Of a stretch of DNA of 64,000 bases, positions 1 through 64,000 are shown piece after piece. This DNA comes from Favolaschia claudopus (lineage: Eukaryota > Basidiomycota > Agaricomycetes > Agaricales > Mycenaceae). A model generated the notes under the pieces. That model was not told the origin of the DNA. It searched no databases and saw nothing but the letters and a program-made list of their open reading frames with translations. The stretch covers positions 1 to 64,000 of the forward strand of contig JAWWNJ010000013.1 of the NCBI GenBank assembly GCA_037176885.1, in the 5' to 3' direction. The translations under genes and the position numbers were made by a program. The stretch's first letter is position 1, and each line of letters starts with the position of its first letter.

Positions 1-1169
1 GATCAGTCGCTGGGAGCCGATAGAACACTTAGCTAAGGCGAAAATATGGGAAATAGAGACTGACCCTGGGGAACGGGGTTAGCCTCGATGAAGGAATTAG
101 CGCGACGGCGCTTGCGGCTAGATTGGGGTACCTCGTTAGCGACTTGGGCAGCCTCCGTGGGATTGGTCTTGCTGATAACCTTCATAGCTTTGTGGTAAAC
201 ACGAGCACTACGGTTGAGGCGAGCAACACGGGTATAAGGAATGCGTACTGTCTCAGGGCGAGGAGTCGATTTAGACTTGGAGATTTTAGGCTAAGACGAA
301 GGATAGTTAAACGATTGGGAACACGTCGTGATTTAGCGAACGTACCAGGGCTTTAACTGGAGTCTTGGCTTTGACCTTGCTAGCGTTCTCAATAGCGTCG
401 ATTTCTGCCATAAAAGCCTCTTCATCGATGGGTTCGGTGGAGGCGTCCTATAAGAATGAAACGGTTAATGAGGGAAAGGTTAAACGGAATAAAGGACAGC
501 CTACAACGGATGCGTCGTCCATAGGGACGTCCTCCTCGGGGAGAGCCTCCGTGATAATCTCTACCTCGTCCTCGGTATCATGGATATCAGGGGCGGACTT
601 CTTCTTCTTGCGAGACTAGAGAATAAGGAGGACGGCTTAGATAGGCTGAATAGAAAAGGAACTAGCTAAACGCACCTTCTTAGGCGTACCCTGGTTAGCC
701 TCTTTAAGCGCCTCCTCCTTCTCCTGACGGGCCCTCTCACGCGCCTCCTGCTCGGCGGCAGCCTTGTTGGCGCGCAAACGGTTACGAACCTTCTGGAGAT
801 CTTCAATATAGGCAAAGACCGCTTCGATAGAGGGAGGGATGGGAGCTTTCTTGTCCTGAGTAGCCCAAAATTGGCGGAACTTGTTCTGATAGCGAAAGAA
901 GGCGTCGTAAATAGCGAGAATGGGTGCAACGACTTTGGGATAAGGAAATAAGGAGGCCTTAGACAGATAAACCTGTTAGCTAAAAAAGCCTGGTTAATCT
1001 AGTCAAGACGCACCATATGCTCCGCTGTCTGCTCGAAGAGTTGCAACGTTCGGTGTGGGAGATGGGCGGGGAAATTGCAGGACATCGTGAGCGTGATGTT
1101 CTCCTCTACAACCTTCCAGAGGTTGGCGATTTCCGGGGGAATAATCTCAGAAGCAGTTTCGGCGGACAT
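1..1169 (-). CDS. Cargo gene E, left copy (partial at window edge)
   Basis: This is the mirror of the right-hand gene E and runs off the left edge of the window. Exons by comparison with the right copy are about 1014-1169 (start), 676-972, 505-615, 346-447, 65-290 and 1-27 (partial). The only difference I noticed is a T6 versus T5 run in the first intron (around 980), which does not affect coding. The product is a charged, helix-rich protein without the cysteine cluster. Function is unknown; see the right-hand copy for the description. Confidence 0.6.
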
Positions 1170-1838
1170 AGTCGAAATGGGAAGCGAGAAGAGAAGTGGA
1201 TACGATACTGAAAGAGGGACATAAGGGGAATAGTGCTTAAATAGCTCGCCCATTGTCTAGCAACTGGGACAGTTGTAATTTAAAAATGGGGGAGTGAGAC
1301 TGCGGTTAATCAGGCGGAATTTTCGAAATTTCTCTGATCCTGCGGAGCTCCGCCAGAATTAAATTAAAAGCAACGTCTGACAGTAGCTAAGGGATGAAGC
1401 GTTTTTGTGATCAGGAACCCTTCCCTATATTGCAAATCAAAGAGCCTGGGCATGGCGCGAACAAGTGTGGTTAAGGCCAAGCGGACGCTGGATAAACGAT
1501 TCGGAGTTAGGCTAAGAAAAGACTGACTCAGATCACCGGCTAAGACGCCCCACCTTAACGAAGTGCTTGTCGGCACCTCAGGACGACCCCTGCGAACAGT
1601 CTAGTTAGATCGATCATAAATTCGGGCTAATTAGATGAGCGCGTCATTTAGTCGGCTTAATTAAGAAGTGAGGTCATGACAGCGGCTAAACTGACACAAT
1701 CTGTCAAATCAAACGGCTTAGCTAGAGCTTATGACCTCAGGTGGATAAGCCAGACGATTCACAAGATAAACTACGTTTAATTGTGAAAAGGCCATACAAA
1801 CATCCTAAGGACTAAAACCGTCTACCGAGCTAAGGTAT
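1170..1838. promoter_or_regulatory. Cargo D-E intergenic region, left copy
   Basis: This gap separates genes D and E and is shared base for base with 19,087-19,755. It holds a perfect 12-bp palindrome at 1342-1353 that contains inverted CGG triplets spaced by four bases (CGG-AGCT-CCG), and a TATA-like CTTAAATAG just upstream of gene E at about 1236-1244. It also holds a 9-bp inverted repeat around GAGGTCAT/ATGACCTC near 1670-1740. No gene is visible in it. Confidence 0.4.
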
Positions 1839-2944
1839 CTAAAAGTCGCTGGCGGCGTCCTCCCCAAAGATAAGGGCGGTATCAACGCAGTCAAGCACCG
1901 AAGAGATGAGATCCTTCTCACTGGTGGACTCTTTAGTTAGCTGCTCGCGGACGGAAGAACCTCCGACAGCACTAAGGCTAGTGTCGACAAAGATAGACAC
2001 GGAGCCCTCGGCTAAGTCAGGGTCAGGACCGTTAAGGATGGAACGAGGCGACCGGACGGGGATGTCGTCTTTGTACTGGTCGTTGATGAGTGAAGCGAGG
2101 GTGGACCAGTTAAAGGCTGCACTCGAACCATCGGGCATAACGCCCTGGATAGATGGGCCAGCGACGGGGTCAGGATTAACGCGAGTGTTGGTTAAAGGGA
2201 AAATCCTAGCTTGGTGAGGAGAGTCCGTCGGTCCCATAGGAAGGGGTGCGATCCAAGGAATATCTGGACCAGCCGCCTCCAGGGCGGCGCGCTTACGAGA
2301 AACCAAAGTACGCAAAATAGTGCTGATGGGAATTCGGCCAGGAAGGGAAGTCTCGATGACCGACAGGATAACGGAGAGCGAGTCGAGAGGAAGACGACCC
2401 AAGATGTGGAAATAAGCCGTATGAGTAGCGACCAAGTCGAGGTTAGCGTGAGCCGGAAAGATCTGGCCAGCGTAAATCATAAGCGACGACCAACGGCGCC
2501 ACTTGGCTAGACCATCTGGATTGGGCTTGCGCTCTAGTTAAACAAAACGGAGGTTAATCCAACGTCAGATAAAGGAAAAAGAGGAAGACGTACTATGGCT
2601 ACGCATAAAAGTGGCTAAACCTTTCTCGTGCTCCTCGACAAAACGATTAACGTCCATAAACTCGCAAGTGGAGTAGAGTTGAAGGGTGCACTCGCGGCAA
2701 CCAGTCCCAGCGCGAGTGGGAGTGCAGAGGATACCTGCGTTGACGCAATTGCCGCAGGGACGCTTAGGCTAGAAAAGTGGGGAGTTAGCTAAGGGCTTGG
2801 ACTTCTAGATTAACGAAGCTAAGACTTACACGGCGCTCCTGGAGCATCAACAAGAAATCCACCACTGTAGCTGGGCCAGGTTCATTTAAGCCAACGACCT
2901 GCGCGGCGATGTCGAGTAGAGTAGAATCGGCAGTTGGGGCCCAT
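1839..2944 (-). pseudogene. Cargo gene D, left copy, frameshifted at the start
   Basis: This is the mirror of right gene D. Exons are about 2830-2944, 2594-2768 and 1839-2533. The Zn2Cys6-like cluster (exon 2) and the long C-terminal exon match the right copy. The start differs: the left copy has one extra G directly after the ATG (2941-2944), so the first exon reads out of frame, while the right copy is open throughout. This is either a real disabling mutation or a homopolymer sequencing error. A downstream start is not obvious. Confidence 0.6.
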
Positions 2945-3113
2945 ACAGAAAGATTAGAAGAAGGGAAGAAGAATTAGTTGGAGACGCAAAAGGGCAGAGT
3001 CCACCTAAATAAAGGTGGATCGCTGACGAGTCAACCCCTCCAGACTGTCTCAAGTTTAATTCGATCACCTTGAATCTATAACCGAACTACCGGATAAGAT
3101 ACAGGAGGGTCTG

Positions 3114-3482
3114 TGTAATGGGTCATAATTATATTTCAGTACTCTTTAGCTACAATTCCCGTGTATTTGATAGCGTGAGAGAATTATCATCTTTACCACC
3201 AACTACTTGCACCTAAGTTTCCGAAAGTGTTATCAAGCACTTAGGATTGAGGGTCATAGTTGTGTGAGTGTCTATTCAAGTACTGCTAACATTGTCTAGC
3301 TCTCGAGTGCGCCCCTAGCAGATATCTCAAGGGGTTGAGAACTAGGCCTTCAGATTTCTGTAGCGCCTCACTTCTCTCGCACAAACACCATTCGGACGCC
3401 GTATCTCAAAATCTACTACTTCTCGCTCGCTTGACGCTCCCTCCGCGCTCCCCATATATTTGTAGCCTAAACGGGTCCTACA
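3114..3482 (+). repeat. 5' LTR of the non-autonomous element
   Basis: This 369-bp direct repeat matches 8162-8530 along its whole length as far as I can see. Its ends are TGTAATGGG and GGTCCTACA. Confidence 0.95.
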
Positions 3483-3866
3483 AAGGTGGACACATTGGGA
3501 AATGAACCCAACGGAACGCGGATACGCTGGCCGGCGAGAAAACTCACATATTACATCCCCTTCCATTCCATTTGACCTCAACCTCAACATCCTCGTCTCT
3601 ACCTCCTCGTTTCTCTGATTCCTCTGAAGGAGGAGGAGGGACTCGTCGTCGAGCAAGACGAGCTCCCCCCTCAAGAACATGTGTTCGCCATGCGGCAACC
3701 TTGTGGCAGCCCGGACTGAGTTAGCCGGAGTTTCACCGACGGACCACTTTTTGGCGCATCATGTAGACCTGGAGGAGGGCCAGGTTGTCGATCATGGAAC
3801 CAGCCGACCGCCGGCATAGGGCGATTTGCGTTAGCTCAAAATTTTTACGATGAAGTAGATGGAGCG

Positions 3867-5555
3867 GTGGAGGAGCTTCAATATCTCTTGCAAGTTACAG
3901 CTGCATTGGTGCCGGGAAGACTGCGCTACTTCCATGTCGACCCAGAGCATAGTCTATTACCGATTCTCAAGGGCTGCAGCTCTCTACCTCAGCTGAAAGC
4001 CGCCTGGGACATTTTACGACGACGTTTGTGTCTGGGACAAGAATTTGTGAAGAAATACACGGACGAGATCGAAATGCTAAACGCACTGAAGCGATCCTCC
4101 CCCGTGTCCACCAGTGCAGCTCTGGGCGAAGGCCAGGTGAAGGTTATGGAATTACACATGGACGAACGCGAGCAAGCTGCTGACAGTGAAGGACGAGATA
4201 GTCATCAGTTTGTCGACGGCGGCACGAAGGAACGACCCACCGAGCAAAACTACGTTCAAAAAGACTCTGCACCTCCTCATTCCTCTACACCGCTCCCCGC
4301 TCCTCCTCGTGTCATTGGCCGAGCTGCAGTCGAGCTTGGGGGGCGAGGTCGCTCCGGGGTTCATGACCATCAAATTGGGTTTGTGCAGCGACGATGCTAC
4401 GAGGAAGCGAAGTGGTCTTCGCCGGCGCAGCGGAATACAGCTGATGCCGGGGGGCTGGAGGACCCCACAGAATTAAACACGAACTTCTGGAGTGACGACT
4501 TGAGTTTGACCAGCGCATTACTTTCACGCCACCCACCCGCCCTTACGCTATTATCATCCGCGGCCGATGATGGGGGGCAACAGGTGGCAGCTACGGACAC
4601 CTATATCAGTAGCAGCTCCGTCAAGAAGAATCTTCGTACCACAGATGATTTAACAGAGACGGTACCGTGTGGTGGGCCAAGAGAAAGCAAGCAACTGGAA
4701 GGGAGTAAGGATGTGTTAAAAACCGAGTCTGCGTCGTTATCGCTTACCGTCGCTACTCTGCCAACGTTCTGCGAGCCTGCTCTTTCAAGTGTCTTGGACA
4801 GAGTCTTGATTGAAGCTGAGAGTAGAGACAAGAGCTTACTATCAAGACCGCATCAGCGAAGAATTAGTAGAAACAAACAACAACCACGCAGCATGGGCCA
4901 ACACGAATTAACTGACCTCTCCGTTGTTCGCCACTTTATGGACGGCGCCGCTATCGAGCACGTTGAACAGGATGAAACCAAGGAAGCAGCAGAAGGCAAG
5001 GGACTGCTTTCCGGCCTTGGTGTTGCTGCAGGAACAAAGCGACGAGATTCCGATGAAAGTTCTCGCGACAGGGACCTATGGAGCGATGGTCAAAACGTCA
5101 GGTCACTTGCTTGGAATGGACACCGGCGTACCGTAGATATCATCTTCCCCGATGCTCATCCTAGCGACTTCGGTGAGAATCCATCGTCGTCCAAGTCCCC
5201 GCCCCCGACGTTCGCAATTGCAAAGGTCGTGAAGGTTGAGGGACTTCAAAAAACGATGTCAGCCGCTTCACGTGTCGTTGCAACTCAAAATGACTCGTTA
5301 GTCTCCTGCCTCCAGCGCGTCGGCGACAACCGAGTGCTCACCTTGGTCATTTCAAACCCCACCAAGCTCGCTCTCGTTCCATCAAATCTCCTCTCACCGG
5401 CCATATCCTCGTTACAGGACAACTTGACTTCCGCGCTCGTAAGCGCAACTATATGGAAGAAACGAAGTGCGGTCCTCGCGCGTAATCGACGCGAGGACTG
5501 CACGCCATGCCTAGTATGGAAGAGAGAAGGAATCGGCACCTGCGTCGTAGATTGA
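3867..5555 (+). CDS. Unknown 562-aa ORF of the non-autonomous LTR element
   Basis: This is the only long open frame in the element and lies in the sense orientation. I do not recognise a domain. It has no zinc knuckle, no DSG protease motif and no YxDD motif. The N-terminal 75 residues look leucine-rich and helical; the middle is low-complexity and rich in Ser, Asp and Glu; the last 40 residues are basic. Its final codons overlap the first copy of a repeated hairpin region: the stop codon lies in the loop of the 10-bp stem at 5539-5564. A diverged partial copy of its 3' end occurs near 6480-6657. It could be a degenerate gag or a captured host gene. Confidence 0.45.
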   Translation: MEELQYLLQVTAALVPGRLRYFHVDPEHSLLPILKGCSSLPQLKAAWDILRRRLCLGQEFVKKYTDEIEMLNALKRSSPVSTSAALGEGQVKVMELHMDEREQAADSEGRDSHQFVDGGTKERPTEQNYVQKDSAPPHSSTPLPAPPRVIGRAAVELGGRGRSGVHDHQIGFVQRRCYEEAKWSSPAQRNTADAGGLEDPTELNTNFWSDDLSLTSALLSRHPPALTLLSSAADDGGQQVAATDTYISSSSVKKNLRTTDDLTETVPCGGPRESKQLEGSKDVLKTESASLSLTVATLPTFCEPALSSVLDRVLIEAESRDKSLLSRPHQRRISRNKQQPRSMGQHELTDLSVVRHFMDGAAIEHVEQDETKEAAEGKGLLSGLGVAAGTKRRDSDESSRDRDLWSDGQNVRSLAWNGHRRTVDIIFPDAHPSDFGENPSSSKSPPPTFAIAKVVKVEGLQKTMSAASRVVATQNDSLVSCLQRVGDNRVLTLVISNPTKLALVPSNLLSPAISSLQDNLTSALVSATIWKKRSAVLARNRREDCTPCLVWKREGIGTCVVD

Positions 5556-7200
5556 CGACGCAGGCGCGGTGCGCGCGAATACGCGGCTGACGAAAAGTCA
5601 GCTCTGAATCGTTCCGTGGAACTGAAAGGAAACTTACATGGACGTTCCACCCGGTCACATACCCGTCAAGGCACCTCGACCGTCGAAGACTGCTCGTTCG
5701 CGAGTGTTTTGACGCCTGTATACCCAAGCTATGGAATTCTCTCTCACCTTTTCTCTCTCTCTTCCTCGACTCCATTCAAATCCCTTCTCTCAGCAAAGTT
5801 TCACCCTTCCAAAGAACTAACCACCCACTTTCGGCATTCTAAAGCCTTTCTCTTTGCGTTCCAAGTCAAACGCTCGAGCTCGAAACTCTCCACAAGTCTT
5901 GTCTCTTCAAATCTCGTAACCAGCGGGCAGAATTAGACCGGACGATCTACATCCAGTAATCTTGAGTTCTGTTGTGTCTGGTCGGCCGCTGTCGAGGTAG
6001 GAAGACGGAGAGGGAGGAAACGAGAAAGGTCGAACGAGGAAGGAGAAATGGGGGTGACGATCAGTCACGGTCACAACGTCTCCGCCCCCTCTCAATAAAC
6101 TCCCTGTTCGCCCAAACGCGAGCCGTTCCGTTTGAACGCAGCATTTTACATCTCTTTCTTTCGTTTCAAACTGGCAACCAATCGATAGCGAATGAAATGG
6201 AGATTCAACGGGGCTACACAACGGCGCCAGACGGATGTAAAGAAAATTGAAAAGGGGACAGGAAGGTAATACCTACGCGTGGTATCGAAAGGGGTCTATC
6301 TTCGTCCGCGAACGCTCCCCCTCAAGCACTGTGCAAATATCTCTGCGAGATCTGAGCCTGTGAAGCCACCGCTACGCAAACATTGCAGCATTACGTTCAG
6401 CTGGCAGAGTCGTTTGCGTTGACCAAACCGACGAAGCCCTCGTGACGCTGCAATGGGAGATGAAGGAGATACTCACCTTAATCCAATCTGTTTCAAACTC
6501 CCTCGCCGCCGTGCTCGTTTCACCGAATCCCCTTGCGCAAGCGACAACTTCTTCGGTCTTGGATTTGCCTAGCATTCCGATCGTACGGACGAAATGGAAC
6601 GCAGAGCTCGGGCGGGGTCGACGCGAAGACCTGCGCGCCATACCTGCAACGGAATAGGGAAGGAATTGGCACCTGCGTCGTAACTTGACGACGCAGGCGC
6701 GGGGCGCGCGAGATACGCAGCTGACATAGTCAGCCATCAAATCATTCTGTGGAACCTAGCGGACTCACCCAGGGCTTCCACCCGGTCAAATCAACGTCTA
6801 TGCACATCAATCCCCGCAAACGGCTCGATTGCGAGCGTCGCGAGGACGTATATACCCCGCTATGCAAATTTTCTTCAGCATCAATTGATTCCACTCATAA
6901 ACCTGCTCGAATTGTCTTCATTTCAGTTCGTTTCAGTCTTCCAAAGATCAAACACGCACCTTTAGTTTTATGAACACCACCTCTCCGCGGTTGCAACGCG
7001 ATGGTCGACGGAGGATACACCACAAACGTCGGAACGAGGCGTCGTTCTTCAAGCCTAGGAATAGCCGGAGGGAAGACACTAGACGACTTGCATCCAGCGG
7101 GGTGGTGTGTTGCAGTCGTCGTTGGCAGGCAGAGCTAGATGGAGCGACGAGGAACTCAGGAAGGAAGCAGCAAGAGAGAGTCGTGTGACGATCAGTCACA
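5480..7200 (+). repeat. Two diverged tandem units with conserved hairpins
   Basis: A unit of about 1.13 kb is repeated, at roughly 5480-6070 and 6610-7200. Long stretches are diverged, but three hairpins are kept at the same spacing. H1 is a 10-bp stem at 5539-5564 and 6672-6697. H2 is a 6-bp stem at 5586-5602 and 6720-6734. H3 is a GTGAC/GTCAC stem at 6054-6068 and 7185-7199. For H1 and H2 the stems are identical between units and the loops differ; for H3 both stem and loop are the same. TATA-like tracts follow H2 in both units. Confidence 0.7.
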
Positions 7201-7849
7201 TCGTCACAACATCTTCACTCTCTCTCTCGCCCCAACTCTGACACTCTTTTGGTCGATCCTCAGCGCGTTTGACGTGTTCCGGTTCGTTTGTGGCCACAAC
7301 TCCGCCCCCTTTTCGCCTCTTCTTCATCTTTGGGCTCCGGCGTCAGCGTTCAAACATTACAAGGATTCAAAAACTCCTCCGAGTCGACCCTCGCCGTTGA
7401 CAACTTCTAGTGCCCTGCCCCTCGTCTCACCGTGTTGGCTCTCATCCTTGCGCTTTCCCCACTCGTTCTGAAACGCGTTTTGACGCGTTTCATTTCGTTT
7501 AATATTCTCTCTTGTCGCAAGCGAGGGATTTCAAAAATTGGGCCTGTCTTCCATTGTTTTTCCGTCGACCCTCTGTTCTCTCAAAGTGTCTCGCCCCATC
7601 TCGTTTCCTTCCCCTCCGCCTCCCCGGTGCACCACATCCTTGAATCACCTTCGTGACATACTTCGTCTTTCCTTCCCCACCGCAACCCACACCGATATCT
7701 GATCGTAGACTGGGGGGCTACCTTGTGTTGAAGGGGAATTCCGAAACCACCCGCTCTCACTCGGCCGTTACAACCGGCTACTTTCGTGGGGGGCAATAGG
7801 GGTAGGTAGGTATGGCGCGGAGTATAGCGACTCAGGAGCGATGAAGAAG

Positions 7850-8067
7850 GCTTGGGTATGGTGGGTATCGGGAGTGAAGCGACTGAAACCTGTAGCGGAG
7901 CTGGAGAGGATTGGACATGGAGACACAGGAGATGTGAAGCAGCATACGGAGGCAGGAATGGATATCGCTTGGAGGTGAAGCGCAGCGGAATTGGAGAGGG
8001 ATTGGATATGGAGATGTAGTGGATGCGCAGCAGCGTACGGAGATGGAATGGAGGAGTCTTGAAAGGC
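7850..8067. repeat. Diverged direct repeat of about 95 bp
   Basis: Two adjacent copies of a GA-rich unit of about 90-100 bp (roughly 7877-7976 and 7977-8067) share blocks such as GGAGAGGATTGGACATGGAG and its variants. The repeat gives rise to overlapping open frames on the minus strand that look like chance. It lies just upstream of the polypurine tract. Confidence 0.5.
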
Positions 8068-8161
8068 GAAGCGCAAGGCGAAAATTTTCTTTCCAAATTT
8101 TTCTCCCGCCAGCCCTCCCTGTATGCAATTTTTGTTCTTGCAGCTCAAGAGTGGGGGGCTC

Positions 8162-8530
8162 TGTAATGGGTCATAATTATATTTCAGTACTCTTTAGCTA
8201 CAATTCCCGTGTATTTGATAGCGTGAGAGAATTATCATCTTTACCACCAACTACTTGCACCTAAGTTTCCGAAAGTGTTATCAAGCACTTAGGATTGAGG
8301 GTCATAGTTGTGTGAGTGTCTATTCAAGTACTGCTAACATTGTCTAGCTCTCGAGTGCGCCCCTAGCAGATATCTCAAGGGGTTGAGAACTAGGCCTTCA
8401 GATTTCTGTAGCGCCTCACTTCTCTCGCACAAACACCATTCGGACGCCGTATCTCAAAATCTACTACTTCTCGCTCGCTTGACGCTCCCTCCGCGCTCCC
8501 CATATATTTGTAGCCTAAACGGGTCCTACA
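8162..8530 (+). repeat. 3' LTR of the non-autonomous element
   Basis: This 369-bp LTR matches 3114-3482. It is preceded by the polypurine stretch AAGAGTGGGGGGCTC and followed by the GTCTG target duplication. Confidence 0.95.
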
Positions 8531-8579
8531 GTCTGGGCTAAACTAGAACGAGCGGCTGGGTAAACTAAGGGCCAATTAA

Positions 8580-9167
8580 TTAAGCTTCCCCTCGGCAAAT
8601 CTCTTGGAGACGTAGGACACAGTGCCTGTGGCTTAGCCATCGGTAGGCAATTGCGCCAAACTCAAGGCGGTCAAAATAGGTACGGAGGTGGGCAATCTCG
8701 GCAGTAGACTTAGCTGCGTCAATACGACGCTTGACTTGGTCGCAGCGGGCCATATAAGTCTCCTCCCAAATAGTCTCCATGATCGACTGTATGTGAAGGT
8801 GAAGGAAAGCGTAGGGGAACATCACCCGGCCAAAGCGGGGACCTGTCAAGCGTCTTGGTTAATTGACTTAGCCGTTAATTAAGCGAGAAGCTTACGGAGC
8901 GAAGTGAACTCAGGAGAAATGCGGAACATCTGCCAGCGATAGAACCAACGAAAGCTGCAATAGTTGCAAAGCCTCTCCTCGCAAGCGGTGCAAGCCCTGC
9001 CCCAGAAGGAGAATACGCAGTCTTGACCGCGGTCTGCGCACTGAGTACACGAGTTAAGAGACTAGGAAAGGGATAAGCCGTTATTTACGACGGGACAAGG
9101 AGAAACCTACGGGGTGATCCTCCAGATAAATAAAGGCGTATTCCTCCTCCAGGGAGTTGAAAGGCAT
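8580..9167 (-). CDS. Cargo gene C, left copy (Zn2Cys6-like)
   Basis: This is the mirror of right gene C and encodes the same 161-aa product. Exons are about 9111-9167, 8896-9061 and 8580-8842. All six cysteines of the cluster are present in the second exon. The gene is intact in both copies. See the right copy (17,181-17,768) for the domain description. Confidence 0.65.
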
Positions 9168-9281
9168 AGCGAAGATGAGAGTGGAAGACAAGAAGTGGTA
9201 TATCGAGATCGACTAGCTAAACTGGACTTTATACAAATCGGGCCCTAACAGGAGGTCTGGCTAAGATAAAGGCCCAATAAC

Positions 9282-9930
9282 TTAACGCTCGAAAGTATGG
9301 CGCGGGCGTATAACTGGGATGGTTAAGCCAGGGTCTGAACGCAGCCAAGCTGCGACTCCGAAAGTCCCGCCCCCGTGAGCCCGTTCGTGCGCCCTATACA
9401 CTTCCATAGCTTCCGCTGGTGACGCTTGCCTAACCTTAAGAAGAGCTATCTCGAGCCTCCGTTCGTAAGCGGCCACGTTCCGTTTAAACAAAGGCTCGAA
9501 GTAAGCCTCAAGGTGGGACTCTGGGAAGTAGTCTCCGCCATAGCGAAGCTCTAGACAAACAAATCAGAACTTAGCTAAGGGCGATAAAAAGGGATAAGAC
9601 GAACCCCGTCTTCTCCCATAATTCAGACTTGCGGAAGTCAAGGAAAGCAGGCCACTGGGCATAAGTGCAGTCTGACTGGTGGTAGAGTTCACAGCGTTCG
9701 CAGCCTCTACCCCAGGCCTTGAATTTGCAAGTCAGCCCGAAGACATTGCAAGACTGGCATAAGCTTCCGGCCCCAGGCTAAACGGAATGCGCTAGCTAAG
9801 TAATGTCTACACGGCAAAAACGGAGGGAGCCTACCTTCTTATCCTCGAGAAAGTAGTAAGTGAACTCCTCCTCCAGCGAAAGATAAGCCCCCAAGGGCTT
9901 CAAGGTAGTTGGATGCGGATTGACCGCCAT
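9282..9930 (-). CDS. Cargo gene B, left copy, intact (Zn2Cys6-like)
   Basis: This is the better copy of gene B, with three exons at about 9835-9930, 9606-9777 and 9282-9551, encoding 178 aa. In the cluster exon this copy has four C's at about 9713-9716 (GGGG on the coding strand) where the right copy has three, so only the left copy keeps the frame through all six cysteines. The spacing is C-x2-C-x6-C-x8-C-x2-C-x7-C. The first exon carries an acidic-aromatic motif (SLEEEFTYYFLED) also found in gene C. The C-terminal exon is helical and charged. Function is unknown. An upstream in-frame ATG at 10,041 is possible, but the short start fits the paralog better. Confidence 0.62.
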
Positions 9931-10594
9931 AGTTAAGCTTAGGACCCCTATGAGCCAGGCTGACGTGAAGGTCATCCAAACTAGGAACTCGATCACTTCG
10001 GCTAGGATTGACAGTCTGATTTTACTAAATCGAGAAGTCAATCAAAATGACATCACTTAGACGAAGGGTGGACAAGTGCCTAGTGGTTCATAGTGCAGAA
10101 AGGAACGACTTTGACTCTTAACTATTGAATGAAATCCTTAGCTAAAATAAAGAGGACTTAGCCAGGCCTGTTCACAGGATAGCCAAGCCTCTAGCTAAAT
10201 TCAACCGTTATCAGACAAGACGAATTCTGGGTAAACGGAATGGCCAACTTATAAGGACTTCCAAGTAAAAATTGGGACCGGCCCTCAAGTAGTTGACGTT
10301 CTAAAAAGACTAAGAAAGTGGTATTAAGGGACTTCCTGCTAAATAGTAATAAAGTCCAAGAGGACTTGTTCACACAAAGGAAGACCAGTATACAAAAGCT
10401 TTTATAGATACCCTCTAAGCAGAGAGGGTATCCTATAGACGTTACATTTTTTAGTTCTAGGGTTACCGATAATCTAACTATGGAGGCCTAGTCCAAGTAC
10501 ATAGTAGATGCTGTGCATTATAAAAACAAAAACGAAAAACGGCGCGTAAGAAGCGCGCGCAAACGGAACTACGAGCGGGCAAAAGTCCATGAGC
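9931..10594. other. Cargo A-B intergenic region, left copy
   Basis: No gene is visible. It contains a perfect 10-bp-stem hairpin with a 6-nt loop at 10,407-10,432 (GATACCCTCT / AGAGGGTATC), identical to the one at 15,916-15,941 in the right arm. Several one-base differences from the right arm occur here. Confidence 0.4.
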
Positions 10595-11467
10595 TTATCC
10601 CGACTCCACCGTATCCACCGCCATCTCAGTCCCGCTGGGTTCCGCGTCGATCGTCGACAAGGTAGCCTAGAGTAAAAGAATGGGGAGATGGTCAGCAAGA
10701 GTGGATAGAGGAAGGAAAAAGGAGGGACTTACCGGTTGCCCATCGTCGCCCTCAGCAGCAACGGCAGCGGCAAGTGCATCGCGGTCAACCTTGATGGCGA
10801 GCTCTTCCTCCGACGGCCTAGGCGCTGGGTGGATCGCCTTCAAGTTGGGAGTCGACGCCGCATTGAACTGCTTGACGAGATGTTCAAAGTGGGCGCGGAG
10901 GTCGGCCGGGCTGACATCGACGGCGGAGAAGCGCGACAGGAATTTGTCGAGGCCAACGACCGAGATGATGTCGACGGCGTGCGCGTGGTAGTGGCGGAAG
11001 GTCGAGGCGAAGTCCTTGGCGGCGGCGCGAGCAATCTTGGCGGTATCGACATAGTGGTGATAGCGAGAAAGCAAGACTTCACCAAGATGGTCGGTGTCTA
11101 AACGAAACAAGCGTTAGCTAAAACCAAATAAAGAAAGGGAAGAACTTACAGTTTGAAAACTTAGTGAAACGAGGGCCAAGTTGGTGGTAAAACTCCACCA
11201 ACTCCTCGTCGCACTTCTCAAACTCACACGAGAACCCCTTCTTGTGGCAAGCGCTGCACTTCGCACCAAAGGCCGCTGGGATGCAAGTCTGGTTAAGCGC
11301 CAGGCACTGGATACAGATCCAGCCAGGCTAGAACGAAAGAGTGGTTAGTTAAAGAGAGGATCGTTTAAGCTAAACAGGACTTACGATCTTAGCTTTACCG
11401 AACTCCATCTCCATGATCGGCGCAGGATCGAACTTGGGAAGGTGCTCGAAAGGCGGTGGCGGAGGAG
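10595..11467 (-). pseudogene. Cargo gene A, left copy, 5'-truncated
   Basis: This is the mirror of the 3' half of right gene A. It keeps the cluster exon (about 11,152-11,329), the following 365-nt exon (10,734-11,098) and the last exon (10,595-10,666). It breaks off inside the preceding exon at 11,467, where the LTR of the complete element begins. In this copy the cluster exon reads through and splices in frame to the next exon, whereas the right copy has an extra A that makes a stop and an extra C in the next exon. The left copy therefore shows the true reading frame although it lacks its start. Confidence 0.65.
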
Positions 11468-11470
11468 GGA

Positions 11471-12847
11471 TGAAACGCTTGCACGCGGTCTAGTACAGCA
11501 AGTACTAGTTAGTTGTGGATTAACCCTGAAGGCCTATCTAGCTTTCAACCGCTAGCGAACCAACAAACCCAATCCTAACTACTTTCCCCCTTGTAATGGT
11601 ACTATAACTACGCCGAGTACAGCTCGTTTGATCACTTGTTTAAGATGATCGAAGGGAGCCTAAGATATAAACCTCTAACTAGTGCTTAAATACGATTGAG
11701 TGCCAGATAGAATCAAGTCCTCTCTTGACTAAAAGCCAAACGAGTGCTCAAGTCCAATATTTAGCTGATACAACGCAGCTAGGCCGAGTCCAATTCCAAT
11801 TCCAAGTCCAACAAAAGCTGATACCACACAGCTAACACAAAGTTCACACAATATCCAAGTCCAATGCCGCTGATACCACACAGACGGCCTTAAAGTCCAA
11901 ATTCACACTAAGAGTGGGCGCGAGTAGATTGAGAAACTTGTACAAAACGCTAAACAGAGCTCCTGGTATAGAGTTGATATAGGATGTCAAGCCCTAGATC
12001 TCTGCCTTTATTCGGGACTTTAGTCAGTTAAAACCGACACGCCCTAGCTAGGTCAGGAATCCAGTACTGAACACCTTCTACCACTGGCCTTATATACTGT
12101 ACATTCTAGCTTACTATTTACTGATTACTGTGCGACTGTCCATGGTCTATTTAATACATTGTCCAATAGGCATCCAGATAATTTATGATCCTTTCCTTCA
12201 TCCCTGGTTTCCGATCGTTTCACAACCACGATCAAATACGTCCATTCTCCAAGAGGTTCCTTAGTTATGGGTTCCTTGCTTAAGCCTTTGCCTGGCTTTG
12301 TGCAGAAACAGAAAGCTGAGTATCCAACGGTCATTTAGATACCCATACTTCCTATGTTCAGGCCAAGGACGGGATCTTGAACACTATCTGGAGTCCGGCT
12401 TGTGTTCCCCGTGATAGGTTTCGTGATCCCTTGATGCGTCTAAGTGACAATGACTGTTCCGTAAATGCCTCGGAGTGATGCCTTAGCCAGCCGTCCTGAT
12501 CATGGTGTTTCGGCTGATCAGTTGGTTAGCCAGGCAGCCCGCTCGCCTAGCTAGAGTATGTAACAGGTGGGACGGCCATTTGTTAAGTCCCTTTGGTGGT
12601 ATTCAGACAACTCGTGGACCCAAGAGGCTTTATACTCTTAGCGGAGCCCAAATACCTTTACTTGAGGTACGTCGCTCGGTCTGGTGATTTCCTTACGATA
12701 CGTCCAGGTATTGCCTTGACTTGGCCGTGTCTTGGTTAGCAATCCAGGACTGATCCTAACCCTCTTGAGCCTAATAGGTAGGTACTTAGCTAGCAAAACG
12801 CGCAAATTCCTGCACATTCCACTACTAGCCTAATAGCCTGCTTATCA
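11471..12847 (-). repeat. 3' LTR of the giant element
   Basis: This 1,377-bp LTR matches 29,131-30,506. On the element strand it starts TGATAAGC and ends GCGTTTCA. A strong TATA box (TATATAAG on the minus strand) lies at 12,089-12,096. About 150 bp near 11,751-11,905 hold three imperfect repeats built on AAGTCCAA and GCTGATACCACACAGC, possibly regulatory. Confidence 0.95.
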
Positions 12848-12859
12848 TCTCCCCCATTC
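12848..12859 (-). other. Polypurine tract of the giant element
   Basis: On the element strand, GAATGGGGGAGA directly precedes the first TG of the 3' LTR. This is where plus-strand DNA synthesis would be primed, and it shows that the 11,471-12,847 repeat is the true 3' LTR and the cargo is internal to the element. Confidence 0.8.
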
Positions 12860-13068
12860 TTTGCTCTTGACCGTCCCCGGTCAACTCTACTTTCCTATCT
12901 AGACCAGGCTAAAGCTTGTCTTTAAGCCCCACCACTCAAGATCTACTCAAACTACTTAACCAGCCTTGTCCCGGCTTAGCTAGCGCTCGTCATGATTTGG
13001 CCAGGATTCTAAGTCCTGAATCCGACTTAAGCGTTTTTGCCTCCGGCCAGCCAGTTACATAATTTACG

Positions 13069-13275
13069 TCATCTCTTTAATTGATCCATCAATCCTCGAC
13101 TGATTCTTTGTTTCCGCGGGAGCAACTGATCCAAAGGTTCGTCCCCTGTCTGGGATACGTTCCTTTGCTCAATACCTCCCTGTTGATACCCAACAAGCCT
13201 CATTTTCCTCTTTTTATTATCCGGTAAGAGCTCTTTTCTTGAAAACTTTCCCTGAATCTGAACTTTATCAGCCAT
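13069..13275 (-). CDS. Small basic ORF near the 3' LTR (68 aa)
   Basis: This short sense-strand open frame lies between the cargo and the polypurine tract. The product would be basic (many Lys, Arg and Gln), with no signal peptide or membrane segment, so it is not an envelope protein. It may be chance; the surrounding 12,860-13,400 otherwise shows no gene. Confidence 0.2.
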   Translation of the reverse strand: MADKVQIQGKFSRKELLPDNKKRKMRLVGYQQGGIEQRNVSQTGDEPLDQLLPRKQRISRGLMDQLKR

Positions 13276-13400
13276 TCTCGATTCGGTAAGTTCTCATTAG
13301 AGCCTCTATTGATGGAATCGCCCACTTATAGCGCTTCTTTTCAATAGAGTCTCAAACTCTATCCCAGTGCTTCCAAATTTCCAAGTCCTTCTACAGAAGA

Positions 13401-13427
13401 AGCTGCGTCCGCAGCTATCTTAAATAG
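13401..13427 (+). promoter_or_regulatory. Candidate promoter of cargo gene A
   Basis: A 16-bp palindrome (AGCTGCG-TC-CGCAGCT, 13,401-13,416) is followed at once by a TATA-like TTAAATAG (13,420-13,427), 50 nt before the ATG at 13,478. Similar TATA-like tracts lie about 55-70 nt upstream of genes C (TATAAA at 17,115), D (about 17,910) and E (19,681), which supports the cargo genes having their own plus-strand promoters. Confidence 0.4.
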
Positions 13428-13477
13428 AGGGACTTAGGAAAATTTTCTTCATTCCTTTCTTCCATCTTCCACCCACA

Positions 13478-15753
13478 ATGTCTGCTCGTCGCGCCGGCAA
13501 AGCTACTCCCCGCCCAACGACTCCCGAAATCGACGCCTCCCTTATCTACTGGGCCGCCTTTAACCACCCTTGCACTCGCCCGCTCAACAAAATCCTCCTG
13601 GCCGCTTCCGAACCCATCGAGAAGGAGGTCGCCTACGTCGCCTTTGGTCAGGCTCTCCCCGCAATCGAGCACGCGTTCGACGAGCAGCTTTGGGAAACTC
13701 AACCGGAGGAGTGCCACGCCTGGAATGGCATGATGGCTAACCTCCTCGAGTTCCTGGACGTCGTCCCGAATTTCTGGGCTTCCGTTGTGCAGTCTCCTCC
13801 TGAGGATCCCGGCGAGGTACGCCTCCCTTTTCCTTTTCTTATTTTCATTCTCTAATCCTCCTCTAGTATCCTGATCTTCCTGAAAACTTCAAGATCCCTT
13901 TCGCCGCCGCGCCGGATCTCGACTTCACTCCGTACGACTGGTCGATCCCTCCTTTCTATTCGCTTGTCAAGCAGGAGGTCGTCAAGACTTCGCCGTACGC
14001 CAAACTCGAGATCCCACCGTACGAGCCGCCCGTTCCCCATCAAGCGTCGGTCTCTCTTCAAGGAGCCCTCGTCCACCGACGCGAAGGGTTCCAAGAAGCC
14101 GGATGCTCAATCCGCGTCTGCGTCGTCGTCCCCGGTGAGGCCGCGTCCCATGTTCATGGTGAAGACCGAGGTTCAGCAAGTTCGCGGTCCTCCTGGCCGT
14201 CGCGTCTTCGATGGGGTTGAAGTCCCCAACACTCGTTCGTCGTAAGTCCGTTTCTCAATCTCCCAACTTTCCTTTAACTAACGTTTCCTCTCTTTAGTTC
14301 TGCCCAGTCTGGCAACAATCGCAAACGCAAGTTCGGGGAAAGCGGGGAGGTTGAGATGTTTAAGTCAAAGGACCAAGAGTCCGTTCAGGTAAGTCTCCCT
14401 TTAGTCTAGACTGCCTGCCCTTTGTACTTGGCTAACTCTTTTGTCTCTTAGGCTGACAGCGACGGTGAGGACGAGGTTGTTCCACCGCTCCCGTCGTGGT
14501 CGTCGACGGCCGCCAGAACTTCGTCATTCCCCGTCGCGCCAAGCTCGGATCCATCCACTACCCCCAACGCTAAGACGACTATGCCGACTCAAACCGAGAT
14601 TCAGGCTTTCGCCAAGCAGGTTGTCGACGTCTTTCAACACCGTCTTCTGAACTCGTCGGTTACAGGCACAGGTAAGTCCGCTTTTTACTGACTTAGCTTT
14701 TACTTGTTACTGACTAGAGTCCAGAGGACTTCAACCCGCTGCCCCCGTTCAACATCGTCACTCCTCTTAACCACCCGTTCCTTTACGGTGTGCGCTTCAA
14801 GGGCAAGACCCCGCCGCGGTTTTACAATTATCTTCCGCCCGGGACGTTGACTAGGGTGTCCACGAAGCCTGAACTCGCTCCTCCGCCACCGCCTTTCGAG
14901 CACCTTCCCAAGTTCGATCCTGCGCCGATCATGGAGATGGAGTTCGGTAAAGCTAAGATCGTAAGTCCTGTTTAGCTTAAACGATCCTCTCTTTAACTAA
15001 CCACTCTTTCGTTCTAGCCTGGCTGGATCTGTATCCAGTGCCTGGCGCTTAACCAGACTTGCATCCCAGCGGCCTTTGGTGCGAAGTGCAGCGCTTGCCA
15101 CAAGAAGGGGTTCTCGTGTGAGTTTGAGAAGTGCGACGAGGAGTTGGTGGAGTTTTAACCACCAACTTGGCCCTCGTTTCACTAAGTTTTCAAACTGTAA
15201 GTTCTTCCCTTTCTTTATTTGGTTTTAGCTAACGCTTGTTTCGTTTAGACACCGACCATCTTGGTGAAGTCTTGCTTTCCTCGCTATCACCACTATGTCG
15301 ATACCGCCAAGATTGCTCGCGCCGCCGCCAAGGACTTCGCCTCGACCTTCCGCCACTACCACGCGCACGCCGTCGACATCATCTCGGTCGTTGGCCTCGA
15401 CAAATTCCTGTCGCGCTTCTCCGCCGTCGATGTCAGCCCGGCCGACCTCCGCGCCCACTTTGAACATCTCGTCAAGCAGTTCAATGCGGCGTCGACTCCC
15501 AACTTGAAGGCGATCCACCCAGCGCCTAGGCCGTCGGAGGAAGAGCTCGCCATCAAGGTTGACCGCGATGCACTTGCCGCTGCCGTTGCTGCTGAGGGCG
15601 ACGATGGGCAACCGGTAAGTCCCTCCTTTTTCCTTCCTCTATCCACTCTTGCTGACCATCTCCCCCATTCTTTTACTCTAGGCTACCTTGTCGACGATCG
15701 ACGCGGAACCCAGCGGGACTGAGATGGCGGTGGATACGGTGGAGTCGGGATAA
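13478..15753 (+). CDS. Cargo gene A: large Zn2Cys6-like protein (frame-damaged copy)
   Basis: Eight exons are inferred from clear GT...AG introns with CTAAC branch sites: 13478-13816, 13867-14241, 14298-14388, 14452-14671, 14718-14960, 15018-15196, 15249-15614, 15682-15753. The expected product is about 625 aa. The N-terminal 113 residues form a globular-looking domain; a basic, low-complexity linker follows. The exon at 15,018 encodes the cluster C-x2-C-x6-C-x8-C-x2-C-x6-C, which matches the fungal Zn(II)2Cys6 spacing. The C-terminal 200 residues are helical. This copy has apparent single-base indels: near 14,035, one or two in exon 4, an extra A near 15,159 creating a stop, and an extra C near 15,281. 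The left copy lacks the last two. As written it would not make the full protein. Function is unknown; DNA binding is inferred only from the cysteine spacing. Confidence 0.6.
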
Positions 15754-16418
15754 GCTCATGGACTTTTGCCCGCTCGTCGTTCCGTTTGCGCGCGCTTCTT
15801 ACGCGCCGTTTTTCGTTTTTGTTTTTATAATGCACAGCATCTACTATGTACTTGGACTAGGCCTCCATAGTTAGATTATCGGTAACCCTAGAACTAAAAA
15901 ATGTAACGTCTATAGGATACCCTCTCTGCTTAGAGGGTATCTATAAAAGCTTTTGTATACTGGTCTTCCTTTGTGTGAACAAGTCCTCTTGGACTTTATT
16001 ACTATTTAGCAGGAAGTCCCTTAATACCACTTTCTTAGTCTTTTTAGAACGTCAACTACTTGAGGGCCGGTCCCAATTTTTACTTGGAAGTCCTTATAAG
16101 TTGGCCATTCCGGTTTACCCAGAATTCGTCTTGTCTGATAACGGTTGAATTTAGCTAGAGGCTTGGCTATCCTGTGAACAGGCCTGGCTAAGTCCTCTTT
16201 ATTTTAGCTAAGGATTTCATTCAATAGTTAAGAGTCAAAGCCGTTCCTTTCTGCACTATGAACCACTAGGCACTTGTCCACCCTTCGTCTAAGTGATGTC
16301 ATTTTGATTGACTTCTCGATTTAGTAAAATCAGACTGTCAATCCTAGCCGAAGTGATCGAGTTCCTAGTTTGGATGACCTTCACGTCAGCCTGGCTCATA
16401 GGGGTCCTAAGCTTAACT
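15754..16418. other. Cargo A-B intergenic region
   Basis: No gene is visible. It holds a perfect hairpin (10-bp stem, 6-nt loop) at 15,916-15,941, also present in the left arm. It could be an RNA structure in a leader or 3' end. Confidence 0.4.
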
Positions 16419-17065
16419 ATGGCGGTCAATCCGCATCCAACTACCTTGAAGCCCTTGGGGGCTTATCTTTCGCTGGAGGAGGAGTTCACTTACTACTTTC
16501 TCGAGGATAAGAAGGTAGGCTCCCTCCGTTTTTGCCGTGTAGACATTACTTAGCTAGCGCATTCCGTTTAGCCTGGGGCCGGAAGCTTATGCCAGTCTTG
16601 CAATGTCTTCGGGCTGACTTGCAAATTCAAGGCCTGGGTAGAGGCTGCGAACGCTGTGAACTCTACCACCAGTCAGACTGCACTTATGCCCAGTGGCCTG
16701 CTTTCCTTGACTTCCGCAAGTCTGAATTATGGGAGAAGACGGGTTCGTCTTATCCCTTTTTATCGCCCTTAGCTAAGTTCTGATTTGTTTGTCTAGAGCT
16801 TCGCTATGGCGGAGACTACTTCCCAGAGTCCCACCTTGAGGCTTACTTCGAGCCTTTGTTTAAACGGAACGTGGCCGCTTACGAACGGAGGCTCGAGATA
16901 GCTCTTCTTAAGGTTAGGCAAGCGTCACCAGCGGAAGCTATGGAAGTGTATAGGGCGCACGAACGGGCTCACGGGGGCGGGACTTTCGGAGTCGCAGCTT
17001 GGCTGCGTTCAGACCCTGGCTTAACCATCCCAGTTATACGCCCGCGCCATACTTTCGAGCGTTAA
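16419..17065 (+). pseudogene. Cargo gene B, right copy (Zn2Cys6-like, 1-nt deletion)
   Basis: Three exons: 16419-16514, 16572-16742, 16797-17065. The cluster exon has lost one G near 16,635 (GGG versus GGGG in the left copy), which shifts the frame between the third and fourth cysteines. The intact left copy encodes 178 aa. Exon 1 carries SLEEEFTYYFLED and exon 3 a charged helical domain. The cluster exon begins directly after a phase-0 intron, as in genes A, C and D. Function is unknown. Confidence 0.6.
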
Positions 17066-17180
17066 GTTTATTGGGCCTTTATCTTAGCCAGACCTCCTGT
17101 TAGGGCCCGATTTGTATAAAGTCCAGTTTAGCTAGTCGATCTCGATATACCACTTCTTGTCTTCCACTCTCATCTTCGCT

Positions 17181-17768
17181 ATGCCTTTCAACTCCCTGGA
17201 GGAGGAATACGCCTTTATTTATCTGGAGGATCACCCCGTAGGTTTCTCCTTGTCCCGTCGTAAATAACGGCTTATCCCTTTCCTAGTCTCTTAACTCGTG
17301 TACTCAGTGCGCAGACCGCGGTCAAGACTGCGTATTCTCCTTCTGGGGCAGGGCTTGCACCGCTTGCGAGGAGAGGCTTTGCAACTATTGCAGCTTTCGT
17401 TGGTTCTATCGCTGGCAGATGTTCCGCATTTCTCCTGAGTTCACTTCGCTCCGTAAGCTTCTCGCTTAATTAACGGCTAAGTCAATTAACCAAGACGCTT
17501 GACAGGTCCCCGCTTTGGCCGGGTGATGTTCCCCTACGCTTTCCTTCACCTTCACATACAGTCGATCATGGAGACTATTTGGGAGGAGACTTATATGGCC
17601 CGCTGCGACCAAGTCAAGCGTCGTATTGACGCAGCTAAGTCTACTGCCGAGATTGCCCACCTCCGTACCTATTTTGACCGCCTTGAGTTTGGCGCAATTG
17701 CCTACCGATGGCTAAGCCACAGGCACTGTGTCCTACGTCTCCAAGAGATTTGCCGAGGGGAAGCTTAA
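17181..17768 (+). CDS. Cargo gene C: 161-aa Zn2Cys6-like protein
   Basis: Three exons: 17181-17237, 17287-17452, 17506-17768, all in frame. Residues 1-19 contain the SLEEEYAFIYLED motif shared with gene B. The second exon encodes C-x2-C-x6-C-x8-C-x2-C-x7-C with one extra cysteine inside the last spacer. The last 90 residues are helical and basic. A TATAAA box lies 61 nt upstream. The gene is intact in both arms. It is probably a small nuclear or nucleic-acid-binding protein, judged only by the cluster; no linker or dimerisation coiled coil typical of Gal4 proteins is evident, and the family is not one I know. Confidence 0.65.
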
Positions 17769-17981
17769 TTAATTGGCCCTTAGTTTACCCAGCCGCTCGT
17801 TCTAGTTTAGCCCAGACCCTCCTGTATCTTATCCGGTAGTTCGGTTATAGATTCAAGGTGATCGAATTAAACTTGAGACAGTCTGGAGGGGTTGACTCGT
17901 CAGCGATCCACCTTTATTTAGGTGGACTCTGCCCTTTTGCGTCTCCAACTAATTCTTCTTCCCTTCTTCTAATCTTTCTGT

Positions 17982-19086
17982 ATGGCCCCAACTGCCGATT
18001 CTACTCTACTCGACATCGCCGCGCAGGTCGTTGGCTTAAATGAACCTGGCCCAGCTACAGTGGTGGATTTCTTGTTGATGCTCCAGGAGCGCCGTGTAAG
18101 TCTTAGCTTCGTTAATCTAGAAGTCCAAGCCCTTAGCTAACTCCCCACTTTTCTAGCCTAAGCGTCCCTGCGGCAATTGCGTCAACGCAGGTATCCTCTG
18201 CACTCCCACTCGCGCTGGGACTGGTTGCCGCGAGTGCACCCTTCAACTCTACTCCACTTGCGAGTTTATGGACGTTAATCGTTTTGTCGAGGAGCACGAG
18301 AAAGGTTTAGCCACTTTTATGCGTAGCCATAGTACGTCTTCCTCTTTTTCCTTTATCTGACGTTGGATTAACCTCCGTTTTGTTTAACTAGAGCGCAAGC
18401 CCAATCCAGATGGTCTAGCCAAGTGGCGCCGTTGGTCGTCGCTTATGATTTACGCTGGCCAGATCTTTCCGGCTCACGCTAACCTCGACTTGGTCGCTAC
18501 TCATACGGCTTATTTCCACATCTTGGGTCGTCTTCCTCTCGACTCGCTCTCCGTTATCCTGTCGGTCATCGAGACTTCCCTTCCTGGCCGAATTCCCATC
18601 AGCACTATTTTGCGTACTTTGGTTTCTCGTAAGCGCGCCGCCCTGGAGGCGGCTGGTCCAGATATTCCTTGGATCGCACCCCTTCCTATGGGACCGACGG
18701 ACTCTCCTCACCAAGCTAGGATTTTCCCTTTAACCAACACTCGCGTTAATCCTGACCCCGTCGCTGGCCCATCTATCCAGGGCGTTATGCCCGATGGTTC
18801 GAGTGCAGCCTTTAACTGGTCCACCCTCGCTTCACTCATCAACGACCAGTACAAAGACGACATCCCCGTCCGGTCGCCTCGTTCCATCCTTAACGGTCCT
18901 GACCCTGACTTAGCCGAGGGCTCCGTGTCTATCTTTGTCGACACTAGCCTTAGTGCTGTCGGAGGTTCTTCCGTCCGCGAGCAGCTAACTAAAGAGTCCA
19001 CCAGTGAGAAGGATCTCATCTCTTCGGTGCTTGACTGCGTTGATACCGCCCTTATCTTTGGGGAGGACGCCGCCAGCGACTTTTAG
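17982..19086 (+). CDS. Cargo gene D: 327-aa Zn2Cys6-like protein
   Basis: Three exons: 17982-18095, 18157-18331, 18392-19086, giving an open frame of 327 codons plus stop. Exon 1 encodes 38 residues. Exon 2 opens with a basic PKRP stretch and then C-x2-C-x6-C-x8-C-x2-C-x7-C. Exon 3 encodes a mostly helical domain of about 230 residues with an acidic C-terminus. A basic residue group directly before the first cysteine is common in Gal4-type clusters. The right copy is intact and the left copy has a frameshift at the start codon. Function is unknown. The 5.4-kb LTR element of the left arm inserted in the C-D gap. Confidence 0.68.
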
Positions 19087-19755
19087 ATACCTTAGCTCGG
19101 TAGACGGTTTTAGTCCTTAGGATGTTTGTATGGCCTTTTCACAATTAAACGTAGTTTATCTTGTGAATCGTCTGGCTTATCCACCTGAGGTCATAAGCTC
19201 TAGCTAAGCCGTTTGATTTGACAGATTGTGTCAGTTTAGCCGCTGTCATGACCTCACTTCTTAATTAAGCCGACTAAATGACGCGCTCATCTAATTAGCC
19301 CGAATTTATGATCGATCTAACTAGACTGTTCGCAGGGGTCGTCCTGAGGTGCCGACAAGCACTTCGTTAAGGTGGGGCGTCTTAGCCGGTGATCTGAGTC
19401 AGTCTTTTCTTAGCCTAACTCCGAATCGTTTATCCAGCGTCCGCTTGGCCTTAACCACACTTGTTCGCGCCATGCCCAGGCTCTTTGATTTGCAATATAG
19501 GGAAGGGTTCCTGATCACAAAAACGCTTCATCCCTTAGCTACTGTCAGACGTTGCTTTTAATTTAATTCTGGCGGAGCTCCGCAGGATCAGAGAAATTTC
19601 GAAAATTCCGCCTGATTAACCGCAGTCTCACTCCCCCATTTTTAAATTACAACTGTCCCAGTTGCTAGACAATGGGCGAGCTATTTAAGCACTATTCCCC
19701 TTATGTCCCTCTTTCAGTATCGTATCCACTTCTCTTCTCGCTTCCCATTTCGACT
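19087..19755 (+). promoter_or_regulatory. Cargo D-E intergenic region with CGG-N4-CCG palindrome
   Basis: No gene is visible. A 12-bp perfect palindrome at 19,572-19,583 contains inverted CGG triplets spaced by four bases, the type of site bound by Zn2Cys6 dimers, 173 bp before the gene E ATG. A TATA-like CTATTTAAG lies at 19,681-19,689. A 9-bp inverted repeat (TGAGGTCAT/ATGACCTCA) spans about 19,190-19,256 with a smaller TGACA/TGTCA hairpin inside it. Confidence 0.4.
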
Positions 19756-21207
19756 ATGTCCGCCGAAACTGCTTCTGAGATTATTCCCCCGGAAATCGCC
19801 AACCTCTGGAAGGTTGTAGAGGAGAACATCACGCTCACGATGTCCTGCAATTTCCCCGCCCATCTCCCACACCGAACGTTGCAACTCTTCGAGCAGACAG
19901 CGGAGCATATGGTGCGTCTTGACTAGATTAACCAGGCTTTTTAGCTAACAGGTTTATCTGTCTAAGGCCTCCTTATTTCCTTATCCCAAAGTCGTTGCAC
20001 CCATTCTCGCTATTTACGACACCTTCTTTCGCTATCAGAACAAGTTCCGCCAATTTTGGGCTACTCAGGACAAGAAAGCTCCCATCCCTCCCTCTATCGA
20101 AGCGGTCTTTGCCTATATTGAAGATCTCCAGAAGGTTCGTAACCGTTTGCGCGCCAACAAGGCTGCCGCCGAGCAGGAGGCGCGTGAGAGGGCCCGTCAG
20201 GAGAAGGAGGAGGCGCTTAAAGAGGCTAACCAGGGTACGCCTAAGAAGGTGCGTTTAGCTAGTTCCTTTTCTATTCAGCCTATCTAAGCCGTCCTCCTTA
20301 TTCTCTAGTCTCGCAAGAAGAAGAAGTCCGCCCCTGATATCCATGATACCGAGGACGAGGTAGAGATTATCACGGAGGCTCTCCCCGAGGAGGACGTCCC
20401 TATGGACGACGCATCCGTTGTAGGCTGTCCTTTATTCCGTTTAACCTTTCCCTCATTAACCGTTTCATTCTTATAGGACGCCTCCACCGAACCCATCGAT
20501 GAAGAGGCTTTTATGGCAGAAATCGACGCTATTGAGAACGCTAGCAAGGTCAAAGCCAAGACTCCAGTTAAAGCCCTGGTACGTTCGCTAAATCACGACG
20601 TGTTCCCAATCGTTTAACTATCCTTCGTCTTAGCCTAAAATCTCCAAGTCTAAATCGACTCCTCGCCCTGAGACAGTACGCATTCCTTATACCCGTGTTG
20701 CTCGCCTCAACCGTAGTGCTCGTGTTTACCACAAAGCTATGAAGGTTATCAGCAAGACCAATCCCACGGAGGCTGCCCAAGTCGCTAACGAGGTACCCCA
20801 ATCTAGCCGCAAGCGCCGTCGCGCTAATTCCTTCATCGAGGCTAACCCCGTTCCCCAGGGTCAGTCTCTATTTCCCATATTTTCGCCTTAGCTAAGTGTT
20901 CTATCGGCTCCCAGCGACTGATCAAGGCACGGCTAAGGCCAAGGACCTTATTGCGCTCGCCCAGAAGCTCGTTATTCACAAGCCAGCCGTTATTTCCGAT
21001 AGAGCTCTTATCCGTGCTGAATACGAGAACCGCTCCGAGATCGGTTTCATTATCCATCGCTTGGAATACTTTGGCATGATTGCCGAGCGACTTTGTAATG
21101 AACAGGAGCGACTGGTGGCCCTTCTGGCGGAGCGCGACCTTAAGGCCAGCGATACTCCTCCCACAAGGTATGTTTCCTTTACTTCGACGCAGGACTCCCT
21201 ATTCTAA
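19756..21207 (+). CDS. Cargo gene E: ~400-aa charged, helix-rich protein
   Basis: Six exons: 19756-19911, 19952-20248, 20309-20419, 20477-20578, 20634-20859, 20897-21207. The frame is continuous for 400 residues; a further intron beginning at about 21,167 would instead end the protein slightly earlier. There is no cysteine cluster. Residues about 95-150 look like a charged coiled coil rich in Glu, Lys and Arg, followed by an acidic segment and a Lys/Arg-rich stretch resembling a nuclear signal, then a C-terminal helical domain of about 100 residues. I do not recognise the family. The end converges on pol with only 156 bp between the two stop codons. Confidence 0.62.
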
Positions 21208-21363
21208 CCTTTTCTTTAGCTAGACTTGTTCGCCCTTATGCGCATCTCAGCTCAGTTCCAGTCAAACTCCATACCGTCTTTACTCTACCCACTCCACTGT
21301 CCTTACTAGAATAACCAGTTTGCCGTTGCGTTTTATTATCCGATTGAGAGACCGTTACGATGT

Positions 21364-24300
21364 TTAGACGTTAATTCGCTTGGATCTCCTCGGATTATCC
21401 GTGGTCCAGTTATTGTCCATTTCATCTAAGTCCTCATCGTCTTCGCTAGGATCTGGTTCATCCTCAGACAAGTCAGCGTCATCCATCTGGTCCCAGTCAG
21501 GGTTTAGATGGACCTTGTCGAATTGTAGGTCTTTTCCCTTATATTCGACAACATTATCCTCGGACTCAGCCAACTCATCCAGTTCGGCCGAAGTCATGTC
21601 GATTAGTTTCTCAATGTTGCTGGGTAAGTCTAACTTTTCCCTAGCTAAGAACGGCACGACTCTGAACTTCGCCAGTTTCCCTCTAAACATTGCCCCATTC
21701 ATTTCGCAGCAAAGGTAGGCCCCATTCCTTGTCCGTCTTACTACCACCATAGGTCCGAGAAACCGCGGGTCCATTTTGGAGTTAAGCGATTTTTCAACCG
21801 TGGTATTTCTGACTAAGACTAGATCACCGGGATCAAAGTTGTAATCTTTAATCGTTTTATAGTGGATTCGAGCGTATCTTTCTGCGGCAATGACTTTCTC
21901 CCGGGTAACTCTATCCCTCATTTCTTCTATATGTTGGATATGCTTGGCTAAGGCCTTTGCCCTTAAACCAACTAGCTCTTCGGTGCTGATTATCTTCCCT
22001 GGATATTCAACTAACCAAGTCGCTTCGTCCAAGTCCAGAGGAATTGTAGGATGAGCACCTGTGACTGCAAAATAGGGAGAGCATCCCAGGCCGCGCCTAG
22101 TAGTGATTCTGTCTGCCCATAGGACTTGAGATAAAAACCAAAACCATTTCCTAGCGTCACCTCCAGTAGCTTTATATAGCGACTGTCTTATATCCCAATG
22201 AACCCTTTCAACTGGTCCATTCGCTTGAGAATTATAAGGAGATATTCTAATCCCAGCAATCCCATATTTGGAGTTAAGCCAAGCTAAGGCAGCCAGGAAT
22301 TGTCCAGCATTGTCGGACACTATCCAGGCCGGGCAACCCCATCGGCAGATGATCTCTTCAAGCAGGAAGCGCCCTATCGCTTCTGCCGTATCTGAGCGTA
22401 AGGCCCTGGCTTCGAGATACCTAGTTAAAGAATCTCTAGCCGCAATTAAGAGTCTATGCCCGTTTGAAGGTACGCCCATTACCATTACGTCTACGTGAAT
22501 CTTTTGGAAGATACTAGGCGTGTATGTGGCTACTGGGGGTATCCTCATTAATTCCCTTTGTCTAACCTGGCACATTTTGCAGGATTTAATATACCAATCC
22601 AGATCTCGTTCAATTTCTGGCCACCAGAATCGAAGTTCAATCAAGGATTTCGAAGAGAAAATGCCTTTGTGCCCTAGACTGTCGTGGGATGCCTTCATTA
22701 TATACATCCGGTGTTCTTTATTCACAACTAGTTTATGGCCAGAGTCCTCTCCTCGCCGATACAACTGTCCCTTGTCCAGAAAGAATTTCCTCGAGTACGT
22801 TATAAAGCGCCTATATTGTTTATTGTTAAACTCTTCAGGTCGCTTTAGAGGGTCCTTAAACCACTCCTCTAGTAACTCTAGTTTTCTATCCTGGTTCTTG
22901 GCAGACTCAGTTCTATGTTCCTCCGGATAATTTTCCCGCTTGGAAGGATCATATTTAAAATGTGAGTCGGGGAGCAGTTTTTCAGGTTCTTGGGTTTGGT
23001 CCATTAGATAGGCAGGGAATTTCAACCCTTCATCCTCATAGGCCTCCCTAACCCGTTTCCCTATCACTAACTCTCCCTTATACTCTTCCACGCAGTTCAA
23101 GCTAAACTGCTGCACAGCTTTGTCGAAAGAAGGGATTTCGCCCAGGTCGGGATATATTTCTTGGATATACCCTCCCCTTGTGTCAATCTCTCTTTTGAAC
23201 TCTTCAAAGTCGTACGGTTGAGGAATGTCATATTCCCAGTCTTTATGATCTTCTGGAGGGGGATTGTCTTCGTACCCAAGCCCTGGATTAGGGTATTCTG
23301 GGTCTCCAGGTACTTTCCTCCGTCTAGATAAACCATCTGGTGAAAATGTCAGACCTCTGACATGCTTAAGCTCGAAATGGAACATAAGAATTTGCTCTAT
23401 CCAGCGGTTTATTGTGGCGTTTGGTCCCATCCCTGGATTGTTCAACATCCCCTTTATATAAAGAGCGTCTGTTTCTACCACCAGTTTACGGCAGCCAAGT
23501 AACCAATATTGCATATGGAGTAGGGCTCTTAGTAAACCATACAACTCCCGTTTTGGCTGAGAGAATCTAGCTTCTCTATCGTTCAAGGGAATTGAATCGA
23601 ACTTGGCGTAATACTTCTTTTTGGGATCGTCCGGATCACACTGATAGCATTCTATCCCGACTGCCATCCAAGAAGTATCAACTGCCAGGACAATGCTGCT
23701 TTCCCATTCATAGTTCAAAGGTTTTAGAGCTTCGCAATGCCTAACCGCGTACTTAATTAAGTCCATCGATTTCTGCTCTAGCTCCCCCCAATTAAACAAG
23801 ATGTCCGCCCTAAGCAGCATAGTTAAGGGTTTAGACATGACTGAGTAAGCTCTGATGAACATCCGCATGGTCCCAACAACTCCCAGAAATTGTCTAACTT
23901 CCGAGACTGTTTCAAGCGGTGGCCACCTTTCAATGACGCCTATCCTGTCCTCCGATGGTCTTCTCCCTTCGAATGAGCATATATGCCCAACGACTGGAAA
24001 TTCATCTTTGCAAAGGATGGCTTTAGTCCCCGAAAAGGTACCCCCACAATATTTGATCCTCTGTATAACTCTGTTTAAGTTATGCAGATGTTCCCAGACG
24101 AAACGCCTTATTCCAGGATTCCCTTTAATCGTCTCGTATACTCCTTTTAAATTTAGATAGCGAGTTCCCGGTCCTCGAATAGGAACATCGTCTATGTAGG
24201 GAATAGCGACGTGAGGTATTTCATCCCTTAGAATAAAGGTTACATCGTCGTGGAAAATGGGTACTGAGTTAGTCCAGCCTTGTGGTAACTTAACTAGTCT

Positions 24301-25458
24301 GTGAGCTCCGAATGGAGTCTGGAACGTAGTGAAGTCCCTCGAGCTTTCAGCTAAATCTCTATGGTCATACCCAGAGTATAAATCTAACACAGCACCGCAG
24401 GCTCTGCCCGCGAAGTGGTTAGCTAACTCATCCGTTGCCGGTGGAATCCCAGAATGGGCAATAGTGACCGCGTTGAGAGGTTCTAAGGCATGGACTAGTC
24501 GAATAGACTTCCCATCCTTCTTGATCACCCCAAAGAATTTTGAGCGGTAAGACGAATTAGACGGTTCGTAAACTCCCGCGTCTATTTTCTTCTTGATTAC
24601 CCGACAGAATTCTTCTAACTGGCCCCTGGGTATGGGTATGCTCTTTTCTACCCAGACCTTGTGTTCCACTACTGGCATTTCGACTGGCGGGAAGAAATCA
24701 TGCCTAAAGCACCCTCTTTCAGAGTCATCCCAGGCGAAGGCAGCTTCTTGAACCATCATTAAATAATGTAGCAGCTTTCTCTCTTCTGGCCAAAGGAAGT
24801 CCCCTTCGTGGATGCTATCTATGATCTCTTTTCGTTCAGCCGTGTATTTCCCAGATGGAGTGAAATCCGGCGGATTAGGTATTAATTCCGGCATTCCCTC
24901 CAGGGGGTTGCCTAGAATTTGCCTCTTGATCCTATATTGCTCTGGTAGGTCCCCGTATATTGGCCTAGTCTTTAGAGCAACCGGTTTATACTTCTTTCCA
25001 GCAAATACTTGGACAAGTTTTTCCTTCTTGACCCACGTCCATTGCGAACGGGTCAAATCCTCTTTTGGAGGAGATATGAAGTCTATCTTCTCACAGCAGA
25101 GGCACCTATGTGTTGGTTCAAACTCGTGGGCTGGCTTCTTGTCTACCTCCTCTACCATAGGTCTGATTCCAAATTCCTTAGGCAGGTGTTCTTCGAACTG
25201 GAGTATCTGATATCCAGACCCATCCGTTTTTCTAACCGGTCTACTAGTCTCTTGTTTAATCCACTGATTAAGTAAAACTGAGGCTTCTATATCCTCGTTT
25301 AACTCGTCACAGCTTTTAGAGGCTAATAAATACGCAAGGGTTATGTCTGATTCCTTAAACGAGTTGCCGTTGCGGGGTGGAAGGTAGCCTTGTATCTCCA
25401 TTTCCCCTACCGAGTTAAACCCCACTTGTATTGCTACCTCTTCTCCTCGATTAATCAA
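21364..25458 (-). CDS. Pol polyprotein: reverse transcriptase, RNase H, integrase
   Basis: This is an uninterrupted frame of 1,364 codons. The reverse transcriptase active site YIDD is near residue 420. RNase H follows (VLAVDTSW near 590). The integrase zinc domain (H...H and C-x2-C) is near 920-965. The integrase core carries its first Asp in IHVDVMV (about 990), the second in IVSDNAGQF (about 1050) and the Glu in GPVERVHWD (about 1080). The order RT-RNaseH-IN is that of Ty3/gypsy. The C-terminus is acidic and then basic; I see no clear chromodomain. The frame overlaps the protease end by a few bases in another frame and lacks a good ATG at its start, so frameshifting or re-initiation is likely. 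Confidence 0.95.
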   Translation of the reverse strand: MINRGEEVAIQVGFNSVGEMEIQGYLPPRNGNSFKESDITLAYLLASKSCDELNEDIEASVLLNQWIKQETSRPVRKTDGSGYQILQFEEHLPKEFGIRPMVEEVDKKPAHEFEPTHRCLCCEKIDFISPPKEDLTRSQWTWVKKEKLVQVFAGKKYKPVALKTRPIYGDLPEQYRIKRQILGNPLEGMPELIPNPPDFTPSGKYTAERKEIIDSIHEGDFLWPEERKLLHYLMMVQEAAFAWDDSERGCFRHDFFPPVEMPVVEHKVWVEKSIPIPRGQLEEFCRVIKKKIDAGVYEPSNSSYRSKFFGVIKKDGKSIRLVHALEPLNAVTIAHSGIPPATDELANHFAGRACGAVLDLYSGYDHRDLAESSRDFTTFQTPFGAHRLVKLPQGWTNSVPIFHDDVTFILRDEIPHVAIPYIDDVPIRGPGTRYLNLKGVYETIKGNPGIRRFVWEHLHNLNRVIQRIKYCGGTFSGTKAILCKDEFPVVGHICSFEGRRPSEDRIGVIERWPPLETVSEVRQFLGVVGTMRMFIRAYSVMSKPLTMLLRADILFNWGELEQKSMDLIKYAVRHCEALKPLNYEWESSIVLAVDTSWMAVGIECYQCDPDDPKKKYYAKFDSIPLNDREARFSQPKRELYGLLRALLHMQYWLLGCRKLVVETDALYIKGMLNNPGMGPNATINRWIEQILMFHFELKHVRGLTFSPDGLSRRRKVPGDPEYPNPGLGYEDNPPPEDHKDWEYDIPQPYDFEEFKREIDTRGGYIQEIYPDLGEIPSFDKAVQQFSLNCVEEYKGELVIGKRVREAYEDEGLKFPAYLMDQTQEPEKLLPDSHFKYDPSKRENYPEEHRTESAKNQDRKLELLEEWFKDPLKRPEEFNNKQYRRFITYSRKFFLDKGQLYRRGEDSGHKLVVNKEHRMYIMKASHDSLGHKGIFSSKSLIELRFWWPEIERDLDWYIKSCKMCQVRQRELMRIPPVATYTPSIFQKIHVDVMVMGVPSNGHRLLIAARDSLTRYLEARALRSDTAEAIGRFLLEEIICRWGCPAWIVSDNAGQFLAALAWLNSKYGIAGIRISPYNSQANGPVERVHWDIRQSLYKATGGDARKWFWFLSQVLWADRITTRRGLGCSPYFAVTGAHPTIPLDLDEATWLVEYPGKIISTEELVGLRAKALAKHIQHIEEMRDRVTREKVIAAERYARIHYKTIKDYNFDPGDLVLVRNTTVEKSLNSKMDPRFLGPMVVVRRTRNGAYLCCEMNGAMFRGKLAKFRVVPFLAREKLDLPSNIEKLIDMTSAELDELAESEDNVVEYKGKDLQFDKVHLNPDWDQMDDADLSEDEPDPSEDDEDLDEMDNNWTTDNPRRSKRINV

Positions 25459-26927
25459 GTCATCGAAGGGGCTTGAAAACCCTGGGTTGTACTGCCCGGG
25501 TTATCTTGCGCAACCTTACCACTGCTTCCACCGCCTGACTCCAGGACAGTTTCAACCGTGGGAGGTTTGTACGTTCCTCGCGCCCATGTGACCATTGTAG
25601 CGCGTTTAAACGTAATCGGGTCCGTAATAGTGATGGTGCACTCTCCATCTGGTTCATTCTGGGACGAAGCTCTAGTTAAGACTTCGAAGGGTCTCCCCAG
25701 CAAAATCTCATAGGCTGGGTTCTCCATTATATGCACCTGAAGGCGAGCCACAATATCCCCAAAACGGAACAACACGTTCTTGGCTAAACCAACCGACTTC
25801 TTATAAGTCAGATTAGCTGCTTGCATGGTAATTACAACACCTGGGTCCCAAGTTAGTCCTAACCGTTCAGCCGTAGCTTTAGCCATGGACACAATCTGAG
25901 AACCACTGTCAACTACCGCTTCTACCCGTTCTTTGCCTTCAATTACAGGGAACATTACCCTAATAGGTTCCGAATCGTTAGCTACATAGTTTTCCGCCAA
26001 GGTTTGGTAGATTTGTTTTGGAGCTTCATCCGCCCCAAATGAGTTGTAATATTCAACTACTGGGTCCGTGATGATTAAAGCCCCTTCAGGTATTCCTTCC
26101 TCATTCGGTGGAGCTATAATTAAGCTTTCAAACACTTCAACCGTGGCTACATCCACAGCATCGTAATCCAGCTTTAATCCCTCCTCTCCGTTTAAGTCAG
26201 AGAATAAGTCTACCTCTTGAACAAGAAAGTCTTTGGCTATCTTCGGCTTAACATAAGGTACTCTGACCTTAGTGGCCTTTATCTTCACTTCTTTAGACAC
26301 AGCGGGGCTTACCGCTAGAAGTTCTTTCTGGGTCATGGTAATAGGTAGATTCCCACACCTTTCGGCGAGGTCTTTAGCTATTCCTGGGTCTACAGTTCGA
26401 CTTTCTAAACGATATGCCTTATCTACTGGCCTGGGTATATTAACTGTAACGGTTGGAGGAAGCGGAGGTGAAGAATCTTTTGTCTGGCTAGACTCTGCCT
26501 CTTTTATTAAATCGCTCATTTCCTCGGGTAGTGATTCTTGAGAAGTCTGGCTAGGTTGCGAGGCAGGGTTCGATTGTCTTTCAACCCATTCTCCAACTAA
26601 AGTCTTAACTATCTCGAAAATCCCTTGGCTTCTACCTGACCAAGTCCAGTTTTTAGCATCACTGACATGGTTAAGCGTTTTGAATGGTTCCTCTAACCCA
26701 ACAACTTTTGGCAGGAAGGGTCTTAAGGTTTCTAGGAAAACTCTCAACTCCTTCTGATTAGTTGGCTCTGGCCAATCTTTTAGCCGAGCTATAAACATCC
26801 CCATATCTTGCTCCAATTCATCTATGAACTTTACTCGCCAATTTTTATTCTTGTCTGATTCGCTAGCCTTTTCTCGGTTCTCCGGAGGCCTGGCTGGTGG
26901 TCTAACGGGTATCTCCACCGCCTCCAT
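25455..26927 (-). CDS. Retroelement aspartic protease protein (490 aa)
   Basis: This is a separate frame between gag and pol with its own ATG, 12 nt past the gag stop. The catalytic motif VVDSGSQ lies near residue 345 in a retropepsin-like fold, followed by a second beta-rich half. The N-terminal 330 residues are variable, rich in Pro, Ser and Glu, with no recognised domain. A protease encoded apart from both gag and pol is less usual and suggests re-initiation at the gag stop. The frame is intact. Confidence 0.88.
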   Translation of the reverse strand: MEAVEIPVRPPARPPENREKASESDKNKNWRVKFIDELEQDMGMFIARLKDWPEPTNQKELRVFLETLRPFLPKVVGLEEPFKTLNHVSDAKNWTWSGRSQGIFEIVKTLVGEWVERQSNPASQPSQTSQESLPEEMSDLIKEAESSQTKDSSPPLPPTVTVNIPRPVDKAYRLESRTVDPGIAKDLAERCGNLPITMTQKELLAVSPAVSKEVKIKATKVRVPYVKPKIAKDFLVQEVDLFSDLNGEEGLKLDYDAVDVATVEVFESLIIAPPNEEGIPEGALIITDPVVEYYNSFGADEAPKQIYQTLAENYVANDSEPIRVMFPVIEGKERVEAVVDSGSQIVSMAKATAERLGLTWDPGVVITMQAANLTYKKSVGLAKNVLFRFGDIVARLQVHIMENPAYEILLGRPFEVLTRASSQNEPDGECTITITDPITFKRATMVTWARGTYKPPTVETVLESGGGSSGKVAQDNPGSTTQGFQAPSMT

Positions 26928-26938
26928 CCTTGAACGCT

Positions 26939-28720
26939 TTAGAAATTTGGATTGGCGGGTTGCTCAGTAGTAGTCCCATTTCGCGTTACCGCAAACTGAT
27001 CTACCTTCTGAGTTCCCCTAAATGCGTCAACTAAGTTGCACATCTGAGCTATGTCAAGTAATCCATTTGGCTGAACCGGATTTTGAATAAACTGAGGAGC
27101 AGCCGGCTGCATTCCAACAGTAAACTGTGGAACGCTAAATTGGTTAACCGGCTGGGGAGGATTTAACCCTGCTAATCCAAGTCCAGGTTGCCCGGAGTTC
27201 GAATTTCTTTGCAAATTCTGAACTTGAACTTTTAGCGAGAGTAATTCGTCGTCCCTAGAGTCATACATGTGTTCAATGTCATCGACTCGGTTAACCATAT
27301 TCTGCATCAAGGGCAGAGTTCCTAACGGAGACCCTTTCTTTTTGCCCTGTGAATGCCAATATTCGTCAACTCGAATCTTTCGACAATTACCTTCAGGATT
27401 CCTTGGAATATATTGTCCATTACCCAAGCGCATTTGTCCATTATCAAAACCTATGTATCCCATTTCTATATGCTCCTTTTTATAAGGGCACTTATTCATG
27501 AGATGGTCCCCTAGTTCACAATAATAGCAAAGGCCGTTGTTTGACGCATTGTTATTATTATTCCCTTGATAATGATTGTGACCGGAGTTCTGATAATTCC
27601 TCGGCCCGTTATCCTGTCTACCCGAATTCCCAGGGTTGAAGTTTGAAGTTCCCCCTTCATTCGCTGATTGCGTAAACGCTGTCTTGGCTAGACTTTCCAG
27701 CTTTTTATCCTGGACAGTAAACCCATCTTTAATCGCAGCAGTTAAGGCTAGGATACTCTCATTTATCTCAGAACTTTCTTTAGAGACTTCGGTGGCTAGA
27801 TTCAGACTAACAGCTTTTGAATCCCTCGAACGAGAAGAACCTCTCTTTCTGGGTTTAATAGGCTGTGCATCCCATATCTCAGCTAACTCTGTCGCTATTT
27901 CTATCACTGAGGTAAGAGGGATTTTGTCTCCTCTACGCTTAACTCCAGGATTATCATGGGTTAATTGGGTAGGCCCAGTGCCCGGGTTAACCGCCGTGGC
28001 TCCCGTAGCTGGTCCAATTACTGTCCCATTAGTTGCAAACTTCTTATGAATTATCATAGCGTTCACATTTTGCTCGAAGTCCTCATCTAAGCATCCCAAG
28101 AACTTAGCTACTAGTTGCCCATTGTCAATTGAGGCGGGCGGTTTAAGCAGTTTCTCGGCTTCGTTGAGGAAAGCTATGCTAAACCTTCTGACTTTCCCTA
28201 AGTCCGTGACGGGAATGTCTTCAAATTCAGAGCAAAGCTTCTCCAACTTACGCAGAGACCCAACTTCCGCATCCTCTAATTCTGGGAACAAGTTCCTAAT
28301 TTCTTTGACCCATTGATCATAGGTCCCGGCTGCATGCGAAGGCATTCGCTCCCATTGTTCAATGATATCTTGGTCATGGATGTAGTCCAAGACCTTTTCC
28401 TTCTTTTCCTTATCCGAGGTTAGCCCTCCTGTTAGGATAACAGTAGCCATATTCTTAAAGAACCGTCTAAGTGAATTAGCCGATTTCCCATCGAATGAAG
28501 GCCCATTTTTGTCCCAGGGTGCGGGCATGCGGATTCCAGTTTGGGAAGTCATTCTAGCTGGTCGCTGTTGGGCAACTGGTTGAATAACTGTTGGTGTTGG
28601 GTTGTTGACCGTAGACGGATCAACGGTAGGTACAAAAGTAGGCGTCTGGATAGGCGCCGTAGACGAGGTAGAGGCTTGGTCCGCCAGTTTTTCGTCTGTC
28701 GTGGGTCTAGGTATAGCCAA
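26939..28720 (-). CDS. Gag protein with CCHC zinc knuckle
   Basis: The product has a Pro/Thr/Ser-rich N-terminus, a helical capsid-like region (about residues 60-230), a Lys/Arg-rich part, a Gln/Asn-rich stretch, and one zinc knuckle C-x2-C-x4-H-x4-C near residue 400. The end at 28,720 is only a non-ATG codon. The frame stays open upstream to 29,059, where a TAG precedes it, and that 113-codon extension also looks coding. The first in-frame ATG is at 28,552. The true start may be non-AUG or be supplied by splicing from the leader. Confidence 0.9.
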   Translation of the reverse strand: MAIPRPTTDEKLADQASTSSTAPIQTPTFVPTVDPSTVNNPTPTVIQPVAQQRPARMTSQTGIRMPAPWDKNGPSFDGKSANSLRRFFKNMATVILTGGLTSDKEKKEKVLDYIHDQDIIEQWERMPSHAAGTYDQWVKEIRNLFPELEDAEVGSLRKLEKLCSEFEDIPVTDLGKVRRFSIAFLNEAEKLLKPPASIDNGQLVAKFLGCLDEDFEQNVNAMIIHKKFATNGTVIGPATGATAVNPGTGPTQLTHDNPGVKRRGDKIPLTSVIEIATELAEIWDAQPIKPRKRGSSRSRDSKAVSLNLATEVSKESSEINESILALTAAIKDGFTVQDKKLESLAKTAFTQSANEGGTSNFNPGNSGRQDNGPRNYQNSGHNHYQGNNNNNASNNGLCYYCELGDHLMNKCPYKKEHIEMGYIGFDNGQMRLGNGQYIPRNPEGNCRKIRVDEYWHSQGKKKGSPLGTLPLMQNMVNRVDDIEHMYDSRDDELLSLKVQVQNLQRNSNSGQPGLGLAGLNPPQPVNQFSVPQFTVGMQPAAPQFIQNPVQPNGLLDIAQMCNLVDAFRGTQKVDQFAVTRNGTTTEQPANPNF

Positions 28721-29110
28721 AGGGGAGTCCCTTAGACTAGAGGTGGAGGCAATAGGTGCGGTAGAGATAGAAGGGTTAACTAAGGTCCTTTCGCGTGAAG
28801 CTAGAGTCCTCGAGTTAGTCCTAGCTGCCTGCTCTTCCCTTGCCCGTTGCGCTGCCGATTTGTTTTTAGTAGTAGCGGTGGGTAATCCAACCGATACTCC
28901 TGCTAAAGCCGACCTTTGAGTAGATCGTGTAGACGGTCTATCCCAATAAGTTGACGGTTGTGTGCCTGAGGCTTGATAAACCTCTTCTTCCCCTTCCTCT
29001 CCTTGCGGATTGTTAGGTAGAATGGCGAATGGTTTGTTTAAGCTTTTCGGAGAACAAGTCTACCAAAACACAAAAACCGAAAGATAGCACAAAGATTTAA
29101 TCTTTAACCC
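28721..29110 (-). other. Leader and 5' extension of the gag frame
   Basis: The gag frame continues without stop from 28,720 to 29,059 with biased composition, but has no ATG. From 29,060 to 29,110 the leader shows no gene. Confidence 0.5.
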
Positions 29111-29128
29111 CCCTCGCGGTGGGCTCCA
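29111..29128 (-). other. tRNA primer-binding site
   Basis: Two bases after the 5' LTR, on the element strand, an 18-nt stretch begins TGGAGCCCACC. Its complement ends in CCA as a tRNA 3' end does. I cannot say which tRNA. Its place next to the 29,131-30,506 repeat identifies that repeat as the 5' LTR. Confidence 0.75.
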
Positions 29129-29130
29129 GA

Positions 29131-30506
29131 TGAAACGCTTGCACGCGGTCTAGTACAGCAAGTACTAGTTAGTTGTGGATTAACCCTGAAGGCCTATCTA
29201 GCTTTCAACCGCTAGCGAACCAACAAACCCAATCCTAACTACTTTCCCCCTTGTAATGGTACTATAACTACGCCGAGTACAGCTCGTTTGATCACTTGTT
29301 TAAGATGATCGAAGGGAGCCTAAGATATAAACCTCTAACTAGTGCTTAAATACGATTGAGTGCCAGATAGAATCAAGTCCTCTCTTGACTAAAAGCCAAA
29401 CGAGTGCTCAAGTCCAATATTTAGCTGATACAACGCAGCTAGGCCGAGTCCAATTCCAATTCCAAGTCCAACAAAAGCTGATACCACACAGCTAACACAA
29501 AGTTCACACAATATCCAAGTCCAATGCCGCTGATACCACACAGACGGCCTTAAAGTCCAAATTCACACTAAGAGTGGGCGCGAGTAGATTGAGAAACTTG
29601 TACAAAACGCTAAACAGAGCTCCTGGTATAGAGTTGATATAGGATGTCAAGCCCTAGATCTCTGCCTTTATTCGGGACTTTAGTCAGTTAAACCGACACG
29701 CCCTAGCTAGGTCAGGAATCCAGTACTGAACACCTTCTACCACTGGCCTTATATACTGTACATTCTAGCTTACTATTTACTGATTACTGTGCGACTGTCC
29801 ATGGTCTATTTAATACATTGTCCAATAGGCATCCAGATAATTTATGATCCTTTCCTTCATCCCTGGTTTCCGATCGTTTCACAACCACGATCAAATACGT
29901 CCATTCTCCAAGAGGTTCCTTAGTTATGGGTTCCTTGCTTAAGCCTTTGCCTGGCTTTGTGCAGAAACAGAAAGCTGAGTATCCAACGGTCATTTAGATA
30001 CCCATACTTCCTATGTTCAGGCCAAGGACGGGATCTTGAACACTATCTGGAGTCCGGCTTGTGTTCCCCGTGATAGGTTTCGTGATCCCTTGATGCGTCT
30101 AAGTGACAATGACTGTTCTGTAAATGCCTCGGAGTGATGCCTTAGCCAGCCGTCCTGATCATGGTGTTTCGGCTGATCAGTTGGTTAGCCAGGCAGCCCG
30201 CTCGCCTAGCTAGAGTATGTAACAGGTGGGACGGCCATTTGTTAAGTCCCTTTGGTGGTATTCAGACAACTCGTGGACCCAAGAGGCTTTATACTCTTAG
30301 CGGAGCCCAAATACCTTTACTTGAGGTACGTCGCTCGGTCTGGTGATTTCCTTACGATACGTCCAGGTATTGCCTTGACTTGGCCGTGTCTTGGTTAGCA
30401 ATCCAGGACTGATCCTAACCCTCTTGAGCCTAATAGGTAGGTACTTAGCTAGCAAAACGCGCAAATTCCTGCACATTCCACTACTAGCCTAATAGCCTGC
30501 TTATCA
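29131..30506 (-). repeat. 5' LTR of the giant element with promoter
   Basis: This 1,376-bp LTR matches 11,471-12,847 with two visible differences. The TATA box (TATATAAG, minus strand) is at 29,748-29,755 and should drive gag-pol transcription leftward. The same internal AAGTCCAA/GCTGATACC repeats occur near 29,411-29,565. Confidence 0.95.
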
Positions 30507-30890
30507 CCGCGCCTGAGAAGACATCGAAAATGAGGGTATATTCGTATCCTCTTTTAATTGAAACATACCTGAATCCGAGGCCTGAGCACGCGCGAGGTGT
30601 CGCGCTTAAAATATTGTCAACAATCGCAAAATTCTTGCGAAATTCGCTAGATATTTCGGGATCAACGATGCGGAGGGTTTCTTCAAGGTCGGATGGAAAA
30701 TCGAGTGATGTTTGGAGAAGTAGTACATGCTGCAGCAGCTGCTCAGTGCCCTCAAGCGCGTAGAGGTTCTGGAACGAATTGCCGCTAACCCAAGTGCTGC
30801 TGCAGACACCCTAGCAGACCCGAGATTATCCGAAGAAATGGAGGTCGACGACGGTGGAATCGACAGCGAAGGCGAATATTATTCAAAGTA
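30507..30890 (-). pseudogene. Host gene remnant cut by the giant retrotransposon
   Basis: On the minus strand, about 30,570-30,795 reads as a clean coding exon of some 70 residues, ending in a proper donor (GTATGT). The matching acceptor (CTCAG at about 30,513-30,517) lies 6 bases before the LTR, so the element sits at the very start of the next exon. The downstream part of the gene is not in the window. The plus strand from 30,727 to about 30,890 also holds a plausible acidic C-terminal frame ending in a stop, so strand assignment is uncertain. I do not recognise either product. Confidence 0.4.
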
Positions 30891-31068
30891 GAATGTATCT
30901 TGTAATGAAATAGGGTGTCTCGAGGTACATTTGAGGAGGAGGGACGCCAGAGATTGAGGTACTGTACTAATCCGATTGGTTGTTCACGTTATGTGTGACG
31001 CCGGCCTGTGAACTGAACAATTTTGAACAGGGTGACGGGTGACGGGGACTTTTTCGGCCCAAAAATGG

Positions 31069-31682
31069 CACTTGCCCACATTCCGCCGCTGATGTGACAT
31101 CCGAAAAAGGAAATTTGATGGCACCCAACTTCTCAGCGAAATTCAGAGCAACTGCATTCCTAGTCCTTCATTTGCGCGAAGGGGACCAACCATTCGCGGC
31201 CCTCCCCTCCCTCGCTGCGCTCGGGGGGTCCCCCAAGCCGGGCCGCTCAGGTTGGCACTCTAAAGCCTCGTTCGCGCGAATCCTTCTGTTCCTCACCCCC
31301 ACACCCCCCCGAACCCTAACCACCTAACCCTAAGCCTTAACCCTAACCAAGTACCTAACCCAGCATTCTTTTGGCCTTCGGCAGTGTTTTTTTGGGGGAT
31401 GCAAACCCTAACCAGTTAACCGATTTTTTGGCCTTCGGCATTAACAAAAAAAAATTGTGATACATTCAAGAATCGAACCCGGAAACTATTTGTGCAGCAT
31501 AAACCCGTGATGACCCTTAAAACCTCCACACCAACTGGTAATTGCTGGTTGGCCTTTTCTTTCGTCCACATTGTGTCTGTCGTAGTCCCCATCAAAATGT
31601 ACTGAGATATCTGATCAGTGAGAACAGCCACCATCAAATTCCCTTTTTCAGGTGTCACATCAGCGGCGGAATGTCGAGAGTG
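31069..31682. mobile_element. hAT-type MITE (614 bp) nested in the TA-MITE
   Basis: The terminal inverted repeats of about 50 bp begin CACT and end AGTG, with the shared block ATTCCGCCGCTGATGTGACA. The insert is flanked by an 8-bp target duplication AAAAATGG (31,061-31,068 and 31,683-31,690), as in hAT transposition. A second copy lies at 50,024-50,646 with its own 8-bp duplication. Inside are degenerate telomere-like CCCTAA repeats (31,305-31,365) and, on the minus strand, a Pol III B-box-like GGTTCGATTC followed by a run of Ts. Confidence 0.9.
31305..31365. repeat. Interstitial telomere-like repeats
   Basis: Several degenerate CCCTAA/CCTAACC units lie inside the hAT-type MITE. The same tract occurs in the second MITE copy (about 50,267-50,320), so it belongs to the element and does not mark a chromosome end or fusion point. 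Confidence 0.8.
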
Positions 31683-31928
31683 AAAAATGGCCACAAAATC
31701 GCAAAAATCTCCGGCCGGCACTTGCCGAAACGTGCCGACCTTCCATATATGGCAATTTTGACGTGATTGCCGTGATGTGAACGACTTGTCCGGTGAACGA
31801 TTTGGGTGACGGGTGACACCCAGTGAACAACCGATCGGATTAGTACAGTAGTCCGATCGTTAGACAAAGAGATTTGCCAGCGGATCCTCGGCTATCAGCT
31901 GACTAAGCGCCCGATTTCCGAACCGTAA

Positions 31929-32646
31929 CACAGGCGGCAAGCCACATGGCTTACACCGAAATATTCCGCAGTGGCTTATGCGCGGATTATAGATGGCTTA
32001 CAGGCGGCTTACCCGTGGCTGACCGCAGGCTTTCATTCCCGCGGCATATGACATCATGACATGAGCCGGCATTCAAACTTCAAAGCTCTTTGCGAGTGCA
32101 TGCACAATTTGCTTCATGTCTTTGTTACTTCAATAAATCCAACTGTGCTCGTCGTGTTGAATATTCAATGCAATGAGATCTATAGCTTAACATCAAGTAG
32201 GAAATCTTCTGAGCAGTGTTCTCTGTGTCTGTTTTTATTGTTTGTTCCCAAATTCGGCAAAGTTAGCAGGATTTCAAGTTTTCCGCTGTCAGATCCTGTA
32301 AATGCTGCCGACTACCTCTCATGAAAGGTCAGTTCAAGTCCAAGGGCTTCTCGAGGTTTTTCTTTATATTCATCTAACTAAACTCTCGCAATATTTATTT
32401 TGCTTGCAAGAAAAGCCACAGACAGGGGACTACTATATTAACCTACGTTGTCTTGCAATATAGGTGTTAAAATCCATGTCGAAAATCTTACAGTCATTAT
32501 TGAGAAACACACACGTGTTATGACGTCATGCGCTAGGCACGCAAATTGATGAAAGCCGGCGGTAAGCCATCCGTAAGCCAGCTGTAATCCGCGCATAAAC
32601 CACTGCGGATTAATTCCGGTGTAAGCCATGAGGCTTGCCGCCTGTG
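31929..32646. mobile_element. Long-TIR non-autonomous DNA element (718 bp)
   Basis: The inverted repeats are about 130 bp long at 31,929-32,060 and 32,520-32,646, starting CACAGGCGGCAAGCC. TAA flanks both sides (31,926-31,928 and 32,647-32,649). A 3-bp TAA duplication points to PIF/Harbinger-type transposition. The roughly 460 bp between the arms shows no gene. Confidence 0.75.
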
Positions 32647-32649
32647 TAA

Positions 32650-34030
32650 GGACCAGCATGACCGTGACATATGTGACATAAGCCACAACTTGCTCTCTTC
32701 TTCCCACCATGCACCCGATGCAGCCTGCAAGTCACTCTGCTGGAAGGAGCCCTCCGATTCGGCACAACTACCTGCAGCTTCGCGCTATTTATATTCTGGA
32801 AAACCAAGCAATGGCAAGCATAAGTAGCATGATGCATAAGTAATTGCAGAGTCAGTAGCATCCTGGCAGTGATTTTGCTTCAAGATCTTGGGATTCTAAT
32901 CGAGTTCAATGGCGGCGGTACATTGGCGGCAGCTTTCAATTGGAGGTGCTCATGAATCATTAAATTCGCCCATACGTAGTACGTACTCCTCCAAGAGGCG
33001 GCTGATCTCTGGATCTGACCCATTATCAACGGCACGTGCATCAAAAGGGGGGCAAAATATTATTATTTGTTTGGAAGATGATGTCGCCATGAATCTGGAC
33101 GAATAAATCGATATGAGGCGTAATATAGCCTCAGGCTGAAGACTAAAGGTATTCCGAGGATTTTTGCAGCTCAATGCTTTCCCAAGGTATCGCACAGACG
33201 GGTTTTTCTGGTCGAGGTCAACTGCCAACCAACTATAAATATTTGGCCCCCCCTCTTAAGCGAGCTTTAGCGACGTCAAACACGTGCCGTTGATAATGGG
33301 TCAGATCCAGAGATCAGCCGCCTCTTGTACTCCTCTGACCTCGGAAAAAGATCTGAAACTGCCGACCGGCGGCGTTGATTAAAATAGGTCATTTGGAGCC
33401 CACCGCCCCGCAACCCGCCCCGATCTGCTCGCGTTCGATGGTCATGGCGGCGGATTCGTCCGTTGTGGCGCGTTTGAGGTGTCTACTCTCCTTTTTATCG
33501 TCTACCGGCTCGTACCAATGAAACGAAGATCTCTGCCAGCGGGTAAGTATCGCGCAGCTATCTGCGTTAAAGATGCCTAACTTCAGATCTCATAGAAGGC
33601 ATTCAACTCGTATGAGTATTAGTGTCCTTGGTGGAGTAATTCGATCTGCGACAACATTGGAAATCGTGGACGACCGTGGTCGGAATCGAAGTTACAATTC
33701 TACTCATGATTAACGCTCGCCCAGATGACGCACCGGTTTGCAAGGTGGTGTGGATAGGTCTTTATTTCCATTCTCCAAGGCTGAGCGAGACCCTCAATCT
33801 AATCCTTCTTTTCAAGGTATCTTTCAAAAACCGCACGCATCTGATTATGACATCGCGCTTTAACAGGCTTGTTCGGGTCAACCTGCCGAGTAACATATGA
33901 GTGAAAATCGATGCAAGGCGGTGAACGATCGGCCTCTCCAATCAACTCCGCATTACTGCACCTCCATCGGGTCTAGCCACAGAGTTATATACATATAAAC
34001 AAGTTCGCAAAGTAAGCACCGTCACTCACC
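32650..34030. other. Intergenic region with 47-bp inverted repeat; P450 promoter
   Basis: No convincing gene. A 47-bp inverted repeat lies at 32,992-33,038 and 33,281-33,327 with 242 bp between the arms, possibly the scar of a small element. The last 50 bases hold a TATA-rich tract (TATATACATATAAAC, about 33,987-34,001) just before the P450 start. Confidence 0.5.
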
Positions 34031-36243
34031 ATGTCTTTTGATCCATCCATGCGCTGGTTTGCTGCTTTTGCTCTAACAGCATTGATTATCTGGCTACGCA
34101 GTAGACGGTGCGGGAAGTCACCCTTACCGCCTGGCCCTAGAAAGCTACCCTTGATTGGAAATCTACTGGACTTGACACCTCAACCTTGGGAAGCCTGTAT
34201 GGAATGGAGTAGAAAATACGGTATGGTTGCTTTCCTTCTTCTTCAAATACTGAGTGCCAAAACCCCTCGCAGGATCCGACATCATTCACCTGGATCTAGC
34301 AGGTACATCGGTAGTCGTTCTGTCCTCCTTCGCAGCTACAGATGCGTTGCTGGAAAAACGTTCCTCCATTTATTGTGACAGGTGAATCTGAGCTCTATCC
34401 CGATCTTCGGCTTATCTCATGTTTTACTGCCCAGACCGTCATCCACGATGGTTGGAAAATTAATGGGTTGGAATTTTCTGTTAGGTGTTTTACTTCTCTA
34501 CTGTTCGGAACGTCGTTCGCTCACAGGATTGATCTCTAGCCTTGATGAATTATGGTATGTTTTGGATATGCCACTGGTCGAGTACGTGAATTTGAATGCT
34601 CGACTACCACAGGAGATGAATGGTGCCTCATATAACTCTAAATTCTGCCGGCTTACTTAAAAGGTGTTTATAGGCGGATCCACCGACGTTTGATCATCCA
34701 GGAATTAAACGTCGTAGCGTCTCGAAAATTCCACGCTGCCGAAGTTAAGGCCGCGCATGGTTTCCTTCGAAAGCTGGTTGAAACCCCAGAAGATTTTCTT
34801 ACTCATCTAAGCGAGTACGGGTGACCACCTTCCTCCCCTTAATCCACCACTCATGTAGAACAGGATGGCGGGAGAAGTCATGATATCGGCGGCCTACGGA
34901 ATCGACGCTCTGGCTGATCAAGGTCGGTATATAGCACTGGGAAAAGCGGCAAACAAGTCCTTCTCAGAAGCTTCAGTACCCGGAAGATTCCTGGTTGTCA
35001 GTGTCTCTGCCCCAAATCTGTTCCCCACAGTAACCTGGCCTAAGTAGGAGTTCATTCCGATACTAAAACATGTGCCCGAATGGTTTCCTGGAGCTCAATT
35101 CCAACGGATAGCCAAAGAAGGAAGAAAGCTATCTGAATCTCTCCGAAATATCCCCTTCGCGGAAACTAAGCGAAAGATGGTTGGCTTATCGGAAGATATT
35201 CAGCCATGACACTGAGCATTACTTTCAGGCGTCTGGAAATATTCGACCCTGTTTCACGTCCGAAGCCTTGCGTGTTCTCGAATCTGGAGACAGCTTTTAC
35301 AACGAAACAACAGTGAAGAATGTGGCAGGAATGATGTATCTAGGCGGTGCCGACACAACTGTGTCAGTGGTCGCGACATTCATCTTGGCGATGTTAGCCA
35401 ATCCCGAAGCGCAGACGAAGGCTCAACAAGAGGTTGACACTATAATCGTTCAGCCTAGGGGTGGTCTTCCGGACTTTGGTGACGAAAAATCCTTGCCATA
35501 TGTGGCAGCTCTTATCAAAGAGGTACTTCGTTGGAGGAATGCTGGCCCGTTTGGTATGTAATCCGGAACCGCTTCTCATCACACTGACATCTCCCATAGG
35601 GTCCCCGCACGTACTGACTGTTGATGATGAGTATAAGGGTTACCACATCCCTGCTGGCTCGATAGTATTCGGGAACGTCTGGTTCGTCCTTTTTCTTTTT
35701 TTTTTGGTAGCAATTGAGCATCTCTAGGGCTATTCTTCATAATGAAGTATGATCTTACGTCGTGTGCTTGCCGCAATTCTACTTAACTCTTTACAGTCAG
35801 AATATCCAGACCCTTATTCTTTCAAACCGGAGCGGTTTTTTATAGACGGCAAGATCAACCCAGATGTAAGAAGTCCAGATTGTGCGTTTGGTTTTGGACG
35901 ACGGTATGTCTTTCTCCTGTTTTCTGCGTTCCTCACAAAATAATCAAACGAAATTTACCAGTATTTGCCCAGGAAGACACATGGCTCTCTCCTCTGTCTG
36001 GATCACGATTGTGTCTCTGCTCGCAACGTTTAACATTACGAAAGAAATCGACGAAGACGGCGATACAATTGAACCATCTTATGAATTTGAAAACGGCGTT
36101 GTTTCGTACGTGCTACCTCTTTAATTGTGAAATTTGCATCATCAAAACAATTTCTCAGTTCCCCAGCCCCATTCAAATGCACGATTACACCACGATCTGA
36201 GGCGGCCACCAGGCTCGTTCATGCTACCGCATTGGAGATCTGA
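34031..36243 (+). CDS. Cytochrome P450 monooxygenase (514 aa)
   Basis: Thirteen exons splice in frame: 34031-34220, 34273-34381, 34435-34484, 34527-34554, 34674-34814, 34864-34996, 35048-35179, 35229-35553, 35600-35681, 35728-35746, 35797-35903, 35962-36105, 36159-36243. Residues 8-22 form the membrane anchor, followed by the hinge PPGPRKLPLIGN. The I-helix oxygen motif GGADTT is at 300-305, the ExxR pair at Glu359/Arg362, and the haem loop FGFGRRICPG has its Cys near 441. Exons of 28 and 19 nt make automatic prediction difficult. It is an ER-bound hydroxylase needing a separate reductase. It resembles the large Agaricomycete P450 group often annotated as O-methylsterigmatocystin oxidoreductase-like; the substrate is unknown. 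Confidence 0.88.
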
Positions 36244-37217
36244 TCCGCGTTATAATAGGTATTAGCATAGTATAACATTTATATGTAATTCATCTGTAAT
36301 CTTCCTAGTTCTGAATCTGCTTACTTAATTGCATTGTTTGACAATGACAATGTTCAAACACCCCCAGTCTGAGTCTGACTTTGCTCGGACATTCACGTAC
36401 ATGCCTCAGGTGAGCGCCATCAAGTCAACATCCAGTTGGCCAATCCTGACATACCCCAATTGTCTGACTCGAACTTTGTAGGATTTTGGAGCTACATTTT
36501 TGCGTGGCGGACGATACCGTTGAAGGATCCGCAGTTCATCGATTTAGCTATTCGCACAGTCACAGTCTCTCCGGATCCTCGCCGATTGCAAGTGGCGGAA
36601 TAAATGTGCGTAGCCGTTCGATGTTTTACGAATGTGCACTCGGTACTAGTAGGTTAGCAAAATCCAGCCTGTCAGATTCAACACACAGTTGGGTCATTGC
36701 TAAAGAGAGGCAATACATCGTCTCCCCGTATCAAACCATTTCGTACCACCCTGAGATTCTATATCGCGTTCGCATTTCTAACTAGGTAATATCTGCGGCG
36801 TCAAATCCAGCATAAGAATAATGAATCTGAACTTACCCATCCTGTATCATGACACTTTTGATCAACGGTCGGGCTGCTCGGTCAGTGCCCGCGCCTCTGA
36901 TCGGCGATGAGGCGGGTCAATCTCAAAAATGCTTCCGTTCTCGCGACGATCATGCTGAAATGCGGTTTCTCCCCCGTTACGGTACAAGGATAAAGGGGCA
37001 GAAAACCAAGAATTTGAAAGAATCGTGTTGGATAATCTGAATCGTAAATGAGGGTTTCTAATCGGTACATCTAAGCGAGTGAGTACAAGTAACAGCGAGG
37101 GAGCGAGGGGAGAAACCATAATGCGTCATGAGGCCAAGAAGAGCGGAAATTATGTACGAGACGGGAGGTATTGTACAATGTTCGTTTTTGAGCTTGGGAT
37201 TGCGGAATGGGAAGAAG
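36244..37217. other. Intergenic region between convergent P450 and MAPKK genes
   Basis: This is the 3' flanks of two genes that end toward each other. Only short open frames occur here and none looks coding. I see no RNA gene. Confidence 0.4.
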
Positions 37218-38966
37218 CTAGAATGTTGCCGCCCATGCCTTCATATCCATTCCGTTCTCGCGCGAATTCGATATCCAGGCGTAGTCCTGTACGCACCCAA
37301 CCATCAGCAATCAGTCCTTCAAACGCAAGAAGAAGGACAGGGGGAAAACTGAATATCCGCGAACCGCAGTCCCGACAAAAGCAGAAAGCAAGAAGGAAAG
37401 GAAAAAGAAAAGAAATAGAAAAACACTCACAAAAAGCTCCCTCGGCGTCCCCCTTCTCTCCACCTCCTTCTCCAAACACGCATTGACAAACTCATCCGCC
37501 TCTCTCCCAAACTTCCCCTGTGGCAGCCTCGGCGACGGCTCGTTCACAATCTGATGCATCAACTCTATAATGCTCATCATCATCCCCCCGCCGTGCAGAC
37601 TGACACCTTTGCTGCGTCGTCGGCGCCGCGCAGCGGAGCTGGGTATTTGAAGGGAATCGCGCGGGTTCGGGGTGGCGTCGCCGCCGTTTCCGCTTGAATG
37701 CGGACTTGAGGGGGTGAAAGGGGATGAGTCTTTGGGGGGAGGAGGAGGAGGCATATCGGAATCGCGGTCGTGCTCGAGGTCCGAGTCGTTGTCATTGTCT
37801 TCCGAGTCGGAGAAGGAGCCGGAGAAGGGGAATTGGCCGACGGAAAGCTCGATGAGGGTGATCCCGAGGGACCAAATGTCGGATTTGACGGAGTAGGTTG
37901 CGCCTTGGATGCGTTCCGGCTGGGGAAGGGAACATAGAGACCGTGTAAGTGTCGAGTAGCATACGAGGATGAGAGAGGCGAGAGAATAAGGGAAGGAAAG
38001 ATAGGACGGGGATGGGGAAGGGGAGGAAAGACGTACGCTCATGTATATGGACGTCCCGACAAAGGTGTTCGCGATGGAGTTGACGAGCTCGCCTGAGACA
38101 CCAAAGTCACAGAGCTTAATGTCGCCGCTGGAGTTGCAGAGAATGTTCGAGGGTTTGATGTCTGCAATTTCACATGGTTATCTAGTTATTCGACGAAATA
38201 AAAAGCATAGAGACACACCGCGATGGATAATTCGATGCACATCGTACAGATACCTCAGCCCTTCCAAAACAGCCACGGCGACCTTCCCGACGACCCGAAT
38301 ATCAATGGCGCCTATGCGCTTGTATATCCCGTCGAAAGACCCCTTGTCCATGAACTCCATGCAGATGCAGATATTCGGTTCAGCGAGGTAGGCGCCATAC
38401 GAGGAGACGATGTACTGCGAGTCGCAGTCGTGCATGATTTGCAGCTCGAGGACGATCTTCTTCCGTTCGGCGGGTTTCGCGTCGATCAAAACAATCTAGA
38501 GAAGCGGAGTAGCCGTGTGTCAGTCTTTCAGCCCGTCATCAGCGGGTCGTGCGCTGGCATACTCTGAAACGCCCAACACCCGACATGAATAGAGACACAC
38601 CTTTTTCGCCATGACCGTGCCAGTTGGTACATGCTGTACTTTCATCACACTGCCCCCGTTTCCCTGCCCCAACTCCTGCAAAATCGTGAAGTCGGTGTCG
38701 TTCTTGAGGTCGAATTCTTTGTACTTTGGTTTGCGGTCCAAAGAGGCGATGGTGTTGGAAAGGGAGGCTTGGATGGATGCTGCGTCTGGTGAGAACGGGT
38801 CTGCTGTTATGCCATTTTCGTGGAGTTGCGGCGCCCGTTTGCGAGGGCCGAGTGGGGCATGTCGGGTGGGGATGGGCTCGGCAGAGTCGGAATCGGCTGT
38901 CCTGGGCCCAAGGGAGGTGGAGGGGAGCTGGAGGTCGCGGAAGTTGCGCTTCTTGCGGATGGACAT
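37218..38966 (-). CDS. MAP kinase kinase, Ste7/Fuz7 type (441 aa)
   Basis: Five exons: 38601-38966, 38219-38495, 38037-38161, 37431-37919, 37218-37286. It is a dual-specificity kinase that activates the pheromone/filamentation MAP kinase. The glycine loop GQGNGGSV and VAIK-type lysine (MAKK) end exon 1. HRD with catalytic Asp215, DFG with Asp233, and the activation segment with Ser243 and Thr247 in the S-x3-T arrangement of MAPKKs are all present. The segment SGELVNSIA is characteristic of the family. Between the SVGQFPFSG motif and the C-lobe there is an insert of about 80 residues, acidic and then proline-rich. The N-terminus has the [11 protein letters not shown] motif expected for MAPK docking. 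The protein ends in a normal C-terminal helix. Confidence 0.92.
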
Positions 38967-39562
38967 GGAGGGGAGAGGACAAGCGCCGGAGGGTCTCTGA
39001 GTGACCGCATCTGGAATCGTTGGTAGGGAGACGAAATAATATTTTCGTTGATTTCTATCTCCGGGATTCCCATGTCGAACGCTTGATGTTCAGGGTCGCT
39101 TCAAGGTCGCTTTCTGAGCCTTGGAGGGCGCTGGAAATTGCTCTATCAAGTGAGACTTGTGTCAAAAGAACAGTTGTCAGTTGGGTCGAAGGAGGCGACA
39201 TTGAGTTTGTGGATGACGTTGACATCAAATCGCGATCACGTGAAACGCACGTGCGCACAGGTAATTTGAATTTGACGAATAAAAATCCAATTACAACTGT
39301 TTTTCCGGACTCAGTGAAATCCACTTTCACATCCAGTGATAACAAAAGGAGATGGATCTCTATGATGAAGTATTCTCCATTCACTCAACCTGTGTTTCTA
39401 TGTGGCCGAGTTGCCCGAAAGAAAGCGACGAGGTTCGATCTCGACAGTTGAGGTTCAATCGGTTCGTGCGTCGGAGAGAGAAACAGATTTTGAGGTCCAT
39501 GATAGCTTTGCTACGAACAAGGTGACAGCTCATTCGTACTCACTGGCAACGACGCCGTCAAA
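38967..39562. other. Region upstream of the MAPKK gene
   Basis: This is the promoter side of the MAPKK and the 3' flank of the CYP505-like gene. No gene or recognisable site. Confidence 0.35.
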
Positions 39563-42500
39563 TCAACCAAACACGTCCTCGCTGTACCTCCCCTCCTTCT
39601 TCAATCCAGCCAGCCAGGCCACCGGATCGGCCTCCCCTCCAACCTGTTCCGCAATATTCATCAAGCTCTGTCTCACTCCATCCCCAACGCGCGTCGCCGA
39701 TCCACAAACATACACGTGTCCGCCGTTGCTAATGTCGCTCCAGATCTGCAGCGCGTCGCGCAGGAGGATGTGCTGCGCAAAACGGCGAGGGGCATCTTCC
39801 TCAGAATACGCGGCCTCGACGAGCACGGTACCGTCGTCGGCGTAGGCTCTAATCAGCCTGTTTCACAAAATGAAAAGGAGTGCCGAAAAAAGGACGGAAT
39901 AAATCAGAATACGCACTTTCGCAGACTCGGCATGTCGTGATAGCTCGTCCCATAGTACAACCGAAATGGTGACTTCCCTCCATGCTCTTGAACCTTGAAC
40001 CCTTGCGCATTTCGATGTTCCTGTCCCCATCGACATATAAGCACTTCAATTGTACCAGCAAAAAAAAACGCACCAAGAAACCCAAAAACGCAGAAATTCC
40101 CGTCCCGGCCGCAACCATCACAACAGGCACATCATCCTCCTTGGGCAAATGGAACGACTCCTGCGAACTCCTTGCCCTCACCCAAACAACACTTCCCACC
40201 TTCCCGCGCGCGAGAAATCCGGAACACAATCCCTGATGGTCCGCGACGCGTATATCCTCCACGCCGACGCAGAGCTTCACGGCATGCGGGTCGACGAGCG
40301 GGCTAGAGGCAACGGAGTATCGGCGGGGCTGAGTGGCTCTGAGGATAATGAGGAGTTTTTGGAGATTGAGAGCTTGTGCGAGGAGGGGCTGGGAGGTGAT
40401 GAGGTCCGCAAAGCTACGCGTCGTTTTCGCGATCGCTGGATCTGGAGCAGCGGAAGGCGCGCCAGCCGCTTCCAGCATCTCCCGCAGCTTCTTGAATTTC
40501 TCATCCGCGGGGAGAAAAGACGCCAAAAGCAACAAGCTGCTCCTTTGAATCGGCCCCGCAAGATCGGCGTAATACAACAACAAATCCCTCAACGTGATCT
40601 TCTGCCCTCTGTCCAACAAAAAGGCAGCCAACGAGGTAGGATTGGCGTCAGTGCCCACCTCCTTCACCTCAAACACCGCGTCGGCAACGAAATTGAGAGC
40701 GACAAGGAGGCGCTCGACGACGGCGGGGTCGTTCTCGGGAAAGACCTCCAGATGGTCACCTTCGCGGTAGGTGAACGAGGCATCGGGAACACCGAAGGTG
40801 ATGAGCCGCATCCCACGCGGGATGGGGGAATCGTGATCCACGAGCTCGACATTCTCAGTCAGCGTCGCTTTGAGAAAACCTTTAACAGGCGGCTGGTGCA
40901 AGAATGACTTCGCCTCATCCTCCGACACGGATGCGCGTGCGGAGAACTGAATCTTCACATCGTCCGTGGAGTGTGCGGGAGCGGTGGTGAGTGCATTAGC
41001 ACCGGCCTTCCCAGCCCCTCCAGTAACATCAACACCAAAATTTGCCGCAGTCGCAGCACAAAGCCTTGTGCTCCACTCCGTGAAATCAGCATCTTGATCT
41101 GCGTTCGAATCTCCCGTGCCCTTTTCGAAGATGCGATTACCGCCTAGAGCAGCGAGGTTCGCGTCCACTTTCTTCGGCTGTAATAAATACACAAATCGCT
41201 TCAGCATCAGTTGAAGAAGAAGATGAGGAGAATACACACGAAGGCCTGGAACGTAGTCCCCCACTGCGTATTTCCCGCCCCAAACACACAATAATTGATC
41301 CCGTCAAATCGTTTACTATTCCCCTTCTTGATCTCCCCATCCAACATATCGGAAAACTCCAAAGCCGAATCTGGTGGCTCGCCGTTATAAGTCGACACGC
41401 AAATCACGAAGAAATTGGAATTTTCATCGGCGATCGCCGCGGTCTGACTGGAGTCCGCCAACGGTGAATCGGCGAGACGGACAACATGGACGTCGGTGAA
41501 TCCGAGGTGTCTCGCCTTGGCAGCCAGATCCCCCGCCATGCCCTCGCAAGTCCCATTATTCGACGCATGAACGGCCCAGAAGTGAGGCAGCGCCCTCGCC
41601 CCCACCGCAGGCTGCGGCGCGCTAGTCTTCTTCTCGTCATTTTCCCCCGCCTTGGCCGACGATTTGGTCTCCGTAATGATCTCCTCCACCTCCACCTGCT
41701 TATGCAACCGCATTGTAAAATTGAGCGGCCGGTAAAGCGAGAAATCGGGGTCGTAGATCACCGCGCCTTCGGTGGTGTTCTCGATTTGGAAGTTGAGCAC
41801 GACGCGTGCGAGGACAATTTTTATTTCCTGTAAAGCAAAGTTGAAGCCGATGCAGCCGCGGCCGCCTGGGGGAGTGGCGACTGATTAATCAAGGAAAATA
41901 TTGGCATTGTGCGATACTGACCGGCAGCGAACGGGATGTAGGCATATTTGTGCCGTTTGCGGACTTCCTCTGTGCCCCATCGTTCGGGGTCGAATGTTAA
42001 CGGATCCTTTGAACGAGATTCATCAGCGGTGTATTGGTTTAAACAGTCGAATATTGATAAAACACCTTCCAGTGCTCTGGGTTGATCATGACGGAGTGCA
42101 GCGCGACAGTAACCTGTATTTATCGTTGAGTGCGGCGAATTAAACACGATGAGATCAAACATCCCTGGCTTCCTTTTGGGACGAGGTATCCGCCGGGCAT
42201 AATGAGATCTAACTCGCATGAGATCGTAAGAAAACCCAAGCTTTATAACTGCATCAAAGCCCATACCTTTGTGCGCCTGACGTGTAGGTTGAACTATTCA
42301 AAATCACAAGTCAAAAACTAGTCTGGTACAAAGAAAATGGAATGCCGAACAAGCAGGATTATACAACCGCTGCATCTCTTTGATGAACTGCAAAATAATA
42401 GGACATCGTCCAAGTATTAATCACTTCCATTATTATCGCACAAATAAGACAAAGAAACGAACCCAATCAAGATACTCCAACTTTCCCAACTCCTCCGCAG

Positions 42501-44302
42501 TGATCTCCTTGTCCTTGCGTAGCCCAGCAGCGATGAGAGACGCGTAGAGTTTGCGCGCTTGAGTGGGGAAAGTGGCGAGGCAGAACCAAAGCTACACAGT
42601 ATCGCACATCAGCCAGTCATTGAGAGGGAATGAGAGATGAATGGCCCAATCAATGAATGGAAGAACGAAAACGCTGGACGCACCCAAGAAAGCGCGCACG
42701 ACGTAGTGACCTGCCCAGCCCCAAGGAACGTCACAATGTTCTCGTGTACGAGTCCTACGTCCATCTTCCTGCCTTGTTCATCGGTGGCGTGCAACTGAAG
42801 GGGTTCAAGGATCCAATAAGCTGATATCGAAAAATGATCGCAAGTTGTGCGTACCATGAAATCCAACAGACTCGACGTCGAAACTGCCGCCTCGTCAATA
42901 GGCATATCCCGTTGACTTTCTTTTAGGATCCTCTCAGATTGAGTATCAACAAATGATATCTACGTGCGTTCCGTTGGTATTAGTGTTCGTGATTGAAAGC
43001 AGGTTGTGAGATGTGTGCATACCACTTGCGTCTCCATCATCTTCTGCTCCCGTCTCTCGGGATTCGGTAGCGCACGATAAAAGCTTCCTTTGCGGAAGAG
43101 CGTTTGCGCGAGACCGAGATTTCGACCGATTAGTTGGAAGATGTTGGCGATTTGGCTGTCGGCGCTGTGATTAGGAGCAGGGGTGAGTCTCTTCGTCAAA
43201 TGACAGAAAAGAAATAGATGAAGAAAGAAAGATACTGAATTCAATTACCTGTCCAGCATCTTGAGATCCATTCCAACCCCAACCTCGCCGATGGTCTGTC
43301 CGGCGGCGCGGAGGCCCCAGAAGAACGCGTTGACGCTATCGCCCTTGTTGAGAATTCTAAATCCACCAAGGTTCATAAGATTATGATATCTCAGAGCTCG
43401 ACACTAGAGACACGAGTACTCACTCGTCAAAACACTTGATTAGGCGGTTAGCTGTGTGATCCATCGTTCGAACCTGTTTGCTGATGATTGGACAATCAAT
43501 GAGGAGAATGTAAAGAAATACGTAGTTCCGCATCGCCTTTGCGCCCATTGCCGTCATCATGAACTTGTGGCTCGTAGACCAGGAGGGGTTGCTTGAGTCT
43601 GAGGTGAAAAGACCATTTGGGAGGCTCGATTTCAGTGGGAATAAGGGATGGTTGTCGCCGATCTGGAGGTTGAATAAAAAACCCGGACGAGCATTGACAC
43701 ATGAACGATATATAGAGAGAGACGTACCTCTTTGCTGTAGAATTCTCCTTCGCTGAGGACAACCCCGGCACAGTCGGGGTCGTCTGTGAGATATACCGAC
43801 TAGAATGAAGCTATACTCAATGTTATGTAACGAGACTGGATGAATGCAAACGTACCTTTCCGAGGTACGAGACGTGCACCATATGGCCATACTTGCTGAG
43901 GAGACGCTGATAATTCCCGAGGAAGTCGGGATAGATCTCACTATAGCCGCCGATGAAGGGGATACCGCCGGTGGGGCCTGGAACAGGGCGGACCTGGCGT
44001 GCAAGTGAATGAACCGATATTCATTGAAGTGAGACGAAAGGACATACCTTCTTGCCACTAATAAGAATCGCAACACTGCGTTCCTTGATAATCAACTCCA
44101 CTGAATCCAAAACTTGGAGGTCGCTCGTTGCAGTTTCTGGTGAAGCCGAGCGATGAAACGAGATCGTATTCGGAAGAACGATGCTGAGCTTTGAGGCTAT
44201 AATTTTGCGTAGTTCGTCGAGAGACTGAGTGTATGCGACCTCAACAGAGACTCCCTCGGAGTCGGGCGATTTTCCATGCAAGTGAAATACGGTTACAGCC
44301 AT
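39563..44302 (-). CDS. CYP505-like P450-reductase fusion with N-terminal extension (1,197 aa)
   Basis: I infer nineteen exons on the minus strand: 44048-44302, 43856-43993, 43728-43799, 43522-43662, 43424-43473, 43249-43356, 43023-43164, 42855-42959, 42684-42794, 42463-42591, 42351-42387, 42267-42293, 42165-42208, 42066-42113, 41922-42006, 41240-41865, 40074-41177, 39917-39993, 39563-39857. Residues 1-85 form an extra beta-rich domain resembling ubiquitin-like folds. The P450 domain follows (VRPVPGPTGGIPFIG, I-helix GAGQVTTS, haem loop FAAGGRGCIG with Cys502). Next come a flavodoxin domain (ASNNGTCEGMA), an FAD domain (RRYSVASSP) and an NADPH domain (AAGTGISAF), ending DVFG. Such proteins hydroxylate fatty acids near the methyl end without a partner. 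One intron has a GG instead of GT donor (42,163-42,164); if it were retained, a stop follows soon. Confidence 0.88.
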
Positions 44303-45058
44303 TCTGAGGACGAAGTTTGCGTCTGCGGGGGCTAACCTAGGCTGAAAGGGTAGTGCTACTTAACTTCCAACGTGCGCCGTCACGGTGCGAGCCTAGATAA
44401 GAGAAGTCGGGCTTAACAAGGGGAGTATGAGTACGCGCGGTAACTCACCGAACGCCACTCCTCGCTATGACCGAGAAATTCGGCAAAAATCTCCGTTTAA
44501 AGCCCATGAAGATATGAATACAGCAGACACCCAGAGTGCATTGACGTAAATACGCTTAGATATCCGGAAATACCAAGGCCAGCACCAGAAATTTCGAAGC
44601 TTGAGCATCCGGATGAGAACATTGAGAAGTTCTATCTTCCCAAGGAGTCGTCTGCTTGTCACCGTTCAAATCCTCGCATGCCAATTGTTACGGGATTTTT
44701 ACCAGGTTTATCGATAGCATTTACGGACATGAACGTTTGAGTTGAGAGCGGCTGTCACGCCGTTACGATCACGACTTGAGCGTGACATGCATATTCCCAC
44801 GCCATCAGGCTTGTCCCCTTCGCTGAAAACAGCGATTGGTCGTCTCGTTTTATCCAACCGCCATGAAGCAAGGAACTAGTAAAAGGTGACTCGATCAAGT
44901 TGCCCTGGCCTCATGCGGCATATCATTCCCATTTTGGCCGCCGTTTCCCCGAATTGTGGCATCCCCCCTCAGCTACTGACCAAATACCCTTATCGCTCAA
45001 AAGATATAAGTAGTATACGTCCAAGGAACACGAAGCTAACTAGCTTTTATTCCCAACT
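44303..45058. promoter_or_regulatory. Divergent promoter region
   Basis: This region is shared between the minus-strand P450 fusion and the plus-strand dehydrogenase fusion, so the two may be co-regulated. A TATA-like ATATAAGTA at about 45,003 lies 55 nt before the dehydrogenase ATG. No gene in between. Confidence 0.45.
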
Positions 45059-47214
45059 ATGCCCTACAAGCCACCCGCCTCGATTCACGGAAAACCCTTT
45101 GTCGTTCTCGGTGCTGGAACCCTTGGGCGCCGCATCGCATTGATGTGGCTCACCCAAGGCGAGACTGTTCATCTCGTGTGAGCATTCTACTATCGCTATG
45201 TATTGCCCTCTTGTGAATAAACTATTTAATTTATTTGTTTCAGAGACCTGAACGAAAAAGCTCTCGTCTCCGCCGCTGAATTTATCGAGGAAAACCTTGA
45301 CACCGTCATCGCAGACCATGTCTCGAACGGCAAACGAGGAACATTGAAGTTATTCCAAGATCGTATGGAAGCCATCCCCAATGCGTGGATTGTCGTTGAA
45401 GTCGGTAGGTTGCTCTATTCAAATATATACATCGCTATCTTCATTTGTTTCCCATACAGTCCCCGAGAATCTTTCACTCAAGATTAAGCTCCTTGGCGAA
45501 CTCGATGCGATTCTGCCAGACGACTGCATCCTAGCTAGCAACAGCAGCTCGTATACCGGCTCGGAAATGTTCGAGAGAGTCAACAACAAAGCGCGGCTGG
45601 TTAGTACGCACTACTACATGCCGCCTCAAGCTCTGTGGGTCCATGATTCCATCAATCTTTTCACCTCGGAGCTAATTTCATAATGATAGCCCGCTTGAAG
45701 TTATGCCCAATCCCTACACTGACCCTGCCGTCGTCGAATTGTTGCTGAGGGAGGCCCCGCGCCACGGACTCAGAACTTACCACGTGTATGTGCCTCTCCT
45801 CCCCATATATCTGGACCTCATCTGGTCACAACACCATCGCAGGCGTAAAGAATCCGTCGGCCTCCTCTTCAATCGCATCTGGGCCGCCATCAAACGCGAA
45901 TCCCTCTACGTCGTCGCCGAAGGCGTCGCAGGGGCCTCGGAAGTCGACGGAATAATGAAAGACCTCTTTGGCATCAACCGCGGCGTATTCGAAGTGCTCG
46001 ACAGCGTCGGCCTTGACGTCGCTTTGGACATTGAGAATCACTACCGCGCTGTACGACCTGGCCAAATCCCCGCTGAGCCAGCGGCGCTTTTGGAGTCCAT
46101 GGTGGCTCAGGGACATCTGGGGATCAAAAGCGGGAAGGGGTTCTACGAGCATCCGCCTCACAAGGCGATGGCGGACAAGGATTATGTTGTGTATCTTGAT
46201 GTTGTCAAGGGGGAGGTGAGGTCGTTGGCGATTGACGGCAGGGAGGGGAAAACCTTGGTTTCTGGATTGACTAGCCATCCGGATGGCGTTCAGATCGACG
46301 AGCGTCCTGGTAAAGGTGTGTTTCTTCCCTCGATTGTTATTTATTCTGCCCTCGTACTGAGATCGCTACAGGCCACATATACTGGACGAACATGGGCACT
46401 CTCCCCGGCGATGACGACGGCTCAATCAGCCGCGCCAACATCGACGGCTCCAACATCACCACCATCGTCCCAGTCGGCGCAACCCGCACCCCCAAACAAC
46501 TCGTCCTCGACACCACCAACGAGCACCTCTACTGGTGCGACCGCGAAGGCGGCCGCATCCAGCGCTGCGCCCTCGACGGCTCCGCTCTCGAAACGCTATA
46601 CATATCCGCCTCCACCCCCGCGGAACACAAGAACCAACGCACCTGGTGTGTTGGCGTCACCCTCGATCTCGAACGCGGGTTGGTCTATTGGACGCAAAAA
46701 GGCGGCTCCAAAGGCGGGAATGGGAGGATTTTTCGTGCCGGGATGAATCTGCCTGCCGGTGCCCATCCAGCGAGGAGGCCTGATGTCGAGGTGCTGTTCG
46801 AAGGAATGCCGGAGCCGATTGATTTGGAGTATCATAAGGGATATCTGTTGTGGACTGATCGTGGGGATCCGCCGTTTGGAAACAGTTTGAACCGTGCGGA
46901 TGTTTCTGCTCCGCTGAACCCCAATGTGACTCCGCGCGGGCCGAGCAAGGAGCTCGTTATCGCTGATCATTTCCATGAGACAATTGGGTTGACGGTTGAT
47001 CCCGTTGGGGAGAAGGTGAGTTTGGCTCATTTCTCGGTCGGTCTGTCATGGTGGCTTTGGGTTAATTCATGACGAAACATAGATTTACATTTCGGACTTG
47101 CTTGGGTCGTTGTGGGTTACGAATTTGGATGGGAGTGATAAGAAAGCGATTTTAAGGGATGTGGGGAATTTCACTGGGATCACCTTCCATCCTGCCAGAC
47201 CCGCATGTGCGTAG
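45059..47214 (+). CDS. Hydroxyacyl-CoA dehydrogenase-YWTD propeller fusion (599 aa)
   Basis: Seven exons in frame: 45059-45177, 45244-45404, 45460-45634, 45690-45785, 45843-46315, 46372-47015, 47083-47214. The first 300 residues follow the 3-hydroxyacyl-CoA dehydrogenase fold: NAD site VVLGAGTLGRR (GxGxxG), the STHYYMPP segment placing the catalytic His, and the C-terminal helical domain with KSGKGFYEHP. The second half carries LDL-receptor class B (YWTD) repeats: HIYWTN, HLYWCD, LVYWTQ, LLWTDR, and ends after IYISDLLGSLW. No signal peptide, so it is probably cytosolic or peroxisomal. The HFFNP motif of beta-oxidation enzymes is altered, so the substrate may differ. It is divergent from the P450 fusion gene. 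Confidence 0.88.
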
Positions 47215-47491
47215 ATACGAATGGGAGCCCTTCTTAGACGATGTTGGTAGTTACCATGAATTGGTTGTTGGCTCCTCTCTTTCCCGCATTCATCTGGATA
47301 GACCTAGCCGGAATGCGTATCATTTTTTTTTTCGGCTCGTTGTTCCGGTTCGGCGTCACCCCGGCGCTGCCTGTCGGGTCATGAGCGGCAGTCATGCCGG
47401 TTATTGTTGTCTGCCGTGACTCGGAGGGAAAAAACTGGATAATATTGGCCGCAAGCAAGCCTCGATTCTACTAATCCCCTGATCTATCACG

Positions 47492-48961
47492 CTACTTTGA
47501 TTGGAGCGGAGGCGTATTCCCAAATACACTGTCCATCATAAACGACGGGTATCGGTCTCCTGGAACAGCATCCGCCTCTGCAGCAAGCTTTCGTACCGCA
47601 TCAACATCCTCCTTCAACAGCTTAATCTTGCTGGCGCCCACGTTTTCGAGAAGGTATCTTGTCTTCTTCGTACCGGGGATGGGGATCTAACATACGCGTC
47701 AGAAACCACGCGCCATCGAGACAAAGCAAGAAAGAAAAAACGAAGAAATACTGACAATATCATCTCCTTGCGCGAGGAGCCACGCAAGAGCGATCTGGCC
47801 TGCAGTTGCGTTGTCGTACCTCGCGCCAATCGCCTTGAGCCCGTCAGCGAGCTTGAGAATGGTGGGGAAGTTCTCTTTGCTGAAACGGGGAATCATCTTG
47901 CGAATGTCGTCGTCCGCGAATTCGTCAGTGGATTTCTGGCATCGTGGTTCAGTCAACCTATTATTCGTACGACAAGATACAAATAACGAGCAAGATGACA
48001 CGCACATATTGTCCAGTAACCAATCCGCGTCCAAGCGGCGAATACGCAACGATCTTGATGCCAAGCTCGCGGGCGGTAGCGAGCACGGCGATTTTGGGGT
48101 CCTCAATGTCGAGCATGAATGGTGAATATTCCATTTGGACGGCGGTGATGGGATGGATGGCATGTGCACGACGGAGGGTCTCGGCGGAAACTTCGGAGAG
48201 GCCGATGTATTTGACTTTTCCCGCTCTATCAGAGTTCACAAAGAGGTGGCGGCTCAGCTGAACAACACAGGCAGATGTGGAAATGAAAACACACTTGACA
48301 AACTCGGCCATGGCAGCAACGGTGAGCTGTTGAAAATCGTTGATTAATTGGGAGGTAGATAGCTTGAGAAGATGTGTTCCCACCTCGATAGGCGTGTTGG
48401 GATCAACGCGCTAGAAAACAAATTTCACCTTAATTTCCCGCCCGAGGAATGAATGCGGGAGGGTGAAAACCCACATGAAGATAATACATATCAATATAGT
48501 CCACACCAAGTTTCTTGAGCGACGCCTCGGTCGCCTCCTTCACATACTCGGGGGTGCCGTCCATGCCGCCCTTGGACTGAACAAATCCGAATTTCGAGGA
48601 CAGGAAGATGTCGTTGCGTTTCCCCGTGCGTTCGAACCTGCATTCGATACGGATAATGAGATACGGTTTTGAAAGGGCAGAGGAGGAAAGATAGTTGTGG
48701 CATACCATTTCCCAAGCAGGTCCTCAGAGTCGCCGTAGACGTCAGAGGTGTCCCAGAAAGTGCAGCCAGCGGCGTGTGCCGCGTCAAGAACCTATTATAA
48801 TCAACATAATCATCGGCGATGCGACGAGAGTTCGGAGGATAACAAACCTTGAACCGCTCCTCATCCGACTCGACTGCGCCGTAGAAGCTCGATATGCCCA
48901 TAGCGCCAAAACCAATGGCGTTGAAGGTGGAGTTGCCAATTCTGCGAGTGATGAAAGACAT
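47492..48961 (-). CDS. Aldo/keto reductase (338 aa)
   Basis: Eight exons splice in frame: 48848-48961, 48706-48791, 48475-48637, 48384-48410, 48295-48326, 48006-48225, 47756-47935, 47492-47686. The catalytic tetrad of the superfamily is present: Asp52 and Tyr57 in WDTSDVYG, Lys82 in SSKFG, His121 in YYLH. The IPIPGTKK segment near the C-terminus binds the NADPH phosphate. The order and spacing match the YakC/AKR13-like group of soluble NADPH aldehyde reductases. The length is normal for the family. It lies tail to tail with the dehydrogenase fusion, 277 bp apart. Confidence 0.92.
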
Positions 48962-49197
48962 ATCTGAGCTGTTGGAATGAATCAGAAACCTCGACTGTTA
49001 GTTTTATACTGTTCGCTCCCTCACATCGTCGTCAGCCGAATTCGAGTAAGCGGCTTTTTCTCCCATCTCATTTCCCCGCTAGCGTCCCGATTCAGTTTGC
49101 TGACTGCATACTTTCTCCCGCATCCTCGGTATATCACTATGCAAGAGTGTTTGCGCCAAAAGATCATTCGGTCTAGTCGACGGGTCCCGCGATCATA

Positions 49198-49461
49198 CTG
49201 TACTAATCCGACCGGTTGTTCACGTTATGCGTGACGCCGGGTTGTGAACTGAACAATTTTGAACAGGTGACGGGTGACGGGGACTTTTTCGGCCCAAAAA
49301 GGGCAAGAAAATCGAAAAAATCTCCGGCCGGCATCTGCCGAGCATTGCCGGCCTACCATATATGGTAATTTTGATGTGATTGACGTGTTGTGAACAACTT
49401 GTCCAGTGAACAATTTGGGTGACGGGTGACACCCAGTGAACAACCGGTCGGATTAGTACAG
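49198..49461. mobile_element. TA-flanked MITE, uninterrupted copy (264 bp)
   Basis: Same element as 30,962-31,848 without the nested insert. Inverted repeats begin CTGTACTAATCCGA, with TA on both sides (49,196-49,197 and 49,462-49,463). It lies 236 bp upstream of the aldo/keto reductase start and may affect its promoter. Confidence 0.88.
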
Positions 49462-49463
49462 TA

Positions 49464-50023
49464 ATCTTGCTTACGGTGACTTGTTCTGCTTCAGGGCCGG
49501 ACGCTCCCAGCTTGCGGAACACTTGGGAACGCTGCTGCGTGTACTCCGTCGTACGATTCCGGTGACTGCATAATCATTCATTCATCTTCGTGATGTAAAT
49601 ACATGGAGCAATTCGGGACATTAAACCCGCGCCGGGAAGTTTTGTCACACGTGACATCACGCTCCCACACAGTCGCGCTCTTTTTGCCTCTTTCTTCAGC
49701 TAATGCGACCTGTTTTTTGCACTTTCTGGGTACAAGAACCTTGCATCAATGTAATTACTTAGATTTGTTTCCTCCAGCTTTTTTGCCGTTTCAGGTGAAC
49801 TCCCAGCTAAATTGGCATCCTCGTCAAAATTTGCGGCGCACCACTGCGTGGAGCTGCCGCTTGACGAGGATGGCAATTTAGCTGTTACTTTACCTGAAAC
49901 GGCTCAAAAGCTTTCGAGTCATTATGCGGGGTTTTCAAAGTTAAATGATTTTTTGTGCTAAATACATATGGTAGTTGTGTTGCGGGCGCCGGCCCGGACG
50001 GCTGGGGTTTTCCACCCCAGACC
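49464..50023. other. Region with a ~139-bp hairpin
   Basis: No gene. An imperfect inverted repeat at about 49,776-49,914 has arms of about 50 bp sharing GCCGTTTCAGGT and GCTAAATTG. It may be a very small foldback element. The rest shows nothing recognisable. Confidence 0.45.
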
Positions 50024-50646
50024 CACTTGCCCACATTCCGCCGCTGATGTGACATCCGAAAAAGGAAATTTGATGGCACCCAACTTCTCAGCGAAATTCA
50101 GAGCAACTGCATTCCTAGTCCTTCATTTGCGCGAAGGGGACCAACCATTCGCGGCCCTCCCCTCCCTCGCTGCGCTCGGGGGGTTCCCCCAAGCCGGGCC
50201 GCTCAGGTTGGCACTCTAAAGCCTCGTTCGCGCGAATCCTTCTGTTCCTCACCCCCACACCCCCCCCGAACCCTAACCACCTAACCCTAAGCCTTAACCC
50301 TAACCAAGTACCTAACCCAGCATTCTTTTGGCCTTCGGCAGTGTTTTTTTTGGGGGAAGCAAACCCTAACCAGTTAACCGTTGAATTTTTTGGCCTTCGG
50401 CATTAACAAAAAAAAAATTGTGATACATTCAAGAATCGAACCCGGAAACTATTTGTGCAGCATAAACTCGTGATGACCATTAAAACCTCCACACCAACTG
50501 GTAATTGCTGGTTTGCCTTTTTTTTTCGTCCACGTTGTGTCTATCGTAGTCCCCATCAAAATGTACTGAGATATCTGATCAGTGAGAACAGCCACCATTA
50601 AATTCCCTTTTTCAGGTGTCACATCAGCGGCGGAATGTCGAGAGTG
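50024..50646. mobile_element. hAT-type MITE, second copy (623 bp)
   Basis: Same element as 31,069-31,682. It is flanked by its own 8-bp target duplication CCCAGACC (50,016-50,023 and 50,647-50,654), which proves independent insertion. It also carries the telomere-like tract and the Pol III-like box. Confidence 0.9.
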
Positions 50647-50654
50647 CCCAGACC

Positions 50655-50983
50655 CGACCGCTGCGCGGGGCTTGCCGCTCGCCGCGGAGGCCCACTGCGT
50701 GGTGTCAGCGCTTGCCGCGAGGCCATCCCGGCCCTTCTCTGATACAGGAAAGACGATCCATCAAAGAGTTGGGGCGTGGGAACCGCCGGGAACTGGTGAC
50801 AGCGTCACATTTGTGACAAAGTTCCCGGCGCGAGTTTAAAATCCAGCAATTCGCCCAACAAAGTTTTGGCTTCGAGCAGAATAGTCGAATTACGATTTCC
50901 ACGAGCTGTCGTTGTCTTTGATGAAATACAGCGACTCTGTACTGTGCGTTAGCTCCAGGTGATACTTAGATGACGAGAAAACA
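50655..50983. other. 3' flank of the F-box-like gene
   Basis: GC-rich sequence without a convincing gene; short open frames only. Confidence 0.35.
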
Positions 50984-51897
50984 TTACGCACTGTCCACCT
51001 TTCCTACTCTTTTTGCTGCAATAAATTCGTCCGCCAATGCCCAATAATCTTCATCTGTGCTTGCACCACGCAACCAGTCTTCCCGAAAGGACGTCTGAGA
51101 TATGCAAACCAATCGGTCATCGTCACAGCTGGGATGCATTTCTTCCGCAGTGTGACGGAGTTTGAAGAATACGATGCATTTCAACTGCGTAATTGATCGA
51201 ATGCGATTGTGAACTGGGGCAATTGTGCCTCTGATGTTGAATGACAGGTGAGTGAGGTCTGATATCAACACGAGGTCAGAGAGCAAAGCCTCCTCGAAAT
51301 CATCGTCAAGCAATTCCAAGTGTGTGACGTGGCGAAGAAATGGTGACCCGAAATCGACAGCTCCCCCGCGAAAGAGTGTTTTGATGTCGATCGCAACCTC
51401 CAAGAGACTGTGGAGGCGATTTAATATGGGAAGGTGCGCTGGGTTTGCGTTCATGTAGAGATGGAGGTGTGTGAGATGAGGGCAGGCTGTCACAACGGCG
51501 TCGAGTGTCGAAGCTTCCATATGAGACGAGTCGCAAAAGAAACGGCGCGCAAATAGGCCAATGGAAGACGATTCTTTGCCATGGACTTGCTTGAGGAGAA
51601 CCCGGAGCGGAACAAACGGGCAACCTGAGGCAAAATCCATGTGTTGGCCCTCGGCGTATGTTGCGACGATGATTCGATATAAAAGTGCTTCCATCCTGAC
51701 ATATCGTCCAAGTCGGGGTTTTTCTCGATAAAAAAGCAACCATACCAACGCTTCACCCGCCATGCTACGAGCATGGTATTGGGAATATCTTTGGGATTCA
51801 AAAAGGCCGCAAACTCGAAGATTGTGCGCTCTAGCTCGGGCGGAAGTCTGGGCTGGTCGCTGATTTCTAGCAATGAGATATCTGGGAGATCGTCCAT
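50984..51897 (-). CDS. F-box-like protein (287 aa)
   Basis: Two exons: 51746-51897 and 50984-51695, with a 50-nt intron. The N-terminus (LPPELERTIFEFAAFLNP) fits a divergent F-box of the type common in Agaricomycetes; the middle has leucine-rich segments such as HLTHLHLYMN and HVTHLELLDDD spaced like LRRs. It would recruit unknown targets to an SCF ubiquitin ligase. These genes form very large, fast-evolving families, and the exact role cannot be read from the sequence. Confidence 0.7.
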
Positions 51898-52112
51898 CTA
51901 CTTCATGTAGCAATTGGCTGGATATCTGAGCGAGCTTGATGTGGCATAAGACAAGAGATGGGGTGCAAAACATGTACATACAACGCCGGAATGTCCGGCA
52001 TTCTGAGTCCGGTGATTGCCGGTCAGTTGATCGTTGAAACCACTGCAAAGTCGGTGGCCGTTGAGAAGAAATATCTACTCGTTGACCCGCTCAGATTCTA
52101 AATGTATCCATG

Positions 52113-53899
52113 TCACTCACTAAATCTACGCTGATACAACGTGTTTGCAAGAAATGGCTCTTCCTTATCCAACGTCCCATGCTGCCCAACTTCATCCATC
52201 GAACCGAACAAATTCTGCGGCGTGGCAAACGCATGCCGCCCCCCCTCACTCCTTACCGGCCCATACCTCAACCTCACCCGATCCTTCTTCGTCAAATCCA
52301 CTGCATTCAACTCGCGATTCCTTGTCGCCGCAAGAAAATCGCTAAACTCTCCGTTCACCCCGAACGCATTCTGCCATAGCGCAACAACGCCGAATAGGTC
52401 GCAGAATAATGCGACTCCGAGCCCCACGCCGTAGATGAGCCAGAGGCGGGGGGCATTGTAGGCGAAGTGGGGGAAGGTGTCGGTGTGGCGGCAGGTGGTG
52501 GGGGTGGATTGGGTGCGGTCGAGCTCACCGGTGAGGATGGAGAGGGAAATGTTTTGAATAAGCGATTCCATGGAGTGCATGATGTCGGGGAGGGATATCC
52601 ATGTGAGGTTTCCCCCAATAGACAGCGAGGAGGCTGACGCATCGATGAGAGGCGTTTGGGCTAGAGCGATGCCCTGAGGAGTGTACTTGAAGTTCGCCGA
52701 GTTACCGGTCTGAGTGAATGTGATGTTGCCGATGAAATACGAGTACATGCTGTCGAGGATTGCATAATAATTCGTGGTGGCGTTGAACCAAGCGGAGTGA
52801 ACCCCGACGGTATCAAAACCGCCATCGGTCCGATTCGAGGACAGCTGGCTGGCTGCTTGTTGCGGAACGATGCTGTTGATGGTCACCGAAGCGGAGGAGC
52901 CTGCAAATGTGTAGTGGAGATGATATGTCGAATTATAAGCAACACAAGTAATATTGTTCCCTTGACCGGCAGGCCGCCAAGAGGTGTAGTCGTTGTAGTG
53001 TGCCTCAAAGTCCCAGTTACGGTACTGATTCTGAGACTGTGTGACGTCGAGATTGACCCCAACGTATGGAGGAGGATTAGAGGAGAAACCGAGGGACAGC
53101 GCATCCCACGTCAATGCAGATTCGTTTTGTGTACCTTCGGAACACGAGAAGGATAGAGCTGAGGCAGCGATGAGGTAGGAGCAGTTGGCGCCGCAAGGAG
53201 AGACAGGAACGAATGGCTGTCCCGCAAGAAGGGTCGATCCCACCAGTTGATCCGTCGCAGTGGATGGACGCTGATACGGCAGTGCCGCACTCCTTACCTC
53301 TGGAAAAGATATTTAGTTCGACGTACATAGCAATTGGCGCGAATCATACCCTCATGCAGGATCGCCGAAGAGGCGAAATCGAACGTAGGTACCGAGCACG
53401 GTTTATCGAGGGTATTGACTTGATTCTTCACCGTCAGCGTCCCGGGCGCGAATGTCACAACCAGAGGAAACGTCCACGCTAAAGCCGAAACTATGACTAT
53501 TCCGCGTGCAGACCGCCATAAGTCGAACGAGAGAAACGCCAGTGCGTTATGCGGGGAAGACCACAGCGCGTCGAGCCCAGACAGCGTAAACGCACGTTGC
53601 CCGACCACGCGCCAGGAGCTCTGGAGGAATGCCGTGGAGGCGCTGAGCCCGAGAAACGCGGAGACGAGGACTGCGAAGGCGGTTCCGATGGCGGAGGCTC
53701 CGGGTTGAGAGTGAATTAGGTTGTGGCGCGAGACATGGAGGATGTCCATGTCCTCGGTTAGAGCGAGCGTGCCGTCCAGCCAGGCATAGAAGAAATGGTG
53801 GCCCACGGCGAGTGCGCCCGCGGCGATCCAGGCGGCGATGATTTTGAACAGAGGGGAGTATGGGCTTTGATGAGTAGACACCGGAGAGCTCATGATCAT
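52113..53899 (-). CDS. Multi-pass membrane protein of unknown function (585 aa)
   Basis: Two exons: 53327-53899 and 52113-53297; the acceptor is read as AGAG with the exon starting after it. Membrane segments lie at about residues 18-42, 70-92, 133-155 and near 480-505. Between the third and fourth is a large extracytoplasmic domain with several Cys and many N-glycosylation sites (NCS, NIT, NAT, NIS). A cytosolic tail of about 80 residues follows. The family is common in Agaricomycetes and has no named function that I know. A paralog in the same orientation ends at 62,917. Confidence 0.75.
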
Positions 53900-54750
53900 A
53901 TATGGCGCCGGGGGAGGGGGAAGGGGAAGGGGAAGAGCTCACGTCGCGGAACTGATAGCTCGAAATTTATGATGGGACGGGGTTTCGGCCAATCAGCGTG
54001 GGCGCTGGCGCACAAGAGGTGAAACTTGATGGCACAGTTATTTCATGTCGGCTAGTCGGCGACGCGGCCTTTGCGCTCAGCAGAGAGAGCGATGAAAGAA
54101 AGAGGAAGAGATCAACAGCAGGCAGTCCCGAGCATTCTTCCTAGGTTTGAGTTCAACCTGAAGAGAAGATTTGATGACTTGAGCTCCTGCGAATGAGTCT
54201 ATCGAACACAGGGACAGTCAGTGCTCATATCAAGGGAAGTTACAAAGGAAGAGTGGACGGCACCAGCAACGCACTACTATTTTGAGCCACGCATACGGGT
54301 CGTGTTATTGCGGAAAATTCCTGCGTTCATAGATCAAACAGTGTTGTTGCCACAGTGAGACATATCTGGGAGCCGCAAGCGATGATCCCGAGACTCCACT
54401 TCACTTCATCGGACTTCTTTGTCAGGGCGGCGAACGTGGACAGACGTGGACCTGGTTTTGAAACGCGGTTTGGTTTGTACGGCGCTTGGGGAATAAGTAG
54501 ATCGATTTTAATGCTAACCAGAAGAATCGAAAGACAAGTTCTGGGCTTTGAACGTCAACTATCCGGGTTTCATGCGCGGCTGGTGCCAGTGGGCGCAAGG
54601 TGGTGGGAGGAAGAGAGTGAGTCACTCATTCAGTCATCTCGTCACAGACAGGTGATCGAGAGAAAACGTGACAGATTGCGTGATGCGTGACTTTTCCTTT
54701 GTCTGCTACCTTCGTGTCGCGAAAACTCGACGATCGCTGCTTTCCTCGTC
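53900..54750. promoter_or_regulatory. Divergent promoter region, membrane protein and F-box/LRR genes
   Basis: 851 bp between two divergent starts. No gene; a few short open frames. I see no repeats. Confidence 0.35.
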
Positions 54751-56379
54751 ATGGTCTCAGCTGGCAGTCTCAATCTTGATGTCTTGGAGCTTGTATTCTC
54801 TTACCTCTCCGGCACCGACCTAACCGCCATCGCTCGCGTCAACCGCTTTTTTTTCGCTGGCGCGATCCCCCATTTGTATTCGATCTTGCCTTACCGTCTA
54901 TCGCATGCAAAGCGCTATCCATCTCTTGCGTCTCCTTTTTCTGTCATCTATTCTCATCCTTGGCTTGCGGTCCATGTCCGTCACATCGGTGAGTGCTGCA
55001 TTTTCGGTCGCCCTTTGTTTTTTATTCGGATTTTTTCAAAACCCCTCTTCGTAGACATCCGTAGCATCCCGGTTGTGAAATCGCAGATAAACACCAAATT
55101 CGCTATCGAATGCACTCGTGCCCTTGATATGTGCCCCAATATATCCTCATTCCGATGCACAGTCAATGCCCTACCTCCGTTCCTTGGAAGTCTAGCGAAA
55201 AAAGATCGTTTGCATGATCTCTGGATCTGTGCCAATCTCACCACGGATCAGTCTGCGAAGCTCATCAAACTCGCCAAGATTCGCACTCTCACATTGGATC
55301 TGGCGTCGTGGAATATCTTGAGCTTGCTGCCCCAGTGGGCGACGACGCTTCGGGACCATCTGAGGGTCCTCACTCTCTATGTAAGTTGCTTGTCCCATCT
55401 CGTTTCATTCATCTGAGAATTTTCGCTCATATAGAAAACCAGATGACGAACGAATTGAGTGAGACTATGCTGGAGAAAGTGCTGGCAGAGCTCCCAGGGC
55501 TCATCGGTCTGCACGTCATTCAATGCGCCAAAGTCCACCATGTCGCAATCCTCGCTCAAGTCTCGCACACTCCATTGCTCGAAAGTCTCTCCTTCACCAC
55601 TAGCGTAAGCGTTTCGATTTTGCTGCCGTTATCAGATCAATAATATCTCTCAGGAAGACGCCCGCGACCTCCTCAACCCACCCCCACAGCTCACCTCCCT
55701 CCTCCACCTCTCCATCGACCTCCGCTTCACCCCCATGGCGCCCATGCAAAACCCCAGCCCCAACACCATCTCCGCCATCCTCACCCACATCAACCACTCG
55801 TCCCCGCGTCTAGAATCCTTCGTCCTCAAATACCCTAGCCGCCAATACGGCGTGCAAAACTCCCTCATCCAACAGATCATCGGCGCCTACGCGCCGTCGT
55901 TGAAGAATTTATCGTTCATCGATTGTGCGGTGGGGACGACAGATTCGCTTACGGCGCTTTGCCGGGCATGTGCGAAGCTTGAGAGGTTGGAGGTGTGGAT
56001 CCCCGTTGACGATCTGGTGATCTTTGCAATCTCCATCGCCCAATCGAAGTCACTCCGCACGCTCGTTGACGTCAACTCGCACACCCACGCTCCCCGGTCG
56101 ACGCTGCGTCAAGGTGGAGTCTACACCCTGATGTCGAAAGTTGAGAGTCTGCAGGAGGTGGTGACGGATACGGAGACTTGGAAGGTGCGTTCCACCTCTC
56201 AATATTTCTATCTTTGCAACGCAATGTATTCATGTCGACTTCCGCAGCGCACCAAAGATCTCGATGACAGCGAGGATGAAGACGAAGAAGACTTTACCGT
56301 CACCTCCGAACGTCACTCTTCTCATGGCGGGAAAGGCAAGAACGCGAACCATTGGTTCATGCCTCGCGAGTTATCATGA
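54751..56379 (+). CDS. F-box/LRR protein (462 aa)
   Basis: Five exons in frame: 54751-54988, 55055-55380, 55443-55604, 55654-56184, 56248-56379. Residues 8-45 (LNLDVLELVFSYLSGTDL...RVNRFF) are a recognisable F-box. The rest has leucine-rich repeats (LTLDLASW, LIGLHVIQC, LTSLLHLSIDL, LKNLSFIDC, LERLEVWI) and ends in an acidic stretch and a Lys/Gly/Asn-rich tail. It is likely an SCF substrate adaptor. At exon 3 the AG nearest the donor would bring a stop, so the next AG is used. Confidence 0.8.
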
Positions 56380-56991
56380 ATTCTTGATGGACTCTTTGCT
56401 TGCTCTTTGCAATAACTTCCATTCATATAGAATATGAATGGGGTTTCTTGTTTGATTAGCTACGTCGTTTGTGTGTCTGATTTCTTGCTTGCAATGTAGT
56501 CACTCATCGTTCTTGATACCTTTCTGCGAAGTGGAAGAAACTCTTACGTTCACCGCAACGCGTTCCGCTGACCCAACCCGGTTGTTACTCACAGCCAGGT
56601 GCAGAAGACCCTATAAGACCCCAGGAATCGCGGGCTATGTCTTGCATTCGACGTACGATATTCAGTCCTACTGCGCCGTAGTATTTCTTCCATCACAGAT
56701 CAAGACAAGTCTTGAGCGATCTTCTCCTGCAATTACGCATTGCACCGCTCTCGGAATATGGTTCCGAACGTCGTAACGTGCCGAATATAACAAATCACAG
56801 TATTCTCTCTCCCCTCAGAAAGATAGCAGCCCGATAACTATCGGCGTTCGATCGGGGTTCTGCCTTGAACGATTACGACTCGATGCCGACGAGACACGGA
56901 TTGGAAGTGTACCGTCCGTATAAAACGAAGCTTCAGAGGTCTTGGTTCGTCATTCTTTTATCCTCACTTCACTTCACTTCAACTTCACTTT
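56380..56991. other. Region upstream of the S33 peptidase gene
   Basis: No gene. A TATA box (GTATAAAACG) lies at about 56,918, some 74 nt before the peptidase ATG. Confidence 0.45.
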
Positions 56992-59900
56992 ATGTCTCAT
57001 TTACTTCTCGCCTTTATTGGCGTTTTGGCGTTCAGCCCACATGTTCTGGGGCAAGATACGTTCGACTGGAACAAGGTCTGTTTCTGTTCCTTTCAAAAAT
57101 GAAGCGTTAACTAACGAATCCCGGGCCCAAAGATCAAACCTTCCGAACAATTGACCTGGACACCGTGCAACATAAATTTCGAATGCGCGCGTCTATCGGT
57201 ATGACCCTCTGTCCTTCGCACGACCTTTCACTCGAATCTCAACGTTTAGATCCCGCTGGATTACAACAATCCCTCTGACAGAACCGCCGCCATCGCACTC
57301 ATGCGCCAGCCCGCTACCGTCCCAACAAACTCTTCCGAATACCGTGGACCGATCCTGTTCAATCCCGGCGGCCCAGGCGTCTCGGGCGTAGATATGATTC
57401 AGGGCTTTGCCGATTCAGCACGCGAGATGCTTGGTCCTCAGTTTGATTTGGTTGGGTTTGATCCTCGAGGTGAGCATTTCTTTCCTTGTTTCTTTCTTTT
57501 CCTTCGTTTCCTCTCAACAGCCCAGATGAAAACTATCCATAGGAGTGAGCCGTTCCATCATGGCCCTCGCGCCTCATTCTTCGCTTCCCAAGCCGAGCGC
57601 GCCCAACTTCCGTCTCCGAGGGCGTTGAATGCCTCTGATGACGCATTCGGGTGGACTTATGCTAATCGTATTTTGCAAAGTTCGCTTGCGGGAGCTCGTG
57701 ATGACGGTAGCTTGCGATTCATCAACACCGAGTCGACGGCACGCGATATGCTGAGGATTGTTCAAGCGCATGGGAGGGAAAAGATTCAGTATTGGGGATT
57801 TTCGTATGCGATCCATTTGTCCAGTATCTTTTGAACCGAATGATTGCAGATATGGTTCCGTTCTCGGAGCGACCTTTGCTGCACTGTTCCCGGTGTGGCC
57901 TTTTCCTGTTATCACAAATTTCTTGAAGATCATAACTTTACGACCCGCAGAATAATGTCGAACGTTTGATTATTGACGGTATCATGGATCCCGATGATTA
58001 TTATTCCAGTACGCTTCCTTCCTATACCACCTCAACCACTAAGACGTTTTGACATGCCTTTGTCCAGCGTCATGGATGAGAAACCTTTGGGACACGGAAA
58101 AGACGTGGAACACTTTCCTCGACGGCTGCGCCTCGGCTGGGAAAGACGCTTGTGCGCTCTATGCACCCACCGCATCCGAGATCCAAGCCAAAGTGGATGC
58201 AGTTTTTCAGCAACTGAAGACGCGTCCCATCCCAGCTATCACCAGCCTGTCAGATTCCACACCATCCTACCACATCGTCGATTACTCCCTGCTGCGACAA
58301 ACAATCTTCAATGCGTTTTACAAACCCTACGCAACATTCCAACAATTGGCTTCCGCCATACACGATCTTTCTCTCGGAAATGCCTCTGCTTTGTACGAAA
58401 TGAGCGTTGAAGGAGGGATAGTCTCACCGCCTTACCTTTGCCCCGCAAACGCATCGGAGGTGGCGCACGAAGAATTCTTCAACGTGCAGGATGCCGAGTT
58501 TGCGCTGGGGTGTAACGATGGAGCGACAGTTAGCACGGATTACAGCGATGTGAGAGCGAAATATGAGGAGCTTTGCGCCTCTTCACCGTGGTGTGATGCT
58601 TGGCCAGTGCGAATGAATTGCCTGTGAGTCCCTTCGAATCTCTCTTCCCTTGCGATAATCTATTTACGGTGTTTGCACAGTGGATGGCCGGAGTACTTGA
58701 AAAATAACAAGACCCGTACGGTTTGAATTCCTCGTTCAATTAAACACTGACCCTCCTTGAATTTCAGTTTCCATCACGGCGACAACCAGCTTCCCGATTC
58801 TTGTCATTAGCAACACTGCAGGTATGTCTATATTCACTGTCACAAATATTCGCTCACTCCTATTATACAGATCCGGTCACTCCTCTGGCCAAGTAAGAAT
58901 ATCGCGCTTTCCATCTACAATTAAATCGACTTTTCATTCAGTGGCGTCAAAGTGTCCAAAGCATTCGCTGGTTCTGCGCTTCTGACTCAGGATAGCCCAG
59001 GGGTGGGTAGACCAATTCATCCTCTCTCAACCACTGGCACTTGATTACGAGTACTTTTAAGTAGTCGTTCTTTTCGTTTTTCAGGATGAGGAAATCGAAT
59101 TTTTGATTGCATCAGTGTCCGCATTTTAGATTGTAAGGAAAACGCGTTTTTCTCCCACGAATTTGATGATACATCTGATGACATCTGATTTAGAATCCAG
59201 GGCATTGGTAACCGCAAAAACCCACGTCGACTCAATGCGAGCTGGTCGACGCGCAAGCGGCGACCGAGCGAGCTTTGAGCCTGGAAGTTCAATCGGACTA
59301 AATCTCCTGTTGTTACTTCTGAATCAATGTGGTGGTGACACCCTGGGCCAACAGATCGCAAGTTCCTCAATTCTCAATTCTCGAAGTTGTCCGAGTCGCC
59401 GTCGTCCGTAATCCAACAAGAACCCAACTGTGAGCTCGAGTCGCGCTCAATTTCCTTGTTATCCCGCGAGATCTAGTAGTCAAATGATAGGATTCATCTT
59501 TAGCTTTGGTTGAGTTTCAGCATCGCGTCTCGGAAAAGTTTTCTAAGGTGAATTTCCGTTTGAACTCTTCCGTGGAAGCTATTCAAGTTGATCGAAATTA
59601 GTGCCCAAAGCACTCCAAATTACTTAGTGCGCGCCGGCGCTAATTAATTTCGGTTGAACCACTGATTTTTGGGTCGCGTACGTTCAATTTCGGCAAAATG
59701 CAATGTATTCAGGGTACTATAATACACAGGCAAGCTAGAATAACACTGAGGAGCCGCGCACCGTTGTCGTCCATCGAAGGTTGGCTCATTGATCTGCTGC
59801 TGTCTGTATATATGACTTAGGCTCTAGCTGACTCGGAAGCATCGATAACTCACTAGGTCAATGATCACCTGGGCAGTGGGCGACAAATTGTATCAAAATG

Positions 59901-61735
59901 GCCCCGGTAGTTGGCGTCAATCACACTTTGAGACATATATTAGACCCGCTTGTGAAGTTGGCACAGATATTTCACTTACGAATATACACGTCTAACACTG
60001 ACGGACATCGCAGTTTTGTACCGCTCAGAGTCGCGTCAGTGGAGGAAAGAAGGTAAAATTACTGACACTGACTCGAGCTTGGGGTGTCCTTTTCACCTCG
60101 AGAGCGCTCCTTCGCGCAATCGAGTCTGATCGTAGTTTGACTCTGTTAGAATGCAAAGAAAAAAAGAGGAACACACCAAATCAACACTATAGAAAGTGAG
60201 GATTGAAATCATATCTTGAATGAAGTGGAAGGTGTGGACATTGCAGCAGAATGAATGTAGGCATTACAAGGGATTATTTAGTAACAAAAAGGAAACAGAG
60301 CGTAGCGCACACACCGATTCAGTCGCGCAGCGAACAAATTTTGCTTCAACTTTGTCGACTTGACAGACTCGATGCATTTGGTTGTTGCGAACGCCGTGCA
60401 ACTAACAGAACAAAAGAAAGCGGCCCTCAAATCAGCGCAGGAACGTTTGGTAACAATACAATGCACGCACCTGGATGCCGCTGAGCTGAATTCCTTGCTT
60501 GCGGGAAGCCGAAATCTCAGAGGACAAGACATCGAGCTTGTAGGTGGTTGGATCGACGGTGACGACGGTACCAAATTCGAATGCGAGGCTGAAAAGGAAT
60601 TAGATATGGATTGGATCTGGGAAAGACTGGAGACGCTGAAGAAAAAGGGGAGAAAGGAGAAGGGTGAGAGGAAATAAAAGTAGAAACGTACCTAGAACCA
60701 AAATCAACTCCGCATCTCTGAATCCTGCAGCATGGGATTTCAAGGGCCGATTGCATGATGATCAAAGTTGGCAATGAAGGGACACATAGGTTGGCCAGAA
60801 CGACATATACAAAGTGAAAACCGGCCCAAACGAAAAGCAAAGATAGCGGCATACCTAGTGGTATTCCGGGAGCAGATAAAGGTAAACTTGAGACAGTGTA
60901 TCTGAGCCTGCACATAGCATCAGCAAATCAACCTTCATGCGAAACAGGATTCCACACCGATGCCTGGTGCCCTTGTCCCTGGTTTGAGTCAACACGAAGC
61001 AGGGACAACCAACCAGGAGGAGTGAGCTTGGCGAATATAGTGGTACTTGCGTGGTGCTTAATCTAGGAGACGCTGCAATCTGTACGATATCGACGTGTTT
61101 TAGCGGGGTGGGACGCGTTGGTAAGCCGTATGGGTTGTCCGGGATCGGACATATGCGCTTCGGGGGACGGGACAAGCAGAACAAGCCACAAGATGAAGGA
61201 AGACGGAAAGGAGGGATGTGGTACAGGTCACTGATGTCACACACAGTGTGACACCACATGACTGACACGTCGCGTTTTTTCGCTGAAGTTCAGATCGCAC
61301 TGATACTCATATTTGCGGAAGCCTGGGGATACTAATTGAAGGCTTGCTGCGCAGGTTTGCACTTGCAGGCAGAACTTTCGAGTTGTTAAAAATAAAAAAT
61401 AAAAAGTACGAGTCATGCCGCACGGAGTGGCGGCCCGCTTACCGCATGTTGATTCTCTTCCGCGCAGCACTGTTCGATTGCTGCCCCGTCAGTCTGCACC
61501 ATGTCTCATGTCGCTGCGTACTTCATCAACGGGACGATCCCTGCGCCAAATACGATTTGTCCCGTCGATGCCGATCCCGCCTTGTTCCCTCGGCGGCAAG
61601 CAGGATGTCGGCATGGGGCAGAAACGGGCCATGGGTGGTTCGTTGAGGATGGAGAGAACGCGGGAGGGGGAGCTTTCACGAAGCCTCGCGCGATTTGTGC
61701 CCAAGATGTTTGACCATCCCGGGCGTCGTGTTTAA
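56992..61735 (+). pseudogene. Secreted S33 tripeptidyl aminopeptidase-like gene, interrupted
   Basis: Twelve exons: 56992-57075, 57133-57198, 57250-57469, 57543-57803, 57850-57892, 57951-58008, 58068-58623, 58681-58715, 58768-58821, 58871-58892, 58942-59002, then 61468-61735. A signal peptide (residues 1-20) starts the protein. The alpha/beta-hydrolase features are the oxyanion motif NPGGPG, nucleophile GFSYGS, Asp in NTADPVTP, and His in SPGHCS at the start of the last exon. The last intron is 2.46 kb because of an insertion at 59,053-61,406. Two frame breaks are visible: exon 4 is about 5 nt too long near 57,562, and exon 12 shifts by one near 61,590. The family clips tripeptides from peptides outside the cell. 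It is probably disabled. Confidence 0.75.
59053..61406 (+). mobile_element. Candidate retroposon inserted in a peptidase intron (2,354 bp)
   Basis: The 7-bp sequence TACGAGT occurs at both edges (59,046-59,052 and 61,407-61,413), and the insert ends in an A-rich tail (AAAAATAAAAAATAAAAAG). This combination suggests a LINE- or SINE-like insertion. I recognise no reverse transcriptase. An open frame of 105 aa lies at 60,360-60,677 (+), rich in charged residues, function unknown; hydrophobic open frames occur on the minus strand near 60,700-60,915. Both could be fragments of captured host sequence. The 7-bp match could be coincidence. Confidence 0.45.
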
Positions 61736-62916
61736 TGGCTCATCAATTCGATTTAATTGGGGGAGCTTGCTCCCCCTTTTATCAGAGCCGTCACCGAAAA
61801 GCAATAAGCTGTGCTCGAGAGCGTTTTTTGATGTAATCAATAAATGCGTGATATATTGTGACTCCGAGTGATGCGAGGGATTTCCGCTTGATCCAGAGAC
61901 AGTCCGCTTGATCCCAGGTGATGGGTGGTGATGGGAACACAATTTTGGCAGATGCGCTGGTGCAGCTGCCATGTCAATGTCTTCTTTCCCTTCTTCGACG
62001 ACTATCTGCGAAGAATTTGGGCTTCCTAAAAGTTCCTTTCCTCACGACTGTTTCACAGACGTGAGAATACAACTTCTTGGTACTCCCTGGATCCTCCGAG
62101 GATTTTTTTTGTGTCTCTGTAGCTGTTCATTTCACGCGTCAAAACTCTAGCTGGAATTGCATTTAGAACGAGTTTTCACTGGGGATGATTGAAAAGAGCT
62201 AATGTAACAGATTCAATGCGGATGCTTGAAACTGATACACAACGGAGAGCTCAACTTACATTTACTCTAGACAGCCAAGGAATGGACCTTAGTGAATATG
62301 TATTTTTCTGAAACCGAATCTACTTGGACATAGTTTATTCTTTCTTGTTCAACTTATTTTACTCCAATGTACATTGTAATATTGATACGAATTCGCGCAA
62401 GCTCCCCCTTCTGTAGGCCGGAACTCCGGCATACAAATCATATTTTTGTTCGCTGTCGTGAAAGACAATCAATCAGCTGGCCGCGTTGTCTGATCCAATC
62501 GATAGGCCGGAATGCCGACCTTGGCCGAACATTCACTGCTCATCCGATTCGCTGCCCCAGTGGCCGTGAGCCCAGGATCGTGTGATCTTGGTGTTTAATT
62601 CCTGTTCCGCTGATTTCATTGACAACACTAACACAAACCTTGAGCAAGAACGGCTGTTCCTTATCTGTTCGCCTTCGCCTTTCGTCCATGTACTCAGAAT
62701 CAAATCAATTTTCTGGCTCACTTATTACATTTAGAGTACAATGTATAGTCAAACTAATCTCAAACACCCTCGATTTGTTGAACGGCTGCTTCGCTCGAAG
62801 ATTGGTTCACGTTACTAAAATGCTCTGATATCACGATGATCCAATGAGGAGTGGATAGATTCCAACTTGAAAGAAGCGAATTGAAAGCGAAGGCAGTCCG
62901 TTGGGGATAGTCTCCT
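61736..62916. other. Intergenic region
   Basis: AT-rich and GC-poor compared with neighbouring genes. No convincing gene, RNA or repeat pair. Two copies of a TCCGCTTGATCC block occur near 61,880-61,916. Confidence 0.35.
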
Positions 62917-64000
62917 CTATTTCGTTTGATCATACAAAATCTCCGGCAAAAATGGCTCCTCCTTATCCGAGCCCAAGGTCTCCCGCCTCGCCACCCCAGT
63001 CGCGGGACTAAACAAATTCTCCAGCGTCGCAAACGCGTACCGTCCCCCCTCACTCCTCACCGGTCCATACATCAACTTCACTTTATCCCTCTCCGTCAAA
63101 TCCAACGCATTCAACTCGCGATTTCTTGTCGCAGCGAGAAAGTCGCTGAATTCCCCGCTTGCACCGAATCCATTCCTCTTGATAGCGATAACGCCGAAGA
63201 GATCGCAGAACAACGCGACGAGGAGGCCCGCGCCGTAGACGAGCCAGAGTCGACGCGCATCGTAGGTAAAGTGCGGGAGAGTGCTACGGAAGGAGCAGGT
63301 CGTTTGCGCAGATTGGCTGCGGTCGAGGGTGCCGGTGAGGATGGAGAGGGAGATATTCTGGAGGAGGGATTCCATGGAGTGGATGACGTCAGGAAAATCT
63401 ATCCACGTCAAATTTCCCGCACTGAAAAGCGAGGAGGATGCTGCGTTGATGAGGGGCGAGGTAGCAAGAGCGATGCTTGGAGGGGCGTAATCGAAATTGA
63501 CAGAATTGGCGGTTTGCGTGAGGGTGACGTTGCCAATGAGGTACGAGTACATGCTTTCGAGGACGGCGTGGTAGTTCGTCGTGGCATTGAACCAAGCGTT
63601 GTGCGTTGGACCGTCGAGAATGCCGCCATTGGTAGTATTCGACGAGATCTGACTCGCTGGCTGCTGCGGGACGATTTTGTCAATTCTCACAGCGCCAGAC
63701 GTCCCCGCGAATGTGTAGTCGAGGTAATAGGTTGAGTTATACGCAACGCAAGTGAGATTATTTGATGTTTGTGTTGGACGCCAGGAAGCGTAGTCGCTGT
63801 AGTGCGCCTCGAGATCCCAGCCGCTGTACATGTTCAATGATGGAGTGACATCGAGCTTAACAGCGACGTATGGGGGAGGATTAAATGAGGTGGGGAGGGA
63901 TTGCCAGTCCCAGGTCAACGCGGTGTCGTTTCTAGTGCCGGCAGAGCACGAGAAGGACAGAGCTGGAGCAGAGATGGAATAAGAGCAATTGTTGCCGCAT
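62917..64000 (-). CDS. Paralog of the multi-pass membrane protein (partial)
   Basis: The frame is open from the stop at 62,917 to the right edge of the window, about 360 codons. It matches the second exon of the gene at 52,113-53,899 almost throughout: the CG-N-NCSY start, the ALSFSCS segment, the NATTNYHAVLESMYSY region, one membrane segment near the C-terminus (LWLVYGAGLLVALFCDLFGVIA) and the EFSDFLAATRNRELNALDLT motif. The first exon and start lie beyond the window. The two paralogs are in the same orientation about 9 kb apart. Confidence 0.75.
   Translation of the reverse strand, partial: CGNNCSYSISAPALSFSCSAGTRNDTALTWDWQSLPTSFNPPPYVAVKLDVTPSLNMYSGWDLEAHYSDYASWRPTQTSNNLTCVAYNSTYYLDYTFAGTSGAVRIDKIVPQQPASQISSNTTNGGILDGPTHNAWFNATTNYHAVLESMYSYLIGNVTLTQTANSVNFDYAPPSIALATSPLINAASSSLFSAGNLTWIDFPDVIHSMESLLQNISLSILTGTLDRSQSAQTTCSFRSTLPHFTYDARRLWLVYGAGLLVALFCDLFGVIAIKRNGFGASGEFSDFLAATRNRELNALDLTERDKVKLMYGPVRSEGGRYAFATLENLFSPATGVARRETLGSDKEEPFLPEILYDQTK

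Follow-up and report, generated by a model that had tools for sequence, protein, structure and literature searches.

Can an LTR retrotransposon keep a whole cluster of intron-bearing genes on the strand opposite to its own reading frames, and are such genes a part of the element or only its passengers? This question is raised by a locus in Favolaschia claudopus, within a stretch of 64,000 nucleotides from one end of contig JAWWNJ010000013.1 (hereafter, the window). Positions 11471-30506 of the window are a Ty3-type LTR retrotransposon whose gag-pro-pol frames lie on the minus strand; the plus strand carries five further genes. We examined the structure of this element, its copies in the same genome, and the constraint on its genes.

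The sense strand of the element is the minus strand, with the 5' LTR at 29131-30506 and the 3' LTR at 11471-12847. The two LTRs are direct repeats with TG...CA termini, identical but for a single substitution and a single indel. A putative primer-binding site, TGGAGCCCACCGCGAGGGG (29110-29128, minus strand), stands 2 nt from the 5' LTR on its inner side, and a polypurine tract, GAATGGGGGAGA (12848-12859, minus strand), is located directly ahead of the 3' LTR. The former begins with TGG, the complement of the tRNA CCA end and the usual start of such sites. Three separate minus-strand ORFs encode gag (26939-29059; 706 aa from stop to stop, with the first ATG at codon 170), the protease (25455-26963; frame -1 relative to gag; PF13975, 35.5 bits), and pol with reverse transcriptase (RT), RNase H, and integrase (21364-25500; 1378 aa; frame -1 relative to pro). 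The Pfam matches of pol above the cut-off were PF17917, PF17919, and PF17921, among them those for RNase H and for the zinc-binding domain of integrase; the RT domain PF00078 (RVT_1) matched below the cut-off. Counting this sub-cut-off match, the domain order along pro and pol is protease, RT, RNase H, and integrase, as in the Ty3/Gypsy type, and the paired TG...CA LTRs, the primer-binding site, the polypurine tract, and the 4-bp target duplications of the copies, within the 4-6 bp usual for this type, agree with this assignment. The LTR pair, its termini, both priming sites, and the Pfam domains thus bear out the original prediction that these parts make up one element. A scan of IMG/VR using pol gave no confirmed relative.

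The region between pol and the 3' LTR is 8.5 kb long and contains the five plus-strand genes, with 19 introns of 40-67 nt. Four of them are Cys-cluster genes, namely ORF1 (13478-15754, 8 exons), ORF2 (16419-17065, 3 exons), ORF3 (17181-17768, 3 exons), and ORF4 (17982-19086, 3 exons). ORF5 (19756-21314, 7 exons) has a lysine-rich middle and no Cys cluster, and some 50 bp separate its end from that of pol. The layout and the introns are as predicted, but in this copy ORF1 is frameshifted by several indels and ORF2 by one deletion, with ORF3, ORF4, and ORF5 intact. In the alignment of 15 copies, ORF1 has both a start and an uninterrupted reading frame in 11, ORF2 in 14, ORF3 in 13, ORF4 in 15, and ORF5 in 12; copy C107b lacks exon 1 of ORF1 and is hence outside the 11. 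A model of ORF1 as two genes (A and B) was rejected on comparison with copies C61 and C105. An inverted partial copy of the module lies on the minus strand at lower positions in the window: its ORF4-ORF5 part (1-3113) is cut off by the contig start, and its remainder, from the end of ORF1 to ORF3 (8531-11470), directly adjoins the 3' LTR.

The genes could have been expected as single-copy chromosomal genes away from these LTRs, or the same element could have occurred elsewhere without them. Neither was found in searches with ORF4 and pol. A protein search with ORF4 gave 84 matches at 32 loci in this one genome (94 of 94 candidates scored). Each locus is next to pol, an LTR, or some other part of the module of this element, and at none of them was ORF4 seen as a lone chromosomal gene. 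Likewise, ORF4 adjoins pol in all 21 copies in this genome that the 5-kb pol query matched over its whole length. A 4-bp target duplication is kept in 8 of the 11 copies examined and is always NCGN (ACGT, GCGC, GCGC, TCGT, CCGG, GCGT, ACGG, and ACGG); it is missing in the window copy and in two C198 copies. The LTRs, gag-pol, and the module were therefore inserted in many copies as one unit, and the module is not a one-off capture, because ORF4 accompanies every full pol and most copies examined keep their target duplications.

A second, diverged family, with a pol end 40-48% identical to that of the first, has the same layout. It occurs at no fewer than 34 places (34 of 156 candidates scored), and all three loci that we opened carry the end of pol on the minus strand; on the plus strand they have, in the same order, four Cys-cluster exons and one further gene. 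One element was traced to both ends and has a pair of 1.86-kb LTRs that are 98.9% identical; the target duplication, tested in one element, is GCGG. Phase-0 and phase-1 introns flank the Cys exon in each of the three genes modelled. The similarity between ORF5 and its positional counterpart, ORF5', was not significant (z -0.2), with a tentative model of ORF5' that includes an implausible 21-nt intron.

Comparison of the copies shows that purifying selection acts on all five genes. Between C61 and C105, ORF2-5 show 57 changes that are silent and 10 that replace an amino acid (binomial P 1.7e-26), and omega is 0.053 for ORF2-5, 0.173 for ORF1, and 0.044 for the last 311 codons of pol; by this measure, the constraint on ORF2-5 is about equal to that on pol. 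Over five pairs with C61, omega of ORF2-5 is 0.05-0.18. The codon-level selection for which the original prediction had proposed a check is thus strong. Splice sites are also kept: of 285 intron instances in 15 copies, one was put aside because of a gap and all 284 that were scored have GT/GC..AG, and between C61 and C105 none of 76 splice dinucleotides changed, as against 141 of 853 intron-body bases. Since codon-level constraint is strong and splice sites are kept, it is the proteins that are selected.

ORF1 to ORF4 are related to one another. They have in common a six-cysteine exon bounded by phase-0 and phase-1 introns, and the six cysteines are invariant in all ten module exons chosen from both families. 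The spacing of Zn(II)2Cys6 clusters is C-x2-C-x6-C-x5-12-C-x2-C-x6-8-C, and all ten chosen exons fit it. When the exons alone are compared with Pfam, their most frequent weak match is Zn_clus (PF00172; 6 of 10, best E 0.0082). The full ORF2 scored 11.1 bits against a curated cut-off of 21 for this family, and full ORF1, ORF3, and ORF4 gave no Zn_clus match at E <= 1. In the PDB, a profile search gave weak matches with E no better than 0.17, including LEU3, LAC9, and CYP1/HAP1, and sequence searches gave no significant match. The AlphaFold model of the Cys exon had a pLDDT of 56 and no Foldseek match; that of ORF4 exon 3 was of low confidence (pLDDT 34).

Selection on all five genes, together with the striking variability of one of them, points to an accessory module of conserved use. 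We consider it probable that the element represents a large Ty3-type LTR lineage with an integral five-gene antisense module, likely serving nuclear regulation or anti-silencing of the element itself. The genes would presumably be expressed as separate spliced transcripts, antisense to gag-pol. Only the sense genomic RNA would be reverse transcribed, and the introns may persist because the spliceosome would not recognise introns that lie antisense in that RNA; the original prediction had explained their survival in this way, and the retention of all 19 introns fits. ORF1-4 would be putative nuclear proteins with degenerate zinc-cluster modules, most likely acting on the element's own DNA or chromatin to tune transcription or to counter host silencing, and ORF1 may be the fast-diverging specificity component. 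Antisense genes of some retroviruses and the anti-silencing factors of plant DNA transposons may act in a comparable way. The genes had been described as cargo, a term that undersells the module because the module behaves as an integral, selected part.

ORF1 is hypervariable between otherwise similar copies, and in each of the two families no other gene has diverged as much. In C119, ORF1 has 34% protein identity and pol is 97% identical; in the second family, ORF1' exons are about 29-58% identical between copies that are 95-96% identical downstream. It is possible, though we regard it as doubtful, that ORF1 is an exchangeable specificity cassette of a self-contained antisense regulatory module, in which pol and ORF2-5 are shared and the ORF1 alleles are deeply diverged. 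If so, what an element recognises, be it DNA, chromatin, or a rival element, would vary from one element to another, and retrotransposons would have their own equivalent of the specificity switching seen in bacterial mobile systems. The variability may instead come from recombination, that is, template switching or gene conversion between subfamilies with breaks near ORF1 and no selection for variety. ORF1 is a patchwork relative to C115 (88-90% in C3b and C107a at 14150-14900; 90-92% in C3a, C37, and C191 at 14900-15400), the ORF1-ORF2 intergenic region at 15900-16400 is also more variable (88-96% in these five copies), and C119 has diverged outside ORF1 as well (80% in the LTR and leader, 85% at the pol end, 21024-22006). 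However, the position of ORF1 as the most divergent gene in two families speaks against this reading, as does C105, in which the LTR part (96-98%) and ORF2-5 (93-99.6% in 250-base windows) show no divergence comparable to that of ORF1; we hold it to be a tentative alternative. A co-variation of LTR and ORF1 was considered and dropped, as C119 diverged in both and C105 mainly in ORF1.

The same sharp divergence and patchwork segments could also be expected of a recognition determinant in copy-number control or superinfection exclusion, in which resident Cys-cluster proteins would repress other elements and ORF1 alleles would set mutual recognition. This is unlikely: ORF1 is itself under purifying selection (pairwise omega 0.03-0.17). 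Such control cannot be strict, because the element is multicopy and the LTRs of the window copy are nearly identical. We consider it highly improbable that a single element once acquired a host segment with five genes, by transduction or insertion, and that this passenger was then amplified with no benefit to the element. The introns resemble those of chromosomal genes, and an inserted host segment could lie in antisense orientation, but the presence of ORF4 beside every full pol, the absence of ORF4 relatives outside element copies in the protein search with ORF4, a constraint on ORF2-5 about as strong as on pol, and the shared layout of the second family all argue against it. A role of the antisense transcripts as RNA (double-stranded RNA, silencing control) with incidental reading frames, proposed for single antisense genes at this position in a review (PMC7264820), is very improbable and, as the only explanation, is refuted by the constraint on codons and the retention of splice sites, but an additional RNA role is possible.

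Compared with known systems, the integral module is new in part. The same review describes additional ORFs in antisense orientation, located between pol and the 3' LTR (aORF-3R), in maize Grande (gene23), rice RIRE2, and Phaseolus PvRetro13; as here, they lie antisense in most copies of a family and have no clear database relatives, and the Grande gene has its own promoter (PMC7264820). Here, in contrast, there are five genes, 19 introns, and four related Cys-cluster genes, one of them hypervariable; introns go unmentioned in the main text of that review (PMC7264820). In the plant Retand lineage, too, a long region separates pol from the 3' LTR, and all clusters have antisense coding regions there, for which a DNA-binding regulatory role was suggested (PMC11963269). 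That region is 2.9-6.6 kb in Retand, as against 8.5 kb here, and its antisense genes mostly carry TRP28 (PF04195), a domain for which ORF1-5 gave no Pfam match at E <= 1; introns are not mentioned in the paper's main text (PMC11963269). HTLV-1 HBZ, in the same source, is an antisense gene for a nuclear protein, as may be the case here, but a single gene and an analogy, with no kinship to ORF1-5 proteins claimed (PMC11963269). Among fungi, Boty/BcGypsy1 of Botrytis cinerea is likewise an LTR element with an extra antisense gene, brtn, the one such gene named there (PMC7264820, PMC8365987), against five here. Bdelloid rotifer LTR retrotransposons have captured extra ORFs, which different retroelement types have in common; the main text contains neither 'intron' nor 'opposite orientation' and uses 'antisense' only for small RNAs (PMC5408684). 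The main text of a paper on Laccaria bicolor transposable elements is silent on antisense, opposite, or reverse orientation, additional ORFs, and zinc (PMC3411680). No antisense module of several intron-bearing genes turned up in the literature searched, which covered few subscription papers. The original prediction that a whole antisense cluster looks new must therefore be narrowed: single antisense genes are known in plants and Boty, and the novelty is the five-gene, intron-bearing, conserved module.

In such genomes, genes of the module may have been annotated as host zinc-cluster proteins, and caution is needed. Our finding means that an LTR retrotransposon can keep an intron-bearing gene cluster through many rounds of reverse transcription by antisense placement. 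With five genes, dozens of copies, and natural differences in ORF1 between otherwise similar elements, the role of antisense genes in Ty3 elements becomes directly testable.

The assembly comprises 264.6 Mb in 460 contigs, and the window is the start of contig C13. The element at 11471-30506 carries gag-pro-pol on the minus strand, together with an LTR pair, a primer-binding-site-like stretch, and a polypurine tract. The LTRs of this copy (1377 and 1376 bp) differ from each other by one substitution and one indel. The gag, protease, and pol sequences occupy three frames, all on the minus strand, and the succession of Pfam matches (protease, then RT, RNase H, and integrase) identifies the element as Ty3-type. 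The 8.5 kb from 21364, where pol ends, to the 3' LTR (12847) contain five plus-strand genes, hereafter the module: ORF1 (8 exons, 624 amino acid residues in the copy on contig C61), ORF2 (3 exons, 178 residues), ORF3 (3 exons, 161 residues), ORF4 (3 exons, 327 residues), and ORF5 (7 exons, 411 residues), with 19 introns of 40-67 nt each. The LTRs, frames, 8.5-kb region, and 19 introns thus bear out the original prediction of one LTR element with an antisense, intron-bearing cluster of five genes, and we have little doubt about this anatomy.

ORF1 and ORF2 of the window copy contain frameshifts, and its ORF3, ORF4, and ORF5 are open. We aligned 15 copies (the window copy and 14 others; the fragmentary C193, C222a, C222b, and C198c were excluded) and found a start codon with an uninterrupted frame to the final stop in 11 of 15 for ORF1, 14 for ORF2, 13 for ORF3, 15 for ORF4, and 12 for ORF5. 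Among the ORF5 exceptions is the C191 copy, which has an in-frame insertion and reads beyond the usual stop.

On the minus strand of the window copy, gag, pro, and pol each lie in the -1 frame relative to the previous one. The heptamer A AAT TTC (26942-26948) lies in the 0 frame directly 5' of the gag stop. A second one, G GGT TTT (25476-25482), lies in the 0 frame within the pro/pol overlap; judged from the sequence, both are possible -1 frameshift sites. Sites of this kind occur in some retroviruses. The gag frame has 169 open codons ahead of its first ATG (29059 to about 28553, minus strand).

Searches of the genome gave at least 22 matches to the module DNA at 92-100% identity (21 of 43 candidates scored) and at least 40 matches to pol (36 of 594 scored), counts that are lower bounds and may include both haplotypes, because contig C25 starts with the sequence of C13. 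Near-identical module and LTR stretches have equal coordinates near the starts of these two contigs: they are two haplotypes, or else a contig end has been duplicated. Twenty-one of the pol matches span 4999 or more of the 5001 query bases, and an ORF4 match adjoins every one. The 84 matches to ORF4 (94 of 94 candidates scored) were grouped to 32 loci, of which the remaining 11 adjoin other sequence (partial pol, LTR, or module) of family 1, the copies of the window element. Accordingly, neither ORF4 as a lone chromosomal gene (32 loci) nor a full-pol copy without ORF4 (21 of 21 matches) was found, as expected if the cluster belongs to the element. A few short, more diverged pol fragments (C52, C33, and C166) had no ORF4 match.

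Four-bp target duplications, all NCGN, were present in eight of the 11 family-1 copies whose flanks were read; the window copy and a pair of C198 copies had none. For this pair, coordinates and flanks fit neighbouring copies sharing one LTR in tandem. As the left flank of the window copy is an inverted partial module, its absent duplication is most plausibly explained by rearrangement between copies or by the assembly. CG stands at the centre of all nine duplications found (eight in family 1 and one in family 2, described below); therefore, integration seems to favour CG sites.

The inverted partial module (1-11470) abuts the 3' LTR of the window element and is interrupted at about 3107-8530 by a 5.4-kb LTR element with 376-bp LTRs, for which the overlap of the module halves suggests a 5-bp duplication; its 611-residue frame had no Pfam match. 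Elsewhere in the window, the blocks 30960-31853 and 49196-50646 (88-97% alike, same strand, about 18-19 kb apart) surround gene-like sequence matching kinase, FAD-binding, and 3HCDH, and the 1-kb stretches 52207-53195 and 63011-63999 (72% alike) contain long minus-strand frames with no Pfam match at E 0.001.

Codon-level selection between copies, a check proposed with the original prediction, proved to be purifying. The copies on C61 and C105 differ by about 7% across the region; in ORF2-5, 57 of the changes are silent and 10 are replacements (replacement/silent rate ratio, omega, 0.053; binomial P 1.7e-26). Omega was 0.173 for ORF1 (0.120 with distance correction) and 0.044 for the last 311 pol codons. 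In four more pairs with C61, omega was 0.10-0.18 for ORF2-5, 0.03-0.07 for ORF1, and 0.03-0.14 for pol. For ORF4 alone, it reached 0.65 in some recent pairs, on 9 changes, indicating weaker constraint among young copies, the pattern anticipated once copies of an element have inserted. Between C61 and C105, 141 of 853 intron body positions differ, whereas none of 76 splice dinucleotides does; GT or GC with AG was kept in all 284 scored intron instances.

ORF3 as a query gave at least 155 matches (150 of 219 candidates scored), and beyond family 1 at least 58 distant ones among those listed showed 32-47% identity over the Cys cluster, the six-cysteine exon of ORF1-4 (E 2.6e-5 to 2.6e-3). Three loci of this second family, L053, L054, and L055, each have a minus-strand pol end (40-48% identity with the window pol) and four antisense Cys-cluster exons ordered as in family 1; L053, the one read further, has an additional gene between these exons and pol. 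A family-2 element at about C71:507657-528250 (20.6 kb) has a minus-strand gag-like frame, 1.86-kb LTRs at 98.9%, and a GCGG duplication. The ORF2'-ORF5' stretch was matched at 95-100% in at least 34 places, with 34 of 156 candidates scored. The primer-binding-site motif of family 1, TGGAGCCCACCGCGAGGGG, lies inside the two LTR ends of the C71 element (L059/L060), near the terminus, and the final two bases are unlike between the inner and outer ends.

The Cys exon lies between phase-0 and phase-1 introns in ORF2', ORF3', and ORF4', as in ORF1-4. Against the family-2 genes (300 shuffles), ORF2, ORF3, and ORF4 gave best z values of 9.7, 15.2, and 11.1. The best partners are crossed (ORF3 with ORF2', ORF2 with ORF4'), so we do not claim one-to-one orthology. 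ORF5 was not above shuffles (z -0.2), and the fifth gene of family 2 is therefore a positional counterpart only. Silent:replacement changes in ORF2', ORF3', and ORF4' were 31:17, 4:0, and 2:1 for L053/L054; 26:19, 5:0, and 4:1 for L053/L055; and 22:12, 5:0, and 2:2 for L054/L055.

In ten exons picked from the two families, six cysteines are invariant and are spaced like those of fungal Zn(II)2Cys6 clusters. The weak Pfam match seen most often was Zn_clus (6 of 10 exons, best E 0.0082); among full ORFs only ORF2 matched, under the curated cut-off, and structure prediction of the Cys exons was uninformative. We therefore use the label "zinc-cluster-like" and do not assign PF00172 membership.

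ORF1 is the variable member. In 250-base windows, C105 and C115 are 72-90% identical at 12900-15649 versus 90.5-99.6% elsewhere, including 90.5-95% in the ORF1-ORF2 interval (15650-16400). The pol of the C119 copy is 97% identical in DNA and its ORF3 and ORF4 exons 93-99% in protein, with ORF1 protein at 34% (residues 2-242 and 270-603); C119 also belongs to a diverged subfamily, since identity falls to 80% in its LTR and leader and to 85% at the end of its pol. L053, L054, and L055 are mutually 95-96% identical across more than 5 kb downstream. Among the best 10 matches of each pair, the ORF1' stretch shows protein-level identities of about 29-43% (L053/L054), 46-58% (L053/L055; 53-77% in the last 230 bp), and 31-36% (L054/L055). 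The first 700 bp of L053 were also used as a query (40 of 44 candidates scored) and compared with the downstream ORF2'-ORF5' hits. In 32 family-2 copies with a downstream match from the query start, these 700 bp were found at 97-100% in five and at 70% in two; the other 25 had none at the expected place among the matches listed, which may reflect divergence or, in some, truncation. ORF1 therefore comprises many deeply diverged alleles, carried by elements that are otherwise far more alike. The patchwork segments within ORF1 show recombination.

Antisense coding regions between pol and the 3' LTR are described for the plant Retand lineage (PMC11963269), and an additional antisense gene is named for the fungal element Boty (PMC8365987). 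Within the literature searched, no arrangement combined five genes, 19 introns, related Cys-cluster members, and one hypervariable gene; on that coverage, the module is a novel version of a known antisense-gene arrangement.

These results show that the antisense module is a selected, integral part of the element. Each module gene would have its own promoter, of which A/T-rich tracts 5' of several start codons give a weak hint, and the antisense mRNAs would be spliced and then translated. The sense RNA would stay unspliced and be packaged and copied; the introns would never be lost because this unspliced RNA is the one copied. The main rival is that the module serves copy-number control. Our tentative preference is that the module regulates the element in the nucleus or relieves it of silencing, and that ORF1 supplies the specificity; the complete statement, anatomy and function together, seems to us somewhat probable.
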